The notes under the pieces are model-generated. The model did no database searches. It was given only the letters and a program-made list of their open reading frames with translations, and had not been told where the DNA came from. A DNA stretch of 64,000 nt from Tateyamaria sp. Alg231-49 (GTDB lineage: Bacteria > Pseudomonadota > Alphaproteobacteria > Rhodobacterales > Rhodobacteraceae), in assembly GCF_900143535.1 (NCBI RefSeq), contig NZ_FRFA01000001.1, positions 101,552 to 165,551 on the forward strand. Direction: 5' to 3'. Position numbers and translations under genes: made by a program. Shown here piece by piece: positions 1 to 64,000 of this stretch; the stretch's first letter is position 1; the number at the start of each line of letters is the position of its first letter.

Positions 1-92
1 TGGAGTAATTGCTCGTGCCCTCGGGTTGTTCCAGGCATCCGGCGGTGATGGTTTGACCCGTTCGCGAGTCGGAGAAAAGCCATCCACAAATG

Positions 93-122
93 AGAAAGGC
101 CACGCATATGCGTGGCCTTTCT
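93..122. terminator. Perfect 30-bp palindrome, probable bidirectional terminator
   Basis: Fifteen-base arms (GAAAGGCCACGCAT core) pair with no mismatch and run into a pyrimidine-rich CTTTTC tract on the plus side. It sits 20 bp past the stop of the minus-strand fadJ gene, so it most likely ends that transcript and perhaps one entering from the left. Nothing else is recognisable in bases 1-92. Confidence 0.7.
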
Positions 123-142
123 TTTCAGTGTTCTTGAGTTAT

Positions 143-2341
143 TCAAGCGGCTTGGGCGTCTTTCGGACCAAACCTACCATAAAAGCTCTGGCCTTTCTCG
201 GCCATCTCGCGCAGCAGGGCAGGGCATTTGAACCGCTCGCCATATTGCGCCTCAAGCTGATCACACCGCTCGGCTGCGTAAGGTGCACCGATGATGTCTA
301 GCCACGACAGCGGCCCACCGGACCAAGGCGCAAAGCCCCAGCCCAGGATCGCACCGACGTCACCTTCGCGGATATCCATCAGCACGCCCTCTTCCAGTGC
401 GCGTACAGCCTCAAGCACCTGGGAGAAAAGCAGGCGGTGCTGTACTTCGAGCAGTTCCGGTTGATCGTCGGCCAGCGGGTATTTTTTATTCAGACCGCTC
501 CACAGTCCGGTGCGCTTGCCCTTGTCGTCATAGGCGTAAAAGCCTGCATTGGCTTTGCGCCCCAGACGTCCTTCGCCTTCCAACCAGAAGATCAGGTCGT
601 CAGCACCCGAATTTGGGTATGCATCGCCCATCGCCGCCATGGTGGCACGCGCGATCTTGGCCCCGAGGTCGATGGCCGTCTCATCGGTCAGTTGCAGTGG
701 CCCAAGTGGCATGCCCACGAGCTTTGCTGCGTTTTCGATCAGCGCAGGTTCGATCCCCTCGGTGACCATCCGCGCGCCTTCGTTGACGTACGGAATGATG
801 CAACGGTTGGCGTAGAAGAACCGCGCGTCATTTACAACGATTGGTGTCTTGCGGATCTGACGGACGTAATCGAGCGCCTTTGCGACGGCCCGATCGCCTG
901 TTTCGTTGCCTTTGATGATCTCGACCAGCAGCATCTTTTCAACAGGAGAAAAGAAGTGAATGCCGATGAACTGGTCCTGATTTTTGGACGCCTTGGCGAG
1001 TTCAGAGATCGGCAACGTTGAGGTGTTTGAGGCAAAGATGCAGTCTTCTGGAATGATCGCCTCTACCTTTTGGGTGATTTCCGCTTTGATCTTTGGATCT
1101 TCAAATACCGCTTCGATGATCAGATCGCAGCCCTTGAGCGCCTCCAGATCTGGCGTCGGGGTGATGCGCGCAAGCAAAGCGTCGGCCTTGTCTTGCGTGG
1201 TCTTGCCCCGCTTCAATCCACCCTCGGTGTATTTCTGTGCGTAGGCCTTGCCTTTGTCCGCGGCCTCCTGATCGCGGTCGATCAAGACAACCTCGATCCC
1301 CGCCTGTGCGGATACCAGCGCAATACCGGCACCCATCAGCCCCGCGCCGAGAACACCCAGTTTTTTCACCCGCTGATCAGGCACACCCGCAGGGCGCACA
1401 GCGCCTTTTTCCAGTGCTTCTTTGTTCAGGAAAAGAGAGCGGATCATAGCACCCGAAGAAGGGTTGAGCAGGATGTTCGTAAACCAGCGCGCCTCAACCT
1501 TGAGGGCTGTATCAAAGGGCACAAGCGCGCCTTCGTATACTGCCGAAAGAAGCGCCTTGGCCGCCGGGTAAACGCCTTGGGTCTTGCCGTTGACCATGGC
1601 CGCTGCACCAACAAAAGTCATGAAGCCTGCCGGATGGTAGGGCGCGCCGCCGGGCATTTTGTAACCCTTAGCGTCCCATGGCTTGAGCAGATCGGCGTCC
1701 GTTGCACTTAGCACCCATGCGCGGGCGGCGGCGACCGGATCATCAACCACTTCGTCGACCAGTGTCCCCTTGGCCTTGTCCGGGGACAGCATCTTGCCTT
1801 CCAACAGGAAAGGAGAAGCGCCCATTGCGCCCAGTTTGCGTACCAGTCGGGTTGTGCCACCAGCGCCGGGGAAGATGCCGACCATGATCTCTGGCAGGCC
1901 CACCTTGGCCTTGGGGTTGTTCGCCAGGAAAATGCGGTGCGTGGCCAGTGGCAGTTCCAGCCCAATGCCGGCGGCTGTGCCGGGCAGGGCTGCGGCGATC
2001 GGTTTGCCGCCCTTGTTGGTTTTGGGGTCCATGCCCGCCCGCTCGATCTTGCGCAGCAGTCCGTGCATTTTCATTGTGCCATCAAAGAGGCCCTTTGCGG
2101 GATCGTCGCCCGCGTCTTCCTTCATCTTGGCCAACAGGTTCAAATCCATTCCGCCGGCAAATGTGTCCTTGCCAGACGTGATAACGACACCCTTGACCGC
2201 ATCATCGGCCAGCACGTCGTCGATCATGTCGTTGAGCAATTCGAGCCCTTCGAACGACATGACGTTCATGGATTTTTCGGGCACATCCCACGAGATTGTG
2301 GCGATGCCTTCTGCGTCCTTGACTAGAGTGAAGTCGGCCAT
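143..2341 (-). CDS. fadJ: Fatty-acid oxidation multifunctional enzyme: enoyl-CoA hydratase / 3-hydroxyacyl-CoA dehydrogenase
   Basis: The 732-residue protein has the FadB/FadJ layout. An enoyl-CoA hydratase (crotonase) domain fills about residues 1-200, with GIGLELPLA around 125-133 and PEIMVGIFPGAGG from 150 supplying the two expected glutamates (E129, E151). An NAD-binding 3-hydroxyacyl-CoA dehydrogenase domain starts with GVLGAGLMGAGIA at 329, followed by the C-terminal dehydrogenase helical repeats. It hydrates enoyl-CoA and oxidises 3-hydroxyacyl-CoA in the cytoplasm; the thiolase encoded two genes upstream would take the product. The ATG at 2341 overlaps the end of the NTF2-like gene by 19 bp, indicating co-transcription. 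Whether the FadB or FadJ name is better cannot be decided from sequence alone. Confidence 0.93.
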   Translation of the reverse strand: MADFTLVKDAEGIATISWDVPEKSMNVMSFEGLELLNDMIDDVLADDAVKGVVITSGKDTFAGGMDLNLLAKMKEDAGDDPAKGLFDGTMKMHGLLRKIERAGMDPKTNKGGKPIAAALPGTAAGIGLELPLATHRIFLANNPKAKVGLPEIMVGIFPGAGGTTRLVRKLGAMGASPFLLEGKMLSPDKAKGTLVDEVVDDPVAAARAWVLSATDADLLKPWDAKGYKMPGGAPYHPAGFMTFVGAAAMVNGKTQGVYPAAKALLSAVYEGALVPFDTALKVEARWFTNILLNPSSGAMIRSLFLNKEALEKGAVRPAGVPDQRVKKLGVLGAGLMGAGIALVSAQAGIEVVLIDRDQEAADKGKAYAQKYTEGGLKRGKTTQDKADALLARITPTPDLEALKGCDLIIEAVFEDPKIKAEITQKVEAIIPEDCIFASNTSTLPISELAKASKNQDQFIGIHFFSPVEKMLLVEIIKGNETGDRAVAKALDYVRQIRKTPIVVNDARFFYANRCIIPYVNEGARMVTEGIEPALIENAAKLVGMPLGPLQLTDETAIDLGAKIARATMAAMGDAYPNSGADDLIFWLEGEGRLGRKANAGFYAYDDKGKRTGLWSGLNKKYPLADDQPELLEVQHRLLFSQVLEAVRALEEGVLMDIREGDVGAILGWGFAPWSGGPLSWLDIIGAPYAAERCDQLEAQYGERFKCPALLREMAEKGQSFYGRFGPKDAQAA

Positions 2342-3306
2342 GATTTGGTCCTTTCCTGAATATCACGGTGCGTCAACAGAGCATCTGTCGGCTCTGGCGC
2401 GCTATACGGGTATGTGTCGTTGGCGATGGAGTCGGTGACGTGTTTCAGCTTCCAGCCCATGCCGATATGTTTGAGGATCATGCGTGTTTTAATTGCGGGG
2501 ATGGCCGCTTGGCCGTCCTTGGAAAACACGCTGTTGTGGTAGCCGCACATGATGTTGGGACCCATGAACTGAGCTGTTTCAGCCTTGCGCTCAAACGTGT
2601 CGGCCTTGCCGCCGCTTATCATGTCCACCGTCATGTCGAATAATGGGCGGACGTCCTCGGGCGTGGACATCAGAGTGTCCAGCGCGTTGCCATGATACGT
2701 GTAGGGTAGATCACACAGCGCGATGTAGGCGTCAAAATCCCGTTCGCGGGTGGCATCTGTCAAACGATCCAGAAACTGTTGATAGACGCGCAGCGGGTTG
2801 TTCACGTTGCGTCTTTGATCGTGCATGTCCTTTGGGTTGCGGACAGTTCCTTGCGACGCGAAATGCATGAGGTTTATTGGCCAGCCGCGCGATTCAAATT
2901 CGCTTGCCACTTCAATTGTACGCCAAACGCCATCGACGTGTTGCAGCACGATCCTGTTGAGGTAACTCGGCACCATCTTTGTCGCATTTCGCAAAGCGTG
3001 CGTTACATAGTGACCTTCGATCATTTGGTCATTGATAAACTCGGCATCTGTGGCAAGTCGGATCAGTTGGTTCACGCCAAGACTGCGCAACGAGTTGGAG
3101 AAAGCGCTGACGCCCGCATGCAAATCCGCCTCGTTTTCGACAATCAGGTCCACATCCATTGTGATACGGCGATAGGGCGTGTTTAGTGTCGTCCGCATCG
3201 TAGCGACGTCGCCGTCAAGCAAAGCGCGGGACTGGGTGTCCAACACGTCCTGCATCAACGACATCGCATCGGCGCGTTGGATATGGTTTCCTGATCCTTC
3301 GACCAT
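2323..3306 (-). CDS. Two-domain NTF2/SnoaL-like protein inside the beta-oxidation operon
   Basis: A protein of about 327 residues with no recognised catalytic motif. Two stretches (roughly 15-140 and 165-290 from the chosen start) each look like an NTF2-like cone: an N-terminal helix, then alternating strands such as the segment around [13 protein letters not shown]. The start is taken at the ATG at 3306, which overlaps the thiolase stop as TGATG; an ATG 39 bp further in (MSLMQDV) is possible. The frame is open upstream to 3354, but that would overlap the thiolase. Lying between thiolase and FadJ in one transcript, it may act on or bind an acyl-CoA oxidation intermediate. That role is inference; the fold call is moderately sure. 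Confidence 0.7.
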
Positions 3307-4517
3307 CAGACGCGCTCGATTATCGTAGCAGCTCCCATGCCGGAAGCGATGCACAACGTCGCAAGGCCCACCTCTTTGTCTGCACGCTCAAGTTCGTCCA
3401 GAAGAGTGCCGATGATCATCGCGCCTGTGGCACCCAACGGGTGACCCATCGCAATAGAGCCGCCGTTTACGTTGACCTTGTCGTGGTCCACATCAAAGGC
3501 CTGCATAAAGCGCAACACGACACTGGCAAAAGCCTCGTTCACCTCGAACAGGTCGATATCGGAGATGTCCATGCCGTTGTCCTTCAGGATCTTTTCGGTC
3601 ACGGGCACAGGGCCAGTTAGCATGATGGTTGGGTCGGTCCCGATTTTGGCAGTGGCCCGAATACGGGCGCGGGGTTTGAGGCCCCATTTTTCACCAAATT
3701 CCTTGTTGCCGATCAGTATGGCCGCCGCACCATCAACGATGCCAGACGAGTTGCCCGCATGGTGGATGTGATTGATCCGCTCAAGGTGCGGGTACTTCAT
3801 CAACGCGACTTTATCAAAGCCGGGCATGACTTCGCCCATCGCTTGAAATGCAGGGTTCAAGCTGCCCAGCGACTGCATGTCGGTTTGGGGACGCATGTAT
3901 TCGTCGTGATCCAAGATGGTCAGACCGTTTATGTCTTTGATCTCGATCACCGACTTGGCAAAGCGGTTGTCATCCCATGCGGCCTTGGCGCGCTGCTGGC
4001 TGGCGACCGCCAATTGGTCGGCGTCGTCGCGGGTAAAGCCGTATTCGGTGGCAATGATGTCCGCGCTGATGCCCTGAGGGACAAAATACGTGTCCATAGC
4101 AATGCTGGGATCTGCCGCAATCGCCGCCCCGTCCGAGCCCATAGCAACACGGCCCATCATCTCGACGCCGCCAGCGATATATGCATCACCCGCCCCGCCG
4201 CGCACTTGGTTGGCGGCCAGATTGACGGCTTCCATTCCGCTGGCACAAAAGCGGTTGATCGCAAGGCCCGGAATCTTTTCGTCGAGGTCCGATGCAAGCA
4301 CGGCAGAACGCGCAAGGCATCCGCCCTGTTCCATGACTTGGGTGACGTTGCCCCAGATCACGTCTTCGACCGCGTGCCCGTCAAATCCGTTGCGCTCTTT
4401 GATCGCGTTCAGTGTCTGTGCGGACAAGCGCAGCGAGGTCACTTCGTGCAGGCTGCCATCTTTGCGCCCCTTCCCGCGCGGGGTGCGGATCGCGTCGTAG
4501 ATATAGGCTTCGGTCAT
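3306..4517 (-). CDS. fadA: Acetyl-CoA C-acyltransferase (3-ketoacyl-CoA thiolase)
   Basis: A 403-residue thiolase of normal length. The nucleophilic cysteine is C91 in the [11 protein letters not shown] motif, the catalytic histidine is H359 in [14 protein letters not shown], and the second cysteine is C389 in [10 protein letters not shown]. It cleaves 3-ketoacyl-CoA to acetyl-CoA and a shortened acyl-CoA. It is the first gene of a three-gene run (thiolase, NTF2-like, FadJ). The 103-bp gap upstream carries two dyad sequences likely to be operators. The start ATG at 4517 follows an AAGGAC ribosome-binding site. A biosynthetic acetoacetyl-CoA thiolase is the alternative, but the FadJ partner favours degradation. 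Confidence 0.92.
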
Positions 4518-4565
4518 GATGTTCGTCCTTTCGGAATGGGCGTCGTGTTCATGTCATAGGTGGAG

Positions 4566-4581
4566 TAGACCGGTTGGTCTA
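4566..4581. promoter_or_regulatory. Dyad TAGACC-N4-GGTCTA upstream of the thiolase
   Basis: Perfect 6-bp arms with a GGTT spacer, centred about 57 bp before the thiolase ATG. AGACCG/CGGTCT-type dyads are common operators of TetR-family repressors, which often control fatty-acid genes. No TetR gene is present in this window, so the partner is unknown. Confidence 0.4.
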
Positions 4582-4587
4582 ATCAAG

Positions 4588-4617
4588 AGTGACGTTACGG
4601 CGATTTACGTAAACGTT
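4588..4617. promoter_or_regulatory. LiuR-like operator candidate before the thiolase operon
   Basis: On the minus strand this reads ACGTTTACGTAAAT, two bases, then CGTAACGTCACT. The same two blocks occur at 9196-9229 in front of the MerR regulator gene. The site lies about 70 bp before the thiolase ATG. ACGT-rich dyads are the known binding sites of LiuR-type MerR regulators of branched-chain and fatty acid degradation. The near-identity of two long blocks at two promoters is seen directly; the binding protein is inferred. Confidence 0.6.
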
Positions 4618-4620
4618 AAG

Positions 4621-5250
4621 TCAGGCGCGGTCCGCAGGGGACCCGGGCATGAGGTCGTAAGGTGCTTTCCAGCCTTCAAGCCCCTGCAGGTTGGTCAACC
4701 AACGATCAATATTGGGCCAATCGGCACGCGAAAACCCGAACGGTTCTGGGTAAAACAGATAACCACAGCAGCTCAGATCCGCGTTTGTGACGCCATCACC
4801 CACAATCCAGTCACGGTTCGCAAGATGTGTATCAAGTACGGTGTAGGCCCCTTTTAACCGCCCCTGATTGAAGGCGATGACCTCTTGAGGCCGTTTGTCT
4901 TCGGGCAGGAAATTCATCAGGAACCGAGTGAGGCCGCACATGGACGACAGCTTGTGATTGTCCCACAAAACCCAGCGCAAGACTTCGTATTTGTCTTCGC
5001 CCTCTCCTCCGAACTTGCCAGTTTTGTCTGTGATGTATTGCTGGATCACGCCGGACTGGCTGATCTTTTTGTCGCCATCAATCAACAGAGGGGCTTCGCC
5101 CATTGGGTTCAGCGCGCGGTAAGCATCGCTGCGCGCGGCGCCGCTGAAAAAGTCGACGTATACCGGTTCCCACTCAAGACCGGACAGTTCCAAGGCAAGA
5201 GCAGCCTTATAGGAATTTCCACTTTCGCCGAAGCAGTGCAGTTGGAGCGT
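4621..5250 (-). CDS. Glutathione S-transferase family protein
   Basis: A 209-residue protein. The N-terminal thioredoxin-like domain begins MTLQLHCFGESGNSYK and contains the cis-proline region GEAPLLIDGDKKISQSG typical of GSTs, where the serine in the QSG turn contacts glutathione. The C-terminal half is helical and ends near residue 209. The frame stays open to 5322, but the extra residues do not resemble a GST, and the ATG at 5250 starts exactly at the first beta strand. It ends 103 bp before the thiolase start and follows an acyl-CoA dehydrogenase gene, so it may detoxify or isomerise an intermediate of the pathway. The substrate is not evident. Confidence 0.82.
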   Translation of the reverse strand, partial: TLQLHCFGESGNSYKAALALELSGLEWEPVYVDFFSGAARSDAYRALNPMGEAPLLIDGDKKISQSGVIQQYITDKTGKFGGEGEDKYEVLRWVLWDNHKLSSMCGLTRFLMNFLPEDKRPQEVIAFNQGRLKGAYTVLDTHLANRDWIVGDGVTNADLSCCGYLFYPEPFGFSRADWPNIDRWLTNLQGLEGWKAPYDLMPGSPADRA

Positions 5251-5419
5251 CATGTTGTAGACCCTTTTTGTCGGTGTGATTGAAGTGGCGGGAACGGGGG
5301 GTTCACACCCCGAAACCTCCATGGAGTTTGTTGCGCGGGTTTAAGCATCGCCTCAGATCTCTTCGCAGAGATGTGAGACGAGTTAGAATCTTGGGGTGCC
5401 GGTCCTGTCGTATCGCCGG

Positions 5420-5440
5420 AAAAGCTTCTGACGGAAGCTC
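5420..5440 (-). terminator. Weak hairpin after the acyl-CoA dehydrogenase gene
   Basis: AGCTTC and GAAGCT pair around a 5-nt loop, and on the minus strand the stem runs into TTTTCC. It lies 34 bp past the stop at 5474. The stem is only 6 bp, so it may be an attenuator rather than a full terminator. A second small stem, ATCTCT-TCGC-AGAGAT, lies near 5355. The rest of the 223-bp gap shows nothing else. Confidence 0.35.
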
Positions 5441-5473
5441 TCTTGCTCAGGGATCTTGCTGTAGCGGAAGACG

Positions 5474-6631
5474 TCAAAACGCCCTCGCGATAAGCTCTTT
5501 CATGATTTCGTTGGTGCCGCCGTAAATGCGTTGGACCCGCGCGTCTGTCCACATCCCGCCGATGTCATAGTCTTGGGTGAACCCATAGCCACCGTGCAGT
5601 TGTAGACACTCGTCCAAAACCCAAGCTTGCGTGTCAGTCGTCCAGTATTTGCACATCGCGGCCTTGTCGACGCTCAGCTCTCCGCGCAGGTGCTCGGCCA
5701 TGCATTCATCAAAAAACGCCCGGCTGACCATTGTTTTGGTCTTTGCCTCGGCCAGTTTGAAGCGAGTGTTCTGAAACTGCATGATCGGCCCGCCAAAGGC
5801 TTCGCGTTCTTTACAATACGCTATCGTACGCTCAACCGCGCCCTCCATCGCACCGACTGCGGAGCAGGCGATGATCAGCCGCTCCTGGGGCAATTGCTGC
5901 ATCATCTGATAGAATCCCTGACCCTCAGTCCCGCCAAGGATGTTTTCTGGTGGGATTTCGACGTTGTCGAAGAACAGTTCGGACGTGTCAGAAGCATGCA
6001 TGCCGATTTTGTCTAGGTTGCGTCCCCGTTCAAATCCGGCTGCGCCGTCAGTTTCCACGGCGACAAGCGATACGCCCTTTGATCCCAATGCAGGATCGGT
6101 CTTGGCCGCCACCACGATCAGGTTGGCATGTTGACCGTTGGTGATAAACGTCTTGGACCCTGTCAGCTTGTAGGCGTTGCCCTCGCGGATGGCGCGGGTC
6201 TTGATCGCCTGCACGTCTGATCCGGTCGAGGGTTCGGTCATAGCAAGCGCGCCAACCATCTCGCCCGTCACCATCTTGGGCAGCCAGCGCGACTTCTGAT
6301 CTTCGGTGCCATAGGCGAGGATGTAATGGGCAACGATGCCGGAATGTATGCCGTGACCCCAGGCCGCCAGATTGCAGCGGGCTGCTTCGATCAGAATGGC
6401 CGCTTCGTGACCAAAGTCGCCGCCAGCGCCGCCGAATTCTTCGGGGATGGAAGGGCAAAGGAGGCCCAATTCGCCCGCTTGGCCCCAGGTGCTGCGATCC
6501 ATCTCGCCCTGTTTGCGCCAGCGTTCGAATTCGGATGCCCACTCATTGGTGATGAACTGCGCGGTCATATCCGCGATCATCTGATGCTCGTCGGTCATCC
6601 AGCCTGCGGGACTTTGTTCCAGATCCTTCAT
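5474..6631 (-). CDS. Acyl-CoA dehydrogenase, long-chain (LCAD) type active site
   Basis: A 385-residue flavoprotein with the usual three-part acyl-CoA dehydrogenase fold. It has the FAD/substrate motif [15 protein letters not shown] near 130-144 and a C-terminal [17 protein letters not shown] segment. In medium- and short-chain enzymes the base is the Glu of YEGT. Here that position is Gly, and a Glu sits at E250 in LPQERLII, the location used by LCAD and isovaleryl-CoA dehydrogenase. It should oxidise an acyl-CoA to the 2-enoyl-CoA and pass electrons to ETF. The ATG at 6631 follows a strong GGGGAGGAG site. Its exact chain-length preference is not readable from sequence. Confidence 0.9.
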
Positions 6632-6655
6632 TTTCTCCTCCCCAAAAGAAAAAGC

Positions 6656-6868
6656 TCAGCGTTTGCGGGCCTCAAGTTCTGCGTTGAACAAGCGTAGCCG
6701 CGCCGTCAGGTTTTCTTCATTAATCACACTGTCGAAGTTTTCGAAAAGAAAAGACAGCGCCTCGCCCTCATCTAATCCTGCCTCGGCCGCGAACCGCTTG
6801 AGCCGACGATACCCGTCTTCGGTCATGGCAACAGGAAAACGGCGGGTGAGGCGAAAGCGTTTGGGCAT
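6656..6868 (-). CDS. Small ribbon-helix-helix-like protein
   Basis: A 70-residue basic protein, starting MPKRFRLTRRFPVAMTEDG. A short strand (RRFPVAM) is followed by two helices (DGYRRLKRFAAEAG and EGEALSFLFENFDSV), the pattern of a CopG/Arc-type ribbon-helix-helix DNA-binding unit. It sits between two acyl-CoA dehydrogenase genes with gaps of 24 and 48 bp, so it is probably co-transcribed and may add a regulatory layer. The C-terminal tail is charged. No toxin partner is adjacent. The fold call rests on pattern only. Confidence 0.55.
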   Translation of the reverse strand: MPKRFRLTRRFPVAMTEDGYRRLKRFAAEAGLDEGEALSFLFENFDSVINEENLTARLRLFNAELEARKR

Positions 6869-6916
6869 GAGGACAACTCTGAAAAGGGTAGGGCGGGGAT
6901 GTCCCCCGCCCCAACC

Positions 6917-8698
6917 TTAGAAGTTTGCAGCCTCAAGCGCCATAACTGTATCGCCGCCTGACTGAATACGCGTCAGGTGCAGCGCCGTGGCAGGCAACTG
7001 GCGCGCCATGTAGTAACGCCCGGTGGCCAGCTTCGTCTCATAGAACTCAGGATCAGATGTCCCGTCAGCCAGTGCGGCGCGTGCTGCTTTGCCCATCCGT
7101 GCCCACATAAGGCCAAGGCAAACGTGACCGAACATGTGCATGAAGTCATAAGACCCTGACAGCGCGTTGTTGGGGTTCTTCATCCCTTGCTGCATGAAGT
7201 ACATGCCCGCAGCTTGGAGATCTTTTGATGCTGCCTTCAACGGGTCAAGGAACTCCTTGTCAAAGGCCTCGTCTTGGCCTGCGTTGTCTTTGATAAAGGA
7301 TTTCACGAGGTCAAAGAACGCCATCACGTGTTTCCCGCCATCCTGCGCCAGCTTACGGCCCACAAGGTCCAGCGCCTGAACGCCGTTGGCCCCTTCGTAG
7401 ATCATCGCGATCCGGGCATCGCGGGTGTATTGCGACATGCCCCATTCTTCGATGTAGCCGTGTCCGCCATAGACCTGCTGGGCTTTGATAGTGTTGTCAT
7501 AGCCAACATCCGTCAGGAAGCCTTTGATGACCGGGGTTAGCAGCGACACAATGCCGTCCGCATCCTTGTCGTCAGACCGGTGGGCCGCGTCGATCATTGT
7601 CGCACCCCAAAGGATGAAAGCGCGAGCGCCTTCGGCAAATGACTTCTGGTCCATTAGCGAGCGACGGATATCGGGGTGCACGATCAGTGGATCGGCCGGG
7701 CCCTCGGGGTTTTTCACGCCCGTGACGTCACGACCTTGCAAGCGGTCTTTGGCGTAGTCCAGCGCGTTCTGGTATGCGACTTCGGCCTGTGACAGCCCTT
7801 GCATACCCACACCCAGACGTGCCTCGTTCATCATGGTGAACATGGCGCGCATGCCTTTGTGCTCTTCCCCGATCAGGTAACCGATGGCCCCATCATAGTT
7901 CATCACGCAGGTTGAGTTGCCGTGAATGCCCATTTTTTCTTCGATGTTGCCGACGGCCACGCCGTTGCGGGCACCAAGTGATCCGTCTTCGTTCACAAGG
8001 AACTTGGGCACGATGAACAGGGACACGCCCTTGATGCCTTCAGGACCGCCGACGATCTTGCCCAGCACAAGGTGGATGATGTTGTCGGCCATGTCGTGCT
8101 CACCGGCAGAGATGAAAATCTTCTGACCTGTAATCTTGAAGCTGCCATCGTCTTGTGGCTCGGCCTTGGTGCGCATCAATCCCAGATCGGTGCCGCAATG
8201 TGGTTCGGTCAGGTTCATGGTGCCGGTCCATTCGCAGGACACCATCTTGGGTAGATAGGTATCTTTCTGCTCTTGCGTGCCATGCGCCAGGATTGCCGAG
8301 GCCGCGCCGTGCGTCAGGCCTTGATACATCGTGAATGCCATATTGGCTGAGCTGAACATTTCCCCAACAGCCGAGCCGATGACGACGGGCATATTCTGCC
8401 CCCCGAACTCTTCGGGCATATCGAGGCCGGGCCATCCACCTTCTTTGACCTGCTCGAATGCGTCCTTGAAACCGGTTGGCGTGTAGACGATGCCGTTTTC
8501 AAGGCGGCACCCTTCTGTATCGCCGACCACGTTCAGGGGGGCGAGCACTTCGGAAGTCAGCTTGCCCGCTTCTTCGAGGATGGCAGAGGTAAAGTCTGCC
8601 TCCAACTCCTCATAGCCGGGGATCGTGCTGCCTGTGATGTTCAGCACATCGTGCAGGATGAATTGCATGTCTTTGGTGGGTGGTGTGTAGCTTGGCAT
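6917..8698 (-). CDS. Acyl-CoA dehydrogenase with C-terminal extension (FadE/DmdC-like, 593 aa)
   Basis: A 593-residue enzyme, about 200 residues longer than classical acyl-CoA dehydrogenases. It has an N-terminal helical lead ([13 protein letters not shown]), the flavin motif [14 protein letters not shown], and the catalytic Glu in [17 protein letters not shown]-terminal helical domain of about 130 residues is typical of the family that includes 3-methylmercaptopropionyl-CoA dehydrogenase (DmdC) of DMSP degradation. DmdC activity is therefore possible, but paralogues in the same genomes act on other acyl-CoAs, and no dmdB or dmdD gene is nearby. It follows the MerR gene by 27 bp and is probably under its control. 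Confidence 0.88.
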
Positions 8699-8725
8699 GG
8701 TTTTCTCCCGGTCGTAGCGCGCCGC

Positions 8726-9127
8726 TTATTCAGCGGCGTTTTTGGCGGTGTTCATAGAGGCGAGCATTTTCTCACCCCATTTCAGTTGGTCTTGCAGATC
8801 GCCGATGGCTTCGTTCAACTCGTCGCGCTGGGCGACCATGTCTGCAAGGCGATCGCTGGCAATTTCGTAGGTGCGTGCCAGTTGGGTCTGTTGCTGGTCG
8901 CCCATGTCATACAGGTCGAGCAGTTGTCTGATCTCTTCGAGGCTGAAGCCAAAACGCTTCCCACGAAGAATCAGTTTGAGCCGGGCCCGGTCGCGTTTCG
9001 TGAACAGGCGCTTTTGCCCTTCGCGCACTGGGAACAGCAGTTCCTTGGCTTCGTAGAAGCGCAATGTCCGCGGTGTGACGTTAAATGCGTCGCACATTTC
9101 ACGGATGGTCATGGTTTTATCAATCAT
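8726..9127 (-). CDS. MerR-family regulator, LiuR-like
   Basis: About 133 residues from the ATG at 9127; an ATG at 9112 (MTIREMCDAF) is also plausible. The winged-helix motif is MTIREMCDAFNVTPRTLRFY, followed by the wing (RLFTKRDRARLKLILRGKR) and GFSLEEIRQLLDLYD. A coiled-coil tail of about 50 residues would dimerise. No metal-binding cysteines are present, so the effector is more likely an acyl-CoA or other organic ligand. It leads the acyl-CoA dehydrogenase operon, and its promoter carries two ACGT-containing dyads, one of them repeated before the thiolase. Autoregulation and control of both operons is a reasonable inference. Confidence 0.85.
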   Translation of the reverse strand: MIDKTMTIREMCDAFNVTPRTLRFYEAKELLFPVREGQKRLFTKRDRARLKLILRGKRFGFSLEEIRQLLDLYDMGDQQQTQLARTYEIASDRLADMVAQRDELNEAIGDLQDQLKWGEKMLASMNTAKNAAE

Positions 9128-9195
9128 CTTTGGATCACTCGCGTGTCTTGTCACGCCAAGTACATGGGAGAGCCGGTGATGCGATGCAACAGCAC

Positions 9196-9229
9196 AGTGA
9201 CGTTTACGTAAATCATACGTTACGTCACT
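9196..9229. promoter_or_regulatory. LiuR-like operator in front of the MerR gene
   Basis: AGTGACGT at the left and ACGTCACT at the right form perfect outer arms, with inner TTTACGTA and TACGTTA continuing the symmetry. It lies about 70 bp before the MerR start. The blocks ACGTTTACGTAAAT and CGTTACGTCACT recur, with one change and one base less spacing, before the thiolase operon at 4588-4617. Confidence 0.65.
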
Positions 9230-9236
9230 TTCAAAG

Positions 9237-9261
9237 TTGACGTGCCTGTTGTCCACGTCAA
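9237..9261. promoter_or_regulatory. Second dyad TTGACGTG-N9-CACGTCAA
   Basis: Perfect 8-bp arms spaced by 9 bp, starting 7 bp beyond the first operator. The TGACGT core is shared with that site, so the MerR promoter may carry two operators. It also lies close to the end of the gene stopping at 9319, where it could act as a weak hairpin. Confidence 0.45.
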
Positions 9262-9318
9262 GTGCGAAAGCAAGTGGAATTTGAGACAAACAGCCGCATT
9301 TTCGGCGACATTGGGGCC

Positions 9319-10068
9319 TCAGGTGGCGGGCTGATCTGACGCCTGTGCGCTGTTACCCGCGCTGATCCACAGCTGATCCAGCTCATCAAGGCGTTCTGTG
9401 GAATAACTCGGAGCCGAATCCCAATACCGACCTGACTCGACGAAATAGCCGAGGGTGTCTTCGTAGCCTTGCGCCCGGTCAAACGCCAAAGGGTTGGCGC
9501 GTATCTTCGGCATAGCGCTTTGGCCGATGTCGTTCAGTTCCATTGGCGGGAATATGAGGCGGCTTTCTCCGCCCGGGGCACGAACGCAGGCACAACCCTG
9601 TCCCGAAGCATGCAGCATCAGGCGTGCCGACTTGGCTTCAAGATTTCGCAATGTGATGTCCTCGCGCAGAGGGTCCGCCGATCCTGTGCCATAAAAATGG
9701 GGATTGCCGGTGGTGGGATAAACCATGTCACAGCCGACAAAAATCATAGCCGAAGGGCGCAACGCGGCAAGAACCCAATACCCGGCCGTAAAGGCCATGG
9801 TCGCCCCCGCATAAACAATCCCGCCGTACGTGTTGTTGGCGGGTACGTATTCGGCCGCACCGATGCGCGTTTGCCCAGGTGTCAGATCAGTTGGGGCGCG
9901 GTCCGTCGGAAAATCTTCCGGCGAGATGTGATAGTCCCAATCGTTCCGTACGCTCCACGCATTGTTAATGGCCACGATCGAGGAAAACAGCGTCTTGGGC
10001 AGGTCCCGTGCCGCCAGTACACCCGGAGCGCTGCCGAGGATGAGTACCGGTTTCGTCGATTTTGTCAT
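9319..10068 (-). CDS. Conserved hypothetical protein with nucleotide-binding-like N-terminus (DUF115-like)
   Basis: A protein of 249 residues from the ATG at 10068 (MTKSTKPVLILGSAPG). The N-terminus has a strand then a glycine-rich turn (VLILGSAPGV) and a later strand (SSIVAINNAW). This pattern occurs in DUF115/sialyltransferase-like proteins that handle nucleotide sugars. A second hydrophobic strand carries AMIFVGCDMVYP. The upstream residues to 10200 overlap the end of the MerR gene and do not look coding. It is the last gene behind a MerR regulator, with a 106-bp gap. I do not recognise a specific function; a surface-glycan role is a guess from the fold pattern. Confidence 0.6.
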   Translation of the reverse strand: MTKSTKPVLILGSAPGVLAARDLPKTLFSSIVAINNAWSVRNDWDYHISPEDFPTDRAPTDLTPGQTRIGAAEYVPANNTYGGIVYAGATMAFTAGYWVLAALRPSAMIFVGCDMVYPTTGNPHFYGTGSADPLREDITLRNLEAKSARLMLHASGQGCACVRAPGGESRLIFPPMELNDIGQSAMPKIRANPLAFDRAQGYEDTLGYFVESGRYWDSAPSYSTERLDELDQLWISAGNSAQASDQPAT

Positions 10069-10174
10069 TGCAGCGTTTACCTTGGCCTGTGCTTCCAAAG
10101 GTTTAGGACGCGTGAGGCGGAGGTCAAACGAAGTACATCTAAAAAAGGACCCAAGTCCAAAAAGTGGGAGGGGC

Positions 10175-10549
10175 CTATTTGCCGGCCAATTCGTTTGCAA
10201 CGCTGTCGCGCAAGTCCTTCAACTCGGCTGTGGCTTCGGCGAGTTGTTTGCGCTGTTCTTCCAGTTCGGCCAGTTGACCGTCAGCCAATTCGACCCAAGC
10301 CCGCATTTGGGCTTCGTTGCCTTCGTTTTCGTAGATCAGCAGCCACTGGCGGATGTCTTCCAGCTGAAACCCGAACTTTCGGCCCCTCAGGATAAGTTTC
10401 ATCCGCGCATTATCGCGGGCGCCGTAAAAGCGTGAACGCCCTTCGCGGTCAGGCTTGAGCAGCTCAATGTATTCGTAATAGCGCAACGTGCGCGGCGTTA
10501 CATCGAACTGCGCGCACATTTCTTTAAAGCTCAAGCGCTCATCTGACAT
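10175..10549 (-). CDS. MerR-family regulator, second paralogue
   Basis: A 124-residue protein with the HTH motif [20 protein letters not shown], wing residues [19 protein letters not shown], and [15 protein letters not shown], then a coiled coil rich in Glu, Gln and Lys. It is clearly related to the regulator at 8726-9127, with about half the residues shared by eye over the DNA-binding half. It likewise lacks metal-binding cysteines. It is divergent from the thioesterase genes starting near 10669. The 90-bp divergent region holds no copy of the ACGT dyad, so its target differs or is elsewhere. Confidence 0.85.
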
Positions 10550-10668
10550 GGCTTGCCTCTCCCCTGCAGCGAATCCTAAGGCGGGATTTCTCTGAGGGCA
10601 ACAGGTGCCTTGCTCTGATCGAGGGGCGCGCCCATAACGTGATGACAGTCCAGAAAGAAAAGAGCGAT

Positions 10669-11091
10669 ATGCCTGACCGACTGAAGAATATACGCCAGTT
10701 CATCGAAGCCCTCCCGCATTCTCGCGATCTGGGCATGGAACTTGTTAAAGTGACGGGCGGGGAGGCAGTGATTTCGGTGCCCTATGACACCCGTCTGATC
10801 GGTGATCCCGAAACCGGCGTGATCAGCGGTGGGGCCGTTTCGGCACTGATGGACACTTGTTGCGGAGCGGCCGTTATGGCGCATCCTGCAAACACCGGCG
10901 GCACCGCAACGCTGGATCTGCGCATCGATTACATGCGCGCGGCCACTCCTGGACAGGCGATCACGACCCATGCGACCTGTTACCATGTGACCCGCTCCGT
11001 CGCCTTTGTTCGTGCCACGGCCGTGGATGAAGATGCCGACAATCCGGTGGCCACCGCGACCGGGGCATTCACTGTGGAGGGTGCGCGATGA
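10669..11091 (+). CDS. PaaI-family hotdog thioesterase
   Basis: About 140 residues, starting [15 protein letters not shown]; an upstream ATG at 10639 is possible, but AAAGAG precedes the chosen start. The hotdog core is visible as [20 protein letters not shown] (the long central helix, where H/N/D residues usually contact the thioester) followed by strands ending TGAFTVEG. It should hydrolyse a small or aromatic acyl-CoA. It overlaps the next thioesterase gene by ATGA, so the two are translationally coupled and may form a heteromer. Neighbouring beta-oxidation genes fit a CoA-recycling role. Confidence 0.82.
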
Positions 11092-11588
11092 AACGACCCG
11101 AACCCGTTCAGGCCGTCAAACAGCGGCGCGATGCCGCCCTGCGTGCGCTGGTGGATGGCGTGCCATACATCCAGTACCTCGGTGTTAAGATTGATCGTCG
11201 TGGGGACGAATTGACGGCTATCCTGCCTTTCGCCGACAAACTTATCGGAAATCCCATGCTGCCGGCCCTCCACGGAGGAGTGACGGCCGCCTTTCTTGAG
11301 GTGACGGCAGTGATCACGCTCAGTTGGTCCTACATTTGGGACGATATCGAAAGCGGTGCGCTGGATTTTGAAGTCGCGGGTTCGCCGCCCTTGCCACGTC
11401 TGCCGAAAACCGTCGATTTTTCGGTAGATTACCTCCGCTCCGGCTTGCCACGAGACGCATATGCGCGGGCACGGATCAACAGGTCTGGGCGGCGCTATGC
11501 CAGCGTCCATGTCGAGGCGTGGCAAGACAATCGCGATCGGCTTTTTGCGCAAGGCACAGGTCACTTTGTCATGCCCCAGCGGCGGTGA
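11088..11588 (+). CDS. PaaI-family hotdog thioesterase, second copy
   Basis: A 166-residue relative of the preceding protein. It carries [20 protein letters not shown], the signature helix with a preceding His that is missing from the first copy. The ending [11 protein letters not shown] matches the last hotdog strand. The N-terminal 20 residues are charged. Both edges are coupled: ATGA with the upstream gene and GTGA with the MATE gene downstream. The substrate is unknown; the two unequal thioesterases may pair. Confidence 0.82.
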
Positions 11589-12919
11589 GTACAAAGGCAA
11601 ACCCAACTGCGCCTGCCGCCCCGCTCACGCATCGCAGGGTGCTGAAAATCGCGCTGCCCATCGTCTTGTCCAATGCCACGGTTCCGATCCTTGGGGCGGT
11701 GGATGTTGGGGTGGTTGGACAAATGGGAGAGGCCGCGCCCATTGGGGCCGTCGCCATGGGCGCAATCATCCTGACCACAGTCTATTGGATCTTCGGCTTT
11801 TTGCGCATGGGTACCGTTGGTCTCGTCGGGCAGGCGGCCGGGGCGGGCGATGAGGATGAAGTGTCGGCATGGCTGACACGCGCGCTGTTGGTTGCGGGGC
11901 TTGGTGGTCTGAGTCTGATCGTGTTGCAAGCCCCGCTGTTCTGGGCAGCGTTCCAACTGTCACCGGCCAGTCCCGAGGTTGAAAACCTTGCGCGTGGATA
12001 CCTGACCATTCGCATCTGGACGGCTCCTGCGGCGATCGCGGTTTACGCCCTTACAGGTTGGCTGATCGCGATGGAGCGCACAGGCGCTGTGTTCTGGATT
12101 CAGCTGGGCATGAATGGGGTCAATATTGCGCTGAACTTTGTCTTTGTTCTCGGCTTTGGCTGGGGGGTTGAGGGCGTGGCCATCGCCACGGTTATCGCCG
12201 AAGTACTGGGCGCGGCCTTGGGCCTTTGGTTTTGCCGCGCGGCCTTTGTGCGCCCCGCATGGCGGGACCGCGCACGGGTACTTGAGCGGGCCAAACTGGT
12301 GCGTATGGCGTTGCTGAACACAGACATCTTACTGCGTTCAGCCATGTTGATGGTCATCTTTTCCAGCTTTGTTTTCATCGGCGCACGTTTTGGGGATGTG
12401 ACGCTCGCGGCCAACGAAGTGCTGATCCAGTTCATGTATATCACCGCACACGCGATGGACGGGTTTGCATTTGCCGCCGAGACGCTGATCGCGCGGGCCT
12501 ATGGTCGTGGAGACGGGCGCCGTGTCCGCCGTGCTGCACTGATAACGGGGATGTGGGGATTGATGATTTGTGTGGTCACTGCGGCTGCATTCCTGCTGGC
12601 CGGTCCTTGGCTGATTGACGTGATGGCAAAGGACGCAGACGTGCAACAGGAGGCGCGGGCCTATTTGTGGTGGATGGTGGCAGCACCCTTGCTGGGCTGT
12701 GCGGCGTGGATGCTGGACGGTATTTTCATCGGGGCCGCGCGAGGGCGGGACATGCGCAACATGATGGCGCTGTCATTTGTCATCTATTGGGGTGCGATTT
12801 TCCTGTTGTTGCCGGTGATGGGCAATCATGGCTTGTGGGCGGCTTTGCTGATTTCATTTGTCGCACGCGGGGTGACGCTGGGTGCACGCTATCCAGCGCT
12901 GGAACGGGCCGCGGGGTAA
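11585..12919 (+). CDS. MATE-family multidrug/metabolite exporter
   Basis: About 444 residues from a GTG start at 11585 that overlaps the stop of the thioesterase gene. It has twelve hydrophobic segments in two similar halves, with the first-half motif ILSNATVPILGAVDVGVVGQ (here LSNATVPILGAVDVG) typical of MATE proteins of the DinF branch. It exchanges Na+ or H+ for organic cations or metabolites across the inner membrane. An ATG further upstream at 11519 would run through the thioesterase gene and adds a non-membrane lead, so it was rejected. Coupling to two thioesterases suggests export of a free acid or related product, which is inference. Confidence 0.88.
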   Translation: MSTKANPTAPAAPLTHRRVLKIALPIVLSNATVPILGAVDVGVVGQMGEAAPIGAVAMGAIILTTVYWIFGFLRMGTVGLVGQAAGAGDEDEVSAWLTRALLVAGLGGLSLIVLQAPLFWAAFQLSPASPEVENLARGYLTIRIWTAPAAIAVYALTGWLIAMERTGAVFWIQLGMNGVNIALNFVFVLGFGWGVEGVAIATVIAEVLGAALGLWFCRAAFVRPAWRDRARVLERAKLVRMALLNTDILLRSAMLMVIFSSFVFIGARFGDVTLAANEVLIQFMYITAHAMDGFAFAAETLIARAYGRGDGRRVRRAALITGMWGLMICVVTAAAFLLAGPWLIDVMAKDADVQQEARAYLWWMVAAPLLGCAAWMLDGIFIGAARGRDMRNMMALSFVIYWGAIFLLLPVMGNHGLWAALLISFVARGVTLGARYPALERAAG

Positions 12920-12924
12920 GAACC

Positions 12925-12937
12925 GGGGCGCTGCCCC
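12925..12937. terminator. Short GC hairpin between convergent genes
   Basis: GGGGC-GCT-GCCCC lies 5 bp after the MATE stop and before the end of pyrD. There is no T-run, so it is only a weak terminator candidate. Confidence 0.3.
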
Positions 12938-12972
12938 AACACTTGGACTTCAGTTTGTGAGATCAAAGCGGG

Positions 12973-14016
12973 TCAGAGCCAACTTTGCGTTTTGGTTCCC
13001 ACTGCATCCGCTACCGATGCGTGCCCGTCTTGCTCCAACAATACGTCCAGACCTCGAGCGATGTCTGCCGCAAGGCCAAGCCCGCCATAGACAAGGCCGG
13101 TGTAAAGTTGAACGGCTGAAGCGCCTGCGCAGATCTTGGCATAGGCGTCTTCTGCAGACGAAACGCCGCCGACCCCGATCAGCGGGATGTCCGTCAACGC
13201 GTGCAGCTTCGCCAGCACTCTCGTCGATTTTTCAAACAGGGGCGCCCCGGACAGCCCCCCCTTTTCCTGCGCATGGGCGCTGCGCAAACCAGAGCGGTCA
13301 AGCGTGGTATTGGTCGCAATAATCGCGCTGATCAGGGCGTCTTGTGCCACTTTGGCAATGTCGGCCAGATCCTGATCCGACAGATCTGGCGCGATTTTGA
13401 GAAAGACCGGTATGCTCCCGCGCACCTGCATCACACCATCAAGCAGCGCGGCAAGGGCCATGGGCCCCTGCAAGTCGCGCAAGCGCTCGGTGTTGGGGCT
13501 TGAGACGTTCACGGTGGCAAAGTCGATATGAGGCGCGCAATGCACCAGCACCTTGGCAAAGTCCTCGGCGCGGTTCGCACTGTCCTTGTTGGCCCCAAGG
13601 TTGAGCCCGACAGGCACCCCTTTGGGCCGTTTGGAGAGTCGATGCGCAATCGCATCCATCCCGTCGTTGTTAAATCCAAAGCGGTTGATTGCTGCCCCGT
13701 CCTCGGGCAGGCGAAAGAGGCGTGGGCGCGGGTTGCCGGGTTGAGCGACAGGCGTGGCCGCACCCACCTCGATCCAGCCAAACCCTGCGCGTGACAAAGG
13801 CGCGATGGCGGTGGCGTTCTTGTCAAAGCCGGCGGCAAGGCCGACGGGGTTGGGCATGGTAAGGCTGGCAACTTTGGTGCGCAGTCGGTCGCTGGTTACG
13901 GGTCCGGGCAAATGCGCCAGTGGCGTGTGAACAGCGCGCAAGGCCAATCCGTGTGCGGTTTCCGGGTCAATGCGACGCAAGGCGGCCATGCCGAGGTTTT
14001 CAATAGTGCGTTTCAT
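12973..14016 (-). CDS. pyrD: Dihydroorotate dehydrogenase (quinone), class 2
   Basis: A 347-residue enzyme of pyrimidine synthesis, oxidising dihydroorotate to orotate with FMN and passing electrons to ubiquinone at the inner membrane. The amphipathic N-terminal helices ([22 protein letters not shown]) mark the membrane-bound class 2. Motifs include [25 protein letters not shown], and [17 protein letters not shown] with the catalytic serine expected in the class 2 family. The C-terminal FMN-phosphate loop is [20 protein letters not shown]. It is the last gene of a three-gene minus-strand run and overlaps the DUF1330 gene by ATGA. Confidence 0.95.
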
Positions 14017-14450
14017 CCGAAGCTGGTCCCGATTGTACCTGGTTTAGTGCGGATCAGGCGGGACGTGGCCACGCCTGCTTGCCGGTGCACCACGGCGCGT
14101 TGATAGTCAGCATCTGAAATCATGGCGAGAAAGGCATGCACCGTGGGATAGCGCGCGATGAACATCGCATCCCATGCCTCGTCTGACGGGCCGATCAGCG
14201 TGGTTTCAAACTGCGCGCTCCACAAGATGCTGCCGCCAACATTGGTCAGGATCGCCGCAGTGTGTTTTCCATAAAGAGCATAGGCTTCGGTCCCCGTCAG
14301 TCCATCACGCGCCAGTGCGTGATCGCCGGGATAGTTAGCAAGATCGCGAAACCGCACGAGGTTCAACATTTCGATCGGATGATCCCGGTCCAACCCTTTG
14401 AATGCATCAAACTGAGCGCGGGTGGGATCGACAAAGGCAGGGTCGCTCAT
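14013..14450 (-). CDS. DUF1330-family protein
   Basis: A 145-residue protein with the dimeric alpha/beta-barrel (ferredoxin-like) pattern of DUF1330: the strand [14 protein letters not shown], then the helix [15 protein letters not shown], the strand ILWSAQFE, and a second helix near [21 protein letters not shown]. Proteins of this fold include monooxygenases and isomerases, but no defined reaction can be read here. It is coupled to pyrD (ATGA) and to the DUF952 gene (ATGA), forming a small operon of otherwise unrelated functions. Confidence 0.78.
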
Positions 14451-14794
14451 TCCTCGAAACCGGCTCCGGCCGGGAATTGATGCACCCCGTCTATGATGGG
14501 CAGGGGTTGCGCCCAGTGTACGTCAGCCAACGTCATCTCCCGATAAAGATGCGGAAACAGTGCGTCACCCCGCGATGGTTCCCATTTTAGGTCATCGCCC
14601 AAGGCGTCAGTTTCAACCGCGATCAGAAACAGATCATCCACGCCTGCAAAATGCTTGGCCGCAGTCTCGCCAGCCTGTTCAGCCGTTGAGAAGTGGATAT
14701 AGCCGTCCGTGACGTCTATCGGTGCCCCTGTCGTAGTCCTGTCCCGACGCAAAGCTGCCCATTCGGGGGCGCGGAAAATTTTGTAAATCAGCAT
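14447..14794 (-). CDS. DUF952-family protein
   Basis: About 115 residues from the ATG at 14794 (MLIYKIFRAPEW). The conserved DUF952 features are IYKI at the start, DGYIHFSTAEQAGETAAKHF in the middle, and FPHLYREMTLADV near the end. These look like a small ADP-ribosyltransferase-related fold (inference from family knowledge), but no activity is established. The frame opens nine codons earlier; the MLIYK start matches the family. First gene of the pyrD run. Confidence 0.8.
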   Translation of the reverse strand: MLIYKIFRAPEWAALRRDRTTTGAPIDVTDGYIHFSTAEQAGETAAKHFAGVDDLFLIAVETDALGDDLKWEPSRGDALFPHLYREMTLADVHWAQPLPIIDGVHQFPAGAGFEE

Positions 14795-14935
14795 GGTCCC
14801 CTGATGCCCGTCGCCCATCAAACAATCAAGTGGGCGTTGTCATATGTGCGTTGCGTCAATCATGCAGGATGTCCTTTGACTCGGGGCACGGATTGTTGTC
14901 ACGTAACCGTCATAATCAACATGGGAGACACCGAC

Positions 14936-16495
14936 ATGACCCGACTTTTGATGGGCACAGCTGCACTGGCGCTGAGCGCTGGCGTCGCTTCGGCAGAGTA
15001 TACACTGCACATTCTTCACACCAATGACATGCACAGCCGGATCGAATCGATCAACAAATACGATTCTACCTGCAACGCCGAGGGCGAAGCTGAGGGTAAG
15101 TGCTTTGGCGGCATCGCGCGGGTCAAATCGGCAATCGATGCCAAGAAAGCATCGCTCGACAACCAGAACGTCGTGGTGCTGGATGCAGGCGATCCATTTC
15201 AGGGCTCTCTGTTTTACACCACCTACAAAGGGGCCGCAGAGGCCGAATTCATGGAACAGATGGGCTATGACGTCATGGCCGTGGGCAACCACGAATTTGA
15301 CGATGGTCCTGCCGGTTTGGGCAGCTTTGTAGACACGGTCAGCTTTCCTGTGATTTCGGGCAATCTGGATGTATCTGGCGAAGCCACTTTGGCAGGCAAA
15401 GTTGAGAACCACGTTGTTCTTGAGGTTGGCGGCAAGAAAATTGGTGTGATTTCGGCGTTGGCCGTAGACACCGTTGAAACGTCCAGCCCCGGCGAAAACG
15501 TGATCTTTCAGGACGAGATCGAGGCGCTGAGCGCGGATGCCGCCGCCCTTGAAGCCGAAGGCGTCGATATCATCATCGCCCTTAATCACGTCGGCCTGAA
15601 CAAGGATCTGGACATCGCCGCAGCCGTTCCCGCCATCGACGTTGTGATCGGTGGGCACAGCCACACGTTGATGTCCAATGACGATGACGGCACGCCCGCA
15701 TATCCCACGATGGTCGACGGCACACCGGTGGCACAGGCCTATGCCTACACCAAGTATCTGGGTCATATGACTGTCACCTTTGATGATGATGGCAACGTGA
15801 CTGCGGCCTCAGGTGATCCGATGGTGCTGGATGCCTCGGTCACTCCGAACGACGCCTTCCTTGCCCGGATCACCGAAATGGGTGCGCCGATCGAAGAGAT
15901 GAAGACACGTGTCGTTGCCGAAGCGGCTGACGTCATCGAAGGCGGGCGTGACACCTGCCGCGCGATGGAGTGCGCCATGGGATCGCTTATCGCAGATGCG
16001 ATGCTTGACCGGGTGGCGGATCAGGGGATCGAGATCGCGATCCAGAATGGCGGGGGCATTCGTGCGTCCATCGATGCAGGGCCTGTCACAATGGGTGAAG
16101 TCCTGACCGTTCTGCCGTTTCAGAACACCCTGTCCACGTTCCAGGTGACCGGAGCAACTATCGTCGCAGCTCTGGAAAACGGTGTTGGCCAGATTGAGGA
16201 CGGCGCAGGCCGTTTCCCACAAGTGGCTGGCATGAGCTACGCCTTTGATGCTGCAGCCGAGCCCGGAGCGCGCATCAGCGACGTCATGGTTGGCGGTGCG
16301 CCGATTGATACTGACAAGCTCTACGGCGTTGTGTCCAACAACTATGTGCGCAACGGCGGTGATGGCTATGGCATGTTCAAAGAGGCGCTCAATGCCTACG
16401 ACTTTGGACCGGATCTTGCTGATGTCACGGCTGAATTCCTGGCCGCGAAAGGTCCGTTCACGCCCTATACGGATGGACGTATCACTGCCAAGTAA
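14936..16495 (+). CDS. Periplasmic 5'-nucleotidase / UshA-like metallophosphatase
   Basis: A 519-residue exported enzyme. The signal peptide is MTRLLMGTAALALSAGVASA, with cleavage before EYTLH. The metallophosphoesterase domain has the motifs LHTNDMHSR (metal Asp and His), LDAGDPFQGS, VGNHEFDDG and GGHSHTL. The C-terminal 5'-nucleotidase domain carries QNGGGIRASIDAGPVTMGE and a substrate-stacking region near VSNNYVRNGGDGYGMF. It would release phosphate and nucleosides from nucleotides in the periplasm. The ATG at 14936 has GGGAGA 8 nt upstream; an in-frame ATG at 14921 lacks a good site. A pair of hairpins follows the stop. Confidence 0.92.
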   Translation: MTRLLMGTAALALSAGVASAEYTLHILHTNDMHSRIESINKYDSTCNAEGEAEGKCFGGIARVKSAIDAKKASLDNQNVVVLDAGDPFQGSLFYTTYKGAAEAEFMEQMGYDVMAVGNHEFDDGPAGLGSFVDTVSFPVISGNLDVSGEATLAGKVENHVVLEVGGKKIGVISALAVDTVETSSPGENVIFQDEIEALSADAAALEAEGVDIIIALNHVGLNKDLDIAAAVPAIDVVIGGHSHTLMSNDDDGTPAYPTMVDGTPVAQAYAYTKYLGHMTVTFDDDGNVTAASGDPMVLDASVTPNDAFLARITEMGAPIEEMKTRVVAEAADVIEGGRDTCRAMECAMGSLIADAMLDRVADQGIEIAIQNGGGIRASIDAGPVTMGEVLTVLPFQNTLSTFQVTGATIVAALENGVGQIEDGAGRFPQVAGMSYAFDAAAEPGARISDVMVGGAPIDTDKLYGVVSNNYVRNGGDGYGMFKEALNAYDFGPDLADVTAEFLAAKGPFTPYTDGRITAK

Positions 16496-16502
16496 GCAGC
16501 AG

Positions 16503-16522
16503 GGCGCACCATAAGGTGCGCC
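16503..16522 (+). terminator. Hairpin GGCGCACC-ATAA-GGTGCGCC
   Basis: A perfect 8-bp stem with a 4-nt loop, 8 bp after the nucleotidase stop. It lacks a U-tract of its own but is followed 16 bp later by a second hairpin with one. Confidence 0.55.
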
Positions 16523-16538
16523 TAAGAGACTGATTGCG

Positions 16539-16572
16539 AACCCCCGATGGCCAGTGCCGTTGGGGGTTTTGC
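16539..16572 (+). terminator. Rho-independent terminator after the 5'-nucleotidase
   Basis: AACCCCC pairs with GGGGGTT across a 15-nt loop that contains a further GGC/GCC pairing, and ends in TTTTG. It separates the nucleotidase from the convergent flavodoxin-like gene. Confidence 0.65.
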
Positions 16573-16588
16573 TTTGCTTGCCTCGGGC

Positions 16589-17164
16589 TTAGCTGCCTGA
16601 CCCCCGCAAGCGCTGGGCAATACCCGCCACCCGCGCACCGAACTGAGCGGCGGTTTCAAGATCGCCCTCACGTACAGCGCCGCGCGGGCTGTGCGCACTG
16701 GTCGCCATCAACCCAAGCCAGCCGCCATCTGCGTTCACGCCTTCCCGCTCAGGAAAGACAGGAGCGCCAATATCAGCGGGGCCAACCCAGATCATGCCCA
16801 TCTGCGCGGCGAAGATCGAAAACCGCTGCAAGGTCGCCAGCTTGTCTCCGGAGGGAAACGTGGCGACAGTAAACCCACCGGCCAGCTTGTCCTTCCAACC
16901 AAGGTCCATCCAGCGCTCGCCCGCCTCTTCAAGAAATGCGCCGTAGCGTGCAGCGGCCGATCCCATATAAGTGGGGGCTCCGAACAAGATGGCATCTGCG
17001 CGGTCCAGCGAGTTCCAATCGTCAGGTGACATATCCTCGACATTGACGGGAACAGCGCGGGCGCCAGACTCAGTTGCACCGGTAGCGATGGCGCGAGCCA
17101 CCTGCGCGGTGTGACCCGCGCCGGAGTAATAGGGCAGGGCGATGAGGCTTTGCGTGTGATCCAT
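16589..17164 (-). CDS. Flavodoxin/WrbA-like FMN protein
   Basis: A 191-residue flavodoxin-fold protein. The phosphate-binding loop is YYSGAGHTAQVARAI near the N-terminus, the isoalloxazine loop is GAPTYMGSAA, and a third loop is ATFPSGDKLATL. It resembles WrbA-type NAD(P)H:quinone oxidoreductases and other FMN reductases and is cytoplasmic. The ATG at 17164 begins MDHTQSLIALPYYSG; the longer frame to 17311 would cross the divergent SRAP gene start. Which electron partner it uses is not visible. Confidence 0.82.
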   Translation of the reverse strand: MDHTQSLIALPYYSGAGHTAQVARAIATGATESGARAVPVNVEDMSPDDWNSLDRADAILFGAPTYMGSAAARYGAFLEEAGERWMDLGWKDKLAGGFTVATFPSGDKLATLQRFSIFAAQMGMIWVGPADIGAPVFPEREGVNADGGWLGLMATSAHSPRGAVREGDLETAAQFGARVAGIAQRLRGSGS

Positions 17165-17240
17165 CGCGCTACCTTGCCCGCTAGGTCTTTGGCCCACAAG
17201 CGGGTTGCCTGTGCGGCTGAGCCGTTCCATTCTCAGCCCC

Positions 17241-17918
17241 ATGTGCGGACGTTTTTCCATCACCCTGCCACCGGACGCCATGGCGCAGCTGTTTGAGGCG
17301 GTGCCCGCCAATGACTTGCCGGATGTGCCAAACTACAATGTCTGCCCGACGAACGCCGTGCATGTTGTTACGGCAGTTGAAGGGCAGCGTCGGCTGGGTG
17401 CTATGCGGTGGGGGTTCATTCCGCACTGGTACAAGAAACCGAACGACGGGCCGTTGCTGATCAACGCCCGGGCAGAAACGATTGCAGAAAAGCCAGCCTT
17501 TCGCGCGGCCTGCCGCGAACGTCGGGCCGTCATTGTCGCCTCTGGCTTTTATGAATGGACACGCGACGGGGATGCGCGCCTGCCTTGGTACATCAGCCGA
17601 ACAGACGGTGCGCCCTTGGCCTTCGCGGCGATCTGGCAGACGTGGTCGGCCAAGGATGACAGCGACGAAATGCGCACGGCTGCCATAGTGACCACGGGTG
17701 CAAACAAATCCATGTCCACGATCCACCACCGCATGCCTGTGATCCTTGAACCGGATGACATTCCGCTTTGGCTGGGCGAACAAGGCAAAGGGGCCGCGAC
17801 GCTGATGCGTGCGGCCCCGGAAAACACTTTGGGTTGGTATCGTGTCGACAAGACGGTCAATTCCAACCGGGCCGCCGGGCCTGCGTTGATTGAACCTCTG
17901 GGCGACGCGCCGACTTAG
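17241..17918 (+). CDS. SOS response-associated peptidase (SRAP, YedK/HMCES family)
   Basis: A 225-residue SRAP protein. Met removal exposes the catalytic Cys2 (MCGRFSITLPP), which forms a thiazolidine crosslink with abasic sites in single-stranded DNA. Other conserved residues are visible: N in YNVCPTNAV, E in SGFYEWTRDG, and H in TIHHRMPVI. The start must be the MCGRF ATG at 17241, because any N-terminal extension would bury the catalytic cysteine. Length matches the family. It is divergent from the flavodoxin gene, and its stop overlaps the cupredoxin-like gene stop by 4 bp. Confidence 0.93.
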   Translation: MCGRFSITLPPDAMAQLFEAVPANDLPDVPNYNVCPTNAVHVVTAVEGQRRLGAMRWGFIPHWYKKPNDGPLLINARAETIAEKPAFRAACRERRAVIVASGFYEWTRDGDARLPWYISRTDGAPLAFAAIWQTWSAKDDSDEMRTAAIVTTGANKSMSTIHHRMPVILEPDDIPLWLGEQGKGAATLMRAAPENTLGWYRVDKTVNSNRAAGPALIEPLGDAPT

Positions 17919-18262
17919 TTCAGTGGCGCAGAGTCAAAGCTGATTTCGCCTTGAACAAGCAATGTACCGTCATCTGCGACAGCGTCTTTGTCGTAAAACA
18001 ACTTTTCAACCACGTCGCTGACTTCGAGGACTACTTCGCCCTGATCCGGAATGGGGCCGATTTCCCAAGCCGCGCCTTCGGCGACGATATTGTGCTCACC
18101 ACCGGACAAGTTGATGAACCGAACCGAGTCGCCATTGTCCAGATAGGTGACCTTCGGGAAATAGGCATCGGCCAGGATGAGGACAGTGTGTTCGTCCGCC
18201 GCCGCAGCGGAGGCGATGGACATTGCGGCAACAGTCGCCACTAGAGAAAACGCGCGCTTCAT
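17915..18262 (-). CDS. Secreted cupredoxin-like small protein
   Basis: About 115 residues. The signal peptide is MKRAFSLVATVAAMSIASAAAA, leaving a domain of about 90 residues with the plastocyanin-like pattern YFPKVTYLDNGDSVRFIN and GGEHNIVAEGAAWEIG. The first copper-site His is present (GEHN), but the usual C-terminal Cys-His-Met cluster is missing, so type 1 copper binding is doubtful. The ATG at 18262 gives a proper signal peptide; an ATG ten codons earlier is less likely. It converges on the SRAP gene. Confidence 0.72.
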   Translation of the reverse strand: MKRAFSLVATVAAMSIASAAAADEHTVLILADAYFPKVTYLDNGDSVRFINLSGGEHNIVAEGAAWEIGPIPDQGEVVLEVSDVVEKLFYDKDAVADDGTLLVQGEISFDSAPLN

Positions 18263-18558
18263 GGCAGCACTCCTTTTATATTTCGGCCCCACCCGAAAGT
18301 CAGAATCATATAGGATGGTTTATCGGCCTGCATTGCGGCGAAAATGGGGCGTCCGCGCGTCATCGATCTGGCGCTTTTCTCTAATCGAGACGGTCACGCA
18401 GGTTATCCGCCAACCTGTGATCAGAGCGATTTGCACAAAAAACAAGCTCAGACACATTGCCATTGGACACCGGTTCGCGGCACAACAGATAGATGTCGAG
18501 ACGGTAAAGTGATCGCCGATGTGTCGCATGAACGTCGCACCCGCAAAGGAGAGCTCAG

Positions 18559-19782
18559 ATGAATGCAGAAGCCAAAATCCTGAAAGCCAAAGACGCCCCC
18601 GATCTGGGCAGCTTTGACTGGGCCGATCCGTTCCGCCTGTCTGAACAGCTTAGCGAAGACGAGCGGATGATCCAGTCTTCCGCCGCCGCCTATGCGCAGG
18701 AAAAGTTGGCGCCGCGTGTGACCAAGGCCTTTGCCGATGAAACGTCTGATCCGGAGATTTTCCGCGAGATGGGCGAAATGGGCCTGCTCGGCGTGACTTT
18801 GCCCGAGGAATACGGAGGACTCGGCGGGTCTTACGTCTCTTATGGTCTTGTCGCGCGCGAGGTTGAGCGGGTCGATTCCGGGTATCGTTCGATGATGTCG
18901 GTGCAATCAAGCCTCGTGATGTACCCGATCTATGCCTACGGGTCTGAAGCGCAGCGCAACAAGTACCTGCCCAAGCTTTCCAGCGGGGAATGGATTGGCT
19001 GTTTTGGCCTGACCGAACCAGATGCCGGGTCTGATCCTGCGGGCATGAAAACCACTGCGAAAAAGACAGATGGTGGATACGTACTGAATGGCGCCAAGAT
19101 GTGGATTTCGAACTCGCCCATCGCGGATGTCTTTGTGATATGGGCAAAATCCGATGCCCATGATGGCAAAATCCGTGGATTTGTTTTGGAAAGAGGGCTG
19201 AAAGGCCTGTCGACCCCGAAGATCGAGCACAAGCTATCATTGCGGGCCTCCATCACAGGTGAGATCGTGATGGAAGATGTCGAAGTGGGCGAGGACGCTC
19301 TGCTGCCGGACGTGCAGGGGCTAAAAGGGCCGTTTGGCTGTCTTAATCGTGCACGCTATGGGATCAGCTGGGGCGCGATGGGGGCGGCTGAGTTTTGCTG
19401 GCATGCCGCGCGCCAATATGGCCTTGATCGCAAGCAATTCGGCAAGCCGCTGGCTCAGACCCAACTGTTCCAGAAAAAGCTGGCAGATATGCAGACGGAG
19501 ATTGCGCTTGGGCTTCAGGCGTCGCTGCAGGTGGGCCGTTTGATGGACGCAGCCGAGGCCGCGCCTGAAATGATCTCTATCGTCAAACGCAACAATTGCG
19601 GCAAGGCGCTCGATATTGCGCGCAACGCCCGTGACATGCACGGCGGAAACGGGATTTCGGGCGAGTTTCAGGTCATGCGCCATATGATGAACCTCGAAAC
19701 CGTCAACACCTATGAAGGCACCCATGACGTGCACGCCTTGATCTTGGGCCGTGCGCAAACTGGGCTGCAGGCCTTTTTCTGA
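18559..19782 (+). CDS. gcdH: Glutaryl-CoA dehydrogenase
   Basis: A 407-residue acyl-CoA dehydrogenase-family enzyme that oxidises and decarboxylates glutaryl-CoA to crotonyl-CoA in lysine and tryptophan degradation. Motifs include [32 protein letters not shown] and [16 protein letters not shown], where the Arg is expected to hold the distal carboxylate, and the catalytic Glu in [16 protein letters not shown]. The N-terminal [17 protein letters not shown] lead is typical of GcdH. The start has GGAGAG upstream. Crotonyl-CoA could feed the FadJ/thiolase genes of this window. Confidence 0.93.
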
Positions 19783-19908
19783 CCGATCGCCGGGGGCGGT
19801 CTGTCCCCGGAGGATTGCTTGGAAGCAGAAAGGGCGCGGGTTAGTTCTTTTCTGTTTTGAAAGAACCCCCGACAGAAGCACGAAATCAAACATCCTGACA
19901 GAGGCCGT

Positions 19909-22065
19909 ATGGACCGCGTTTCGATCGTTCACGACAACTTCCTGAGACAGGTGGCAGCGCGTGACCTGCCCGAGGTCACGCCGCAGGGGCTGGACGCTGA
20001 GGCCGCGCATCGTCTGTTCGAACACCAATGTCTGACCCGTGCGCTGGATATTGTGAGCCGCGAAATGCAGAAAGCGGGTCAGGGGTTTTACACCATCGGC
20101 TCGTCCGGGCACGAGGGAATGGCGGCGGTTGCCCATGCGCTGCGCGTCGATGACATCGCGTTTCTGCACTACCGGGATGGCGCGTTTCAGGTGGCCCGAG
20201 CAGCCAAGGCCGGGCAGGACGCGTGCCGCGATATGTTGCTCAGCTATGCCTGCGCCGCGGATGATCCCACCAGCGGCGGGCGTCATAAGGTGCTGGGAAG
20301 CCGCGATCTATTTATTCCGCCGCAGACCTCGACGATTGCCAGCCACCTGCCCAAGGCCGTTGGTGCAGCCTATGGCATCGCCTTGGCCCGCCGCAATCGT
20401 CCCGAACTGGCGATCCTTCCAGACGATGCAATTGCGGTGGCGAGTTTTGGGGATGCCTCGCTCAATCACTCAACAGCGCAAGGCGCGATCAACGCAGCAG
20501 GCTGGACAAGTGTACAGGGCGCCCCCTTGCCCTTGTTGTTCATATGCGAAGACAACGGAATTGGGATTTCGACCAAGACCCCGACAGGCTGGGTCGAGGG
20601 CAGCCTCGCGCATCGTCCGGGGCTGACATATTTCCGCGGCGATGGCTGCAATGTATGGGACGCTTATGCGGCTGCATCCGAGGCCGCAGACTATGTGCGT
20701 CGCACACGAAAACCCGCCGTCCTGCATCTGCGCACTGTGCGCTTGTACGGACATGCCGGTGCCGATGTGGCGACAAGCTATTTGCCCCGCGCAGAAGTCG
20801 AGGCGGATGAGGCCAACGATCCACTTTTGCACACAGCGGCTGGGCTGGTCGCTCAAGGGATGGAGCCCGATGCTGTCCTTGCTATTTACACTGGCGCCCT
20901 TGCACGCACTCGAGATGAGGCGTCGCAGATTGCCGATGCCCCACCCCTAAAAGGGGCAGAGGCGGTAATGTCCGCCATTGTGCCGCCTGCGCGGGCCGCT
21001 TCTTTGACAAATGGTCCGGACACCCCGGCCCGTATTGCGGCCTTTGGGACGGACTTTGCCCAGATGGATCGCGTGCAACCAATGTCCAAACTGATCAACT
21101 GGGCGCTGACCGACTTAATGCTCGCCCATCCTGAAACGGTGATCATGGGCGAAGATGTTGGGCGCAAGGGTGGGGTCTATGGCGTCACACAAAAGCTGTC
21201 TGCGCGGTTTGGAACGTCCCGTGTGATCGACACACTCTTGGACGAACAGTCCATCCTCGGGCTTGCGATCGGGATGGCCCATAATGGGTTTGTCCCGATG
21301 CCGGAAATTCAGTTTCTCGCCTACCTGCACAACGCCGAGGACCAGATACGCGGCGAAGCAGCGACCCTGCCGTTCTTTTCCAACGGGCAATGGACCAACC
21401 CAATGGTGCTGCGCATTGCAGGTCTTGGCTATCAAAAAGGGTTCGGCGGTCATTTCCACAACGACAATGCGCTTGCCGTGCTGCGAGACATTCCGGGGCT
21501 GATCCTTGCCTGTCCATCGGACGGGGCAGAGGCCGTCCAAATGCTGCGCGAGTGCCACCGCCTTGCACGCGAAGAAAACCGTCTGTGCGTCTTTGTGGAA
21601 CCCATTGCGCTTTACCCGATGCGGGATGTGCAGCCCGGCGATGGCGCGTGGATGCGGACCTATCCGGCTTTGGATCAGCGCATCGAGGTTGGTGAGGTCG
21701 GTGTACAGGGCGAAGGCGATCTGGCCATTGTGACCTTTGCAAATGGCCGATACCTCGCCGAACAGGCAGATATTCCCGGTGCGCGACTGATTGATCTCCG
21801 TTGGTTGGCTCCGCTGCCCATCGACAGCCTTTTGGACGCTGTGCAAGGCAGCAAACATATCCTTGTCGTCGATGAAACGCGCCGTTCTGGCGGAGTTTCG
21901 GAAGGCGTTATGACCGCCCTTTTCGAGGCCGGTCATCGCAATATTGCGCGCTATACGGCGCAAGACAGCTTTATTCCAACGGGGCGCGCGTACGGCGACA
22001 CGCTGCCTTCCGTTGAGGGAATTCGCGCGGCAGTTGCCGGTTTGCAGGCGACGAATCCTGCCTGA
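19909..22065 (+). CDS. Fused alpha/beta E1 component of a 2-oxoacid dehydrogenase
   Basis: A 718-residue TPP enzyme joining the alpha and beta E1 subunits in one chain. Residues 1 to about 340 are E1-alpha: TIGSSGHEGMAAVAHAL, the TPP motif SFGDASLNHSTAQGAIN, and GISTKTPTGW. Residues from about 385 are E1-beta: MSKLINWALTDLMLAHPETV, GEDVGRKGGVYGVTQKL and GFGGHFHNDNALAVLRDIPG, plus a transketolase C-terminal domain. It resembles branched-chain (2-oxoisovalerate) E1 proteins, decarboxylating a 2-oxoacid and transferring the acyl group to a lipoyl E2. No E2 or E3 gene is nearby, so the partners must lie elsewhere. CAGAGG precedes the ATG. Confidence 0.87.
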   Translation: MDRVSIVHDNFLRQVAARDLPEVTPQGLDAEAAHRLFEHQCLTRALDIVSREMQKAGQGFYTIGSSGHEGMAAVAHALRVDDIAFLHYRDGAFQVARAAKAGQDACRDMLLSYACAADDPTSGGRHKVLGSRDLFIPPQTSTIASHLPKAVGAAYGIALARRNRPELAILPDDAIAVASFGDASLNHSTAQGAINAAGWTSVQGAPLPLLFICEDNGIGISTKTPTGWVEGSLAHRPGLTYFRGDGCNVWDAYAAASEAADYVRRTRKPAVLHLRTVRLYGHAGADVATSYLPRAEVEADEANDPLLHTAAGLVAQGMEPDAVLAIYTGALARTRDEASQIADAPPLKGAEAVMSAIVPPARAASLTNGPDTPARIAAFGTDFAQMDRVQPMSKLINWALTDLMLAHPETVIMGEDVGRKGGVYGVTQKLSARFGTSRVIDTLLDEQSILGLAIGMAHNGFVPMPEIQFLAYLHNAEDQIRGEAATLPFFSNGQWTNPMVLRIAGLGYQKGFGGHFHNDNALAVLRDIPGLILACPSDGAEAVQMLRECHRLAREENRLCVFVEPIALYPMRDVQPGDGAWMRTYPALDQRIEVGEVGVQGEGDLAIVTFANGRYLAEQADIPGARLIDLRWLAPLPIDSLLDAVQGSKHILVVDETRRSGGVSEGVMTALFEAGHRNIARYTAQDSFIPTGRAYGDTLPSVEGIRAAVAGLQATNPA

Positions 22066-22140
22066 AAAGGCGTTTGCTAACGTTCCAGAATTTCGATGAA
22101 AGCATGCGTTTCCATCGCATTGGCAATGTCGACTCAACTA

Positions 22141-22160
22141 TTTTGCACAGGTGTGCAAAA
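22141..22160. promoter_or_regulatory. Near-perfect palindrome TTTTGCACA-GG-TGTGCAAAA
   Basis: Nine-base arms pair perfectly around a GG centre, 65 bp before the ABC ATPase start. The two-base loop makes it a poor RNA hairpin but a good protein operator. The LacI-family regulator at 31892-32911, in the same gene run, is one candidate binder. Confidence 0.55.
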
Positions 22161-22224
22161 AACAGTTGCCAAGACGTAGGTGTGGTGACTAGCGTTTAAC
22201 ATCACGCTGTCGCGAGGGATCACT

Positions 22225-23271
22225 ATGGCCGAAATTCAGCTACGCAACATCAACAAGCGCTGGGGAAGTTTCGTGGGGGTCGACAACTTTGACCTGACAA
22301 TTGCTGATCAGGAATTCCTCGTGTTGCTGGGCCCTTCAGGCTGTGGAAAGACCACGACGATGCGCATGATTGCGGGCCTTGAGGACGCAACAGAGGGCGA
22401 CATTGTGATCGACGGCAAGCGGGTCAACGATCTGGACCCCAAAGACCGCGACGTGGCGATGGTGTTCCAGTCCTATGGTCTCTATCCGCACCTCAACGTC
22501 TACGAAAACATCCGCTTTCCGCTGAAGGTGCGCAAGGCTGATCCAGCCACCCATGACGAACGTGTGCGACGGGCCTCTGCCATGGTCGAGCTCGATGAAT
22601 TTCTGCACCGCAAGCCCGCTGAGCTTTCTGGTGGTCAGCGCCAGCGCGTCGCTCTTGCCCGAGCGATTGTGCGCGAGCCGAATGTGTTCCTGATGGATGA
22701 ACCACTCTCCAATCTGGACGCCAAGCTGCGGGTCTCTACTCGGGCCCAGATCAAGAACCTAAGCCACGAATTGAAGGTCACGACAGTTTACGTGACCCAC
22801 GACCAAATCGAAGCGATGACATTGGCCGACCGCGTGGTTGTCATGAAACAGGGCAAGGTCCAACAAGTGGGTACCCCAACTGAAATCTACGACAACCCGG
22901 CCAACACTTTCGTAGCAAGCTTTATCGGCTCACCTGCAATGAACCTGATGGACGGCACAATGGCGGGCGGCACATTTACCGGCGACAAGGTCAAGATCAG
23001 CGGCCTTGGCGTGCCCGACGGGCCTGTCACCTTGGGGTTCCGCGCCGAAGACGCTGCATTGGCTGAAGCCGACGGCCAGATCAACGCACCGATCTACACA
23101 ATCGAACTGTTGGGAGACGCCACCATGCTGACGGTCCGTGCGGGCGGACAATTGGTTTCGGTCAAGGCGCACAAGGAATTCCGGGCAGAGATAGGCGACA
23201 TGATCTCCTTCTCGATCCCGAACACGATCTGTCACGCATTTGACAGTACGTCAGGCGAACGCCTCGGCTGA
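22225..23271 (+). CDS. ABC sugar-type importer ATPase (MalK/UgpC family)
   Basis: A 348-residue ATPase with Walker A GPSGCGKTTTMRM, the Q-loop in MVFQSYGLYPHLNVYEN, signature [16 protein letters not shown], Walker [16 protein letters not shown] and the H-loop in [16 protein letters not shown]-terminal OB-fold (TOBE) domain from about residue 240 is typical of MalK/UgpC ATPases. It powers the permeases encoded at 24883-27062, with a binding protein encoded in between. It is the first gene of a 17-kb co-directional run and follows a palindromic operator candidate. Confidence 0.93.
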   Translation: MAEIQLRNINKRWGSFVGVDNFDLTIADQEFLVLLGPSGCGKTTTMRMIAGLEDATEGDIVIDGKRVNDLDPKDRDVAMVFQSYGLYPHLNVYENIRFPLKVRKADPATHDERVRRASAMVELDEFLHRKPAELSGGQRQRVALARAIVREPNVFLMDEPLSNLDAKLRVSTRAQIKNLSHELKVTTVYVTHDQIEAMTLADRVVVMKQGKVQQVGTPTEIYDNPANTFVASFIGSPAMNLMDGTMAGGTFTGDKVKISGLGVPDGPVTLGFRAEDAALAEADGQINAPIYTIELLGDATMLTVRAGGQLVSVKAHKEFRAEIGDMISFSIPNTICHAFDSTSGERLG

Positions 23272-23373
23272 CATGACACCCCGTTGTCCCCGGGGGCACC
23301 CGGGCAGCGGGCAATCCAAGTTGGTGCAGGCTTGCAAGGTGCACTGACAAAAAACGCAACAGGGAGTTTGCAC

Positions 23374-24594
23374 ATGTATCTTAAGAAACTGGCACTGGCG
23401 GGCGCTGTCTCGCTTATGGGCACATCCGCGTTCGCGGCGTGCTCTTACGAAAACACGGTGCCGCTGAAATCGCTGAGCGCTGGATTTGAAGCGTGGAAAG
23501 CCGTCACAGACGCCATGGCCGAGTGCGGGAATTTTAAGGCCGAGCTTGATCAGGAATTCCGCACCAAGCAGCCTGCTGCCTTTGAGGCGAACCCATCACT
23601 TTATCACATCGGTGGCGTATCCAACGGCACCGTCACACCGTTGCTGAACGCAGGCACGATCCGCCCACTGGACGATCTAGTGGCCAAGTATGGTCAGAAC
23701 CTGTCGCCCAACCAGCTAATCAAAGTTGACGGCAAGACCATGGCGATTGCCATGATGGTCAACACCCAGCACCTGATGTACCGCGAAGATATCTTCAACG
23801 ATCTTGGCCTTGAAGTGCCCACCACATGGGACGAAGTGTTCGCTGCCGCTGAAACTATAAAAGAGGCCGGTGTTGTTGACCACGCCATCGGTGCCACGAT
23901 GAAATCCGGCTGGAACCTCGCGCAGGAATTCGTGAACATGTATCCGGCCTTTGGTGGTGCGTTCTTCAACGCAGACAACTCTGCCGCAGTGAATTCCGAG
24001 GCGGGTATGAAAGCCCTGGAAACATTGGCGAAAACGCTTCCATACGCCGATCCAGAGGTGCTCGTCAGCGACTCAACTTACGTGCAACAGCAGTTCCAAC
24101 AGGGCAAAATCGCCATGTCGAACCTCTGGGCAAGCCGTGGCGCTGCCATGGATGACGAGGCCGAAAGCACAGTTGTAGGCAAAGTCAAAATGGCTGCCGC
24201 ACCGCTTGCTATGGAAGGCGGCGCACCTGCCACCACACTGTGGTGGGACGGCATCGTGATCGCGAGCAACATCACTGATGAGGAAGCTGACGCTGCTTTC
24301 CGTCTGGCGATGGAAGGTCTGGACGAGGAAATGGTCAAGGCCAACAACGGAGCCGCGATCTGGCTGGTCAAAGGCTATGAGCCCGGTCCGCTGGCCGCAG
24401 GTGCGATTGCAACGGCCACCGCGTCTCCTGCGGCTCCGCCTTACCCATCGACCACACAAATGGGTCTGATGCACACGGCGCTGGGGAACGAACTGCCTGC
24501 ATTCCTGACAGGGGAACGTGACGCAGCAGCCACGCTTGTCGCGATTGAGGAATCCTACGCCACCGCGGCCAAAGAGGCCGGTGTGCTGAAGTAA
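23374..24594 (+). CDS. ABC transporter substrate-binding protein (family 1, sugar/polyol type)
   Basis: A 406-residue periplasmic protein. The signal peptide is MYLKKLALAGAVSLMGTSAFA, followed by ACSYENT; a lipobox is doubtful because Phe sits at -3. The type I fold is indicated by ALMYRE-like hinge text (QHLMYREDIFNDLGLEVPTT) and TTLWWDGIVIASN. It belongs to the extracellular solute-binding family 1 that binds sugars, polyols and related solutes. The start at 23374 has AGGGAG upstream; earlier in-frame codons do not extend the signal sensibly. A strong stem-loop follows the stop. The ligand is unknown. Confidence 0.9.
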   Translation: MYLKKLALAGAVSLMGTSAFAACSYENTVPLKSLSAGFEAWKAVTDAMAECGNFKAELDQEFRTKQPAAFEANPSLYHIGGVSNGTVTPLLNAGTIRPLDDLVAKYGQNLSPNQLIKVDGKTMAIAMMVNTQHLMYREDIFNDLGLEVPTTWDEVFAAAETIKEAGVVDHAIGATMKSGWNLAQEFVNMYPAFGGAFFNADNSAAVNSEAGMKALETLAKTLPYADPEVLVSDSTYVQQQFQQGKIAMSNLWASRGAAMDDEAESTVVGKVKMAAAPLAMEGGAPATTLWWDGIVIASNITDEEADAAFRLAMEGLDEEMVKANNGAAIWLVKGYEPGPLAAGAIATATASPAAPPYPSTTQMGLMHTALGNELPAFLTGERDAAATLVAIEESYATAAKEAGVLK

Positions 24595-24603
24595 GCCACT
24601 TTC

Positions 24604-24634
24604 TTGGCTGGCCGGGGCGTTCCCGGCCAGCCAA
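24604..24634 (+). other. Intercistronic stem-loop after the binding-protein gene
   Basis: TTGGCTGGCCGGG pairs perfectly with CCCGGCCAGCCAA around a 5-nt loop, with no T-run. In ABC operons such stems protect the binding-protein mRNA and lower expression of the downstream permeases. A similar structure follows ugpB at 59235-59265. Confidence 0.65.
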
Positions 24635-24652
24635 TCCAAACACTGGGATGTC

Positions 24653-24886
24653 ATGCAAACTGAATTCGATCATATCGTTCTGGGCGGTGGCTCTGCTGGA
24701 TGCGCGGTTGCTGCGCGTCTTGCCGAACAACCGAACGCACTGGCGGGAATGCCGCCGGCCCGATTGCGGCATCCGCGTCGACCAAGCGTAATCTTTGACG
24801 CCAACACCAATGCCCCATCCATGATGATCGGTTGGCAGAGCAGGGGCCATAAGCCCGCTGCCACCCACGAAAGGACTGCAGCATGA
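24653..24886 (+). pseudogene. Internally deleted GMC oxidoreductase relic, still in frame
   Basis: A 77-codon frame begins MQTEFDHIVLGGGSAGCAVA, the FAD-binding start of glucose-methanol-choline oxidoreductases. It soon passes into RLRHPRRPSVIFDANTNAPS and MMIG, which matches the family's C-terminal end (RLRVHG...GNTNAP-type motif). A normal member has over 500 residues, so some 450 codons are missing, yet both ends share one frame. The relic keeps an ATG and a TGA that overlaps the permease start as ATGA. It cannot be an active enzyme. It may persist only to couple translation of the permease. The parent enzyme probably oxidised an alcohol imported by this transporter. Confidence 0.75.
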
Positions 24887-25911
24887 AGTTCAAGACATTC
24901 TTCTGGTTCGTCGCGCCGTCGGTATTCATGATGCTGCTCTTTATCGCAGCGCCACTGGTTTCGGTTTTCATCCAGTCCTTTCAGGTGACCCAACCGGTCA
25001 TGCAACAGATCGAGGTGGAAACCTGCACGCCCGGGTTCCTGACACAGACCTGCACCACTGAAATGAAAACAGTGCCAACGATCGACGAAGAGACAGGCAA
25101 GACGATCACGACAACTTCGTGGGTTGGCTTTCAGAGCTACGCCAACGTGCTGCAAATGGACAAGGTTTGGGAGGCGATCAGCAGCGGCGCTGTCGGTGAC
25201 ATTCTGCAGATCGACTTCTGGAAGGCGCTGCGTTTCACCCTGATGTTCACGCTGTTGACGCTGCCGCTGGTGATCGGGGTCGGGCTGATGATTGCGCTGG
25301 CAGTCAACAATGCAGCCAAGGCATTCAAGGGCCCCATAATCTTCGTCTCCCTTCTGCCCTTTATTATCACGCCGGTGATTGGGTCACTGTCGATCTACTG
25401 GCTTTTTGTGGGCGACGGCATCCTGACGGCAACGCTGGAACGCTGGACCGGGCAGGACATTGCAATGTTCGCTCAGGCTTGGACAATTGAACTCCTGATG
25501 TACTTTTACCGCGTCTGGCACGTGGCACCCTTTGCTTTCGTGATCTTCTATGCGGGCCTGCAAACCGTGAATATGGACACGCTGGAGTCCGCCATCATCG
25601 ACGGGGCCAGCAGGTTTGAGCGCCTGCGGTACGTGATCGTGCCGCACCTGATGCCGCTGATCATCTTCATCGCGCTGATCCACTTGATGGACTGCTATCG
25701 GACGTTCGAAGAAATCGTCGGCTTCCGCTCTCAGGCGCACGTGATTTCGCTACAGTGGCTCACCTATGACTTCATGGTGCCGGATGATGCGGGCAACCGT
25801 GCGATTAGCCGGGCGTCGGCCTCGGCCATGCTGACCATGATCGGGATCGTTGTTCTGTTGATCCTGCCGTTGCGCCGCACATGGCGTGACCACAAAGGGG
25901 GGGCACACTGA
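24883..25911 (+). CDS. ABC importer permease (MalF/UgpA-like)
   Basis: A 342-residue inner-membrane protein with about six helices and the ATPase-coupling EAA loop ESAIIDGASRFERLRYVIVP. Between the first and second helices there is an extra periplasmic segment of about 60 residues. It contains two cysteines (CTPGFLTQTC) that could form a disulfide and a Thr-rich stretch, and is unusual for UgpA-type permeases of about 300 residues. It overlaps both the GMC relic and the next permease by a few bases. Confidence 0.88.
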   Translation: MKFKTFFWFVAPSVFMMLLFIAAPLVSVFIQSFQVTQPVMQQIEVETCTPGFLTQTCTTEMKTVPTIDEETGKTITTTSWVGFQSYANVLQMDKVWEAISSGAVGDILQIDFWKALRFTLMFTLLTLPLVIGVGLMIALAVNNAAKAFKGPIIFVSLLPFIITPVIGSLSIYWLFVGDGILTATLERWTGQDIAMFAQAWTIELLMYFYRVWHVAPFAFVIFYAGLQTVNMDTLESAIIDGASRFERLRYVIVPHLMPLIIFIALIHLMDCYRTFEEIVGFRSQAHVISLQWLTYDFMVPDDAGNRAISRASASAMLTMIGIVVLLILPLRRTWRDHKGGAH

Positions 25912-27062
25912 TGTCAAAGGCAACCGCACAACCGCTTTCGCTCAAAGTTGCATCGGGCGCATTCCTCGCCTTCTGGTGCTTGCTGGCGGCCTTCCCAATC
26001 GTGTGGATCGCGGTGATGAGCGTCAAATCCCCGCGCGACGCCTTTGCGGCGAGCGCTTGGGACGTCATCACCGGGCCTGCGACCCGGGCTGCTGGCACCG
26101 GGCTGTCGATCATCGACATCGTGCTGGGGCTGGCATTCCTGTTCTTTGCGATCCGCTGGGCCTTTACGGGCCTGCCAAAACTGGTTGAGCGGTTCTCTCC
26201 TCCGGGGCTGATCGTTGTGGGATGGCTGGTCGGCGCGGCCGTCTTTGGCCTCGCATTCGTGCTGGTCTTTTTTGGGATATTGCCGCCGGTATTCGGGGTG
26301 ATCAATTCGATCCTTGGACCCATTGGCGAACCGATCATTGGGCTTACGACCGAACACTATCAGGCTGTCTGGGGCGAAAACCAGTTCTACCGCAACTTCA
26401 TGAACTCGATGATTGTGACGGCTGGCGTGGTTTTGATCTCTCTTACCGTGGGGACGCTGGCAGGCTATGGGCTTGCGCGCTCTGGTTCGAACCTCGCCTT
26501 TTGGCTTTTGATCCTCGCTCTTGTTTTCCGCGCACTGCCGCATTCGGTTCTGGTGGCGGGGTACCTGCCGTGGTTCATCAATTCCGCTGAAATCCTGCGG
26601 CCCATCTTTGGGGACCTCTCGCCAACGCTCTACGGGCAACCCTGGGCGGTGATCGCGGTGCTTGTGTCTATCAACCAACCGTTCACGATCTGGATGCTGC
26701 GTAGCTTCTTCCAGAACATTCCTTCCGAACTGGATGAGGCCGCACGGGTGGATGGATGCAGCCACTTCCAGGCCTTCCGTCGCGTGATCATGCCGGTCAT
26801 GTGGCCGGGGGTGATCACAACGGGCCTGTTCTCGTTCCTCTTGGGCTATAACGACTTCCTTGTGACCTCTCTGCTTCTGGATGCACAGAACCAGACGATG
26901 GTTCCCGCCATCGCGGGCTACTTCAACCGTGAAACCACAACAACAGATCAGGTCGAGGCGGTGGCGGCGGCGGTGTCGATCACAGCGCCTTTGTTCTTGC
27001 TTGTGATGGTGTTCCAGCGCCAGATCGTGAGTGGGCTTACGGCGGGGGCCGTCAAAGGCTGA
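25911..27062 (+). CDS. ABC importer permease (MalG/UgpE-like) with N-terminal insertion
   Basis: A 383-residue permease, about 100 longer than typical MalG-type proteins. After the first helix (residues about 12-35) there is an insertion with two further hydrophobic stretches (IIDIVLGLAFLFFAIRWAF near 63-81 and GLIVVGWLVGAAVFGLAFVL near 98-117). The normal core starts about residue 150 (NFMNSMIVTAGVVLISL). The EAA loop is ELDEAARVDGCSHFQAFRRV. The final segment ends FQRQIVSGLTAGAVKG. It pairs with the preceding permease. Confidence 0.88.
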   Translation: MSKATAQPLSLKVASGAFLAFWCLLAAFPIVWIAVMSVKSPRDAFAASAWDVITGPATRAAGTGLSIIDIVLGLAFLFFAIRWAFTGLPKLVERFSPPGLIVVGWLVGAAVFGLAFVLVFFGILPPVFGVINSILGPIGEPIIGLTTEHYQAVWGENQFYRNFMNSMIVTAGVVLISLTVGTLAGYGLARSGSNLAFWLLILALVFRALPHSVLVAGYLPWFINSAEILRPIFGDLSPTLYGQPWAVIAVLVSINQPFTIWMLRSFFQNIPSELDEAARVDGCSHFQAFRRVIMPVMWPGVITTGLFSFLLGYNDFLVTSLLLDAQNQTMVPAIAGYFNRETTTTDQVEAVAAAVSITAPLFLLVMVFQRQIVSGLTAGAVKG

Positions 27063-27094
27063 TGGTTTCTTCTGACCCAAAATACCACGGGGTC

Positions 27095-27111
27095 CGGGGC
27101 AGAGCCCCGGT
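27095..27111 (+). other. GC hairpin between transporter and enzyme genes
   Basis: CCGGGGC-AGA-GCCCCGG, a 7-bp stem in the 79-bp gap after the last permease. There is no U-tract. It could attenuate read-through from transporter to catabolic genes. Confidence 0.4.
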
Positions 27112-27141
27112 CCTGTTCTCAAAAATCAAGGATGACGTTGC

Positions 27142-27678
27142 ATGAAAGGGTCTCGCCCCGAACAAGCCGTGCTGACACGCGACACGGATCTCAGCAAAAC
27201 AGACGAAACCCGCGCTGTGATCGAAGGGATGGTGGACGGCCTCAACGATCACCGCATTGATGATATTGGCCAGTTCTTTGCCGAAAGCTTTCTCTGGATG
27301 GGCAATCAGGGCTGCGGGACCAAGACCGGGTTGCAAGAGTTTCAGGACAACTGGCAGCGCCCGTTTCAGGCCGCCTTCAGCGACAAGGTCTGTGTGGACG
27401 AGGCGCGCCTTTATATGGGCGAATGGGCCGCAGCCTTTGGACGGCAAGAGGCAACGCATTCGGGTGACTTCATGGGGGTCGCCCCCACGGGCAAGCGGAT
27501 CGACATCCGCTACATGGATTTCTGGAAAGTCGAAGACGGGCGGATCACCGACAACTACGTCATGGTCGATTTCCCGCATGTGCTGGCCCAGCTTGGGGTT
27601 GATGTTTTCAATGGTGAGGGATGGGAGGCGTTCGATAATGGCGACAGGGTCGCGCCCCGCCCCTCAGGGATGAGGTGA
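27142..27678 (+). CDS. SnoaL-like (NTF2-fold) protein, single domain
   Basis: A 178-residue protein with the SnoaL/ester-cyclase pattern: helix ([17 protein letters not shown]), then strand-rich regions such as [20 protein letters not shown]. It closes with [20 protein letters not shown], a motif also found at the end of the proteins encoded at 29078 and 30085. SnoaL-like proteins act as cyclases, isomerases, dehydratases or hydrolases on small carbonyl compounds. AAGGA precedes the ATG. It is the first enzyme-like gene after the importer and lies 4 bp before the dehydrogenase gene. The reaction is unknown. Confidence 0.82.
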
Positions 27679-27682
27679 CGAA

Positions 27683-29011
27683 ATGACAATTGAGTATTTG
27701 AAAACCGGGAAGCCGGAAACGGAGCGGGACGCAGACGATGCCAAAACGCGTGCGATCGTTGAGGCGACTCTGGCGGATATCGCGGCACGCGGCGACGTGG
27801 CCGTGCGCGAATTGTCGGAAAAGTTCGACAACTACTCGCCGCCTGCGTTCAAACTGTCGGCCGAAGAGATCGACGCGTTGATCGCGCAACTGACCCCGCG
27901 CGAGCTGGAGGACATCCGTTTCGCCCAAGAACAGGTGCGCAATTTTGCTAAGGCCCAGCGTGACTCGATGCTCGACATCGAGGTCGAAACGATGCCGGGT
28001 GTGATCCTCGGTCACAAGAACATCCCCGTGCAATCGGTGGGGTGTTACGTGCCGGGTGGCAAGTTCCCGATGGTCGCATCCGCCCATATGTCGGTGGCAA
28101 CGGCCAGTGTCGCTGGCGTCCCACGGATCATCGCCTGCACGCCCCCGTTTCAGGGCAAACCCAACCCGGGTGTAATCGCGGCCATGCATATGGGCGGCGC
28201 GCACGAGATCTACGTGATGGGTGGCATTCAGGCGATCGGCGCGATGGCTTTGGGCACCGAAACGATTGAACCTGTGCACATGCTCGTTGGACCCGGCAAT
28301 GCCTTTGTGGCAGAGGCCAAACGGCAACTGTTCGGCAAGGTGGGCATTGATTTGTTCGCCGGGCCGACCGAGACGATGGTGATCGCGGACGATACGGTGG
28401 ACGCTGAAATGTGTGCCACCGATCTCTTGGGGCAGGCCGAGCACGGGTATAATTCTCCGGCGGTTCTGCTCACCAACAGCCGCAAGCTGGCCGAGGCGAC
28501 GCTGGTCGAAATTGACCGCATTCTGACCATCCTGCCGACCGCCGACACTGCATCGAAGTCGTGGGAGGACTATGGCGAGGTAATCTTGTGCGATACCTAC
28601 GACGAGATGCTGGAAGTCGCAGACGACATCGCGTCGGAGCATGTGCAAGTGATGACCGATCGCGATGACTGGTTCCTCGAGCATATGACCTGCTACGGCG
28701 CGCTCTTCCTTGGTCCACGCACCAACGTGGCCAATGGGGACAAGGTGATCGGAACCAACCACACGCTGCCAACCAAAAAAGCGGGGCGGTACACGGGCGG
28801 TCTGTGGGTCGGCAAGTTCCTCAAGACGCATTCCTATCAAAAGGTCACAACAGACGCGGCGGCTGCCGAAATCGGCGCCTATGGTTCGCGCCTGTGCATG
28901 CTCGAAGGGTTCGTGGGCCATGCGGAGCAGTGCAACCTGCGTGTGCGCCGCTACGGCGGTGTGAACGTGCCTTACGGCACTGGTGCCCCAGCGCGGGATG
29001 CTGCGGAGTAA
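27683..29011 (+). CDS. Histidinol-dehydrogenase-family NAD-dependent alcohol dehydrogenase (HpsN-like)
   Basis: A 442-residue protein of the HisD family. Visible features are the NAD/active-site region [35 protein letters not shown], the zinc-ligand pair in [33 protein letters not shown] and a C-terminal [14 protein letters not shown]. HisD enzymes oxidise an alcohol in two steps to a carboxylate. The context has no histidine genes but an importer, SnoaL proteins and an SDR, so it is probably a catabolic member like the sulfopropanediol dehydrogenase HpsN. Its exact substrate is not known. GAGGTGA precedes the ATG. Confidence 0.85.
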
Positions 29012-29070
29012 AAAGGGGGGCTAGCCCCCCGTCCTGCGGACTCCCCCCAGGATTTTTTAATCAGAGAAGA
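29012..29070 (+). repeat. Intergenic palindromic repeat element, copy A
   Basis: It starts with GGGGGGCTAGCCCCCC, then GTCCTGCGGACTCCCCCC, then GGATTTTTTAATCAGAGAAG. A copy of about 55 bp, with the same order of blocks, lies in reverse orientation at 41661-41715. Both fill the gap between a dehydrogenase stop and the next start codon. The first block can fold into a hairpin. Confidence 0.7.
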
Positions 29071-29077
29071 AGACCCT

Positions 29078-30088
29078 ATGGGGACCGACATCAATCAACG
29101 CAACAAGACGAAGGCACTGACACTTTGGGCGGAACTTGACCGCGACCCGAACAGTGCGTTGGCGTTGCTGGACAAGGTCAAGCAGTGGCAGGGACCCGAA
29201 CCCATTGGCATCCACAGCAGCGGTGCGGGCATCGTTGCTGCGATGTTTGCCCCCCTGCGGGCCGCCATCCCGGATTTGCAGCGCCAGACTCATATCCTGA
29301 TGGGCGGTCAGTCTTCGGCCCATGAAAGCGGGCAGGGGGATGGTGCGTGGTGGGTCGCCGGCACGGGCTACTACACTGGCCGCGCCAGCGCGGACGTCTT
29401 TGGCATTCCGGCAACGACGCGCGAGCTGCGCATTCGCTGGGGTGAATTTTTGCGCTTTGATGCTGACGGGCAAGTGACACATGCCCAGACCATCTGGGAT
29501 TTTGTCGATTGGTTCGAACAGATTGGACTGCCCATCCTGCCGCGCCCGAACGGGGCCTCGCATGTCTACCCGGCCCCGACGGGCTATGATGGAGTGCTGG
29601 CTGATGCACAAAGCGTCAAAGAGACCGAGCAAAGCATGGGGTTGGGTCGGGCGTTGATCTTTGGGGGGCTCAACACGTTTGACGAAAGTGATCTCTCAAG
29701 CATGGGCATGGCCCGATTTTTCCATCCCAACATCAAATGGTATGGCCCCGGCGGGATCGGAGCCTGCCTGTCATTGCACGAGTTCGAAACCTTGCACCAA
29801 CGCCCGTGGCTGACAGCCTTTCCTGACCGCAAGGTGATGCATCTGGAAAGCCTCTTTGCAGAAGGCCGCATGGTCGCCGCGTCCGGACCCAAGGGCGTGG
29901 TCGCGACACATACCGGTCCTTATTTGGGCCAGCCTGCCAGTGCTGCGCATCTGGAGGTCTCGGGCCTTGATTTCTGGCTGCGCACTGGCGGGCAATTCAC
30001 CGAAAACTGGGTGTTCGTGGATATGATCCATCTTTTCGCACAGATGGGTATCGATCTGTTTGCGCGGGCTAAGGGGCATTGGCCATGA
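29078..30088 (+). CDS. Two-domain SnoaL-like protein
   Basis: A 336-residue protein with two NTF2-like halves (about 1-160 and 180-330). The second half contains FFHPNIKWYGPGGIG and ends with ENWVFVDMIHLFAQMGIDLF. Both motifs recur in the next protein, showing tandem duplication. A conserved tyrosine/glycine run (GTGYYTGRASADVFGIPAT) resembles GGYYTGTFQHPWLDIPAT in the neighbour. No signal peptide is present. It overlaps the next gene by ATGA. Likely a small-molecule cyclase, isomerase or dehydratase; the reaction is unknown. Confidence 0.8.
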   Translation: MGTDINQRNKTKALTLWAELDRDPNSALALLDKVKQWQGPEPIGIHSSGAGIVAAMFAPLRAAIPDLQRQTHILMGGQSSAHESGQGDGAWWVAGTGYYTGRASADVFGIPATTRELRIRWGEFLRFDADGQVTHAQTIWDFVDWFEQIGLPILPRPNGASHVYPAPTGYDGVLADAQSVKETEQSMGLGRALIFGGLNTFDESDLSSMGMARFFHPNIKWYGPGGIGACLSLHEFETLHQRPWLTAFPDRKVMHLESLFAEGRMVAASGPKGVVATHTGPYLGQPASAAHLEVSGLDFWLRTGGQFTENWVFVDMIHLFAQMGIDLFARAKGHWP

Positions 30089-31134
30089 GCGATCCACATA
30101 CGCAGCACAAGACACTATTGGCCCCGTTGCGCGCAGCCATGTATGATTTTGACGCAAGCGCAGTGCGCGCCGCCCTACATGCTGTTTGTGACCCTGATGT
30201 CCTATTCAATTTGGCGTTTCCGTTCGAAACGACCGCGGGTGTGGACGCCTATTTTGACAAGGCTTACGACCCACTGCTGGCCGCGATCCCTGATCTGGAA
30301 CGGCGTGATTTCATCGTTATGGCCGGCCCAACACCGGATGGGCACGACTGGGTTGGATGCGGCGGCTACTATACCGGCACCTTCCAGCACCCTTGGTTGG
30401 ATATCCCGGCCACGGGGCACATCGTGCACATGCGGTTTCACGAGTTTTACCGCTTTGTTGACGGTCGCGTGGTCGAGATGCAGGCGCTTTGGGATATTCC
30501 GGAGGTGATGATGCAAGCGGGCGCGTGGCCAATGGTGCCGAGCCTTGGGCGCGAATGGCACGTGCCGGGGCCCGCCACCTGCGATGGGCTGGTGCCCGGA
30601 CCCTATGACGGCAAAGAGGGTGCTGCCACCTGCCAGCATATCATCGACATGCTGGAGCACATGAAGCGCCACCCCAGCCAGGGCGGCCCTGAAGTGATGG
30701 AGATGGAGCGATTCTGGCACCCGCGCTTGATGTGGTACGGCCCCTCGGGCATCGGCTCGGGGCGGGGCATCGCGGGCTTTCGCAACTGGCACCAGATCCC
30801 GTTTCTGAATGGGATGCCGGATCGTGGTGCCTTTGTGGATGACATCGTCTATCACTTCTTCGGGGACCGCGCCTATGCGGCGGTCACGGGCTGGCCGAAC
30901 ATGTATCAGACCATAACGCATGATGGATGGTTGGGCCTGCCCCCGACAGATAAAAAGGTCGCCATGCGCAGCCTTGATTTCTGGCGGCTTGAGAACGGGT
31001 TGATACGGGAGAATTGGGTGATGGTGGATCTGCTGCATATGTATAACCAGATCGGGGTGGACGTGCTGGGGCGCATGCGCGAGTTCAATAAAGCACGCGC
31101 TGGGTTTGATCCAGAAACGGGGCGGGCGTTATGA
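30085..31134 (+). CDS. Two-domain SnoaL-like protein, paralogue of the preceding one
   Basis: A 349-residue protein from the ATG at 30085, which overlaps the upstream stop; an ATG two codons earlier is possible. Motifs shared with the preceding protein are FWHPRLMWYGPSGIG and ENWVMVDLLHMYNQIGVDVL. Two NTF2-like halves are joined near residue 165. His, Asp and Glu residues cluster in the predicted cones, for example MRFHEFYRFVDG, and could act as acid/base groups. It couples to the SDR gene by ATGA. Function unknown beyond the fold. Confidence 0.8.
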   Translation: MSDPHTQHKTLLAPLRAAMYDFDASAVRAALHAVCDPDVLFNLAFPFETTAGVDAYFDKAYDPLLAAIPDLERRDFIVMAGPTPDGHDWVGCGGYYTGTFQHPWLDIPATGHIVHMRFHEFYRFVDGRVVEMQALWDIPEVMMQAGAWPMVPSLGREWHVPGPATCDGLVPGPYDGKEGAATCQHIIDMLEHMKRHPSQGGPEVMEMERFWHPRLMWYGPSGIGSGRGIAGFRNWHQIPFLNGMPDRGAFVDDIVYHFFGDRAYAAVTGWPNMYQTITHDGWLGLPPTDKKVAMRSLDFWRLENGLIRENWVMVDLLHMYNQIGVDVLGRMREFNKARAGFDPETGRAL

Positions 31135-31892
31135 GCACTCTGCCACGCACTCCATCGCTCGATTTGACGGGAAAACGCGCTCTGGTGACAGGGGCATCGT
31201 CGGGCGTTGGCTTGGGCTGCGCCGTGGCGTTGGCCGAGGCCGGCGCGCATGTGGTGTGTGCGGCAAGACGCGCTGACGTGTTGAACGATGCGGTTGCCGC
31301 CATGCAAGCCGCCGGACTGAGCGCTGAGGCGTTGCAGCTGGATCAGACCGACATTCCCGCCGTCTACGCCGCCTTTGAGACGCCCTGTGATGTCGTCGTC
31401 AACTCGGCTGGCCTTGCGCGGCACAGTGCGGCCCTCGACACCGTACCGCAGGATTATGACGCGGTTTTCGACATCAACGTCAAAGGTGCATATTTCCTGT
31501 CGACGTCCGCCGCACGTGCGCTGATCAAGGCAAACAAACCCGGCTCGATCATCCACATTTCATCCCAGATGGGCCACGTGGGCGGTATCGACCGCACGGT
31601 CTATTGCGCGACCAAACACGCGGTCGAAGGGATGGTCAAAGCCATGGCGATCGAGTGGGGAAAATCAGGTGTCCGCATCAACACGATCTGCCCGACCTTC
31701 ATACGCACGCCGCTGACGGAACCGACGTTCAATGACCCTGAGCGCTATGCGTGGATCATGGACAAGATCAAATTGCCCCGTGTCGGCGAGGTGAGTGACA
31801 TCATGGGCGCGGTGCAGTTTTTGGCAAGTGACGCCTCTGCAATGGTGACAGGCACTTCAATGCTGATCGACGGGGGCTGGACGGCAGACTGA
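31131..31892 (+). CDS. Short-chain dehydrogenase/reductase
   Basis: A 253-residue classical SDR with the cofactor motif VTGASSGVGLGCAVALAEAG, NSAG-type residues (VVNSAGLARHSA), the active-site Ser in IIHISSQMGHVGG and the YCATK tyrosine/lysine pair. It ends with GTSMLIDGGWTAD, the usual SDR C-terminus. It oxidises or reduces an alcohol/ketone in the cytoplasm. Set between SnoaL and LacI genes with ATGA and one-base overlaps, it surely belongs to the same pathway. NAD versus NADP preference is not certain. Confidence 0.92.
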   Translation: MSTLPRTPSLDLTGKRALVTGASSGVGLGCAVALAEAGAHVVCAARRADVLNDAVAAMQAAGLSAEALQLDQTDIPAVYAAFETPCDVVVNSAGLARHSAALDTVPQDYDAVFDINVKGAYFLSTSAARALIKANKPGSIIHISSQMGHVGGIDRTVYCATKHAVEGMVKAMAIEWGKSGVRINTICPTFIRTPLTEPTFNDPERYAWIMDKIKLPRVGEVSDIMGAVQFLASDASAMVTGTSMLIDGGWTAD

Positions 31893-32911
31893 TGGGCAAA
31901 AAGGTAACAGCATTGGACGTGGCGGAACGGGCGGGTGTGTCGCGCTCGGCTGTATCTCGGGTGTTCACGCCGGGTGCTTCTGTGTCCGAACGCACGGCCA
32001 AAAAGGTCCGCTCGGCGGCCGAGGCCCTCGGGTATCGCCCCAACGTACTAGCGCGCTCCCTGATCACCGGTCGCTCGCGCATTATCGGTCTTCTGGTCGC
32101 CTATCTCGAAAATCAATTCTATCCCGAAGCCATCGAACGGCTCAGCCACGAGTTGCAAAAGCGGGGCTATCACGTTCTCGTCTTTATGGCTGCGAACTCC
32201 GGCGAAGAGGCGGACGAGGTGATGGAAGAACTGCTCGACTACCAGGTCGATGGGATCATCGCGGCCTCTGTCGGAATGTCCAATGATCTGACGCGTCGAT
32301 GCGAGGCCGCAGGCATCCCGATTGTGCTGTTCAACCGCGCGCAGGATGATGATCGCCTCTCTGCTGTGACATCTGACAACTACCACGGTGGGCGCAAGCT
32401 GGCTGAATTCCTCGTCGCGGGCGGGCACGGCCGCATCGCCCATATCGCCGGTTGGGAAGGGGCCTCAACGCAGCGGGACCGCGAGGCGGGGTTCGTTGCG
32501 GGGTTGAACGCAGCAGGCCAGGGCCTGTTCGCCCGCGCCGTCAGCGATTTTCAGTTTGAGCAGGCCAAGGCGGTCGCGCGCGACATGTTTTCCGCAACCG
32601 ATATTCCTGATGCGGTGTTCTGCGCGAATGACCACATGGCCTTTGCGGTCATGGATGTACTGCGTTTCGAACTGGGGCTTTCTGTTCCGGGTGATGTGTC
32701 TGTCGTGGGGTACGACGACGTGACGCTTGCCGCTTGGCCCAGCTATGACCTGACCACAGTGCGCCAGCCTGCCGGGCAAATGGCGCAAGCCACTGTGGGT
32801 ATCCTGATGGATCGCCTGAGCGATCCCGACACCAAACCGCGACGCGTTGCGCTCGACGGTCCCCTGATCATTCGCGGCTCTGCCCGCATTCCCAAAGGAT
32901 GGACCTCATGA
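31892..32911 (+). CDS. LacI-family transcriptional regulator
   Basis: A 339-residue regulator. The N-terminal HTH and hinge are VTALDVAERAGVSRSAVSRV and YRPNVLARSLITGRS; the periplasmic-binding-protein-like sensor fills residues about 65-335, with AVFCANDHMAFAVMDVL and VGYDDVTLAAWPSYDLTTVR. It should bind a sugar- or polyol-like inducer and probably controls this gene run. The palindrome at 22141-22160 is one candidate operator. It overlaps both neighbours, so it is co-expressed with its targets. Confidence 0.92.
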   Translation: MGKKVTALDVAERAGVSRSAVSRVFTPGASVSERTAKKVRSAAEALGYRPNVLARSLITGRSRIIGLLVAYLENQFYPEAIERLSHELQKRGYHVLVFMAANSGEEADEVMEELLDYQVDGIIAASVGMSNDLTRRCEAAGIPIVLFNRAQDDDRLSAVTSDNYHGGRKLAEFLVAGGHGRIAHIAGWEGASTQRDREAGFVAGLNAAGQGLFARAVSDFQFEQAKAVARDMFSATDIPDAVFCANDHMAFAVMDVLRFELGLSVPGDVSVVGYDDVTLAAWPSYDLTTVRQPAGQMAQATVGILMDRLSDPDTKPRRVALDGPLIIRGSARIPKGWTS

Positions 32912-33876
32912 AGGGTTTTTCGAACCGGTGGAAAGATTTCCCCGACTACATCATCGGCATCACCAAAGAGATATGGGAAGACCGCGGCATCGCGACACTG
33001 CACCATTACTACAGCCCCGACATTGTGGTGCGTTCGCCCGGAAGTGTGGTGATCGGGAACGAAAAAGTCATCGGGGCGACAATGGCCACGCTTGCGGAAT
33101 TCCCTGACCGTACTCTTTTGGGGGAAGACGTCATTTGGTCCGGCACCCCGGAAGAGGGCATGTTGTCGTCCCACCGCATCCTGTCGACAGCGACGCACAC
33201 GGCCGACGGCGTCTATGGGCCTGCATCTGGCAAGAAGCTGCAATACCGGATCATTGCCGACTGCCACGCGATCAACAATCAAATCAACGATGAATGGCTG
33301 ATCCGGGATCAAACGGCGGTCGTGAACCAGATCGGCTGGGACGCCAAGGAATACGCCGCCGACCTCATTGCACGCGAAGGCGGACCAGAAAAGGCAGTGC
33401 GCCCGCTGACCCCTGCAACAGATCAGCCCGGGCCCTACAAAGGACGTGGCAACGACAACGCATGGGGCGAGAAATACGCCGACATCCTCACGCGGATCAT
33501 GGGCGCAGACATGGCAGTGATCCCTGCCGAATATGACCGTGCCGTGCAGTCTGAATACCCCGGTGGCACCACAGGGCACAGCCATGGTCCGGTTGATCGG
33601 TTCTGGATGGGCCTGCGCGCGTCTTTCCCGGATGCAACCTTTACCATCGACCACCAGATCGGGCGCGACGATGATCATATGCCACCCCGCGCAGCGATCC
33701 GCTGGGCGCTGCACGGCAAACATGACGGCTGGGGCTACTTTGGCGCGCCGACAGGGGCAGAGGTTTATGTGCTGGGCATCAGCCATGCCGAATTCGGCCC
33801 ATGGGGTCTGCGCCGTGAATTTGCACTGTTTGATGAAACTGCGATCTGGAAACAGATCTTGCTTCAGACAGGATAA
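32908..33876 (+). CDS. SnoaL-like protein, divergent two-domain type
   Basis: A 322-residue protein from the ATG at 32908, overlapping the LacI stop; an ATG three codons earlier is less favoured. The first half shows the SnoaL pattern (YIIGITKEIWEDRGIATLHH then YYSPDIVVRSPG) and the second half GHSHGPVDRFWMGLRASFPD. It lacks the NWVxVD C-terminal motif of the other three, ending REFALFDETAIWKQI instead, which matches a different SnoaL subgroup. It probably performs another step of the same pathway. Confidence 0.78.
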   Translation: MKGFSNRWKDFPDYIIGITKEIWEDRGIATLHHYYSPDIVVRSPGSVVIGNEKVIGATMATLAEFPDRTLLGEDVIWSGTPEEGMLSSHRILSTATHTADGVYGPASGKKLQYRIIADCHAINNQINDEWLIRDQTAVVNQIGWDAKEYAADLIAREGGPEKAVRPLTPATDQPGPYKGRGNDNAWGEKYADILTRIMGADMAVIPAEYDRAVQSEYPGGTTGHSHGPVDRFWMGLRASFPDATFTIDHQIGRDDDHMPPRAAIRWALHGKHDGWGYFGAPTGAEVYVLGISHAEFGPWGLRREFALFDETAIWKQILLQTG

Positions 33877-33962
33877 CGCACGAATGGCCTTGAATAGGAA
33901 CCATACGGTCCCCAACTCTCAATCGTCTGCACACACCGCAGACGACAAAAGGGATCTGACCT

Positions 33963-34577
33963 ATGCAACGCTATGACGAATTGATGTTCACACCCGCCGT
34001 GCAAGCGCTTCAAGACGTCGAGGGCACGCGCGAGATGTATGCCCGCAACTACGGTGCGCGCACGCGACCACTGGGCGCGGATGACATCGCGTTCATTACC
34101 AGCCGAACCTCCTTCTACATGGCCAGCGTCTCTGAAACTGGCTGGCCTTACATCCAGCACCGGGGCGGTCCCGTGGGATTCCTTCAGGTGCTTGACGATC
34201 ACACGCTCGGCTTTGCCGATTACAAAGGGAACAAGCAGCATATCAGCCATGGCAACGTGGACCATGACGACCGGGTGTCGCTGTTCCTGATGGACTACCC
34301 GCGCAAGGCCCGCATGAAGCTGCAAGGTCACGCCACGTTCCAAAACGCAGCCGATAATCCTGACCTCGCCGCACGCCTGACCGTTGAGGGTCAGGGACGT
34401 GTAGAACGCCTCGTGACCATCAAACTGGCCGCCTTCGACTGGAACTGCCCGCAATTCATCACGCCGCGCTTTGACAGTGCAGAGATTGCGCAACTGGTTG
34501 GCCCGGAAATGGACAAGCTGAGCGCACGCATCCAAGAACTCGAGGCTGAAAACGCGGCACTGCGAGGGCAGGGATGA
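33963..34577 (+). CDS. Pyridoxamine 5'-phosphate oxidase-family flavoprotein
   Basis: A 204-residue split-barrel protein of the PNPOx-like family. FMN-binding features are FITSRTSFYMASVSETGWPY, HRGGPVGFLQVLDDHTLGFA and DRVSLFLMDYPRKARMKLQG. A short coiled-coil tail (DKLSARIQELEAENAALRG) follows residue 180, suggesting oligomerisation. True PdxH function is unlikely, because the vitamin B6 residues are not evident; a flavin reductase or heme/flavin-linked oxidase is more plausible. AAAGGGAT precedes the ATG. It couples to the next gene by ATGA. Confidence 0.83.
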   Translation: MQRYDELMFTPAVQALQDVEGTREMYARNYGARTRPLGADDIAFITSRTSFYMASVSETGWPYIQHRGGPVGFLQVLDDHTLGFADYKGNKQHISHGNVDHDDRVSLFLMDYPRKARMKLQGHATFQNAADNPDLAARLTVEGQGRVERLVTIKLAAFDWNCPQFITPRFDSAEIAQLVGPEMDKLSARIQELEAENAALRGQG

Positions 34578-35104
34578 CAGACATCTACCGCGCCGCAGAA
34601 CGACTGATGGGGATGCAAGACGCTGATTGGCAGCGCCATGCAAACCCGCTCAGCGTCTGGTCGCGGTTCACCTGCCTGCCACTGCTGACGTTCGCGATCT
34701 ACGCGCGCCAATGGATCGGTTGGTGGTCGCTGCCATTGTTTATGCTGGCGTGCCTCTGGACTTGGGCAAATCCGCGGGTCTTTCCAGTGCCGTCAGACTT
34801 TGGGTCGTGGGCGTCGCGCACCACGTTGGGCGAACGCATCTTCCTTGCCCGAGACCGTTACGACATCCCTGATCACCACATTCGTGCCTCTCATGTGCTG
34901 ACAAGCCTTTCAGCCCTCGGCCTTGCGCCCCTCGCATACGGCCTGATCGTGCTTGACCCGTATGCCGTTCTGGCAGGGCTTGTGGCCATCATCCTGCCAA
35001 AACTCTGGTTCTGTGATCGCATGGTCTGGATCCACGCGGAAATGACCGGGACAACACCCGGAACACCTCTCTCAACACCCCTGATGCCCCCCGAAAGGAC
35101 CTAA
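34574..35104 (+). CDS. Integral membrane protein, DUF6653-like
   Basis: A 176-residue protein with about four hydrophobic segments: two around LPLLTFAIYARQW and WWSLPLFMLACLWTW, two around ALGLAPLAYGLIVLD and AVLAGLVAIILPKLWF. The conserved text HANPLSVWSRFTCLPLL and DRMVWIHAEMT resembles the DUF6653 family. No catalytic motif is visible. Coupled to the flavoprotein gene and 4 bp before the cupin gene. Role unknown. Confidence 0.65.
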   Translation: MTDIYRAAERLMGMQDADWQRHANPLSVWSRFTCLPLLTFAIYARQWIGWWSLPLFMLACLWTWANPRVFPVPSDFGSWASRTTLGERIFLARDRYDIPDHHIRASHVLTSLSALGLAPLAYGLIVLDPYAVLAGLVAIILPKLWFCDRMVWIHAEMTGTTPGTPLSTPLMPPERT

Positions 35105-35108
35105 GCCC

Positions 35109-36074
35109 ATGACCCCCGCCGAGATGGAGCCGCGCATTGTGCGTTACGGCGATCTGATGCCCTGCAAGACCGCGTTCATCGACGCACATACGCCGGGCAG
35201 TGATCAAAAGGAAAACTTCACCATCATTGGTGGCGGAGTCTCAGAGAGCGCGGATCAGCACGTCCACATCTCCATCCCGCATGGCTTTAATATTGGGGCG
35301 GCAGGGCAACCGCCCAAATGCCGCAACTCGCTGCACAGCCACCGCACGGCTGAGGTGTTCTTTGTGCTGTCGGGTCGTTGGCGCTTTTTCTGGGGCCGCT
35401 GGGGAGATGCGGGCGAGGTGGTGCTGGAAGAGGGCGACATCATCAACATCCCAACCGGCATCTTCCGCGGGTTTGAAAACATCGGCACCGACTACGGGAT
35501 GATCATGGCGATCCTTGGTGGTGATGATGCGGGCGGTGGTGTCATCTGGGCGCCCCAAGTGATCGAGGATGCCGCCGATCACGGGCTGATGCTGGGCGAA
35601 AACGGCAAGCTTTATGATACCAAGCAAGGACAGGCGCTGCCCGATGGGGTGAATCCGATGCCAACCCTGACCGAGGAAGAATTGACCGAATACCCCGAGA
35701 TGACGCCGATGCAGGTCGTCGGCATGGGGGTGCGCCGCTACAACGACATGATGGCGCTAGGCCAGCACGCGCCCTGCAAGGTGATTGGCGAAACAGGCAT
35801 CATTCGCGACAAACCGGGGTTCGAGGTGGACCTGATCACCCGGGGCAGCGCGACCAAAGAGATGCACCAACACGACCGCCCCTCGGTCCTCATGCCGATG
35901 CGCGGCCATTGGCGTGTGACGTGGCAGGGTGGGGCAACAACGCTTGCCCCCGGCGACACGATGAGCGTGCCCGAGAACATCCCTCACAGTGCGGTTCCTT
36001 CAATGACAGGTGAGGCGTCGCTGTATCACATCGTCGCAACGGATGACGCAGCAGGGCCCACATGGATGGGCTAA
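35109..36074 (+). CDS. Bicupin metal-binding protein
   Basis: A 321-residue protein with two cupin barrels. The first has NSLHSHRTAEVFFVLSGRW, giving two His and a Glu as metal ligands, and GDIINIPTGIFRGFENIG. The second has KEMHQHDRPSVLMPMRGHW and a final His in PENIPHSAVP. Bicupins include dioxygenases, isomerases and oxalate decarboxylases. Both sites look intact. It acts in the cytoplasm, as no signal peptide is present. AAAGGA precedes the ATG. The substrate is unknown; a role in the surrounding pathway is inferred from position. Confidence 0.82.
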   Translation: MTPAEMEPRIVRYGDLMPCKTAFIDAHTPGSDQKENFTIIGGGVSESADQHVHISIPHGFNIGAAGQPPKCRNSLHSHRTAEVFFVLSGRWRFFWGRWGDAGEVVLEEGDIINIPTGIFRGFENIGTDYGMIMAILGGDDAGGGVIWAPQVIEDAADHGLMLGENGKLYDTKQGQALPDGVNPMPTLTEEELTEYPEMTPMQVVGMGVRRYNDMMALGQHAPCKVIGETGIIRDKPGFEVDLITRGSATKEMHQHDRPSVLMPMRGHWRVTWQGGATTLAPGDTMSVPENIPHSAVPSMTGEASLYHIVATDDAAGPTWMG

Positions 36075-37063
36075 GGGCAACCCTTTGCGCCCTCGTGTTG
36101 GCGACACCTGTGCATGCGGGTTGGGTCGCGCGCACGGCGGATGATGGCGCGCTTTTCTACGGGTTCGCGGTGGCCGAGGGCACAGGGCTTGCCGTGCGCT
36201 GCAACGGCCCCTCGCGCCAAGGGCTGCCCGTGGTGAGCGTCGGCGCCCACGAAGAGGCGCGCACAGACCCGTTCCATTTGATCTACAGCCTGCGCCCACC
36301 ACTGATGGAGGCACCCGCCACGGGGTATCAGCGCAGTGATGTGGTGATCTGGTCGGGCGGCACGGGCTACCGTCTGCCGCCAACCATCTGGAACGAACTT
36401 GACGGTGAATGGCAGGTGCAGGTGGGCATGACGGATGCACTGTCCCTGTCGCTGATGACATCGGCGGATGTTGTCGTGGGGCCAGAGGCCGGGCCACATA
36501 CCCGCGTTACAACCGACCAAATGAACCAATCGGTGGCCGAAGCGATGGCGTTCTGTGTTGCGGAATACCGCCGCGCGGGCCTGCCAGCCCCGGCGCCGCT
36601 GGATCAATTCTGGCCACAAGCGAACAACAGCCTGCTGGCAGACGATACTGCACCGACCATACCTGATGGTATGGTCGACTACGCCCGCGCGCATATCCGC
36701 GATGGTTGCTCCGGACCGGCGCAAATCGACGACAGCGCGATCCTTCTGGGCGAGATTGACGGCGACGGGCAGGAAGACGCAGTGGTGAACTGGGGCCGCA
36801 TTACCTGCACCCAAGGGCTACCCCGCCCGTTTTGCGGGGCATCCATGTGCAGCGCAGATGTGTACCTGTCCAGCGCATACGCGCGCATTGGCGGCCCACT
36901 CAACCTGCTCGCGCTCGGCGTTCAACTGCAACCGCTCACCAATGGCCTGCAAGGCGTCTCGCTGGGTGGGTCTCTTTCAATGTGCGATGCGGCAGGGCAA
37001 ACAGGCGGGGCCTGCAACTTTATCTGGTATTGGAACGGGGCTGAACTGGTGCAACTGAAATGA
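36062..37063 (+). CDS. Secreted hypothetical protein with calcium-loop-like motif
   Basis: A 333-residue protein starting MDGLRATLCALVLATPVHAG, a signal peptide. The mature part has a segment EIDGDGQEDAVVNWGRITC similar to DxDGDG calcium loops of FG-GAP/EF-hand proteins. It contains several cysteines (GASMCSADVY, LSMCDAAGQTGGAC) suited to disulfides in the periplasm. The start lies 13 bp inside the cupin gene. It overlaps the methyltransferase gene by ATGA. I do not recognise the family. Confidence 0.65.
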   Translation: MDGLRATLCALVLATPVHAGWVARTADDGALFYGFAVAEGTGLAVRCNGPSRQGLPVVSVGAHEEARTDPFHLIYSLRPPLMEAPATGYQRSDVVIWSGGTGYRLPPTIWNELDGEWQVQVGMTDALSLSLMTSADVVVGPEAGPHTRVTTDQMNQSVAEAMAFCVAEYRRAGLPAPAPLDQFWPQANNSLLADDTAPTIPDGMVDYARAHIRDGCSGPAQIDDSAILLGEIDGDGQEDAVVNWGRITCTQGLPRPFCGASMCSADVYLSSAYARIGGPLNLLALGVQLQPLTNGLQGVSLGGSLSMCDAAGQTGGACNFIWYWNGAELVQLK

Positions 37064-37686
37064 GCGAACTCGATCCCCTCGCGGATGAAACCCAAGCCAT
37101 CTATGAGCGGCAAGCGGCACGCTATGATGCCAACCGGTCGCGCGCATTGTTTGAGGCGCGATGGCTGGCGCGATTTGCGGCCAGCCTCGCGCCGGGTGCG
37201 CATGTGCTTGATCTGGGATGCGGAACCGGCGAACCAATCGCGCGTTGGTTCATGGCTGAAGGGTTCAAAGTCACCGGCGTCGATTTCGCGAACGCGATGC
37301 TCGACATTGCCCGCAGTCGTTGGCCAGATGGGGATTGGCGCGATGGCGACATGCGCACCCTCGATCTGGGGCAGACGTTCGACGGGATCATCGCGTGGAA
37401 CAGCTTTTTCCATTTGCGGCCCGACGAACAACGCGTTTGCATCGCGCATCTGGCAGACCATCTTGCTCCGGGCGCGCCATTGATGCTCACTGTCGGCCCG
37501 CGTGCAGGCGAAGTCAGCGGAACCGTGGGCGAGGACACAGTTTACCACGCGTCCCTGTCCCCGGCAGGCTACGCGTCCTGCCTCGAAGCGCACGGCCTGC
37601 GCCTCACCGGATTTCTGGCCGAAGACCCAGAAGCCAATGAACACAGCGTGCTGATGGCACGCAAAGACCACGATCAGGAGACTTAA
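37060..37686 (+). CDS. Class I SAM-dependent methyltransferase
   Basis: A 208-residue methyltransferase with motif I VLDLGCGTGEPIARWF, motif II GVDFANAMLDIARSRWP, DGDMRTLDLGQTFDGIIAWN and LAPGAPLMLTVGPRAGEV. The N-terminal DETQAIYERQAARYDANRSR helix is typical of small-molecule methyltransferases. The substrate is not evident. It couples to the gene before and is followed by a MetE-like gene, which would be a logical partner if the pathway moves methyl groups (inference). Confidence 0.82.
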   Translation: MSELDPLADETQAIYERQAARYDANRSRALFEARWLARFAASLAPGAHVLDLGCGTGEPIARWFMAEGFKVTGVDFANAMLDIARSRWPDGDWRDGDMRTLDLGQTFDGIIAWNSFFHLRPDEQRVCIAHLADHLAPGAPLMLTVGPRAGEVSGTVGEDTVYHASLSPAGYASCLEAHGLRLTGFLAEDPEANEHSVLMARKDHDQET

Positions 37687-37687
37687 A

Positions 37688-38812
37688 GTGACCATTCTGA
37701 CCACCCACGCCGGCAGCCTGCCACGGACCCAAGAGGTCGTGGATTTCATTTTTGCGCGCGAACACGGCAAGGATTACGACCAAGCCGCATTTGATGCGGC
37801 CATGACGGCTGCAGTCGATGTCACGGTGGGCAAACAGGTGGCCGCAGGCGTCGGGATCGTCAGTGACGGCGAGACGTCCAAAATCAGCTACGCGACCTAC
37901 GTCAAAGACCGCTACACCGGCTTTTCCGGCGACAGCCCGCGCAACGCACCTGCCGACCTCAAACAATTCCCCGGCTTCCTCAAGCGGTTGGCAAACGAAG
38001 GCGGCACACCGCAATACGCCCGCCCCATGTGCACGGGCGAGGTCAAGAGCCGCGGACAGGGCGAGTTGGAAAAAGACATCGCAAACCTCAAAGCAGCTAT
38101 GGCCAAGCATGGCGCACCGCGTGGGTTTATGAACGCAGCCTCACCAGGGGTTATCTCTCTGTTCCTGCAGAACGATTTCTATCCAACACGCGACGCATAC
38201 CTCGCCGCTCTGGCCGATGCGATGAAGGCAGAATACGACACAATCATCGCCGCAGGGCTCGATCTGCAACTTGATTGCCCGGACCTCGCGCTCAGCCGTC
38301 ACATGCTGTTCGCAGACCTGTCGGATGCTGAATTCGTCAAGATCGCCGACGCCCATGTGGAGGCGCTCAATCACGCATTGCGCGACATTCCTGCGGAAAA
38401 GGTGCGGGTGCACATCTGTTGGGGCAACTATGAGGGGCCGCACGTCTGCGACATCGACATGGACACTGTTTTCCCGACACTCATGTCCACGCGGGCCTCG
38501 TACCTGCTTTTTGAAACATCAAATCCGCGCCATGCGCACGAATGGACAGTATTCCGCGACCGCAAGGCGGAAATCCCGGACAACAAGGTTCTGGTGCCGG
38601 GCGTCGTGGACACCACCACGAACTTTGTCGAACACCCGCAAGTGGTCTCGCAACGAATCGAACGCTTCACTGACATCGTGGGCAAAGACCGCGTTGTGGC
38701 GGGCAGCGATTGCGGCTTTGGCACTTTTGCAGGCTTTGGCGCGGTCGATCCCGACATCGCCTATGCCAAACTCGAGGCGCTGTCTCAGGGCGCGGGCCTT
38801 GTCTCCGCTTAA
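37688..38812 (+). CDS. MetE-like (cobalamin-independent methionine synthase II family) protein
   Basis: A 374-residue protein of the UROD/MetE-C-like TIM-barrel family, half the size of full MetE. Substrate and metal-site features are THAGSLPRTQEVVDFIF, VSDGETSKISYATYVKDR, VHICWGNYEGPH (zinc His and Cys) and GSDCGFGTFAGFG (second Cys). The MetE N-terminal folate-binding half is absent, so it is likely a catabolic or salvage methyl- or alkyl-transferase using thiol acceptors. It starts with GTG at 37688 after an AGGAG site. Its end overlaps the CIA30 gene. Confidence 0.85.
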   Translation: MTILTTHAGSLPRTQEVVDFIFAREHGKDYDQAAFDAAMTAAVDVTVGKQVAAGVGIVSDGETSKISYATYVKDRYTGFSGDSPRNAPADLKQFPGFLKRLANEGGTPQYARPMCTGEVKSRGQGELEKDIANLKAAMAKHGAPRGFMNAASPGVISLFLQNDFYPTRDAYLAALADAMKAEYDTIIAAGLDLQLDCPDLALSRHMLFADLSDAEFVKIADAHVEALNHALRDIPAEKVRVHICWGNYEGPHVCDIDMDTVFPTLMSTRASYLLFETSNPRHAHEWTVFRDRKAEIPDNKVLVPGVVDTTTNFVEHPQVVSQRIERFTDIVGKDRVVAGSDCGFGTFAGFGAVDPDIAYAKLEALSQGAGLVSA

Positions 38813-39335
38813 GGCGGTCGTCCTGTGCGCGCTGTTGGCGGCCCCGACCCAAGCACAAGAGGCTGATATGAAATTGTCTCCAAACTGGGAGTACGTGGCA
38901 GACACGGTCATGGGCGGCGTGTCCCAAGGCCAAGCACGTCAGGAAACGGTGGCCGGACGAAAGGCCATCCGGCTGACGGGCACCGTATCACTCGACAACA
39001 ATGGCGGGTTTGTGCAGATCGCATTTGATCTGGCCGAGGGACGCGATTTTGATGCACGCAGCTATACTGGGCTGGTTTTCGAGGTGCTGGGCAACGGCGA
39101 AACCTATGATCTGCGATTGCGCACGCGTGCGCTGAATCGTCCCTGGCAATCCTTCCGCACAAGCTTTGTCGCGCCAGCGGAATGGACGGAAGTGCGCGTG
39201 CCATTTGACACGCTCGTTGCCCACAGGACAGATGCGGAATTTGATGCCGCAACTCTGCGTCGCGTTGGTATCCTCGCGATCGGAAAAGTCATGCAGGCAG
39301 ATATTTCCCTCTCGGCCATCGGGTTCTATCGCTAG
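38799..39335 (+). CDS. Secreted CIA30-domain protein, probable TTG start
   Basis: A protein of about 178 residues. Reading from the TTG at 38799 gives a signal peptide (LSPLKAVVLCALLAAPTQA, cleavage before QEAD) followed by a CIA30-type jelly-roll: WEYVADTVMGGVSQGQ, IRLTGTVSLDNNGGFVQIAF and TGLVFEVLGNGETYDLRLRT. An ATG at 38868 would remove the signal. The start overlaps the MetE-like gene by 14 bp. CIA30 is named after complex I assembly, but bacterial secreted members probably bind carbohydrate; function unproven. Confidence 0.72.
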   Translation: MSPLKAVVLCALLAAPTQAQEADMKLSPNWEYVADTVMGGVSQGQARQETVAGRKAIRLTGTVSLDNNGGFVQIAFDLAEGRDFDARSYTGLVFEVLGNGETYDLRLRTRALNRPWQSFRTSFVAPAEWTEVRVPFDTLVAHRTDAEFDAATLRRVGILAIGKVMQADISLSAIGFYR

Positions 39336-39527
39336 GCCAAAGGTGCATCCACACACAGCCTTTTGTGCGTAGCAAATGGGCACCCAAACGCACTACCCCT
39401 TTATTTTTCTAAACATATGACGCTAAATACAGTCACGCATTTTGATTAGCGGTTTTTTCGTGTTTTGATTTAGGCGCTGCGTTCTCTTTTTGGGGAAGGG
39501 ACCAGCGCTGTTGGAGGGTCCATTGCC
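39336..39527. other. AT-rich intergenic region before the cyclase-FHA gene
   Basis: 192 bp, much more AT-rich than its surroundings (TTTATTTTTCTAAACATATG near 39400). It separates the long gene run from the cyclase and probably carries the cyclase promoter. GGAGGG lies 10 bp before the cyclase ATG. No clear terminator hairpin was found. Confidence 0.5.
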
Positions 39528-40418
39528 ATGAGGGTTGAGCGCGCAATATTGCTTGCCGATGTGTCGGGCAGCACTGCGCTGTACCGAAGCCACGGTGACG
39601 AACGCGCAAGCCAGCTCGTATTTGAATGCGTGGAAGGCATGCAAAAGATCGCCACGATCCACGGCGGTGAGTTTGTGCGCTCCAAGGGCGACGACGTACT
39701 GTGCCTGTTTGCAGGCGCAGACGCGGCGATCGCAGCCGCGGGCGATATGATGACTCATGGCGCGCGGGGCGAGGTGTCGCTGCATGCAGGGCTCCATTGG
39801 GGACTTGTGGTGCATCGCGGGACCGAACTGTTCGGGGACGCCATCAACATTGCCGCGCGCCTGTCCAGCCAAGCCAAAGAAAACGAAGTTTTGATGAGTC
39901 GCGAACTGGTCAACTACACCAAGTCTGTTGACCGCGACACGCTCCGTTCGATCGGGGAACACACGCTCAAGGGCATCAATATGCCAACCGAGATCTTCGC
40001 TCTGATGGCGGGCGGAGACGAAGACGGTGGCGTGACCAGCTTTGCCGCCCAACCCACTATGTTTCAGGCACAGCGCAAGGAGACGGTGGCCAAAACCGCC
40101 GTGCGGCTGTCTTGGATGAACTGGTCTCAGGACATCCACGAGGGACAACAGATCACCGTGGGCCGTTCGTCTGCCTGCGGGCTTGTCGTACCCGAAGCAT
40201 GGGTGTCGCGCGTGCATGCGGCGATCTCCGTGCGAGGCGGGATCGTGGAGTTCAAAGACAGCTCATCCGCGGGAACGACACTCACGATCGGCACTGCCCC
40301 CGAATTCTACATCTGCCGCCAGACCGTGGCCCTCACCGGTTCGGGATCTATCGCGCTGGGCGGCGTCGCCTCCGGCGAAGCCCCGCGCATCACCTACGAA
40401 GTGGTGCAGGTCGACTAG
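39528..40418 (+). CDS. Class III adenylate/guanylate cyclase fused to an FHA domain
   Basis: A 296-residue soluble signalling protein. Residues 1-165 are a class III nucleotide cyclase catalytic domain: metal Asp D11 in LLADVSGSTALYR, the second Asp in RSKGDDVLCLFAG, FGDAINIAARLSSQA and the ending LKGINMPTEIFAL. From about residue 205 an FHA domain follows: QITVGRSSACGLVVPEAWVS then RVHAAIS, with the GR and SRxH residues that bind phosphothreonine. It probably makes cAMP in response to Ser/Thr phosphorylation of a partner. No kinase is encoded nearby. Confidence 0.88.
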   Translation: MRVERAILLADVSGSTALYRSHGDERASQLVFECVEGMQKIATIHGGEFVRSKGDDVLCLFAGADAAIAAAGDMMTHGARGEVSLHAGLHWGLVVHRGTELFGDAINIAARLSSQAKENEVLMSRELVNYTKSVDRDTLRSIGEHTLKGINMPTEIFALMAGGDEDGGVTSFAAQPTMFQAQRKETVAKTAVRLSWMNWSQDIHEGQQITVGRSSACGLVVPEAWVSRVHAAISVRGGIVEFKDSSSAGTTLTIGTAPEFYICRQTVALTGSGSIALGGVASGEAPRITYEVVQVD

Positions 40419-41650
40419 ACCTCGCGCGGCGCGGGCGCACCGCCCTCAAAACTGTTGCCATTCTGATAATCGCAAGGCGCGTCCTGCATCTGCAAATGCA
40501 ATCCGTCCCCGTCGTAAGGATGGGCACGGGCAAGCGCTTCGTCGACATCAATCCCCAGTCCAGGCGCATCCGAGGGCGTGATGAAACCATCCTCCACCCG
40601 GATCGCGCCCTTGATCAACTGATCATGGAACGGCGTTTCTATTGTCTCGCACATCAGGATGTTCGGAATCGAAGCCGCCAGTTGCACGTTTGCTGCCCAC
40701 TCAACAGGGCCTGCATACAGGTGCGGCGCCATCTGGGCGTTGTAGACCTCCGCGATGGCGGCGACCTTTTTCATCTCCCAGATACCGCCCGCCCGGCCAA
40801 GTGCTGGCTGCACAATGCTTGCCGCACCGCTGCGCAAGACGGGTGCAAATTCGGCCTTCGTGGTTAGGCGTTCGCCCGTCGCCACCGGAATACGCACCGC
40901 GCGGGCGACCTTGGCCATCTCCTCCACCGCATCCGGCGGGATCGGCTCTTCGAACCACAGCGGCGCATAGGGCTCAATCGCCTGACCCAAACGGATCGCC
41001 CCCGCCGTGGTGAACTGCCCATGGGTGCCAAAAAGCAGATCGGCCCGGTCTCCCACGGCTTCCCGGATCGCTTTGCAAAAGGCGACAGACATAGAAATGT
41101 CACGCATGCCCGGCATATGCCCGCCGCGCATGGTGTAGGGGCCCGCGGGGTCAAATTTTACGGCTGTGTATCCACGATCAACGCAGTCGAGGGCTGACTC
41201 AGCCGCCATCTCCGGCGACGTCCAGAAATCCTCAAGCAAATGATGGGGCAGGGGGTAAAGGTAAGTATAGGCGCGGATACGATCATTCATCCGCCCGCCC
41301 AACATTGCATGCACTGGCCGCCCACGGGCCTTGCCCACAATATCCCAACACGCGATTTCAAGCCCCGAAAAGGCGCCCATCACGGTCAAATCCGGGCGCT
41401 GGGTAAAGCCCGAAGAATAGGCACGGCGAAACATCAACTCGATGTCTTCGGGATTTTCACCGGCCATATGGCGGTCAAACACATCCTCAATGACAGCGCG
41501 CATCGCCGCAGGGCCGACGGACGAGGCATAACACTCGCCCCACCCGACAATCCCGTCATCCGTGGTCAGCTTCACCAATATCCAATACCGTCCACCCCAA
41601 CCGGGGGCCGGGGGTGCCGTGATGATGATGTCGAGATCGCGCAGTTTCAT
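40415..41650 (-). CDS. Enolase-superfamily sugar-acid dehydratase (mandelate racemase/galactonate dehydratase type)
   Basis: A 411-residue enzyme of the mandelate-racemase subgroup. The capping domain includes WGGRYWILVKLTTDDGIVGW; the barrel has the Kx-type helix YTAVKFDPAGPY, then metal-binding residues in ADLLFGTHGQF, WFEEPIPPDAVEEM and ATGERLTTKAEF, and a final histidine in APHLYAGPVEWAA. It should dehydrate an acid sugar such as a galactonate or related aldonate. It is the last gene of a minus-strand run and overlaps the cyclase stop by 4 bp. The exact sugar acid is not readable. Confidence 0.86.
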   Translation of the reverse strand: MKLRDLDIIITAPPAPGWGGRYWILVKLTTDDGIVGWGECYASSVGPAAMRAVIEDVFDRHMAGENPEDIELMFRRAYSSGFTQRPDLTVMGAFSGLEIACWDIVGKARGRPVHAMLGGRMNDRIRAYTYLYPLPHHLLEDFWTSPEMAAESALDCVDRGYTAVKFDPAGPYTMRGGHMPGMRDISMSVAFCKAIREAVGDRADLLFGTHGQFTTAGAIRLGQAIEPYAPLWFEEPIPPDAVEEMAKVARAVRIPVATGERLTTKAEFAPVLRSGAASIVQPALGRAGGIWEMKKVAAIAEVYNAQMAPHLYAGPVEWAANVQLAASIPNILMCETIETPFHDQLIKGAIRVEDGFITPSDAPGLGIDVDEALARAHPYDGDGLHLQMQDAPCDYQNGNSFEGGAPAPREV

Positions 41651-41660
41651 GATGCGTCCC

Positions 41661-41715
41661 TTCTCTGATTTAAAAAATCCCGGGGGAGTCCCGCAGGGAC
41701 GGGGGCTGGCCCCCT
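41661..41715 (-). repeat. Intergenic palindromic repeat element, copy B
   Basis: On the minus strand it reads AAAGGGGGCCAGCCCCC, then GTCCCTGCGGGACTCCCCC, then GGGATTTTTTAAATCAGAG. It matches copy A at 29012-29070 block for block. It lies between the alcohol dehydrogenase stop and the dehydratase start. Confidence 0.7.
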
Positions 41716-42807
41716 TTACCGGTTAAACATGATCACGTTGCGCCGGGCTTTGCCGCCCTTGGTATCCGCAATCGCGTCATTGATCTGATCAAGCGACCAC
41801 CGGCCGGAAATCAGGCTGTCCAATTGCAAGCGGCCTTGCAGATACAAGTCGACCATCCAGGGGATATCGCGCTGGATCACCACATCGCCCATTTTTGAGC
41901 CGACCATACCCTGACCCAGATATGCGAGATTGACGGGTTCGTATTCCGCCATCGCACCAGAATGCGGCATGCCGACCATAACGACCTTGCCACCACGACC
42001 AAGATACCTTGGAGCCTGATCATAGGCGGGGATCGCGCCAACAGTCACGATGACGGCTTCGGCGCCTTTGCCGCCAAGGGCTTTATAGGCTTCGCGCCAT
42101 GGCGCTTCGCCCGTGGCCAACACACCGTGCGTTGCTCCAAAGGCGGTCGCGTCATCCAGTTTGTCCTCGGTCATGTCAACGGCGACGATGCGGCGGGCCC
42201 CGGCGATACGTGCCCCCTGAATAGCGTTCAGGCCCACGCCGCCGGCACCGATGACCACGACATCCTCACCTGCCCGCAAGCCTGCTGCGTTCACCACAGC
42301 GCCGACGCCCGTGATCACACCGCAAGCAATCAGGCTGGCCGCGTCCATCGGCATTGAGGCGGGGACTTTGACCAACTGGCTCTGATCCACGACCACTTTT
42401 TCGGCAAATGCGCCGCAGGCCATGGCCTGATGCAGCATACCATCATCTGCCGTGCGGATCGGACCCTGGTCTCCGTCATATGGGGTCTCGCAAATGGTGG
42501 GCTTGCCCCCGGCACAAGACGGGCAGGTGCCGCAGGCCCGGATCAGTGTAACGACGACACTGTCGCCCACAGCGACACCTTGCACGGTATCTCCAACGGC
42601 GCTGACGACACCAGCGGCCTCGTGCCCATAAACCGCAGGCAAACTGCCACCCCATGCACCATCTGCAAAGGAAATGTCGGAATGGCAAATAGCGACCGCG
42701 TGCAGGGTCACTTCGACTTCGCCCACCTTGGGCGCTCTCAATTGGATGTCTTCTATTACGAGGGGGGCGCCGAATTCGTGGCACACGGCCGCTTTGATTG
42801 TCTGCAT
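41716..42807 (-). CDS. Zinc-dependent alcohol dehydrogenase (MDR family, class III-like)
   Basis: A 363-residue medium-chain dehydrogenase. The N-terminal zinc site is in AVAICHSDISFADGAW and GHEAAGVVSAVGD; the structural zinc region is RACGTCPSCAGGKPTICETP; the cofactor loop is VVIGAGGVGLNAIQGARIAG. It oxidises an alcohol or formaldehyde-like adduct with NAD. The ATG at 42807 (MQTIKAAVCHEF) has AAGGGA upstream; the longer frame to 42948 would run into the MFS gene's end. It precedes the enolase-superfamily gene with the repeat element between, so both may act on one sugar-type substrate. Confidence 0.9.
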   Translation of the reverse strand: MQTIKAAVCHEFGAPLVIEDIQLRAPKVGEVEVTLHAVAICHSDISFADGAWGGSLPAVYGHEAAGVVSAVGDTVQGVAVGDSVVVTLIRACGTCPSCAGGKPTICETPYDGDQGPIRTADDGMLHQAMACGAFAEKVVVDQSQLVKVPASMPMDAASLIACGVITGVGAVVNAAGLRAGEDVVVIGAGGVGLNAIQGARIAGARRIVAVDMTEDKLDDATAFGATHGVLATGEAPWREAYKALGGKGAEAVIVTVGAIPAYDQAPRYLGRGGKVVMVGMPHSGAMAEYEPVNLAYLGQGMVGSKMGDVVIQRDIPWMVDLYLQGRLQLDSLISGRWSLDQINDAIADTKGGKARRNVIMFNR

Positions 42808-42907
42808 GTCTGTCCCTTGTCGCGCGCTCATTATGACTGTGTTTGGTGTTTCGATTTTAGGGACGGTGGCGCAGGCGCGCGACACTCGCAAGAGCAATTG
42901 CGACCTC

Positions 42908-44137
42908 TCAAGGTCGTTGATCGCCGGTAACGTCGCGAGAGACCGCAATTTTTCCTACGCGCAAGAACACCATCAAACTGACAGCCATGAGAATTGCGGA
43001 TAGATAAAACGATGCTCCGGGCATGTAGACCGGGGCTCCCGGTTCGGTGAACGCATAAAACACGTAGGTCATGATCATCGGCGAAATGATCATCGCCAGC
43101 GCCGAAACAGAGGTCAGCGCGCCCTGCAACTCGCCCTGCTGGTTGTCATCAACTGCCTTCGACATAATCCCCTGAAGCGCAGGTGTAATCACCGCAGGCA
43201 GCGCCGCCAAAGGCGTCAGCATCAGCAGCCAAAATCCCGAACTCGTAAACCCTATCAAAAGGAATACGCCGACATCTGCCACATGTCCGTAAATCACCGA
43301 ACCCCGTTCGCCTATCGTGCGCAAGATGGGCCGGATCAGTACCCCCTGTACGATGGCCATGGAAATCCCGAACAGCCCCAGCGACAGCCCCCGCATTCCC
43401 GGCGACCAGTCAAAGCGCTCCAGCGTGTAAAAACTCCAGATCGCCGGATAGACGGTAAAGGCCACCTGATAGATGAAAAACACCACCAGCAACGGGCCTA
43501 GGCCGGGCAGGCGGGCGAGGTATTTGAACAGGCCAAACGGGTTTGCGCGCCGCCACTCAAACGGGCGGCGGATGCGGTCATCCACAGTTTCTTTCAACAC
43601 GAAATAGCCAAATACAGCGTTCAGTGCTGCCAGCCCCGCAGCCGCATAAAACGGCGCGCGGGTGCCGTACTCTGCCAGAACGCCGCCGATCAATGGGCCA
43701 AAGACGAACCCCATCCCAAAGGCCGCCCCGATCAGTCCGAAATTCGCAGCCTTTTGCGCAGGCTTGGAAATGTCGGCCATATAGGCGTTCGCTGTTGACT
43801 GAGTGGCCGCCGTGATCCCGCCTACAACGCGCCCTGCCAGCAGTAACCAGATGGAACCTGCGACCGCCATCACGAGATAGTCTGCTGCCATAACAACCAA
43901 TGAAATGAGCAATACAGGCCGCCGCCCAAACCGGTCCGACAACGCACCGATCACAGGGCCAAACAGAAACTGCATCAACGCAAATATCGTCGACAACACG
44001 CCGCCCCATAAGGCGGCCGACCCAATGTTTCCGCCCCGAACTTCCTGAATGAGGTCAGGCATGACAGGGACGATCAAACCGATGCCCATCGCATCCAGCA
44101 TCACTGTAAACAGAATAAAGACGACGGGCAGCTTCAC
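42908..44137 (-). CDS. MFS exporter, TCR/Tet family
   Basis: A 409-residue membrane protein with twelve predicted helices in two halves and the MFS loop motif GALSDRFGRRPVLLISL between helices 2 and 3. The end of helix 5 has GFVFGPLIGGVLAEYG, the motif of 14- or 12-helix drug exporters of the TetA type. It exports a drug or metabolite by proton antiport. It overlaps pcaB by ATGA. The substrate is unknown; position beside pcaB/pcaD suggests an aromatic acid, but that is only a guess. Confidence 0.87.
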   Translation of the reverse strand: MKLPVVFILFTVMLDAMGIGLIVPVMPDLIQEVRGGNIGSAALWGGVLSTIFALMQFLFGPVIGALSDRFGRRPVLLISLVVMAADYLVMAVAGSIWLLLAGRVVGGITAATQSTANAYMADISKPAQKAANFGLIGAAFGMGFVFGPLIGGVLAEYGTRAPFYAAAGLAALNAVFGYFVLKETVDDRIRRPFEWRRANPFGLFKYLARLPGLGPLLVVFFIYQVAFTVYPAIWSFYTLERFDWSPGMRGLSLGLFGISMAIVQGVLIRPILRTIGERGSVIYGHVADVGVFLLIGFTSSGFWLLMLTPLAALPAVITPALQGIMSKAVDDNQQGELQGALTSVSALAMIISPMIMTYVFYAFTEPGAPVYMPGASFYLSAILMAVSLMVFLRVGKIAVSRDVTGDQRP

Positions 44138-45456
44138 AGATCGGAAATCCGCTTGGCAAAGGCGCGTGCCGCGTCCGGGGCCAGACCCATTTGCCTGACA
44201 GGATCAAACAAATCGTCCGCTAAATCAGGATGCGCCGCTTGGGCCACAGCTTGCAGGGACACGCCGGTCTCAACGGCCTGCGCCACCAGCGCCTTGGTTG
44301 CGGCCTGCGCCTCTGGGCGGGGCATCTGGGCTGCGAGGGCAAAGCTCAGAGCTTCTGCGTGCAACAAACCCAAACCGTCAATATGCGTGCGCATCTGATC
44401 CGTCTGCGGGCTCAGGCCCTCCATCACGGCGCGGGCTGTTTCCAACGACGCCGCCGTTGACAGGGCAATCTGCGGCAGCACCATCCATTCGGTGAACCAC
44501 GCGGCCCCGTCGCGCTGATACTGGTGGGCAGAGGATGCCTGCAAACTCGCGCGCAGACCGGTCATCTGGTGGTTCAGCGCGACCAGAACCGATGGTGCCA
44601 CCGGGTTCTGTTTTTGCGGCATGGTCGAGGATGCTCCTGAACCGCCCAGACTAACCTCGCCCGTGTCCGAGCCGGTGAGGCCGATCACGCTGTGACCAAA
44701 CGCTGCAAGGGTGGCGGTCACGCCACTCATCCACTCTGCGATCCGCAAAATGGGTCCGCGGTCGGTGTGCCAACTGCGGCCCGGATCACCCAGACCCAAG
44801 GCGTCGGCCAGAGCCGCACGCGTCGCCACAGCCTCTGGCCCAAGGGCCGCGGATGTCCCGGCCGCCCCGCTCAAACTCACCCAAAGCGAGGCCGCTTTCA
44901 CAGCGGGCAGCGCCTCAAGCGCATCCGCCAGAGGGTCACCCCATTGTGCCAGCACCGCCCCCCAAGAGGTCACAGTCGCGTGTTGCCCATAGGTGCGCGC
45001 GGCCATTGGCGTGTCTGCGTGGTCCAGCGTCTGCTGCGACATCAAACGCAACACCGCCCGCAAGACCTCTTCTTGTGCGGCAAGAGTCTGGCGCAAACGC
45101 AGCATCAGGGCCGTGTCGATGATATCCTGACTTGTCGCCCCCCAATGAGCGTATTGCGCATGCTCCGGGGCCTCCATCGCCGTGCGAAAGGCGGCCACCA
45201 GTCTCGGCACGCAGACGCCATTCGTCGCCGTACTGTCGGCCAAACCGGCCGGATCGATCTGCACCTCAAGGCTGGAGCGGTGAACGAACGCGGCGCTGAT
45301 CTCGGGGATCACACCTTGCGCGCCCTGCACCTTGGCCAATGCCCCTTCAACCAGCAACATCGCGCGCACCTCGGCGCTGTCGCTCCAAAGCCGCCCAACG
45401 TCACCGGTGCCAAACAGCTTACCCAGCAAGGGGGATGCAAAAACGCTCGCCGCCAT
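44134..45456 (-). CDS. pcaB: 3-carboxy-cis,cis-muconate cycloisomerase
   Basis: A 440-residue member of the fumarase/aspartase superfamily. The signature is GSGASSTMPQKQNPVAPSVL, carrying the catalytic serine of the SSxMPxKxNP loop. The N-terminal helical domain has HWGATSQDIIDTALMLRLRQ, another conserved superfamily region with catalytic His/Thr-Ser. It cyclises 3-carboxy-cis,cis-muconate to a lactone in the protocatechuate branch of the beta-ketoadipate pathway. pcaD follows upstream in the transcript, but pcaHG and pcaC are missing here. Confidence 0.9.
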   Translation of the reverse strand: MAASVFASPLLGKLFGTGDVGRLWSDSAEVRAMLLVEGALAKVQGAQGVIPEISAAFVHRSSLEVQIDPAGLADSTATNGVCVPRLVAAFRTAMEAPEHAQYAHWGATSQDIIDTALMLRLRQTLAAQEEVLRAVLRLMSQQTLDHADTPMAARTYGQHATVTSWGAVLAQWGDPLADALEALPAVKAASLWVSLSGAAGTSAALGPEAVATRAALADALGLGDPGRSWHTDRGPILRIAEWMSGVTATLAAFGHSVIGLTGSDTGEVSLGGSGASSTMPQKQNPVAPSVLVALNHQMTGLRASLQASSAHQYQRDGAAWFTEWMVLPQIALSTAASLETARAVMEGLSPQTDQMRTHIDGLGLLHAEALSFALAAQMPRPEAQAATKALVAQAVETGVSLQAVAQAAHPDLADDLFDPVRQMGLAPDAARAFAKRISDL

Positions 45457-45459
45457 GGT

Positions 45460-46248
45460 TCAGATATGCCCCACGCTGCGCATGAAATCGGTGATCACCT
45501 GCGCATATTCCTGCGGTTTCTCAACACAAGGCAAGTGGCCCGCACGGCGGATCAAATGGAACTGGCTGCCCGGGATCAGGCCGGTCGTCTCGCGCATCAG
45601 ATCAGGGGGCGTGGCCCCATCCTCGGACCCGGCAATGCCCAATGTGGGCAGGCGCAGCGTGGCTGTGGTCGCGAAAAAGTCGCTTCCCGAAATCGCAGCA
45701 CAACAGCCCGCATATCCCGCATCCGGTTGGCGGGTCAGCATGTTGCGCCAAAGCTCAAGATCGACATGGACAAGAAAATCCTTGGAAAACCAACGCTCCA
45801 TCGTAGCATCCGCCATGCTCTCAATGCCGCCAGCCTCAACATTCGCGATCCGCTCGGCCCACAAGTCCTTGGTGCCAATCTTGGCGCCTGTGTTGGACAG
45901 CACCATCGCGCGCATCAAATCCAGCCGTTTCACGGCCAGCCCTTGGGCAATCAGCCCGCCAATGGACAGCCCGACAAACAAGGCATCTTTGAAGCCCAGA
46001 TGATCCATCAGGCGTTCCGCGTCTCCGACCAGAGCGCCCATCGCATAGGGACCACTCGGGCAACTCGACAACCCATGTCCGCGCTTGTCATAGCGCAGGA
46101 TGCGCAAACCAGCAGGCAACAAGGGCAAGATCGGGTCCCACAGGCGCAGATCCGTGCCCAGCGAGTTCGCGAAAACCACAGGTGCCCCGTCTTCTGGCCC
46201 ATCAATCCGGTAATGCAGGCGGACGTCGCCCAAATCTGCCATGTGCAT
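45460..46248 (-). CDS. pcaD: 3-oxoadipate enol-lactonase
   Basis: A 262-residue alpha/beta hydrolase of the PcaD type. The nucleophile elbow is LFVGLSIGGLIAQGL, the oxyanion region VVFANSLGTDLRLWDPILP, and the catalytic His is in RRAGHLPCVEKPQEY. It hydrolyses the enol-lactone to 3-oxoadipate. Three base pairs separate it from pcaB. The next gene upstream, an EEP nuclease, is also tightly packed. Confidence 0.9.
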   Translation of the reverse strand: MHMADLGDVRLHYRIDGPEDGAPVVFANSLGTDLRLWDPILPLLPAGLRILRYDKRGHGLSSCPSGPYAMGALVGDAERLMDHLGFKDALFVGLSIGGLIAQGLAVKRLDLMRAMVLSNTGAKIGTKDLWAERIANVEAGGIESMADATMERWFSKDFLVHVDLELWRNMLTRQPDAGYAGCCAAISGSDFFATTATLRLPTLGIAGSEDGATPPDLMRETTGLIPGSQFHLIRRAGHLPCVEKPQEYAQVITDFMRSVGHI

Positions 46249-46254
46249 GTGAAT

Positions 46255-47445
46255 TCAGTCCTTCAGTCGCATATGCGCTATGATCTGTCCGTGATCAGAG
46301 GCCAGTTTGTTATAGGGCGCCTCGGGATGGCTGCCGTCGGTCAGATGATCGTTCAGCACGCTGAAATAGTCCATCTGCCCGATGCTTCCCTTTGCGTCAG
46401 GCAGAAAGTGGCGGGACATATAGATCTGGTCAATGCTCTCGTAGTTGCCGCCAAAGGCCGCCGTATAAACCATATCGCGGGCCGATTTGCGCACGAACTG
46501 CTTTTCTGCCGAATGCAGGCGCACTGCTTCTATGTCTTCCTGAATCTGTTCGTTTTCCGCGTCGGAGTAGCGATCACGGGGCGTTTCAGCATCATGGCGC
46601 AGCATCCACGCGTAATTCTTGAACGGGACTTCACCGCTGATGATCTCTGAACTCACAGCATGTTCACCGTCGTTGAAATCACCCAGCACCATCACTGGAT
46701 GGCCAGCCTGCAACTCTGCGACAATGGCACGGCGCAGCACCCACGCCTCGGCCATACGGCGCAGGGCAGCGCGCAGGCCACCAAGGGCACGGGCAACGGG
46801 GTCGTAAGCCGTCAGATCAACCTCGGCAGGGGCACCTCCGCCTTTGGGCGGCACAAACTCTCCCAACTTGGATTTCAAATGGCAGTTGAAAACGGTGATC
46901 ACATGCCCACCCACAGGCACGCGTACCTTCAGAATCGGACGGCTAAGGCGGGTCAGGCGAAAACTCCCCCCGCCTTCGGGGCCCATCGGGCCAAAGTCGA
47001 TGTTCAATGGCGCGGCAAGGTCCTGTATGATCTCAGGCTCACCCACAAAGCCCAGCCGCGACAGGATCGCGACACCGGGACGGCGCTGTCCGGGGCCGCC
47101 GTCGTTGACGTTGGGCGCCACGGCAAGGGCCGCGTCCGTATACGGACGATAAGCCAGCTTGCGAAAGATCGCCTTGCGCCGGTACCGTTTGTTCGGCCCG
47201 GGAATGTGGGCATCGTTGTCCGCGATCCCTTCTTCATCGGCTTGGCGGATCACATCACGCAACGCGCTTTCTTCAAATATCTCCTGAAAACCGACGATAT
47301 CGGCGTCCATCGTCTGCATCTGTTCGGCCAGCCAATCGGCCTTCCATGCGTATTCCTCAGGGGTATAGCTTTGAAAACGATAGTATTCGGCGTCCGGACC
47401 AATGAGGTTCTTGACGTTAAAGCTGGCGATGGAAAAGTCGGTCAT
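46255..47445 (-). CDS. Endonuclease/exonuclease/phosphatase-family protein
   Basis: A 396-residue EEP-fold protein. The N-terminal strand and metal Glu lie in ASFNVKNLIG and ADIVGFQEIFEESAL, the catalytic Asp/Asn pair in MVLGDFNDGEHAV, and the final Asp-His in LASDHGQIIAHM. There is no signal peptide, so it is cytoplasmic. Such enzymes cut DNA or dephosphorylate small molecules. Packed between pcaD and a dehydratase gene with ATGA overlap. The substrate is unknown. Confidence 0.82.
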   Translation of the reverse strand: MTDFSIASFNVKNLIGPDAEYYRFQSYTPEEYAWKADWLAEQMQTMDADIVGFQEIFEESALRDVIRQADEEGIADNDAHIPGPNKRYRRKAIFRKLAYRPYTDAALAVAPNVNDGGPGQRRPGVAILSRLGFVGEPEIIQDLAAPLNIDFGPMGPEGGGSFRLTRLSRPILKVRVPVGGHVITVFNCHLKSKLGEFVPPKGGGAPAEVDLTAYDPVARALGGLRAALRRMAEAWVLRRAIVAELQAGHPVMVLGDFNDGEHAVSSEIISGEVPFKNYAWMLRHDAETPRDRYSDAENEQIQEDIEAVRLHSAEKQFVRKSARDMVYTAAFGGNYESIDQIYMSRHFLPDAKGSIGQMDYFSVLNDHLTDGSHPEAPYNKLASDHGQIIAHMRLKD

Positions 47446-48413
47446 GACAGGGTCTTGAGGCTCCGTGCAAAGATTTCAGGGTCCACGTTGCCACCCGATA
47501 TGGTGACAATCACGTCCTCTCCTTCAATCTGATCCTGCCGACACAATGCGGCAGCAAGGGCAACAGCCCCTCCCGGTTCGGCCACCACCTTCAGGCGCAG
47601 AAATGCCTGGGCCATGGCTTGCAGGGCCTCATCCTCAGTGACCACCAATCCGGGGCCGCACAACCGGTGCATGATCGGAAAGGTAATGTCGCCGGGCTGC
47701 GGCGTGATGATCGCATCGCAAATGTTCCCTGACACCCGGTTGTTACGCTCAATGCCCCCCGACCTAAGCGAACGGGCAACGTCGTCAAACCCCTCAGGTT
47801 CAACAGGGCGCACGCGCAGCCCCGGTGCCTCTGCCTCAGCCGCCAATGCAATGCCCGAGGTCAAACCACCCCCACCGCAACAGACCAGAATGTCAGCATT
47901 CTCGACGCCTGCGTCTCGGGCTTGGGTGACGATCTCAAGACCGGTTGTGCCCTGCCCGGCGATGACCTGTGGCTCATCATAGGGTTTGATCAGGGTCAGC
48001 CCGCGTTCCTGTGCCAACTGCGCGCCAATGCGGTCGCGATCCTCGCTGCCGCGATCGTACAGAACCACCTCGGCCCCCAAGGCCTTTGTGTTGGCGATCT
48101 TGAGCGCGGGGGCGTCGCGTGGCATGACGATGACCGATGGCACCCCGTGCAATGTGGCCGCATGTGCGACGCCTTGAGCATGATTGCCGCTGGAAAATGC
48201 GATGACACCGCGCGCGCGTGTGTCAGGATCAAGTGCAGACAGCGCCGACCAACCGCCCCGAAACTTGAAACTTCCCGTACGTTGCAGGCACTCCGGCTTG
48301 ATCCAGACACGACGGCCCGCGATCTCGTCAAGAAAGGGCGAGTTCAGCAGCGGGGTCACCCGTGCATGCCCCTCAAGGCGCTTTGCAGCGGCGCGGATCA
48401 TATCGATATTCAT
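47442..48413 (-). CDS. Threonine/serine dehydratase-like PLP enzyme
   Basis: A 323-residue fold-type II PLP enzyme. The cofactor lysine is in RTGSFKFRGGWSALS, the phosphate-binding loop is CCGGGGLTSGIALAAEA, and the serine near the pyridine nitrogen is in VTISGGNVDPEIF. It deaminates threonine, serine or a related hydroxy-amino acid such as 3-hydroxyaspartate. There is no C-terminal ACT domain, so no isoleucine feedback; a catabolic role is likely. The ATG at 48413 overlaps the hydrolase stop as ATGA. Confidence 0.87.
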   Translation of the reverse strand: MNIDMIRAAAKRLEGHARVTPLLNSPFLDEIAGRRVWIKPECLQRTGSFKFRGGWSALSALDPDTRARGVIAFSSGNHAQGVAHAATLHGVPSVIVMPRDAPALKIANTKALGAEVVLYDRGSEDRDRIGAQLAQERGLTLIKPYDEPQVIAGQGTTGLEIVTQARDAGVENADILVCCGGGGLTSGIALAAEAEAPGLRVRPVEPEGFDDVARSLRSGGIERNNRVSGNICDAIITPQPGDITFPIMHRLCGPGLVVTEDEALQAMAQAFLRLKVVAEPGGAVALAAALCRQDQIEGEDVIVTISGGNVDPEIFARSLKTLS

Positions 48414-49228
48414 TGCATTTTCTCCATCCATGCCGCTAGGGCGGCGACCGCCTCGGGTTCGTCCAGAAATGGCACGTGGCCCCGGTCCGGCACCTCGGCA
48501 TAGATCATGTCAGGGCGGCGATCCTGCATCTTTTGGGCTGTAGCCGCGCTCAGCAAGTCCGACCCGGCCCCCCGGATCAGGCAAGTTGGCTTGCCCGCAA
48601 GCGCGTCAAAGAACGGCCACAGATCAGGGACATCGCCACCTGCCTCGACCGCGTCGCGCAAGTGTGGATCGTACGTGATGCTAAGGCCTTCGGGTGTTTG
48701 CACAAAATGGGTCTGCGCTTCTTGCATCCAGCGCTCAGGGGGCACGTTCGCGAACCCTTTCAGCACATAAGGCAGAGCCATCGCGGTTTCGCTGTGGCTG
48801 CGTGCAGTGGGATTTCGGCCAAGATAGACCATGATCCCGGCAAGGCCCTCGGGGTCCAGTTCAGGACCCACATCGTTGAGGGCCACACCCAACACCCGCT
48901 CAGGCGCTGCGGCGGCAAGGCCCATCCCGTTCAGCCCCCCGCGCGATGTGCCAAGGATGGCACAGGCGGGCAGGGACAGGTGGTCCAGCAATTCGATCAC
49001 GTCGCGGATTTCCACAGGCAACGTGTAGTTCTGCCAATTCGGGTCGACGTCTGATTGCCCCCGCCCGCGATAATCCATCTTGATGAGACGGCAGGGGGGC
49101 AAGTGTGGCGTCACATACTGGAAATCTTCCGTGGTCCTTGTCAGCCCCGGCAAACACAACAGTGGCAGCCCCGAGCCTTCATCGGTGTAAAAGAGGTTCA
49201 ATCCATCAGAGGTCGTGAACGTGGCCAT
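48410..49228 (-). CDS. Alpha/beta-hydrolase
   Basis: A 272-residue hydrolase. The nucleophile elbow is ILGTSRGGLNGMGL, the oxyanion strand LLCLPGLTRTTEDFQYV, and the catalytic His lies in VPDRGHVPFLDEPEAV. It resembles lactone or ester hydrolases of the same family as PcaD. The ATG at 49228 overlaps the HAD gene stop as TAATG. The substrate is unknown. Confidence 0.85.
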   Translation of the reverse strand: MATFTTSDGLNLFYTDEGSGLPLLCLPGLTRTTEDFQYVTPHLPPCRLIKMDYRGRGQSDVDPNWQNYTLPVEIRDVIELLDHLSLPACAILGTSRGGLNGMGLAAAAPERVLGVALNDVGPELDPEGLAGIMVYLGRNPTARSHSETAMALPYVLKGFANVPPERWMQEAQTHFVQTPEGLSITYDPHLRDAVEAGGDVPDLWPFFDALAGKPTCLIRGAGSDLLSAATAQKMQDRRPDMIYAEVPDRGHVPFLDEPEAVAALAAWMEKMQ

Positions 49229-49914
49229 TACACGCCCGCCAAGGCCGGAATACCTGTCAAATTGGTCAGGGTCGTGTGCGGTGTCCATGGCAAGCGGTCT
49301 ACCGGTTCTCCGGCGCGATTGACCCACGCCGTCGTAAACCCATAACCGGTGGCCCCGGCGGCGTCCCAGCCATTCGAAGAGACGAAAAGTACCTCTTCCT
49401 TGGCACAGCCAAACCGCTGCCCAACAAGGTCATAGACCCGCACGTCTGGTTTGAAGATGCCGACGGACTGAACCGACAGGCTGTCATCCAATACATCGGC
49501 AATGCCCGCCGATTGCACCGCGCCGTCCAGCATTTCGGGCGATCCATTGGACAAGATGGCGGTGTTCATCCCTGCGTTCTTGAGGGTGTGCAACATCTCG
49601 GGCACTTCGGGATAGGCCTGCAATTCCCAATAAAGCGCCAACAACCGCTCGCGCAAAGCCGGATCATGGGAATGTCCCGTCTTCTCCAAAGCCCAGTCGA
49701 GCCCGTTTTGCGTCACTTCCCAGAAATCCGTATGCGAGCCGGTGATCGCGCGCAGCCACGTGTACTGGAGCTGCTTGGCGCGCCAATGCTCGGCCAGCGC
49801 GGGCCAGTCATCCTTGATCGCGGCAAAAGACGGATCACCCGCCGCCTGACGCGCTGCAGCGGCGACATCAAACAGGGTTCCATAGGCGTCAAAAATGCAG
49901 GTGGTGATGGGCAT
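49228..49914 (-). CDS. Haloacid dehalogenase type II
   Basis: A 228-residue HAD protein. The nucleophilic Asp is in CIFDAYGTLFDVAAAA, motif II ILSNGSPEMLDGAV, the Lys in GIFKPDVRVYDLV, and motif III in FVSSNGWDAAGATGYGF. These match L-2-haloacid dehalogenases, which replace the halide with a hydroxyl. The start at 49914 has AAGGTT upstream; the frame opens nine codons earlier. It is the first gene of a run that continues to 40415. Confidence 0.87.
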   Translation of the reverse strand: MPITTCIFDAYGTLFDVAAAARQAAGDPSFAAIKDDWPALAEHWRAKQLQYTWLRAITGSHTDFWEVTQNGLDWALEKTGHSHDPALRERLLALYWELQAYPEVPEMLHTLKNAGMNTAILSNGSPEMLDGAVQSAGIADVLDDSLSVQSVGIFKPDVRVYDLVGQRFGCAKEEVLFVSSNGWDAAGATGYGFTTAWVNRAGEPVDRLPWTPHTTLTNLTGIPALAGV

Positions 49915-50081
49915 GGCAGCAACCTTTCTCAAGTTGCGCAAACACTGACATGGGGATGCAGCGACGAAAAGGGGCGAGGGGTTGGAAAAACAAAATCCGG
50001 GGTGCGAAAAGACCGCCAGACGGGGTTTACCCCCCGTTCACATACAGGCAGTGTGAACGCCGAACCTGAAGGAGCATGCAC

Positions 50082-50516
50082 ATGGCCGAAATCAAAGACG
50101 GTGACACCGTGCGCATCCACTACACAGGCACTTTGAAGGACGGAACCACCTTTGACAGCTCAGAGGGACGCGATCCGCTGGAATTTGTCGTGGGTGCGGG
50201 CCACATCATCAAAGGGCTGGACACAGCCCTGCCGGGCATGCAGGCAGGGGACAAAAAGTCAGTGAGCATTGACTGCGCGGATGCCTACGGCCCGATCAAT
50301 CCCGCGTTGCACCAAGGCGTACCCCGCGACGCGATTCCGGACGATATCCAGCTTGAGGTTGGTATGCAGTTGCAGATGCAAACGCCGCAGGGCCAGCCAA
50401 TGCCGGTTACGGTGACGGCGATTGACGAGGAACAAGTTATGCTGGACGCCAACCACCCACTGGCGGGGCGTGATCTGGTGTTTGATTTCGAGGTGGTGTC
50501 GGTCGAGGCTGGATAA
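50082..50516 (+). CDS. FKBP-type peptidyl-prolyl isomerase (SlyD-like)
   Basis: A 144-residue protein with an FKBP barrel (HYTGTLKDGTTFDSSEGRDP, GAGHIIKGLDTALPGM). A flap-type chaperone insertion around PRDAIPDDIQLEVGMQLQMQ interrupts the barrel, which then resumes and ends DLVFDFEVVSVEAG. This is the SlyD/SlpA layout, without the His/Cys-rich tail of E. coli SlyD. It assists protein folding. AAGGAG lies 8 bp before the chosen ATG; an in-frame ATG 2 codons earlier is too close to the site. Confidence 0.92.
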   Translation: MAEIKDGDTVRIHYTGTLKDGTTFDSSEGRDPLEFVVGAGHIIKGLDTALPGMQAGDKKSVSIDCADAYGPINPALHQGVPRDAIPDDIQLEVGMQLQMQTPQGQPMPVTVTAIDEEQVMLDANHPLAGRDLVFDFEVVSVEAG

Positions 50517-50555
50517 GCAGACCCCGCTGACGCGTCTGCGCGTGGGCCTATGCCC
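50517..50555. terminator. Paired hairpins between convergent genes
   Basis: GCAGAC/GTCTGC (50517-50522 and 50534-50539) and GGGC/GCCC (50544-50555) follow the FKBP stop directly and precede the end of the cytochrome peroxidase gene. No U-tract is present. Confidence 0.45.
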
Positions 50556-51683
50556 CTAGTTGGGAACCTCACTTAGGGTTTCAAGAAACGCGACCAGGTC
50601 TGAAATTTCGGCTTCAGACAAGTTCAATGGTTGCAGAATTGCTTCGCCATCGGCGTGCATCCGCTCCAGATTGATCTCGTTGTAATGCCGCACAACAGCC
50701 GTGAGATCCGGCAGGGATCCGTCGTGCATGTAGGGTGCGGTATCAGCGGCTCCACGCAGGCTTGGTGTTCTGAACGTGCCGAAATTCGCATGGGTTTGAC
50801 GGACATTTTGCACAGCCCATGCACCATGTTTGGTTTCATCATCGCTCCATGCGCCAGCCAATGTGTACGGGCTGGCGAGCAAGATGTTCAGCCCGCCAAA
50901 CCGGCCCGTGTCAACCGACGTTTCATCAATAAAATAGGGCACACCTGCATCATGGAATTCATTGTTCGAGAACCGCGGGCCGCTGTGACACATGATGCAA
51001 TTCCCCTTCCCAAGAAAAATCTGCAATCCTCGTTGGGCGGACTCTGAATAGCGCCCTGCGGCGACATGATCTCGCTGTTCCAGCGCATCTCGAAAAGTAT
51101 CAAAAGTGGTGGGCAACGTCACCAAAACCTCTTGGTACGCCGCGAGCGTTTTGGCAGTATTGACCAGAACGGCTTCGGGCGACTGCTGATCAATCGGACC
51201 AAAGATGGCCTCATAGGCCACCGCGTGCCTGCTTGCTGACAGTGCCGTCTGCAAACTTTGCGCACTGTGCGCCATTTCCTGTTCTGCGACGATGGGGTGT
51301 AAACTGGCCGCCCATAGATTGTCGCTCTTGCCGCCCCAGCCAAACCAGCGCAGGCCACCAAGGTTCACCACACTTGGACTGTTGCGATCCAGAATTTCGC
51401 GACCAACAGCGCGGGACACTGGAACCGTAAACCCCTGCGCCGGATCGTGACAGCTTGAACAGGCAAGGCTGGCATCTTTGGACAGGATTGGATCTGTGAA
51501 CAAATCCTCGCCCAAGGCAATCGCAGCCCGGCTCCCCGATACCCTGTTGCTTTTGTCGGGCTCTGGTTCAGGCGGCCAGGGCCCCAACGACAGGGTTTGG
51601 GAAATCTCGACAGGCGACAGGATTACGTCTGCCATGACCGGAGCGCCCCAAAAAAGCATGGCGCAAATGAACCCGCGTATCAT
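50556..51683 (-). CDS. Di-heme cytochrome c peroxidase / MauG-family protein
   Basis: A 375-residue periplasmic protein with a signal peptide (MIRGFICAMLFWGAPVMA). Two heme-binding CxxCH sites are visible: CSSCHDPAQGF and CIMCHSGPRF. The spacing and the FGTFRTPSLRGAADTAPYMH region match the CcpA/MauG family, which reduces H2O2 or modifies proteins at high-valent heme. It is the last gene of a three-gene run with a YtkA-like protein and an amidohydrolase, coupled by ATGA. Confidence 0.88.
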   Translation of the reverse strand: MIRGFICAMLFWGAPVMADVILSPVEISQTLSLGPWPPEPEPDKSNRVSGSRAAIALGEDLFTDPILSKDASLACSSCHDPAQGFTVPVSRAVGREILDRNSPSVVNLGGLRWFGWGGKSDNLWAASLHPIVAEQEMAHSAQSLQTALSASRHAVAYEAIFGPIDQQSPEAVLVNTAKTLAAYQEVLVTLPTTFDTFRDALEQRDHVAAGRYSESAQRGLQIFLGKGNCIMCHSGPRFSNNEFHDAGVPYFIDETSVDTGRFGGLNILLASPYTLAGAWSDDETKHGAWAVQNVRQTHANFGTFRTPSLRGAADTAPYMHDGSLPDLTAVVRHYNEINLERMHADGEAILQPLNLSEAEISDLVAFLETLSEVPN

Positions 51684-52060
51684 TGCAATTCAGTCGTTTG
51701 GGTATAGCGGGTAACGCCGGTCTGGTCATACAGGTCCATTTGTATTTCCCAGACACCCGGCATGTGAAACAGCATGCCATCCACACGAAACGCGCCTTCG
51801 CCCAAATTAATAACAGTGGGGGTGTAATTCATCCCGTGCTGGTGCGCAGGCATTATGGCGTCAACCATGAGTTTCTGGATGATCCTATCACCGCAAACAA
51901 CGATTTTGACCGAAAAAGGCTGGGCCAGCTGCATGTCGTCCAGAAACATTTCCACGCGAGGCGCGTTTTGGTCTAACGAGGTCAAAGGCAGGCCAGTGCC
52001 GTCGCAGGCCAAGGCGCTCATCGGCCAAAGCGCGCCCAAAACGAATGCCAGCCGTTTCAT
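51680..52060 (-). CDS. YtkA/FixH-like periplasmic protein
   Basis: A 126-residue protein with a signal peptide (MKRLAFVLGALWPMSALA). The mature beta-rich domain contains DAIMPAHQHGMNYTPTVINL and VDGMLFHMPGVWEIQMDLY, typical of YtkA/FixH-like proteins. The HQHGM cluster and FHM could bind copper. It overlaps both neighbours by ATGA. A copper-chaperone or thiol/heme accessory role for the adjacent MauG-like enzyme is inferred. Confidence 0.75.
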   Translation of the reverse strand: MKRLAFVLGALWPMSALACDGTGLPLTSLDQNAPRVEMFLDDMQLAQPFSVKIVVCGDRIIQKLMVDAIMPAHQHGMNYTPTVINLGEGAFRVDGMLFHMPGVWEIQMDLYDQTGVTRYTQTTELQ

Positions 52061-52869
52061 TTTGTCTTCAGCATGCGTTCTGCGTTGGCAAAGGCAATGT
52101 TGTCCGCAATGTCATCCGGCAAAGTGTCGATCCATTCCCGGGAAAACGTGGCGTGGGGGCCAACATAATACCAGCGTTCGGGGGCGAATGTGTCGGTGCC
52201 GACCATGAACCGGTCTGGGTGGGTCTCAAATGCGGCCCTCCAATCAGGATCAATCTTACCGCGCGTCGCCATATCTGATCGATAGGCCAAATCCGCCCAA
52301 AGCCGTGGATATGTGTTCAATGCATCCACAACATTTGCCGGATCGACAAACCCTGAATGCGCCCACAAAACCCGCGCGTCAGGCCACGTTTCAAAGATCA
52401 GGTCCAACGCTGCGCGATCACCGTGATGGTGCAAAAGCAAATTGCGTTCACGGGCCAAGACGATCAGGCGCTGCAACACAGGAGTTTTGATATCGTCGCC
52501 AAAGGCATGGAATTCTCCGATGGCTTCGTAGTGGTTGGTCGCCAGATTTTTCTCAAGATAGTCGATCACAGAAAGATCGTTCATCCACGTTCCAATCGCA
52601 CCCCGCCGGGCATAGGGGCGCAAAGCGGGAACGATGATATCCGGGGCTGCGGCCTTTAATAACTGCGTGCCATTGTCGTCCGAACTCGAAACCAATGCCT
52701 TACGAACACCAGCGTCTCGCAAGATTTTCACAGCTTGCTCCGGTGGGACGGTCAACACCGCGTCGTGGCTGTAATGGATATGCGCATCAAAGATTGGCCG
52801 GTCTTGGCCAAATGCCGCACCTGACAACGATAGTACGCTCAGAAGAAAAAGGACCGGTCGGAAGATCAT
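52057..52869 (-). CDS. Secreted amidohydrolase-family protein
   Basis: A 270-residue protein from the ATG at 52869, with a signal peptide (MIFRPVLFLLSVLSLSGAAFG, cleavage near QDR). The TIM-barrel metal-binding motif is DAHIHYSHD, followed by LLLHHHGDRAALDL, VLWAHSGFVDPANV and the final MVGTDTFAPERWYY. It is of the amidohydrolase-2 (decarboxylase/hydrolase) type, in the periplasm. The frame opens upstream to 53004 but without a signal start. It leads the run with YtkA-like and MauG-like genes. Confidence 0.83.
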   Translation of the reverse strand: MIFRPVLFLLSVLSLSGAAFGQDRPIFDAHIHYSHDAVLTVPPEQAVKILRDAGVRKALVSSSDDNGTQLLKAAAPDIIVPALRPYARRGAIGTWMNDLSVIDYLEKNLATNHYEAIGEFHAFGDDIKTPVLQRLIVLARERNLLLHHHGDRAALDLIFETWPDARVLWAHSGFVDPANVVDALNTYPRLWADLAYRSDMATRGKIDPDWRAAFETHPDRFMVGTDTFAPERWYYVGPHATFSREWIDTLPDDIADNIAFANAERMLKTK

Positions 52870-53227
52870 GCGCTTTGCTAAACTGTTGTTTGAACCCTCC
52901 TCACAGTATTTTACGACGAGGGGAAAGCAACCTGAAACGCGGGTGCAGTTTCGTGGTAATACACCCAAACAGATGTAATGATGTCTGATGTCGCAACAAG
53001 GCAAACCATCGCGGCGCGCGTCCCAATCACAACGCCTCTGACCAACTTTCAGGTCCTGCGAACACTTAGACGGTAATTTGCCTCAGGCGGCCACCCAAGA
53101 TCGGTGTGTTGTGATAGGCGCTCTGTACTTTTGTTACGGACCTAACGCGATGTGCGCTGGCGCGGAAAACTGCCGGAAAAGTGCTGGTTTCCAAGACACA
53201 GTTTGCCAAAACGACAAACCCAATCCC
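52870..53227. other. 358-bp gap without a convincing gene
   Basis: Lies upstream of the amidohydrolase gene and past the end of the 98-residue protein gene. Several short frames cross it, but none has a ribosome-binding site or protein-like composition. It probably contains the promoter of the amidohydrolase run. No strong dyad was seen. Confidence 0.5.
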
Positions 53228-53524
53228 TCAGTTGCCGAATGACCCGCTGCCCCGGCGCACGGGGATCGCGTTACTGGGCATTGATCGGACGTGGGTATCG
53301 TCTGACCTGTCTACAGTGCGCAAGGCCTCTGGCACATCCGTTCCATGGGACCAGGCAACAGCGTCACTGATCAGTTGCGGATGCAAAAACAATGAAAACA
53401 TCAGCCCCGCACCAGTCAGCGCAAACAGCGTGCTCGCCAGAAGTTTGGCCCGCCGGGTCCGCGCCGCGCGGCGCTCAAAGGCCCGCTCATGTGCGCGGGC
53501 ACGGTATACTTCTGACATTTCCAT
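53228..53524 (-). CDS. Small single-pass membrane protein, hypothetical
   Basis: A 98-residue protein: a very basic N-terminus (RARAHERAFERRAARTRRAK), one hydrophobic segment (LLASTLFALTGAGLMFSLFL), then a periplasmic tail rich in Ser and Arg. The N-in orientation is implied by the positive residues. It lies 54 bp after fabI on the same strand and may be its last operon member. AGGGCGG precedes the ATG. I do not recognise the family. Confidence 0.55.
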   Translation of the reverse strand: MEMSEVYRARAHERAFERRAARTRRAKLLASTLFALTGAGLMFSLFLHPQLISDAVAWSHGTDVPEALRTVDRSDDTHVRSMPSNAIPVRRGSGSFGN

Positions 53525-53578
53525 GACACCGCCCTATCGCTCTACTTTGGCGAGAATTTGGCGACAAAATGGTAAAGT

Positions 53579-54370
53579 TCAGAGGTGATCTGGCTGCGGC
53601 ATACCCAGCACATGAAAACCACCATCGACGCGAATGATCTCTCCGGTCGTGCACGCGCCCGCGTCCGAACACAGATAGACGGCGGTGCCGCCCACCGCTT
53701 CAAGCGTAGCATTGCTGCGCAAAGGCGCGTTCTGGTCTGTGTGCTTGTAGGTCTTGCGTGCGCCCCCGATGGCCGCACCGGCAAGAGTTTTCATCGGTCC
53801 GGGCGAAATGGCGTTCACGCGGATGCCTTCGGGCCCCAGATCATTGGCCAGATAGCGGGTGGCGGATTCCAAAGCGGCCTTGGCCACGCCCATCACGTTA
53901 TAGCTGGGCACAACGCGGTTGCTGCCTTGATAGGTCAGAGTCAGCAGCGTGCCGCCATTCTCAATCATCAGCGGATGAGCGCGCCGCGCCACCTCAATAA
54001 AGCTGTAGGCAGAGATATCCATCGAGTGTTTGAAATTGGCACGCGACGTGTTCAGGAACCGCCCCGTCAGCTCGGATTTGTCCGAAAACGCGATGGCATG
54101 GACCACAAAGTCGATCGTAGGCCAGCGGGCACCAAGCGCGTCAAAGGCTGCATCAAGTGACGCATCGTCGGTCACGTCCACGTCCACCATGAAATCCGAC
54201 CCGACGCTTGCCGCTAATGGCTCCAGCCGCTTGCCAAAGGCCTCGCCCTGATAGGTGAACGCCAGTTCGGCCCCCGCCTCATGCAGCGCCTTGGCGATCC
54301 CCCACGCGATTGAGCGGTCATTGGCGACCCCCATGATCAGACCGCGTTTACCTTGCATCAAATCGGACAT
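53579..54370 (-). CDS. fabI: Enoyl-[acyl-carrier-protein] reductase (NADH)
   Basis: A 263-residue SDR-type reductase of fatty-acid synthesis. The Gly-rich start is GLIMGVANDRSIAWGIAKAL; the catalytic residues are Y147 (LTYQG), Y157 and K164 (SYNVMGVAK). The C-terminal ISPGPMKTLAGAAIGG loop closes over substrate and triclosan-type inhibitors. It reduces enoyl-ACP in each elongation cycle. Nine bases separate it from fabB, with which it is co-transcribed. Confidence 0.95.
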   Translation of the reverse strand: MSDLMQGKRGLIMGVANDRSIAWGIAKALHEAGAELAFTYQGEAFGKRLEPLAASVGSDFMVDVDVTDDASLDAAFDALGARWPTIDFVVHAIAFSDKSELTGRFLNTSRANFKHSMDISAYSFIEVARRAHPLMIENGGTLLTLTYQGSNRVVPSYNVMGVAKAALESATRYLANDLGPEGIRVNAISPGPMKTLAGAAIGGARKTYKHTDQNAPLRSNATLEAVGGTAVYLCSDAGACTTGEIIRVDGGFHVLGMPQPDHL

Positions 54371-54379
54371 GTTCAGTAT

Positions 54380-55609
54380 TTACCCGTGAAATTTCGACAG
54401 GATCATCGACCCGTTCGTGCCACCAAACCCGAACGAGTTGGTCATAACGCAATCAAGCCCTGCATCGTTGCGCAGTGCGGTTGCGATCTCTGCGGGATCC
54501 AGCGCCTCATCCAGTGTTTCCACGTTGATTGAGGGCGCAATGAAATCATGTTCCAGCATCAAAAGGCTAAAGATCGCCTCAAGCGCGCCCGCCGCGCCCT
54601 GCGCGTGGCCCGTCATCGATTTGGTAGAACTGACCGGGGGGGTCGTGCCCTGACCAAACACCCGGCGCACTGCCTCGATCTCACCCACATCGCCAACCGG
54701 GGTCGAAGTGCCGTGCGCGTTGATGTAGCTGACAGTGCGGCCCTCGGGCAGCGTCTCAAGGGCGACACGCATAGCGCGCTCGCCACCCTCGCCAGAGGGG
54801 GCCACCATGTCATGGCCATCGGACGTGGCGGCATAGCCTGTCACTTCGGCGTAAATCTTGGCACCGCGCGCGCGGGCGTGTTCCAACTCTTCCAGCACCA
54901 CGATGCCGCCACCACCCGAAATCACGAACCCGTCGCGGTTGGCGTCAAAGGCACGGCTGGCCGTGGCGGGCGCGTCATTGTACTTGGACGACATGGCGCC
55001 CATCGCATCGAACAGGCAGGACAGGGTCCAATCCAGTTCTTCGGCGCCACCGGCAAACATCACGTCCTGCTTGCCCAGCATGATCTGCTCGGCCGCGTTG
55101 CCAATGCAATGGAGCGATGTCGAACAGGCCGAGGTGATGGAATAGTTGATGCCTTTGATCTTGTAGGCCGTGGCAAGGTTCGCGCTGATGGTCGAAGACA
55201 TGCACTTGGGCACCGCAAAGGGGCCAATGCGCTTGGTCGCGCCGGTCTTCAGCACTGTCTGATGCGCGGCAAGCATGGCCGAGGTCGACGGCCCGCCAGA
55301 ACCTGCAACCAAGCCGGTACGCGGGTTCACGATATCGGACTCGTCCAGACCCGCATCCGCAATCGCTTGGCTCATGGCGATATGCGCATAGGCCGCGCCG
55401 GGACCCATGAACCGCAACGTGCGCTTTTCAACATGCTCGGCAACATCCAGTTTCAACGTGCCCGCAATCTGACTGCGGAACCCGTGTTCGGCCATCTCGT
55501 CAGAGGCGACAATGCCTGACGCACCCGCCTTGAGCGAAGCCAACACTTCGTCTGCGTTGTTCCCGATGGATGAGACGATGCCCAATCCGGTGACGACAAC
55601 TCTTTTCAT
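54380..55609 (-). CDS. fabB: 3-oxoacyl-[acyl-carrier-protein] synthase I
   Basis: A 409-residue condensing enzyme. The nucleophile is the Cys of SITSACSTSLHCIG, and the two active-site histidines are in NAHGTSTPVGDVGE and TKSMTGHAQGAAGALEAIF, with NSFGFGGTNGS near the end. It elongates unsaturated intermediates made by FabA. GAGG lies 8 bp before the ATG at 55609, rather than the ATG two codons earlier. It normally sits next to fabA, but in this window fabA is 7.6 kb away. Confidence 0.94.
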   Translation of the reverse strand: MKRVVVTGLGIVSSIGNNADEVLASLKAGASGIVASDEMAEHGFRSQIAGTLKLDVAEHVEKRTLRFMGPGAAYAHIAMSQAIADAGLDESDIVNPRTGLVAGSGGPSTSAMLAAHQTVLKTGATKRIGPFAVPKCMSSTISANLATAYKIKGINYSITSACSTSLHCIGNAAEQIMLGKQDVMFAGGAEELDWTLSCLFDAMGAMSSKYNDAPATASRAFDANRDGFVISGGGGIVVLEELEHARARGAKIYAEVTGYAATSDGHDMVAPSGEGGERAMRVALETLPEGRTVSYINAHGTSTPVGDVGEIEAVRRVFGQGTTPPVSSTKSMTGHAQGAAGALEAIFSLLMLEHDFIAPSINVETLDEALDPAEIATALRNDAGLDCVMTNSFGFGGTNGSMILSKFHG

Positions 55610-55940
55610 TTGCAAACCTCAGGTTTGACGCCGGGCACAACGGTTGCCCCCGCGCGTTTTACTGCCAGTCCCATGTAGGACAGGGGGGCGGGGGCGTGCA
55701 AGGAGATAGGGGGGAGTGTGTCACTGATCCGGCGCCGGGCTGGCCTGCGTCCCGCCCATGTGTGCGATACAAACGGTCGGTTCTGATGCCACAGGGCGAG
55801 CAGGGCAGGCGGCAAGAAAGCGACCCCACCGGTGCTCCGATCCACACAAACGCGTCCAGAAAATGCAAGGACTTGTTTGATGGACATGTGATATTTACCT
55901 GCAATACTGACCGATCAAACATCAATAAAGGATCGCGCCG
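55610..55940. other. 331-bp divergent gap between fabB and the META-domain gene
   Basis: The gap where fabA would normally stand. A 93-codon minus-strand frame (55606-55887) overlaps the fabB start by ATGA, but its Pro/Arg-rich content does not look like a protein. A promoter for fabB must lie here, now that fabA is distant. Confidence 0.45.
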
Positions 55941-56978
55941 ATGCGGGCTCTTGTATACATTATCGCGGTGGTTCTGGCTGTCGCAGGAAGTGCGGCGACT
56001 GCCATGGAAACAATAAACGTTTCCGCTTCATACCGTGAGCGGATTGCCATGCTACCGGGGGTGACCTTCGAGGTGCAGCTAGAAGACGTGTCTCTGGCGG
56101 ACGCACCGGCGAAAGTTCTTAGCAAGGTGACGGTCGAGGATGCGGGCAATCCTCCCTACAACGTCGCGCTGCCCTACAACCCGGACGTTATTCAGGATGG
56201 GCGACGCTATACAGTGCGGGCCAGCTTGCGGATGGGCGACAAATTGCTTTTCACAACAGACACCCATACGCCCGTCTTGACCCAAGACGCAGGCACGGAC
56301 GCCTCGATCACCATGGTCAAGGTGCAGGCCCGCACACAGTCAAGCCGGCGCGTCATCGGAGAGTTCGTGTATTTCGCGGATGCAGCCACGTTTACGCCAT
56401 GCGGAAGCGACGAAACCTATCCAGTTGCAATGGAGGGTGCGTATCTGGACGCCGAACGCGCCTACCGCGACGCACAGGCCGAACCTGGGGCGCCAACTGT
56501 TGTCGTCTTTGACGGACAAATCGCGAAACGCGAAGGTATGGAAGGCGGCCAGCGCGATATGGTTGTGATCGACCGGCTGGCCGGGTTCGTGCCCGGTCTG
56601 ACCTGTGAACGCGCGATGGCAGATTCAGAAATCGGTGACGCCTACTGGCGCATACTGTCGATTGGCGGCGAACCGCTCGATGCCGCCAACGGCGAGCGCG
56701 AACCGCACATCATCTTTCGCTCCGGCCAAGCGGCGTTCGCCTCGACGGTTGGCTGCAACACAGTCAATGGCGGCTACGTGCTGGATGGATCATCTCTGAC
56801 GTTGCAACCGGGGCCAATGACGCTGATGGCGTGCCCACCGCCTCTTGATAAGATCGAACAGGCGTGGGTTCGGGGCATCGCGTCCGTCAGCGAAGCCATC
56901 GTGACAGGCCCCACGATGGAATTGCGCAACGCCCAAGGAGACACCATCGCGTTTCTGGAGAACGTGGCGTTGCAGTGA
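55941..56978 (+). CDS. Secreted YbaY-like/META (HslJ-like) domain protein
   Basis: A 345-residue envelope protein with a signal peptide (MRALVYIIAVVLAVAGSAATA). Residues about 25-130 match the YbaY/type III secretion lipoprotein-like beta domain (VSASYRERIAMLPGVTFEVQ), then an NlpE-like middle with Cys in FTPCGSDETYPVAMEG, and a C-terminal META domain: HIIFRSGQAAFASTVGCNTV then LTLQPGPMTLMACPPPLDKI. META proteins relate to stress and motility. AAAGGAT precedes the ATG. Function in detail unknown. Confidence 0.8.
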   Translation: MRALVYIIAVVLAVAGSAATAMETINVSASYRERIAMLPGVTFEVQLEDVSLADAPAKVLSKVTVEDAGNPPYNVALPYNPDVIQDGRRYTVRASLRMGDKLLFTTDTHTPVLTQDAGTDASITMVKVQARTQSSRRVIGEFVYFADAATFTPCGSDETYPVAMEGAYLDAERAYRDAQAEPGAPTVVVFDGQIAKREGMEGGQRDMVVIDRLAGFVPGLTCERAMADSEIGDAYWRILSIGGEPLDAANGEREPHIIFRSGQAAFASTVGCNTVNGGYVLDGSSLTLQPGPMTLMACPPPLDKIEQAWVRGIASVSEAIVTGPTMELRNAQGDTIAFLENVALQ

Positions 56979-57014
56979 TCTGCTCTGCTAGGGGCGCACC
57001 ACAAAACTCTGTCG

Positions 57015-57035
57015 GGTGCCATGCTGAATGGCACC
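57015..57035. terminator. Hairpin GGTGCCAT-GCTGA-ATGGCACC after the META gene
   Basis: A perfect 8-bp stem 37 bp past the stop codon, without a clear U-tract. It may end or stabilise the transcript before the 2H phosphoesterase gene. Confidence 0.5.
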
Positions 57036-57205
57036 TGACCGCTCCGCGCCCACAGCGAACCCTGCAAGGGGTGAAAAACCTGGCGGCCTTTTGATGCCGG
57101 ACCCTGTTTGCTGTTTGTATGAATTGACGTTCGGGCGCTGGATTTCGAGTGACTGACACAAGATGATGAACATCAATGACCCATGTTTAAACCTAGGGGT
57201 GAGAC

Positions 57206-57748
57206 ATGCAAAATAATATGGATGTGGAACAGCCGCATTCAATTTGGTTGTGCCCAACCGCCACCGCCAACCAGCATCTTCAAAACACGATTGATGATAT
57301 CGCGGACCATGAAGGAACGCCGTCTTTTGCGCCGCATGTTACGCTGTTGGGCGATATCGTTGCAGCACCACGCCACACAGAATCCCTTTGCCGTCTGGCG
57401 TTTGCGCAAACTGCCGTGGTGGACGCCAGAATCGAGGGGCTGGCAATGACAAACCTGTTCTTCATGTCCCTTTTTGCTGATCTGGATGTGCCGTCATATT
57501 TGCATGATGTGCGCCGCACATTGGCAGACAGGCTGGGGCTGGACGTGGCGCCAGACTTCAGGCCGCACCTCAGCTTGGCTTATGGGCTCGCCCGCGATGC
57601 GCAGGCCCGTCAGTTCACGCGAACAACGCCCACAGTATCACAGGGGCAAAACCTGTTATTGGACACCGTGGTGATTGCATCTTCGTCAAGCACGTTGCCA
57701 ATCAACCTTTGGAAGCCATTGCTTAAAATCAAGCTGGTGAGTGAGTGA
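57206..57748 (+). CDS. 2H phosphoesterase (cyclic phosphodiesterase / 2'-5' RNA ligase-like)
   Basis: A 180-residue protein with the two catalytic His motifs of the 2H superfamily: FAPHVTLLGD near residue 43 and FRPHLSLAYG near 115 (HxT and HxS). This spacing and the short length fit cyclic phosphodiesterases and LigT/ThpR-like enzymes. It would open 2',3'-cyclic phosphates or similar esters. AGGGGTGAG precedes the ATG. The ugp-type importer operon begins 178 bp downstream, suggesting phosphodiester scavenging (inference). Confidence 0.82.
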   Translation: MQNNMDVEQPHSIWLCPTATANQHLQNTIDDIADHEGTPSFAPHVTLLGDIVAAPRHTESLCRLAFAQTAVVDARIEGLAMTNLFFMSLFADLDVPSYLHDVRRTLADRLGLDVAPDFRPHLSLAYGLARDAQARQFTRTTPTVSQGQNLLLDTVVIASSSSTLPINLWKPLLKIKLVSE

Positions 57749-57847
57749 TTTGGGTGCTTCTTAAGCTGACCAATGCGCGTTTGAGTTGACACCCTAAAAA
57801 AATAATGACTTGCTGCTGAGACGCGTGGACCTGCATTGACGCAATTT

Positions 57848-57865
57848 TCGTCATATGCCCGTTAC
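57848..57865 (+). promoter_or_regulatory. Weak Pho-box candidate upstream of ugpB
   Basis: TCGTCAT-ATGC-CCGTTAC compared with the Pho-box half-site CTGTCAT-N4-CTGTCAC matches at 10 of 14 positions. It lies about 60 bp before ugpB. Ugp operons are usually under PhoB control, but this match is modest. Confidence 0.35.
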
Positions 57866-57925
57866 TAGATGGTCCTAAAGCCAAAGCTGTTGATCAACAA
57901 CAGCTACAAACCGGGAGAAAAATTC

Positions 57926-59221
57926 ATGAAAAGCCTAGCCTTGCTGACGGCGGGTCTTGCGACCTTTGCAACAGCATCCCTTGCACAAACTGAAATCCAA
58001 TTCTGGCACGCCATGGGCGGCCGTCTTGGTGAAGTCGTTGAAGAAGTGGCGGAAAAATACAACGCCAGCCAAAGCGACTATGTTTTGGTACCGACCTACA
58101 AAGGTGGTTACGAGGACACAATGACCGCCGGTATCGCGGCGTTCCGTGCGAAACAACAGCCAAACCTGATCCAGATTTTCGATGCTGGCGCAGCAACGAT
58201 TATCAATGCTCCCGGTGCGACAATCCCAGTTGCGGATTTGCTCACGCAATACGAAGGCGGCTTTAACGGAGCGGACTTCATTGAAGGCGTGCGCTATTTC
58301 TATGCCGACAGCGACGGAAAGATGATCGGCATGCCGTTCAACTCTTCCACGCCTCTTCTCTATTATAACAAGGATATCCTCGCCGAAGTAGGCATCGATG
58401 CTCCACCCAGCACGTGGGAAGAGTTCGAATCCATGGCGCCGAAAATCAAGGAAGCCGGTTATCAAGCTCTGGCGCAAAGCCACAGCCCTTGGATTTTCTC
58501 GGAAAACTTCCATAGCCGCCACAACCTTCAGCTTGCCACAGGCAACAATGGGTATGACAGCACCGACGTGGAAATTCTCTACAACAACGACGCGATGAAA
58601 ATGCACTGGTCCAAAGTCAAAGAGTGGCTGGATGCAGGTTACTATGGCTTCTACGGCCGTGGTTGGGGTGACAACCAGGATGCGTTTGTCCAGAAGAAAA
58701 CAGCCATGTGGCTCGGCTCTTCGGGGTCATTCGGAGGTCTGAAAGCAAGCACAGACTTCGAGTTCGGTACAACCTATCTGCCATATTGGTCATCGGTCAT
58801 CGAAGAGCCGAAAAGCACGTTCATCGGCGGCGCTGCTCTGTTTGCGATGGCAGGCAAGAGCGACGAAGAAAATGAAGCGACAGCTGACTTTCTCAAGTTC
58901 CTGAGCAGCTCAGAAATCCAGTATTTCTGGCACAAAGAAACTGGCTATGTCCCGATCACAAACGCCGCTTATGACATGGCGAAGGCCGATGGCTACTACG
59001 GCACTACGCCAGATGCCGAAATCGGTATCTTGCAGCTGAGCCAACCAGGTGGTGAATGGACAAAAGGCTATCGTTTGGGCTTCTACGTGCAAATCCGCGA
59101 CGTGATGTACAACGCCTTTGACGATATCTTCTCTGGCGAAGCATCTGTGGATGAAGCGTTCGCGGCCATCGAAAAAGGCGCCAATGAGTTGCTGGTTCGC
59201 TTTGACGCGACGGTAAAATAA
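57926..59221 (+). CDS. ugpB: sn-glycerol-3-phosphate-type ABC binding protein
   Basis: A 431-residue periplasmic protein with a signal peptide (MKSLALLTAGLATFATASLA). UgpB hallmarks are IQFWHAMGGRLGEVVEEVAE, MPFNSSTPLLYYNKDILAEV and WLGSSGSFGGL. GGGAGA precedes the ATG; an earlier frame start adds no signal sense. It captures glycerol-3-phosphate or glycerophosphodiesters for the permeases encoded next. A stem-loop follows its stop. Confidence 0.9.
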   Translation: MKSLALLTAGLATFATASLAQTEIQFWHAMGGRLGEVVEEVAEKYNASQSDYVLVPTYKGGYEDTMTAGIAAFRAKQQPNLIQIFDAGAATIINAPGATIPVADLLTQYEGGFNGADFIEGVRYFYADSDGKMIGMPFNSSTPLLYYNKDILAEVGIDAPPSTWEEFESMAPKIKEAGYQALAQSHSPWIFSENFHSRHNLQLATGNNGYDSTDVEILYNNDAMKMHWSKVKEWLDAGYYGFYGRGWGDNQDAFVQKKTAMWLGSSGSFGGLKASTDFEFGTTYLPYWSSVIEEPKSTFIGGAALFAMAGKSDEENEATADFLKFLSSSEIQYFWHKETGYVPITNAAYDMAKADGYYGTTPDAEIGILQLSQPGGEWTKGYRLGFYVQIRDVMYNAFDDIFSGEASVDEAFAAIEKGANELLVRFDATVK

Positions 59222-59234
59222 GTAACCAAAACTT

Positions 59235-59265
59235 CAGCCAGCGGGGCAATGGGCTTCGCTGGCTG
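59235..59265 (+). other. Intercistronic stem-loop after ugpB
   Basis: CAGCCAGCG pairs with CGCTGGCTG across a 13-nt loop, 13 bp after the ugpB stop, with no T-run. It resembles the structure after the other binding-protein gene (24604-24634) and probably favours ugpB expression over the permeases. Confidence 0.6.
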
Positions 59266-59288
59266 TCATCATTCGACCAGGGGGTTAT

Positions 59289-60167
59289 ATGAAGCGCGTA
59301 CAATTCGAGCATAGCGCAATTCCGTATATGTTCATCGCGCCACAGATCATCATTATTGTGGTGTTCTTTCTTTGGCCCGCGGCGCAGGCGGTTTATCAGT
59401 CTTTCCTGCTTGAGGATGCCTTTGGGCTGTCCTCGCAGTTTGTTTGGTTCCGAAACTACTCTGACACAATTTTCAATGACGCATGGCTGCAGGCCGCGGG
59501 GTTCACCATTGTGTTCTCGACGCTGGTCACAGCCCTGTCGCTGGGGCTTGCACTATTGTTGGCGGTCAAGGCCAACGAAGTGATCCGCGGGGCCAGCACA
59601 TACAAAACCCTGCTGATGTGGGCATACGCGATTGCGCCACCCGTCGCGGGCCTGATGGGCAATCTCATGTTCAATCCGCTGATCGGGGATCTCTACATCT
59701 TTATGAACTCGATTGGGTTCGACTTTGACCACAAACTTGACCCCTACGACGCCGGGTTTGTTGTGGTCCTGATCTCGGTCTGGAAACAGGTAAGCGTGAA
59801 CTTTATCTTCTTCTTGTCGGGCCTTCAGGGCATTCCCAAAGGCGTGCAAGAGGCGGCATTGATGGACTGCAAATCTTCGACGCGCAGGTTCTGGACAATC
59901 ACGTTCCCGCTTTTGGCGCCGACGACCTTCTTCCTGATGGTGATCAACATCACCTACGCGTTCTTTGAAACCTTCGGGATCATCGACACGACAACGCAAG
60001 GCGCGCCGGGTGGGGCGACAACAACGCTTGTCTACAAGGTTTTCCAGGACGGTTTTCGCGGTGCTGACATCGGCGGGTCGTCCGCGCAGTCGGTTGTTTT
60101 GATGATAATGGTTCTGGTTCTGACGGTCATCCAGTTCCGATTTATCGAGAAAAAGGTGCATTACTGA
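59289..60167 (+). CDS. ugpA: Glycerol-3-phosphate-type ABC permease UgpA
   Basis: A 292-residue inner-membrane protein with six helices. The family start YMFIAPQIIIIVVFFLWPAA and the EAA loop GVQEAALMDCKSSTRRFWTI fit UgpA. Its length is normal, unlike the longer permease of the first transporter. It shares one base with the ugpE start. Confidence 0.9.
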   Translation: MKRVQFEHSAIPYMFIAPQIIIIVVFFLWPAAQAVYQSFLLEDAFGLSSQFVWFRNYSDTIFNDAWLQAAGFTIVFSTLVTALSLGLALLLAVKANEVIRGASTYKTLLMWAYAIAPPVAGLMGNLMFNPLIGDLYIFMNSIGFDFDHKLDPYDAGFVVVLISVWKQVSVNFIFFLSGLQGIPKGVQEAALMDCKSSTRRFWTITFPLLAPTTFFLMVINITYAFFETFGIIDTTTQGAPGGATTTLVYKVFQDGFRGADIGGSSAQSVVLMIMVLVLTVIQFRFIEKKVHY

Positions 60168-61012
60168 TGGAACGTGTCCCAATCAGCACCCACATCATCC
60201 TAATTCTGGGCGCACTTTTCATGACGCTGCCGGTTTGGGTTGCCTTTGCGACATCGACCCATGCACCGGAAACGATCCTGCGCGAAGGGCTTCAGTTCTG
60301 GCCGGGCCCGCATTTCTTTGAAACCTACAACGAAGTCTTGTTCGTTGAGGGTGGTGTGATGAAAAAAGTCACGGCCACCACCATGCTGAAAAATTCGATG
60401 ATCCTCGGGGTCGGCTTTGCCATCGGCAAAGTCATCATTTCGATGCTGGCGGCTTATGCGATCGTCTACTTCCGTTTCCGGCTGGGTGTTCCGCTGTTCT
60501 GGGTCATCTTCATGACGCTGTTGCTGCCGTTAGAAGTCCGCATCATTCCGTCATATGAAGTGGTCGCCAATATGGGGCTGCTGGATACCAAAGCAGGCTT
60601 GATTATTCCGCTGATTGCCTCTGCGACGGGCACGTTCTTCTTTCGCCAGTTTTTCAAGTCGGTGCCAGACGAGTTGCTAGAGGCCGCGCGTCTGGATGGT
60701 GCATCCGCATGGGGATTTTTCATTGATATTCTGGTGCCGCTGTCCAAGACGATGATCGCTGCGATCCTCATCATCATGTTTGTTGTCGGATGGAACCAAT
60801 ACCTCTGGCCGCTTATCATGACGACAAAAGAAGAAAACTACACGCTCGTCATTGGCATCAAGCAAATCTATCAAGTGCTCAATGAAGGTGGGGAACTGCC
60901 GCAATTCCAGAAAGCTTTCGCTCTGACTATTCTGGCTACCCTGCCGCCGGTCCTGGTGGTGCTGATATTCCAAAGATGGTTCGTGAAGGGCCTCGTCGAA
61001 AGTGAGAAGTAA
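60167..61012 (+). CDS. ugpE: Glycerol-3-phosphate-type ABC permease UgpE
   Basis: A 281-residue permease. UgpE features are [40 protein letters not shown] and the EAA loop [20 protein letters not shown]. It pairs with UgpA to form the channel. It overlaps ugpC by one base. A related permease is encoded again after ugpC. Confidence 0.9.
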
Positions 61013-62088
61013 TGGCTCAGGTTGAACTCAAACAAGTCCGCAAAACCTACCCCAATGGCGCCGAGGCAATCTTTGGCGTGGATATGCAAATTGACGACGG
61101 CGAACTCATCGTGTTCGTCGGGCCGTCTGGCTGTGGCAAGTCTACGCTCCTGCGCATGGTTGCAGGTCTGGAAAGTGTGACCAGCGGTGACATCCTGATC
61201 GGTGACCGCGTGATCAACGACGTGTCTCCGTCCGAAAGGGACGTGGCGATGGTGTTCCAGAACTACGCGCTTTACCCACACATGAGCGTGCGCGGGAACA
61301 TGTCTTACGGGTTGAAAAACCGGAAAATGGACAAAGCAGAGATCGAGCGGCGGATCACGGATGCGGCCAAGATGCTCAAGATCGACAAGTTCCTTGATCG
61401 CCAGCCCAACCAGTTGTCAGGCGGGCAACGTCAGCGGGTCGCAATGGGGCGGGCGATTGTGCGCAACCCACAGGTTTTTCTGTTTGATGAGCCACTGTCG
61501 AACCTTGATGCAAAGCTTCGTGTGCAGATGCGTATCGAGATCAAGAAACTCCAACGCCGCATGAATGTGACGTCAATCTACGTGACGCACGACCAGACCG
61601 AGGCGATGACACTTGCCGACAGGCTTGCCGTCATCAACGAGGGGCGTGTGGAACAGATGGGCGCGCCGATGGAGTTGTATTCCAACCCGCGCACTCTGTT
61701 CGTGGCGTCGTTTATCGGCTCGCCTGCGATCAATCTGATCCCTGCAAAGTTCGATGGGACCTCTTTGATCGCTGGGGATATGGCGCTTGCTGGGTTCTCT
61801 GACCTCCCAACAGACAAAGATCTGGTTCTGGGCGTGCGCCCCGACGTATTGACGGTATCTGACGAGGGTCAGTTTTCGATCAATGTAGATCTGGTTGAAC
61901 AGCATGGCGGCGAGAACCTGATTTACGGGTCTTTGCCGAGCATGGTTTCGGATGCCGGTGATGTGCAAGAGATTTGCCTCAAGGCATCGCAATCCTTGCT
62001 GCCGGGGCTCGACGAAAAAATGACTCTGGCCTTTAACCCCGAAGATGCATTCGTATTTGAAAAGGATACAGGTGCGCGGCTTAAATGA
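61012..62088 (+). CDS. ugpC: Glycerol-3-phosphate-type ABC ATPase UgpC
   Basis: A 358-residue ATPase: Walker [14 protein letters not shown], signature [16 protein letters not shown], Walker [17 protein letters not shown]-loop [17 protein letters not shown], and a C-terminal TOBE domain. It energises UgpAE. It resembles the ATPase at 22225 but belongs to a different operon. Confidence 0.93.
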
Positions 62089-62122
62089 ACGCCGTACCAA
62101 GCCTCGTACCTCGTCCTTTTAA

Positions 62123-62971
62123 ATGCGCCTGAACCCCAATCAGAAGCTGGCTCGCTCGGCTTGGCTGGATCATGTCATTTTGATTTTGGGGTCGACGTTT
62201 TTAATGCTGCCCATTTTCTTGATGATCGTATCTTCGACGCATACGTCATCCGTAATTTCTCAGCAGGGCTTGCAGTTTTGGCCCGGCACACAGGCCGGTG
62301 CTAACTATGCGCAGGTGGCCCGCCTCGAGGCAGGCTTTACCGATCAGATCACGGCTTTGGCGATGCTAAAGAATTCGCTCGTTATTGCCGTATCGATTGC
62401 ATCGCTAACGACCGTACTTTCGATGATGGCCGCTTATGCGATTGTATTCTTCAAGTTTTCTGTCGCGGGCTTTTTGTTCTGGCTGACCATGTTGACCTTA
62501 TTGCTCCCGCTAGAAAGCCGCTTTGTGACGACCTTTCAGGTGGCGGCCACTTTGGGCTTGGTGAATACCTTTGGGGGAATGGTTTTGCCGGCCCTTGCAA
62601 TAGCATTGGGAACACTGTTTTTCCGCCAGCTTTTTTTGTCTTTTCCCAATGAATATCTGGAAGCGGCCAAGCTCGACGGGGCAGGCCCTGTACGGTTCTT
62701 TTGGGACTTTATCGTTCCGCTGGCGTGGCGTCGCGGTGGGGCGATATTCGTGGTGTCGTTTATGATCGGGTGGAACCAATATCTTTGGCCGCTCATGCTC
62801 AGTACGGACGAGTCCCGTTATACAGTTTTGCGCGGGATCAGATTGATCGGTTTGGAAAGTGCCTCGGGCATGGCCCTCGGTGTTTTGACGATCCTACCGC
62901 CTTTGATCTTGGTGATCCTGTTTCAACGGTATTTCTTCCAAGCGCTGGTCGATACCAAGGACTCTTTTTGA
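62123..62971 (+). CDS. Second UgpE-like ABC permease, paralogue
   Basis: A 282-residue permease clearly related to the UgpE encoded at 60167: QQGLQFWPGTQAGANYAQV against [19 protein letters not shown], and EYLEAAKLDGAGPVRFFWDF for the EAA loop. It carries its own N-terminus (MRLNPNQKLARSAWLDHVIL). It lies 34 bp after ugpC and ends the operon. It may replace UgpE with UgpA to change substrate range, or be a recent duplicate. Confidence 0.85.
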   Translation: MRLNPNQKLARSAWLDHVILILGSTFLMLPIFLMIVSSTHTSSVISQQGLQFWPGTQAGANYAQVARLEAGFTDQITALAMLKNSLVIAVSIASLTTVLSMMAAYAIVFFKFSVAGFLFWLTMLTLLLPLESRFVTTFQVAATLGLVNTFGGMVLPALAIALGTLFFRQLFLSFPNEYLEAAKLDGAGPVRFFWDFIVPLAWRRGGAIFVVSFMIGWNQYLWPLMLSTDESRYTVLRGIRLIGLESASGMALGVLTILPPLILVILFQRYFFQALVDTKDSF

Positions 62972-63252
62972 CAGCGGAGTGTTCAGCAAAAACGGCCCGC
63001 CTTTTTGTGGCGTGAACCGTGTCACGCACAAATGGAGAAAAGAGGTGGCAGCCAAGTCCGCACGGCGGACGGTGCCAACGGCCCCGGTTGATCATCCGCA
63101 GCGGGGCAGTGTTCATGGTTTGCTAAAAATCACCACCGAACGCTGCGCTTATTTTAAGACGAATGCAAATAACGATGCGGTGCACAGTCTGTGCGCACGC
63201 AGTTTCGAACGTCGCCTTTGAGGTGCAATCGAGGTGTCGCGCAGGCGCTGGC

Positions 63253-63762
63253 TTAGCTCTCGCTCAGGGCGACCTTCATGTCTTTGACTTCATAGATCAC
63301 TTCGCCGTCTGCCTCGACGATGCCGTCCGCAACGCCCATGGTCAGGCGGCGAGTCTGGATCGCTTTGGTAAAGTCGATCTTGTAGGTCAGCATTTTGCGG
63401 TCCGGACGGACCATGCCCTTCAGTTTGACCTCGCCCACGCCAAGGGCATAGCCGCGCCCCTGCCAGCCGCGCCAGCCGAGGTTAAAGCCAGTGAGTTGCC
63501 ACAGGCCGTCAAGGCCAAGACAGCCGGGCATGATCGGGTTGCCGGGAAAGTGGCACTCAAAGAACCACAGATCGGGAGTGATATCGAACTCTGCCACGAT
63601 GTGGCCTTTGCCATGCGCGCCGCCGTCGCCAGAAACGTCCGTGATCCGGTCCATCATCAGCATCGGCGGTGCGGGCAGTTGCGCATTGCCGGGTCCGAAC
63701 AGGTCTCCGGCGGCGCATTTCAGCAAGCCCTCTTTGTCAAAGCTCGTGGGATAATCTGCCAT
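63253..63762 (-). CDS. fabA: 3-hydroxydecanoyl-ACP dehydratase / isomerase
   Basis: A 169-residue hotdog enzyme. The catalytic H71 is in [15 protein letters not shown] and D85 in [11 protein letters not shown]. It dehydrates 3-hydroxydecanoyl-ACP and isomerises the trans-2 to the cis-3 product, starting unsaturated fatty acids for FabB. It is divergent from the probable irr gene. The next minus-strand genes that should follow, fabB and fabI, lie 7.6 kb away. Confidence 0.94.
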
Positions 63763-63879
63763 GGTCAGCCTCTTCGTGTGCGCGCGGGCTATAGGGGCCC
63801 CAGGGTCGGTCTCCGTTTAGCATCGCCGGGTCCGTCTGTGCAAGGGCAGGGCAGGAGGACCACAGCCCTGTGGCATAAT

Positions 63880-63904
63880 GTGTTAACACTGATTTTCAAT
63901 TGAA
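63880..63904. promoter_or_regulatory. Two short palindromes between fabA and irr
   Basis: GTGTTAACAC (63880-63889) and TTCAATTGAA (63895-63904) are both perfect 10-bp palindromes in an AT-rich stretch of the divergent promoter region. They may be operators for Irr or a fatty-acid regulator. No direct evidence for either. Confidence 0.35.
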
Positions 63905-63954
63905 TTGCGGGCCCCTTCGACCTTATATGTTAAGCGACGAAGACGAGGATCACG

Positions 63955-64000
63955 ATGGCACAGGGTCAACAGGACATTGAAACCAAATGGCTCGCAGGCG
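63955..64000 (+). CDS. irr: Start of a probable Irr (Fur-family) iron regulator, cut by the window end
   Basis: Only 15 residues are visible (MAQGQQDIETKWLAG), after GAGGA and the ATG at 63955. The fragment is too short for homology. The call rests on the known irr-fabA neighbourhood in Rhodobacterales and on TKWLAG, which resembles the lead into the first helix of Irr proteins. Confidence 0.45.
   Translation, partial: MAQGQQDIETKWLAG

Follow-up and report, generated by a model that had tools for sequence, protein, structure and literature searches.

What does the long gene run at positions 22225 to 39335 of the window (the whole 64,000-nucleotide stretch of DNA analyzed here) do for Tateyamaria sp. 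Alg231-49? The results presented below indicated that the run very likely forms a single operon, widely conserved and apparently not described before, for the import and breakdown of a compound. A search of the open-licence PubMed Central literature yielded no paper title describing a locus of this kind, in agreement with the first-pass annotation, which knew of no described pathway with this set of genes. As for the compound, we see an evenly balanced case for a LacI-controlled operon that imports a small, polyol-, sugar-acid- or lactone-like molecule without a sulfonate group and breaks it down oxidatively, step by step.

Organization of the gene run and its predicted operator

Open reading frames and their Pfam and NCBIfam matches placed 18 intact genes in 22225-39335, all in one direction (+ strand), along with one relic, a GMC oxidoreductase gene with an internal deletion. 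The relic and the co-directional genes with mostly overlapping ends were as first described, but the earlier count of seventeen intact genes was one too low. Nine of the 17 neighboring pairs overlapped and three further pairs were 1 to 4 bases apart, a count made with the CIA30 gene starting at 38800 rather than at the TTG now preferred (38799). All of the products named in the first-pass annotation (importer, four SnoaL proteins, HisD-family dehydrogenase, SDR, LacI regulator, PNPOx-like flavoprotein, bicupin, methyltransferase, and MetE-like protein) were matched by Pfam and NCBIfam. The run additionally held a DUF6653 protein, a 333-aa protein, and a CIA30-domain protein. No kinase or CoA ligase was present among the Pfam matches of 22225-39335. 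A promoter scan returned 6 sites against 5.9 expected, and 24 terminator-like sites were found against 16.3 expected.

The features of a LacI regulon, a LacI helix-turn-helix protein and a predicted palindromic operator upstream of the operon, were both found. The regulator gene (31892..32911, +) matched PF00356 with 48 bits (cut-off 27) and PF13377 with 112 bits, and the putative operator, TTTTGCACAGGTGTGCAAAA (22141..22160, no strand assigned), matched the palindrome seen in relatives at all but one position, with 0.00 such sites expected in window shuffles. As judged from the DNA sequence, this predicted operator heads the operon and is the single operator at its start. In the relatives, 85 of 97 loci had TTGCA-N6-TGCAA ahead of the ATPase gene (0.02 of 97 on average in shuffles), and for each of the six internal genes tested, the upstream count was 0 of 78 to 99; these counts and the 97-row HisD counts given below cover loci L035 to L139 and take in some genomes twice. 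The exact site with TGCACA half-sites was found once in the whole genome.

A complete Ugp/Mal-type importer with an exchangeable block

The first genes of the run encode a complete Ugp/Mal-type importer set, a kind that we take to be CUT1. Specifically, the UgpC/MalK-type ATPase (22225..23271, +) matched PF00005 with 120 bits and exceeded the cut-off of the UgpC subfamily model NF008653 (449 bits; cut-off, 432), and its OB_MalK domain scored just under threshold (26.9; cut-off, 27). For the SBP_bac_1 solute-binding protein (23374..24594, +; PF01547, 78 bits), ATG 23374 is a likelier start than the alternative TTG 23284. It is followed by two BPD_transp_1 permeases (24883..25911, +, PF00528, 34 bits; 25911..27062, +, PF00528, 78 bits). 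The GMC oxidoreductase relic (24653..24847, +) lies in the 288-base gap between the binding protein and first permease genes and was located via tblastn with the intact gene that occupies the same place in the same-genus locus L035; residues 1 to 29 (24653-24739) and 472 to 490 (24791-24847) of the 504-aa protein were recognizable, and the middle was gone.

Known ABC importers for sugars and glycerol-3-phosphate (Ugp/Mal type) have the same three protein families, but the binding protein and permeases found here scored far below the equivalog cut-offs, and the binding protein/permease block comes in two exchangeable versions. A quick tree (84 of 89 rows distinct, some genomes entering twice) indicated that the binding protein and both permeases were swapped as one block at least 7 times. 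No characterized close relative of the binding protein was found, and reading a substrate from its nearest PDB match was rejected because the matches reached only 62 bits or less.

Recurrence of the locus and its surroundings in relatives

The importer-plus-enzyme set with its own LacI regulator, as first described, recurred in Rhodobacterales and beyond. We compared 60 named loci with full flanks, which were gathered via a SnoaL1 match and scored for gene presence via tblastn; SnoaL1 is present in every compared locus because the loci were collected with it. Twelve core genes were in identical order in 47 of the 60 loci, and this sharing of gene order is beyond chance. Among the other 13, five lacked MetE alone within the stretch, two carried SnoaL4 twice, and six differed more; in L111, SnoaL1 and the LacI gene alone were still in order. 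A SnoaL3 relative at an E value of 1e-20 or better occurred in 118 of 295 sampled family genomes (own genome and paralogs included), and 533 stretches of genome contigs encoded a SnoaL1 relative at an E value of 1e-3 or better. Judging from the sequence, the window holds a conserved locus with an intact importer and a putative operator at its head.

The HisD and SDR genes were adjacent in other settings as well: near TAXI-TRAP importers, in a gene run that begins with a sugar ABC importer, with an iron-chelate importer on the other strand, and in a stretch without an importer beside the pair. In several other stretches, no adjacent SDR gene was found beside HisD, and 17 kb of L195 contained neither HisD nor SDR, so HisD is not universal. 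An aldolase gene (RraA or HpcH/HpaI) shared the stretch with HisD in a number of relatives and was absent from several HisD stretches, including the runs with a sugar ABC or iron-chelate importer.

Many relatives add genes for RraA, an alpha/beta hydrolase, and an amidohydrolase, which the window locus lacks. The hydrolases were nearest to lactonases, all below family cut-offs. The amidohydrolase has a 32% relative elsewhere in the genome, and the alpha/beta hydrolase has two 24 to 25% matches in the window. RraA was dropped as a part of the window pathway, since it was not found in the window and its relative in the genome is weak (31% identity over 87 residues).

These neighbors bear on an explanation that we consider unlikely, namely, that the substrate is aromatic or lignin-like and bears a glycerol-type side chain. 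In this scheme, the SnoaL proteins would act as formaldehyde lyases or similar enzymes, the cupin would be a dioxygenase, and the lower steps of a ring-cleavage pathway would fall to the RraA, alpha/beta hydrolase, and amidohydrolase found in relatives. LsdE and LdpA are SnoaL/NTF2-like proteins. Distant loci carry TonB receptors (L194 and L203) and alpha/beta hydrolases, and the alpha/beta hydrolase of relatives was nearest to PcaD families, below the cut-off. In Novosphingobium aromaticivorans and Blastomonas, the HisD-SDR genes are found amid aromatic-catabolism-type genes annotated as VOC, fumarylacetoacetate hydrolase, and aromatic hydroxylase or dioxygenase. Gamma-formaldehyde lyases are reportedly named for aromatic dimers (PMC11323797). 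However, the importer relatives are sugar-type, no aromatic oxygenase was present among the Pfam matches of 22225-39335, and the amidohydrolase was nearest to L-fuconolactonase (123 bits; cut-off, 400). The bicupin, a core protein (35109..36074, +; PF07883 in two stretches; 57 of 60 loci), also argues against this explanation: our reading of the alignment put Arg120 at the place in the second motif where a His presumably usually stands. Deducing a substrate from the cupin was abandoned, as it had one PDB match of 18.5 bits and its structure model was unusable (pLDDT, 46).

The MetE-like protein and accessory genes

The MetE C-terminal-like protein (37688..38812, +; PF01717, 38 bits) is a core member found in 52 of 60 loci. 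Its residues H242, C244, and C342 were invariant in 10 rows and match three ligands of the MetE zinc site, which we take to be His-X-Cys plus a later Cys (and a Glu ligand). Its best NCBIfam MetE equivalog score was 82 bits, below the cut-off of 406.

The conservation of this gene and its residues would suit catabolism driven by a methyl group, in which an O-, S-, or N-methylated substrate gives up its methyl to a thiol via the MetE-like protein and the rest is oxidized. In keeping with this idea, a 1.4 Mb genome contains a divergent cluster that has a TauD-type dioxygenase and two genes for homocysteine S-methyltransferase in its vicinity. We nevertheless rate it as improbable, given that tblastn found no MetE in the HisD/cupin/RraA clusters of Paracoccus alcaliphilus, Roseibium, and Martelella (L138; L211 and L214), that the best PDB match of the MetE-like protein was 23 bits, and that the SAM-dependent methyltransferase (37060..37686, +; PF13649, 63 bits) occurred in just 24 of 60 loci.

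That methyltransferase is one of several accessory genes. Others encode the PNPOx-like flavoprotein (33963..34577, +; PF01243, 40 bits; 21 of 60 loci), the DUF6653 protein (34574..35104, +; PF20358, 173 bits; 15 of 60), the 333-aa protein without a Pfam or NCBIfam match (36062..37063, +; 8 of 60), and the CIA30-domain protein (38799..39335, +; PF08547, 84 bits; 3 of 60). The N terminus of the 333-aa protein suggests that it is perhaps secreted, and the CIA30 protein probably starts at TTG 38799, which would give it a signal-peptide-like N terminus.

A HisD-family dehydrogenase beside HpsN

The HisD-family dehydrogenase (27683..29011, +; PF00815, 445 bits) had HpsN as its closest solved relatives (392 bits), ahead of the best histidinol dehydrogenase (251 bits). 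The HpsN residues Gln248, His251, Glu318, His319, Asp352, His411, and Lys353 were all present, a pattern that predicts an HpsN-like metal site. Among the 97 orthologs, 96 or 97 retained the metal and catalytic positions and 96 retained Lys353; one row was cut. With histidinol dehydrogenase, the protein shares PF00815, the Gln, His, His, and Asp metal positions, and the Glu-His pair. It differs in that Lys354 stands where the genome's own HisD (L001) has Tyr, that this HisD is a separate gene (36% identical) and a far outlier of the tree, and that other his genes are absent from the locus; it was thus rejected as a histidinol dehydrogenase.

The likeness to HpsN raises the possibility of sulfonated polyol (DHPS-type) breakdown, which the first-pass annotation had entertained. 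The SDR (31131..31892, +; PF13561, 174 bits) has HpsO among its many PDB relatives, and a HisD-family dehydrogenase and a PF13561 SDR also share one cluster, together with transport and regulator genes, in the DHPS locus of Cupriavidus pinatubonensis (hpsRNOUP-suyAB). PMC11382572 describes Lys353 as a sulfonate contact in HpsN, and His126 as conserved in HpsN homologues and as binding and recognizing the sulfonate. Lys353 is kept here, but the His126 position is Met in 97 of 97 orthologs (Met130 in the window protein) and Leu in more distant SnoaL clusters. In a tree of 45 rows, for which the bootstrap had not settled and long branches were flagged, a 37-row Met/Leu clade (96/95) stood beside a 4-row His (HpsN) clade (100/99). 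The protein is not HpsN (DHPS-3-dehydrogenase) as judged by this defining residue, and it falls in a separate clade. The genome has two further HisD-family genes (L002 and L004) with His at position 126, and no sulfolyase or HpsP-type family was present among the Pfam matches of 22225-39335, where four SnoaL proteins, the bicupin, and the MetE-like protein are found instead. A contrary sign comes from the distant 7 kb contig L193, on which an HpsN-type (His) gene lies beside amidohydrolase and SnoaL genes, the SnoaL1 relative being 50% identical. Sulfonated polyols are disfavored because of the Met at the His126 site, the clade beside HpsN, and the two HpsN-motif genes elsewhere in the genome, and we regard them as very unlikely substrates. 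Breakdown of a sugar, a cyclitol, or another polyol may apply instead.

The SnoaL-fold proteins

PF07366 was above cut-off in four proteins. SnoaL1 (27142..27678, +; 69 bits) is a single domain with 83 to 93% identity across the best 80 named loci. SnoaL2 (29078..30088, +; accessory, 14 of 60 loci), SnoaL3 (30079..31134, +; core, 56 of 60), and SnoaL4 (32899..33876, +; 52 bits; core, 59 of 60) are 325 to 351 aa long, with two SnoaL-like halves each. The predicted structure of SnoaL4 (pLDDT, 86) had IdmH as its best Foldseek match, and the best PDB match of the SnoaL1 profile was nogalonic acid methyl ester cyclase (56 bits). The likeness to the SnoaL and IdmH polyketide cyclases in fold and profile might suggest, like the SnoaL name itself, that the locus serves a polyketide-like biosynthesis, but we rejected this scarcely credible reading since no polyketide synthase family was present among the Pfam matches of 22225-39335, the locus has an importer and a LacI regulator, three of the four proteins are two-domain, and SnoaL1 has Val140, invariant in 13 rows, at the site of cyclase residue Asp121, which we take to be catalytic.

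Proposed pathway

Returning to the polyol-, sugar-acid- or lactone-like compound favored at the outset, we propose that an inducer would release LacI from the operator and that the importer would bring the compound in. By analogy with HpsN and HisD, the HisD-family enzyme might use NAD in a four-electron oxidation that turns a CH(OH)-CH2OH (or CH(NH2)-CH2OH) end into the acid, and the SDR might act on a neighboring secondary alcohol, in the way that HpsO works alongside HpsN. Eliminations, isomerizations, or C-C cleavages that elsewhere are left to dedicated dehydratases would fall to the SnoaL-fold proteins. In relatives, lactonase-like hydrolases and the RraA or HpcH/HpaI aldolase could finish the breakdown to pyruvate-sized products. 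The MetE-like step, possibly a methyl transfer to a thiol, is the least certain.

We also suggest, with somewhat less than even confidence, a broader view, in which the locus would encode a catabolic pathway new to the literature: the HisD-family enzymes would form a third functional class acting on a non-sulfonated 1,2-diol or 2-amino alcohol, the SnoaL-fold proteins would replace the usual sugar-acid dehydratases, and swapping of the whole recognition block (binding protein and both permeases) would let one set of enzymes receive different forms of the substrate. If so, marine Rhodobacterales would have a widespread uptake route that has gone unrecorded, and relatives of it would occur in SAR116 and Geminicoccaceae bins. 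The frequency and strict gene order of the locus point to an ecologically weighty compound, yet one not tied to the locus so far. The predicted operator, the importer, and the exchanged residue in HisD are direct handles for finding it.

Upstream of the run lies a gene for a fused two-part 2-oxoacid dehydrogenase E1 (19909..22065, +). No operator was found before it; the gene was found in 15 of 60 loci and is a possible associate of the operon.

Gene content and conservation of the locus

The window occupies positions 101552 to 165551 of contig C28 within a genome of 4.5 Mb (G000). At 22225 to 39335, Pfam and NCBIfam matching identified 18 intact genes, all co-directional, in the order ABC ATPase, binding protein, two permeases, SnoaL1, HisD-family dehydrogenase, SnoaL2, SnoaL3, SDR, LacI, SnoaL4, PNPOx-like protein, DUF6653 protein, bicupin, a 333-aa protein with no Pfam or NCBIfam match, SAM methyltransferase, MetE-like protein, and CIA30 protein. 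The ends of 9 of the 17 neighboring gene pairs overlapped. A GMC oxidoreductase relic (residues 1 to 29 and 472 to 490) lay between the binding protein and first permease genes; in L035, a locus of the same genus, an intact GMC oxidoreductase gene occupied this position. Immediately after the operon, at 39528 to 40418, an adenylate cyclase-like domain was fused to an FHA domain.

A search of genome contigs with SnoaL1 yielded 533 confirmed stretches; the best 80 were kept, and 60 of those had full flanks. The closest named relatives by SnoaL1 among these 80 were Tateyamaria, and the 80 named records included SAR116, Geminicoccus, and Rhodospirillaceae metagenome bins. Nine plasmid records had a match, one of them from Ensifer. 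The first-pass annotation had proposed looking for the gene order elsewhere, and an identical 12-gene order (ATPase, binding protein, permease 1, permease 2, SnoaL1, HisD, SnoaL3, SDR, LacI, SnoaL4, cupin, MetE) was found in 47 of the 60 full-flank loci. The co-directional gene set that the annotation described was correctly seen, and the strict, widely shared order makes the case stronger than the window sequence alone could. SnoaL1 was present in 60/60 loci by construction. Among the other core genes, the ATPase, binding protein, both permeases, LacI, and SnoaL4 were each found in 59 loci, HisD in 58, the cupin in 57, SnoaL3 and the SDR in 56 each, and MetE in 52. The accessory genes were more variable: SnoaL5 (41 loci), RraA (36), methyltransferase (24), PNPOx (21), alpha/beta hydrolase (19), E1 and DUF6653 (15 each), SnoaL2 (14), and amidohydrolase (13), with the RraA and hydrolase counts being low estimates because both genes are at the far end, where the 10-kb flank often stops. 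A GMC match was present somewhere in 12 of the 60. Among the exceptions to the common order, L111 contained, of the core, SnoaL1 and LacI only, L126 the importer, SnoaL1, and LacI, and L127 the importer, SnoaL1, and HisD.

In broader samples (own genome counted), SnoaL1 was detected in 19 of 385 genomes at class level (E 1e-25) and in 15 of 398 at phylum level (E 1e-20). Distant SnoaL clusters carried SSF, TRAP, MFS, or TonB transport genes, and one had an HpcH/HpaI aldolase gene. HisD, SDR, cupin, SnoaL3, SnoaL4, and LacI were the most recurrent genes, though not everywhere; no HisD or SDR was found in stretch L195, and L202 had no LacI match.

A putative operator at the operon head

The sequence TTTTGCACAGGTGTGCAAAA, located at 22141 to 22160 upstream of the ATPase gene, differed by one mismatch from the palindrome of relatives, TTTTGCACACGTGTGCAAAA; none was expected in shuffles of the window. 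Of 97 loci, 85 had TTGCA-N6-TGCAA no more than 260 bases ahead of the ATPase gene, against a mean of 0.02/97 in mononucleotide shuffles; the motif was absent upstream of SnoaL1 (0/99), HisD (0/96), SDR (0/87), LacI (0/92), cupin (0/88), and MetE (0/78). The looser form TGCANNCGNNTGCA was found upstream of the ATPase gene in 91/97 loci, upstream of SnoaL1 in 1/99, and never upstream of HisD, SDR, LacI, cupin, or MetE. Exact TTTGCA-N6-TGCAAA occurred at four places in the whole genome, namely the operon head and three with other inner bases. The single operator upstream of the ATPase gene, with none upstream of internal genes, suggests that the operon is very likely controlled from its head by its own internally encoded LacI. 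We infer that the genes would form one transcription unit and that LacI would bind at 22141 to 22160. The locus is a strictly ordered, widely shared gene set and very probably an operon under LacI control. Elsewhere in the genome, two identical LacI-type palindromes, TTTGCAATCGGTTGCAAA, at C23:73686 and C23:84861 (L225) were separated by 11 kb, and a LacI relative lay in the interval.

Exchange of the importer and its recognition block

Among the named loci, 76 had a binding-protein match, and these fell into two sets separated by a gap, from 46 to 59%, in identity to the window protein. Type A blocks (45/76; e.g., L055) had binding proteins 60 to 91% identical to that of the window, and type B blocks (31/76; e.g., L061) had binding proteins from 34% identity up. 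Both permeases tracked the binding-protein type in 76/76 loci, whereas no such gap was observed in the ATPase (63 to 95%) or HisD (76 to 93%). A quick tree was built from ATPase, SnoaL1, and HisD (89 rows, 84 different; 54 type A and 35 type B); on it, block type needed 9 changes, at least 7 of them forced by starred branches, a count that may be inflated by transfer of locus parts; shuffled labels needed 27.8 changes on average.

We also inspected 21 plasmid stretches, hand-chosen from the matches listed. HisD proteins that were 80 to 84% identical adjoined an SDR and TAXI-TRAP importers in Sulfitobacter pontiacus, Alloyangia, Antarctobacter, and Sulfitobacter sp. DSM 110093, were located in clusters of sugar ABC importer, cupin, hydrolase, and RraA genes in Roseibium and Martelella, and had no adjacent SDR in Rhizobium pRL8 and Ancylobacter. 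In Novosphingobium aromaticivorans pNL2 and Blastomonas, HisD proteins 65 to 68% identical were found among aromatic-catabolism-type genes. Since the transport genes around HisD/SnoaL clusters differed, the importer is exchangeable. At 58142 to 62947, the window also gave matches for another ABC importer of the sugar type, comprising a binding protein, permeases, and an ATPase 43% identical.

The HisD-family dehydrogenase

The best solved relatives of the operon HisD were HpsN sulfopropanediol dehydrogenases (392 bits); the best histidinol dehydrogenase scored 251. In PMC11382572, His126 is described as holding the sulfonate and as distinguishing HpsN from HisD. In the operon HisD, by contrast, this site was Met130, and it was Met in 97/97 orthologs (L035 to L139), while the equivalents of Gln248, His251, Glu318, His319, Asp352, Lys353, and His411 were kept (one row was cut). 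The more distant SnoaL clusters L203 to L206 had Leu at the site. In the own genome, L002 and L004 had His, and L001 was a true HisD. In a tree built from 45 selected rows, with bootstrap values that had not yet stabilized and a flag for long branches, the window HisD was inside a 37-row Met/Leu clade (96/95) beside the HpsN clade (100/99); three Leu proteins (Roseibium, Martelella, and Novosphingobium) formed another branch.

The Met residue, together with the kept HpsN metal and catalytic residues, indicates that the operon HisD is HpsN-like in machinery and, judged by the defining residue, not a DHPS dehydrogenase. With Lys353 kept, the site may accommodate a non-sulfonate anionic group. 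Breakdown of a sulfonated polyol, an option offered by the first-pass annotation, is thus disfavored by the invariant Met and by the placement in a clade separate from HpsN. In one lineage, the gene neighborhood counts for this option: the SnoaL1-bearing 7-kb contig L193 carried a His-type HpsN-clade gene (L193:184 onward) next to genes for an amidohydrolase, SnoaL, an ATPase, and SnoaL1, although the contig ends just past SnoaL1 and cannot show the presence or absence of an additional Met-type gene.

Two HisD-family genes in the own genome (L156 and L157, on C37 and C31) had the HpsN motif PGGRYSHIASA, and one was followed by an SDR gene whose product was 38% identical to the operon SDR; DHPS use by the genome through these genes is possible. 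A further HisD-family branch (L211, L214, and L227), with the motif PGGR(Y/F)PLLSAP, occurred in clusters that included genes for an amidase or an ester cyclase.

The SnoaL-fold proteins

SnoaL1 had an invariant Asp126 where the cyclase SnoaL has His107, and Val140 aligned with SnoaL residue 121, an Asp that we take to be catalytic in the cyclase. The cyclase label should therefore not be read as a functional assignment. The SnoaL4 model contained two SnoaL-type halves (pLDDT 86), and its top Foldseek matches were single-domain proteins such as IdmH. A two-domain SnoaL gene elsewhere in the genome (C15, L155:8161-9168), 52% identical to a divergent Marinovum SnoaL5, adjoined NtrY-type and other two-component regulator genes.

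Proposed pathway

The importer, regulator, operator, conserved enzyme set, and HisD site were seen directly in the sequence. In the pathway that we propose, the importer would take up the compound, HisD would oxidize a terminal CH(OH)-CH2OH by four electrons, the SDR would oxidize a secondary alcohol, and the SnoaL-fold proteins would carry out elimination, isomerization, or cleavage. In relatives, proteins that match lactonases best, though below cut-offs, may catalyze hydrolysis, and RraA or HpcH/HpaI aldolases may catalyze retro-aldol cleavage. No RraA, matching alpha/beta hydrolase, or amidohydrolase was found in the window locus, and RraA and the amidohydrolase each had a weak relative elsewhere in the genome; the last steps would therefore have to use other genes. 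Searches of open-licence PubMed Central papers returned no title fitting such an operon. With moderate confidence, we propose that the substrate is a non-sulfonated polyol, sugar acid, or lactone.
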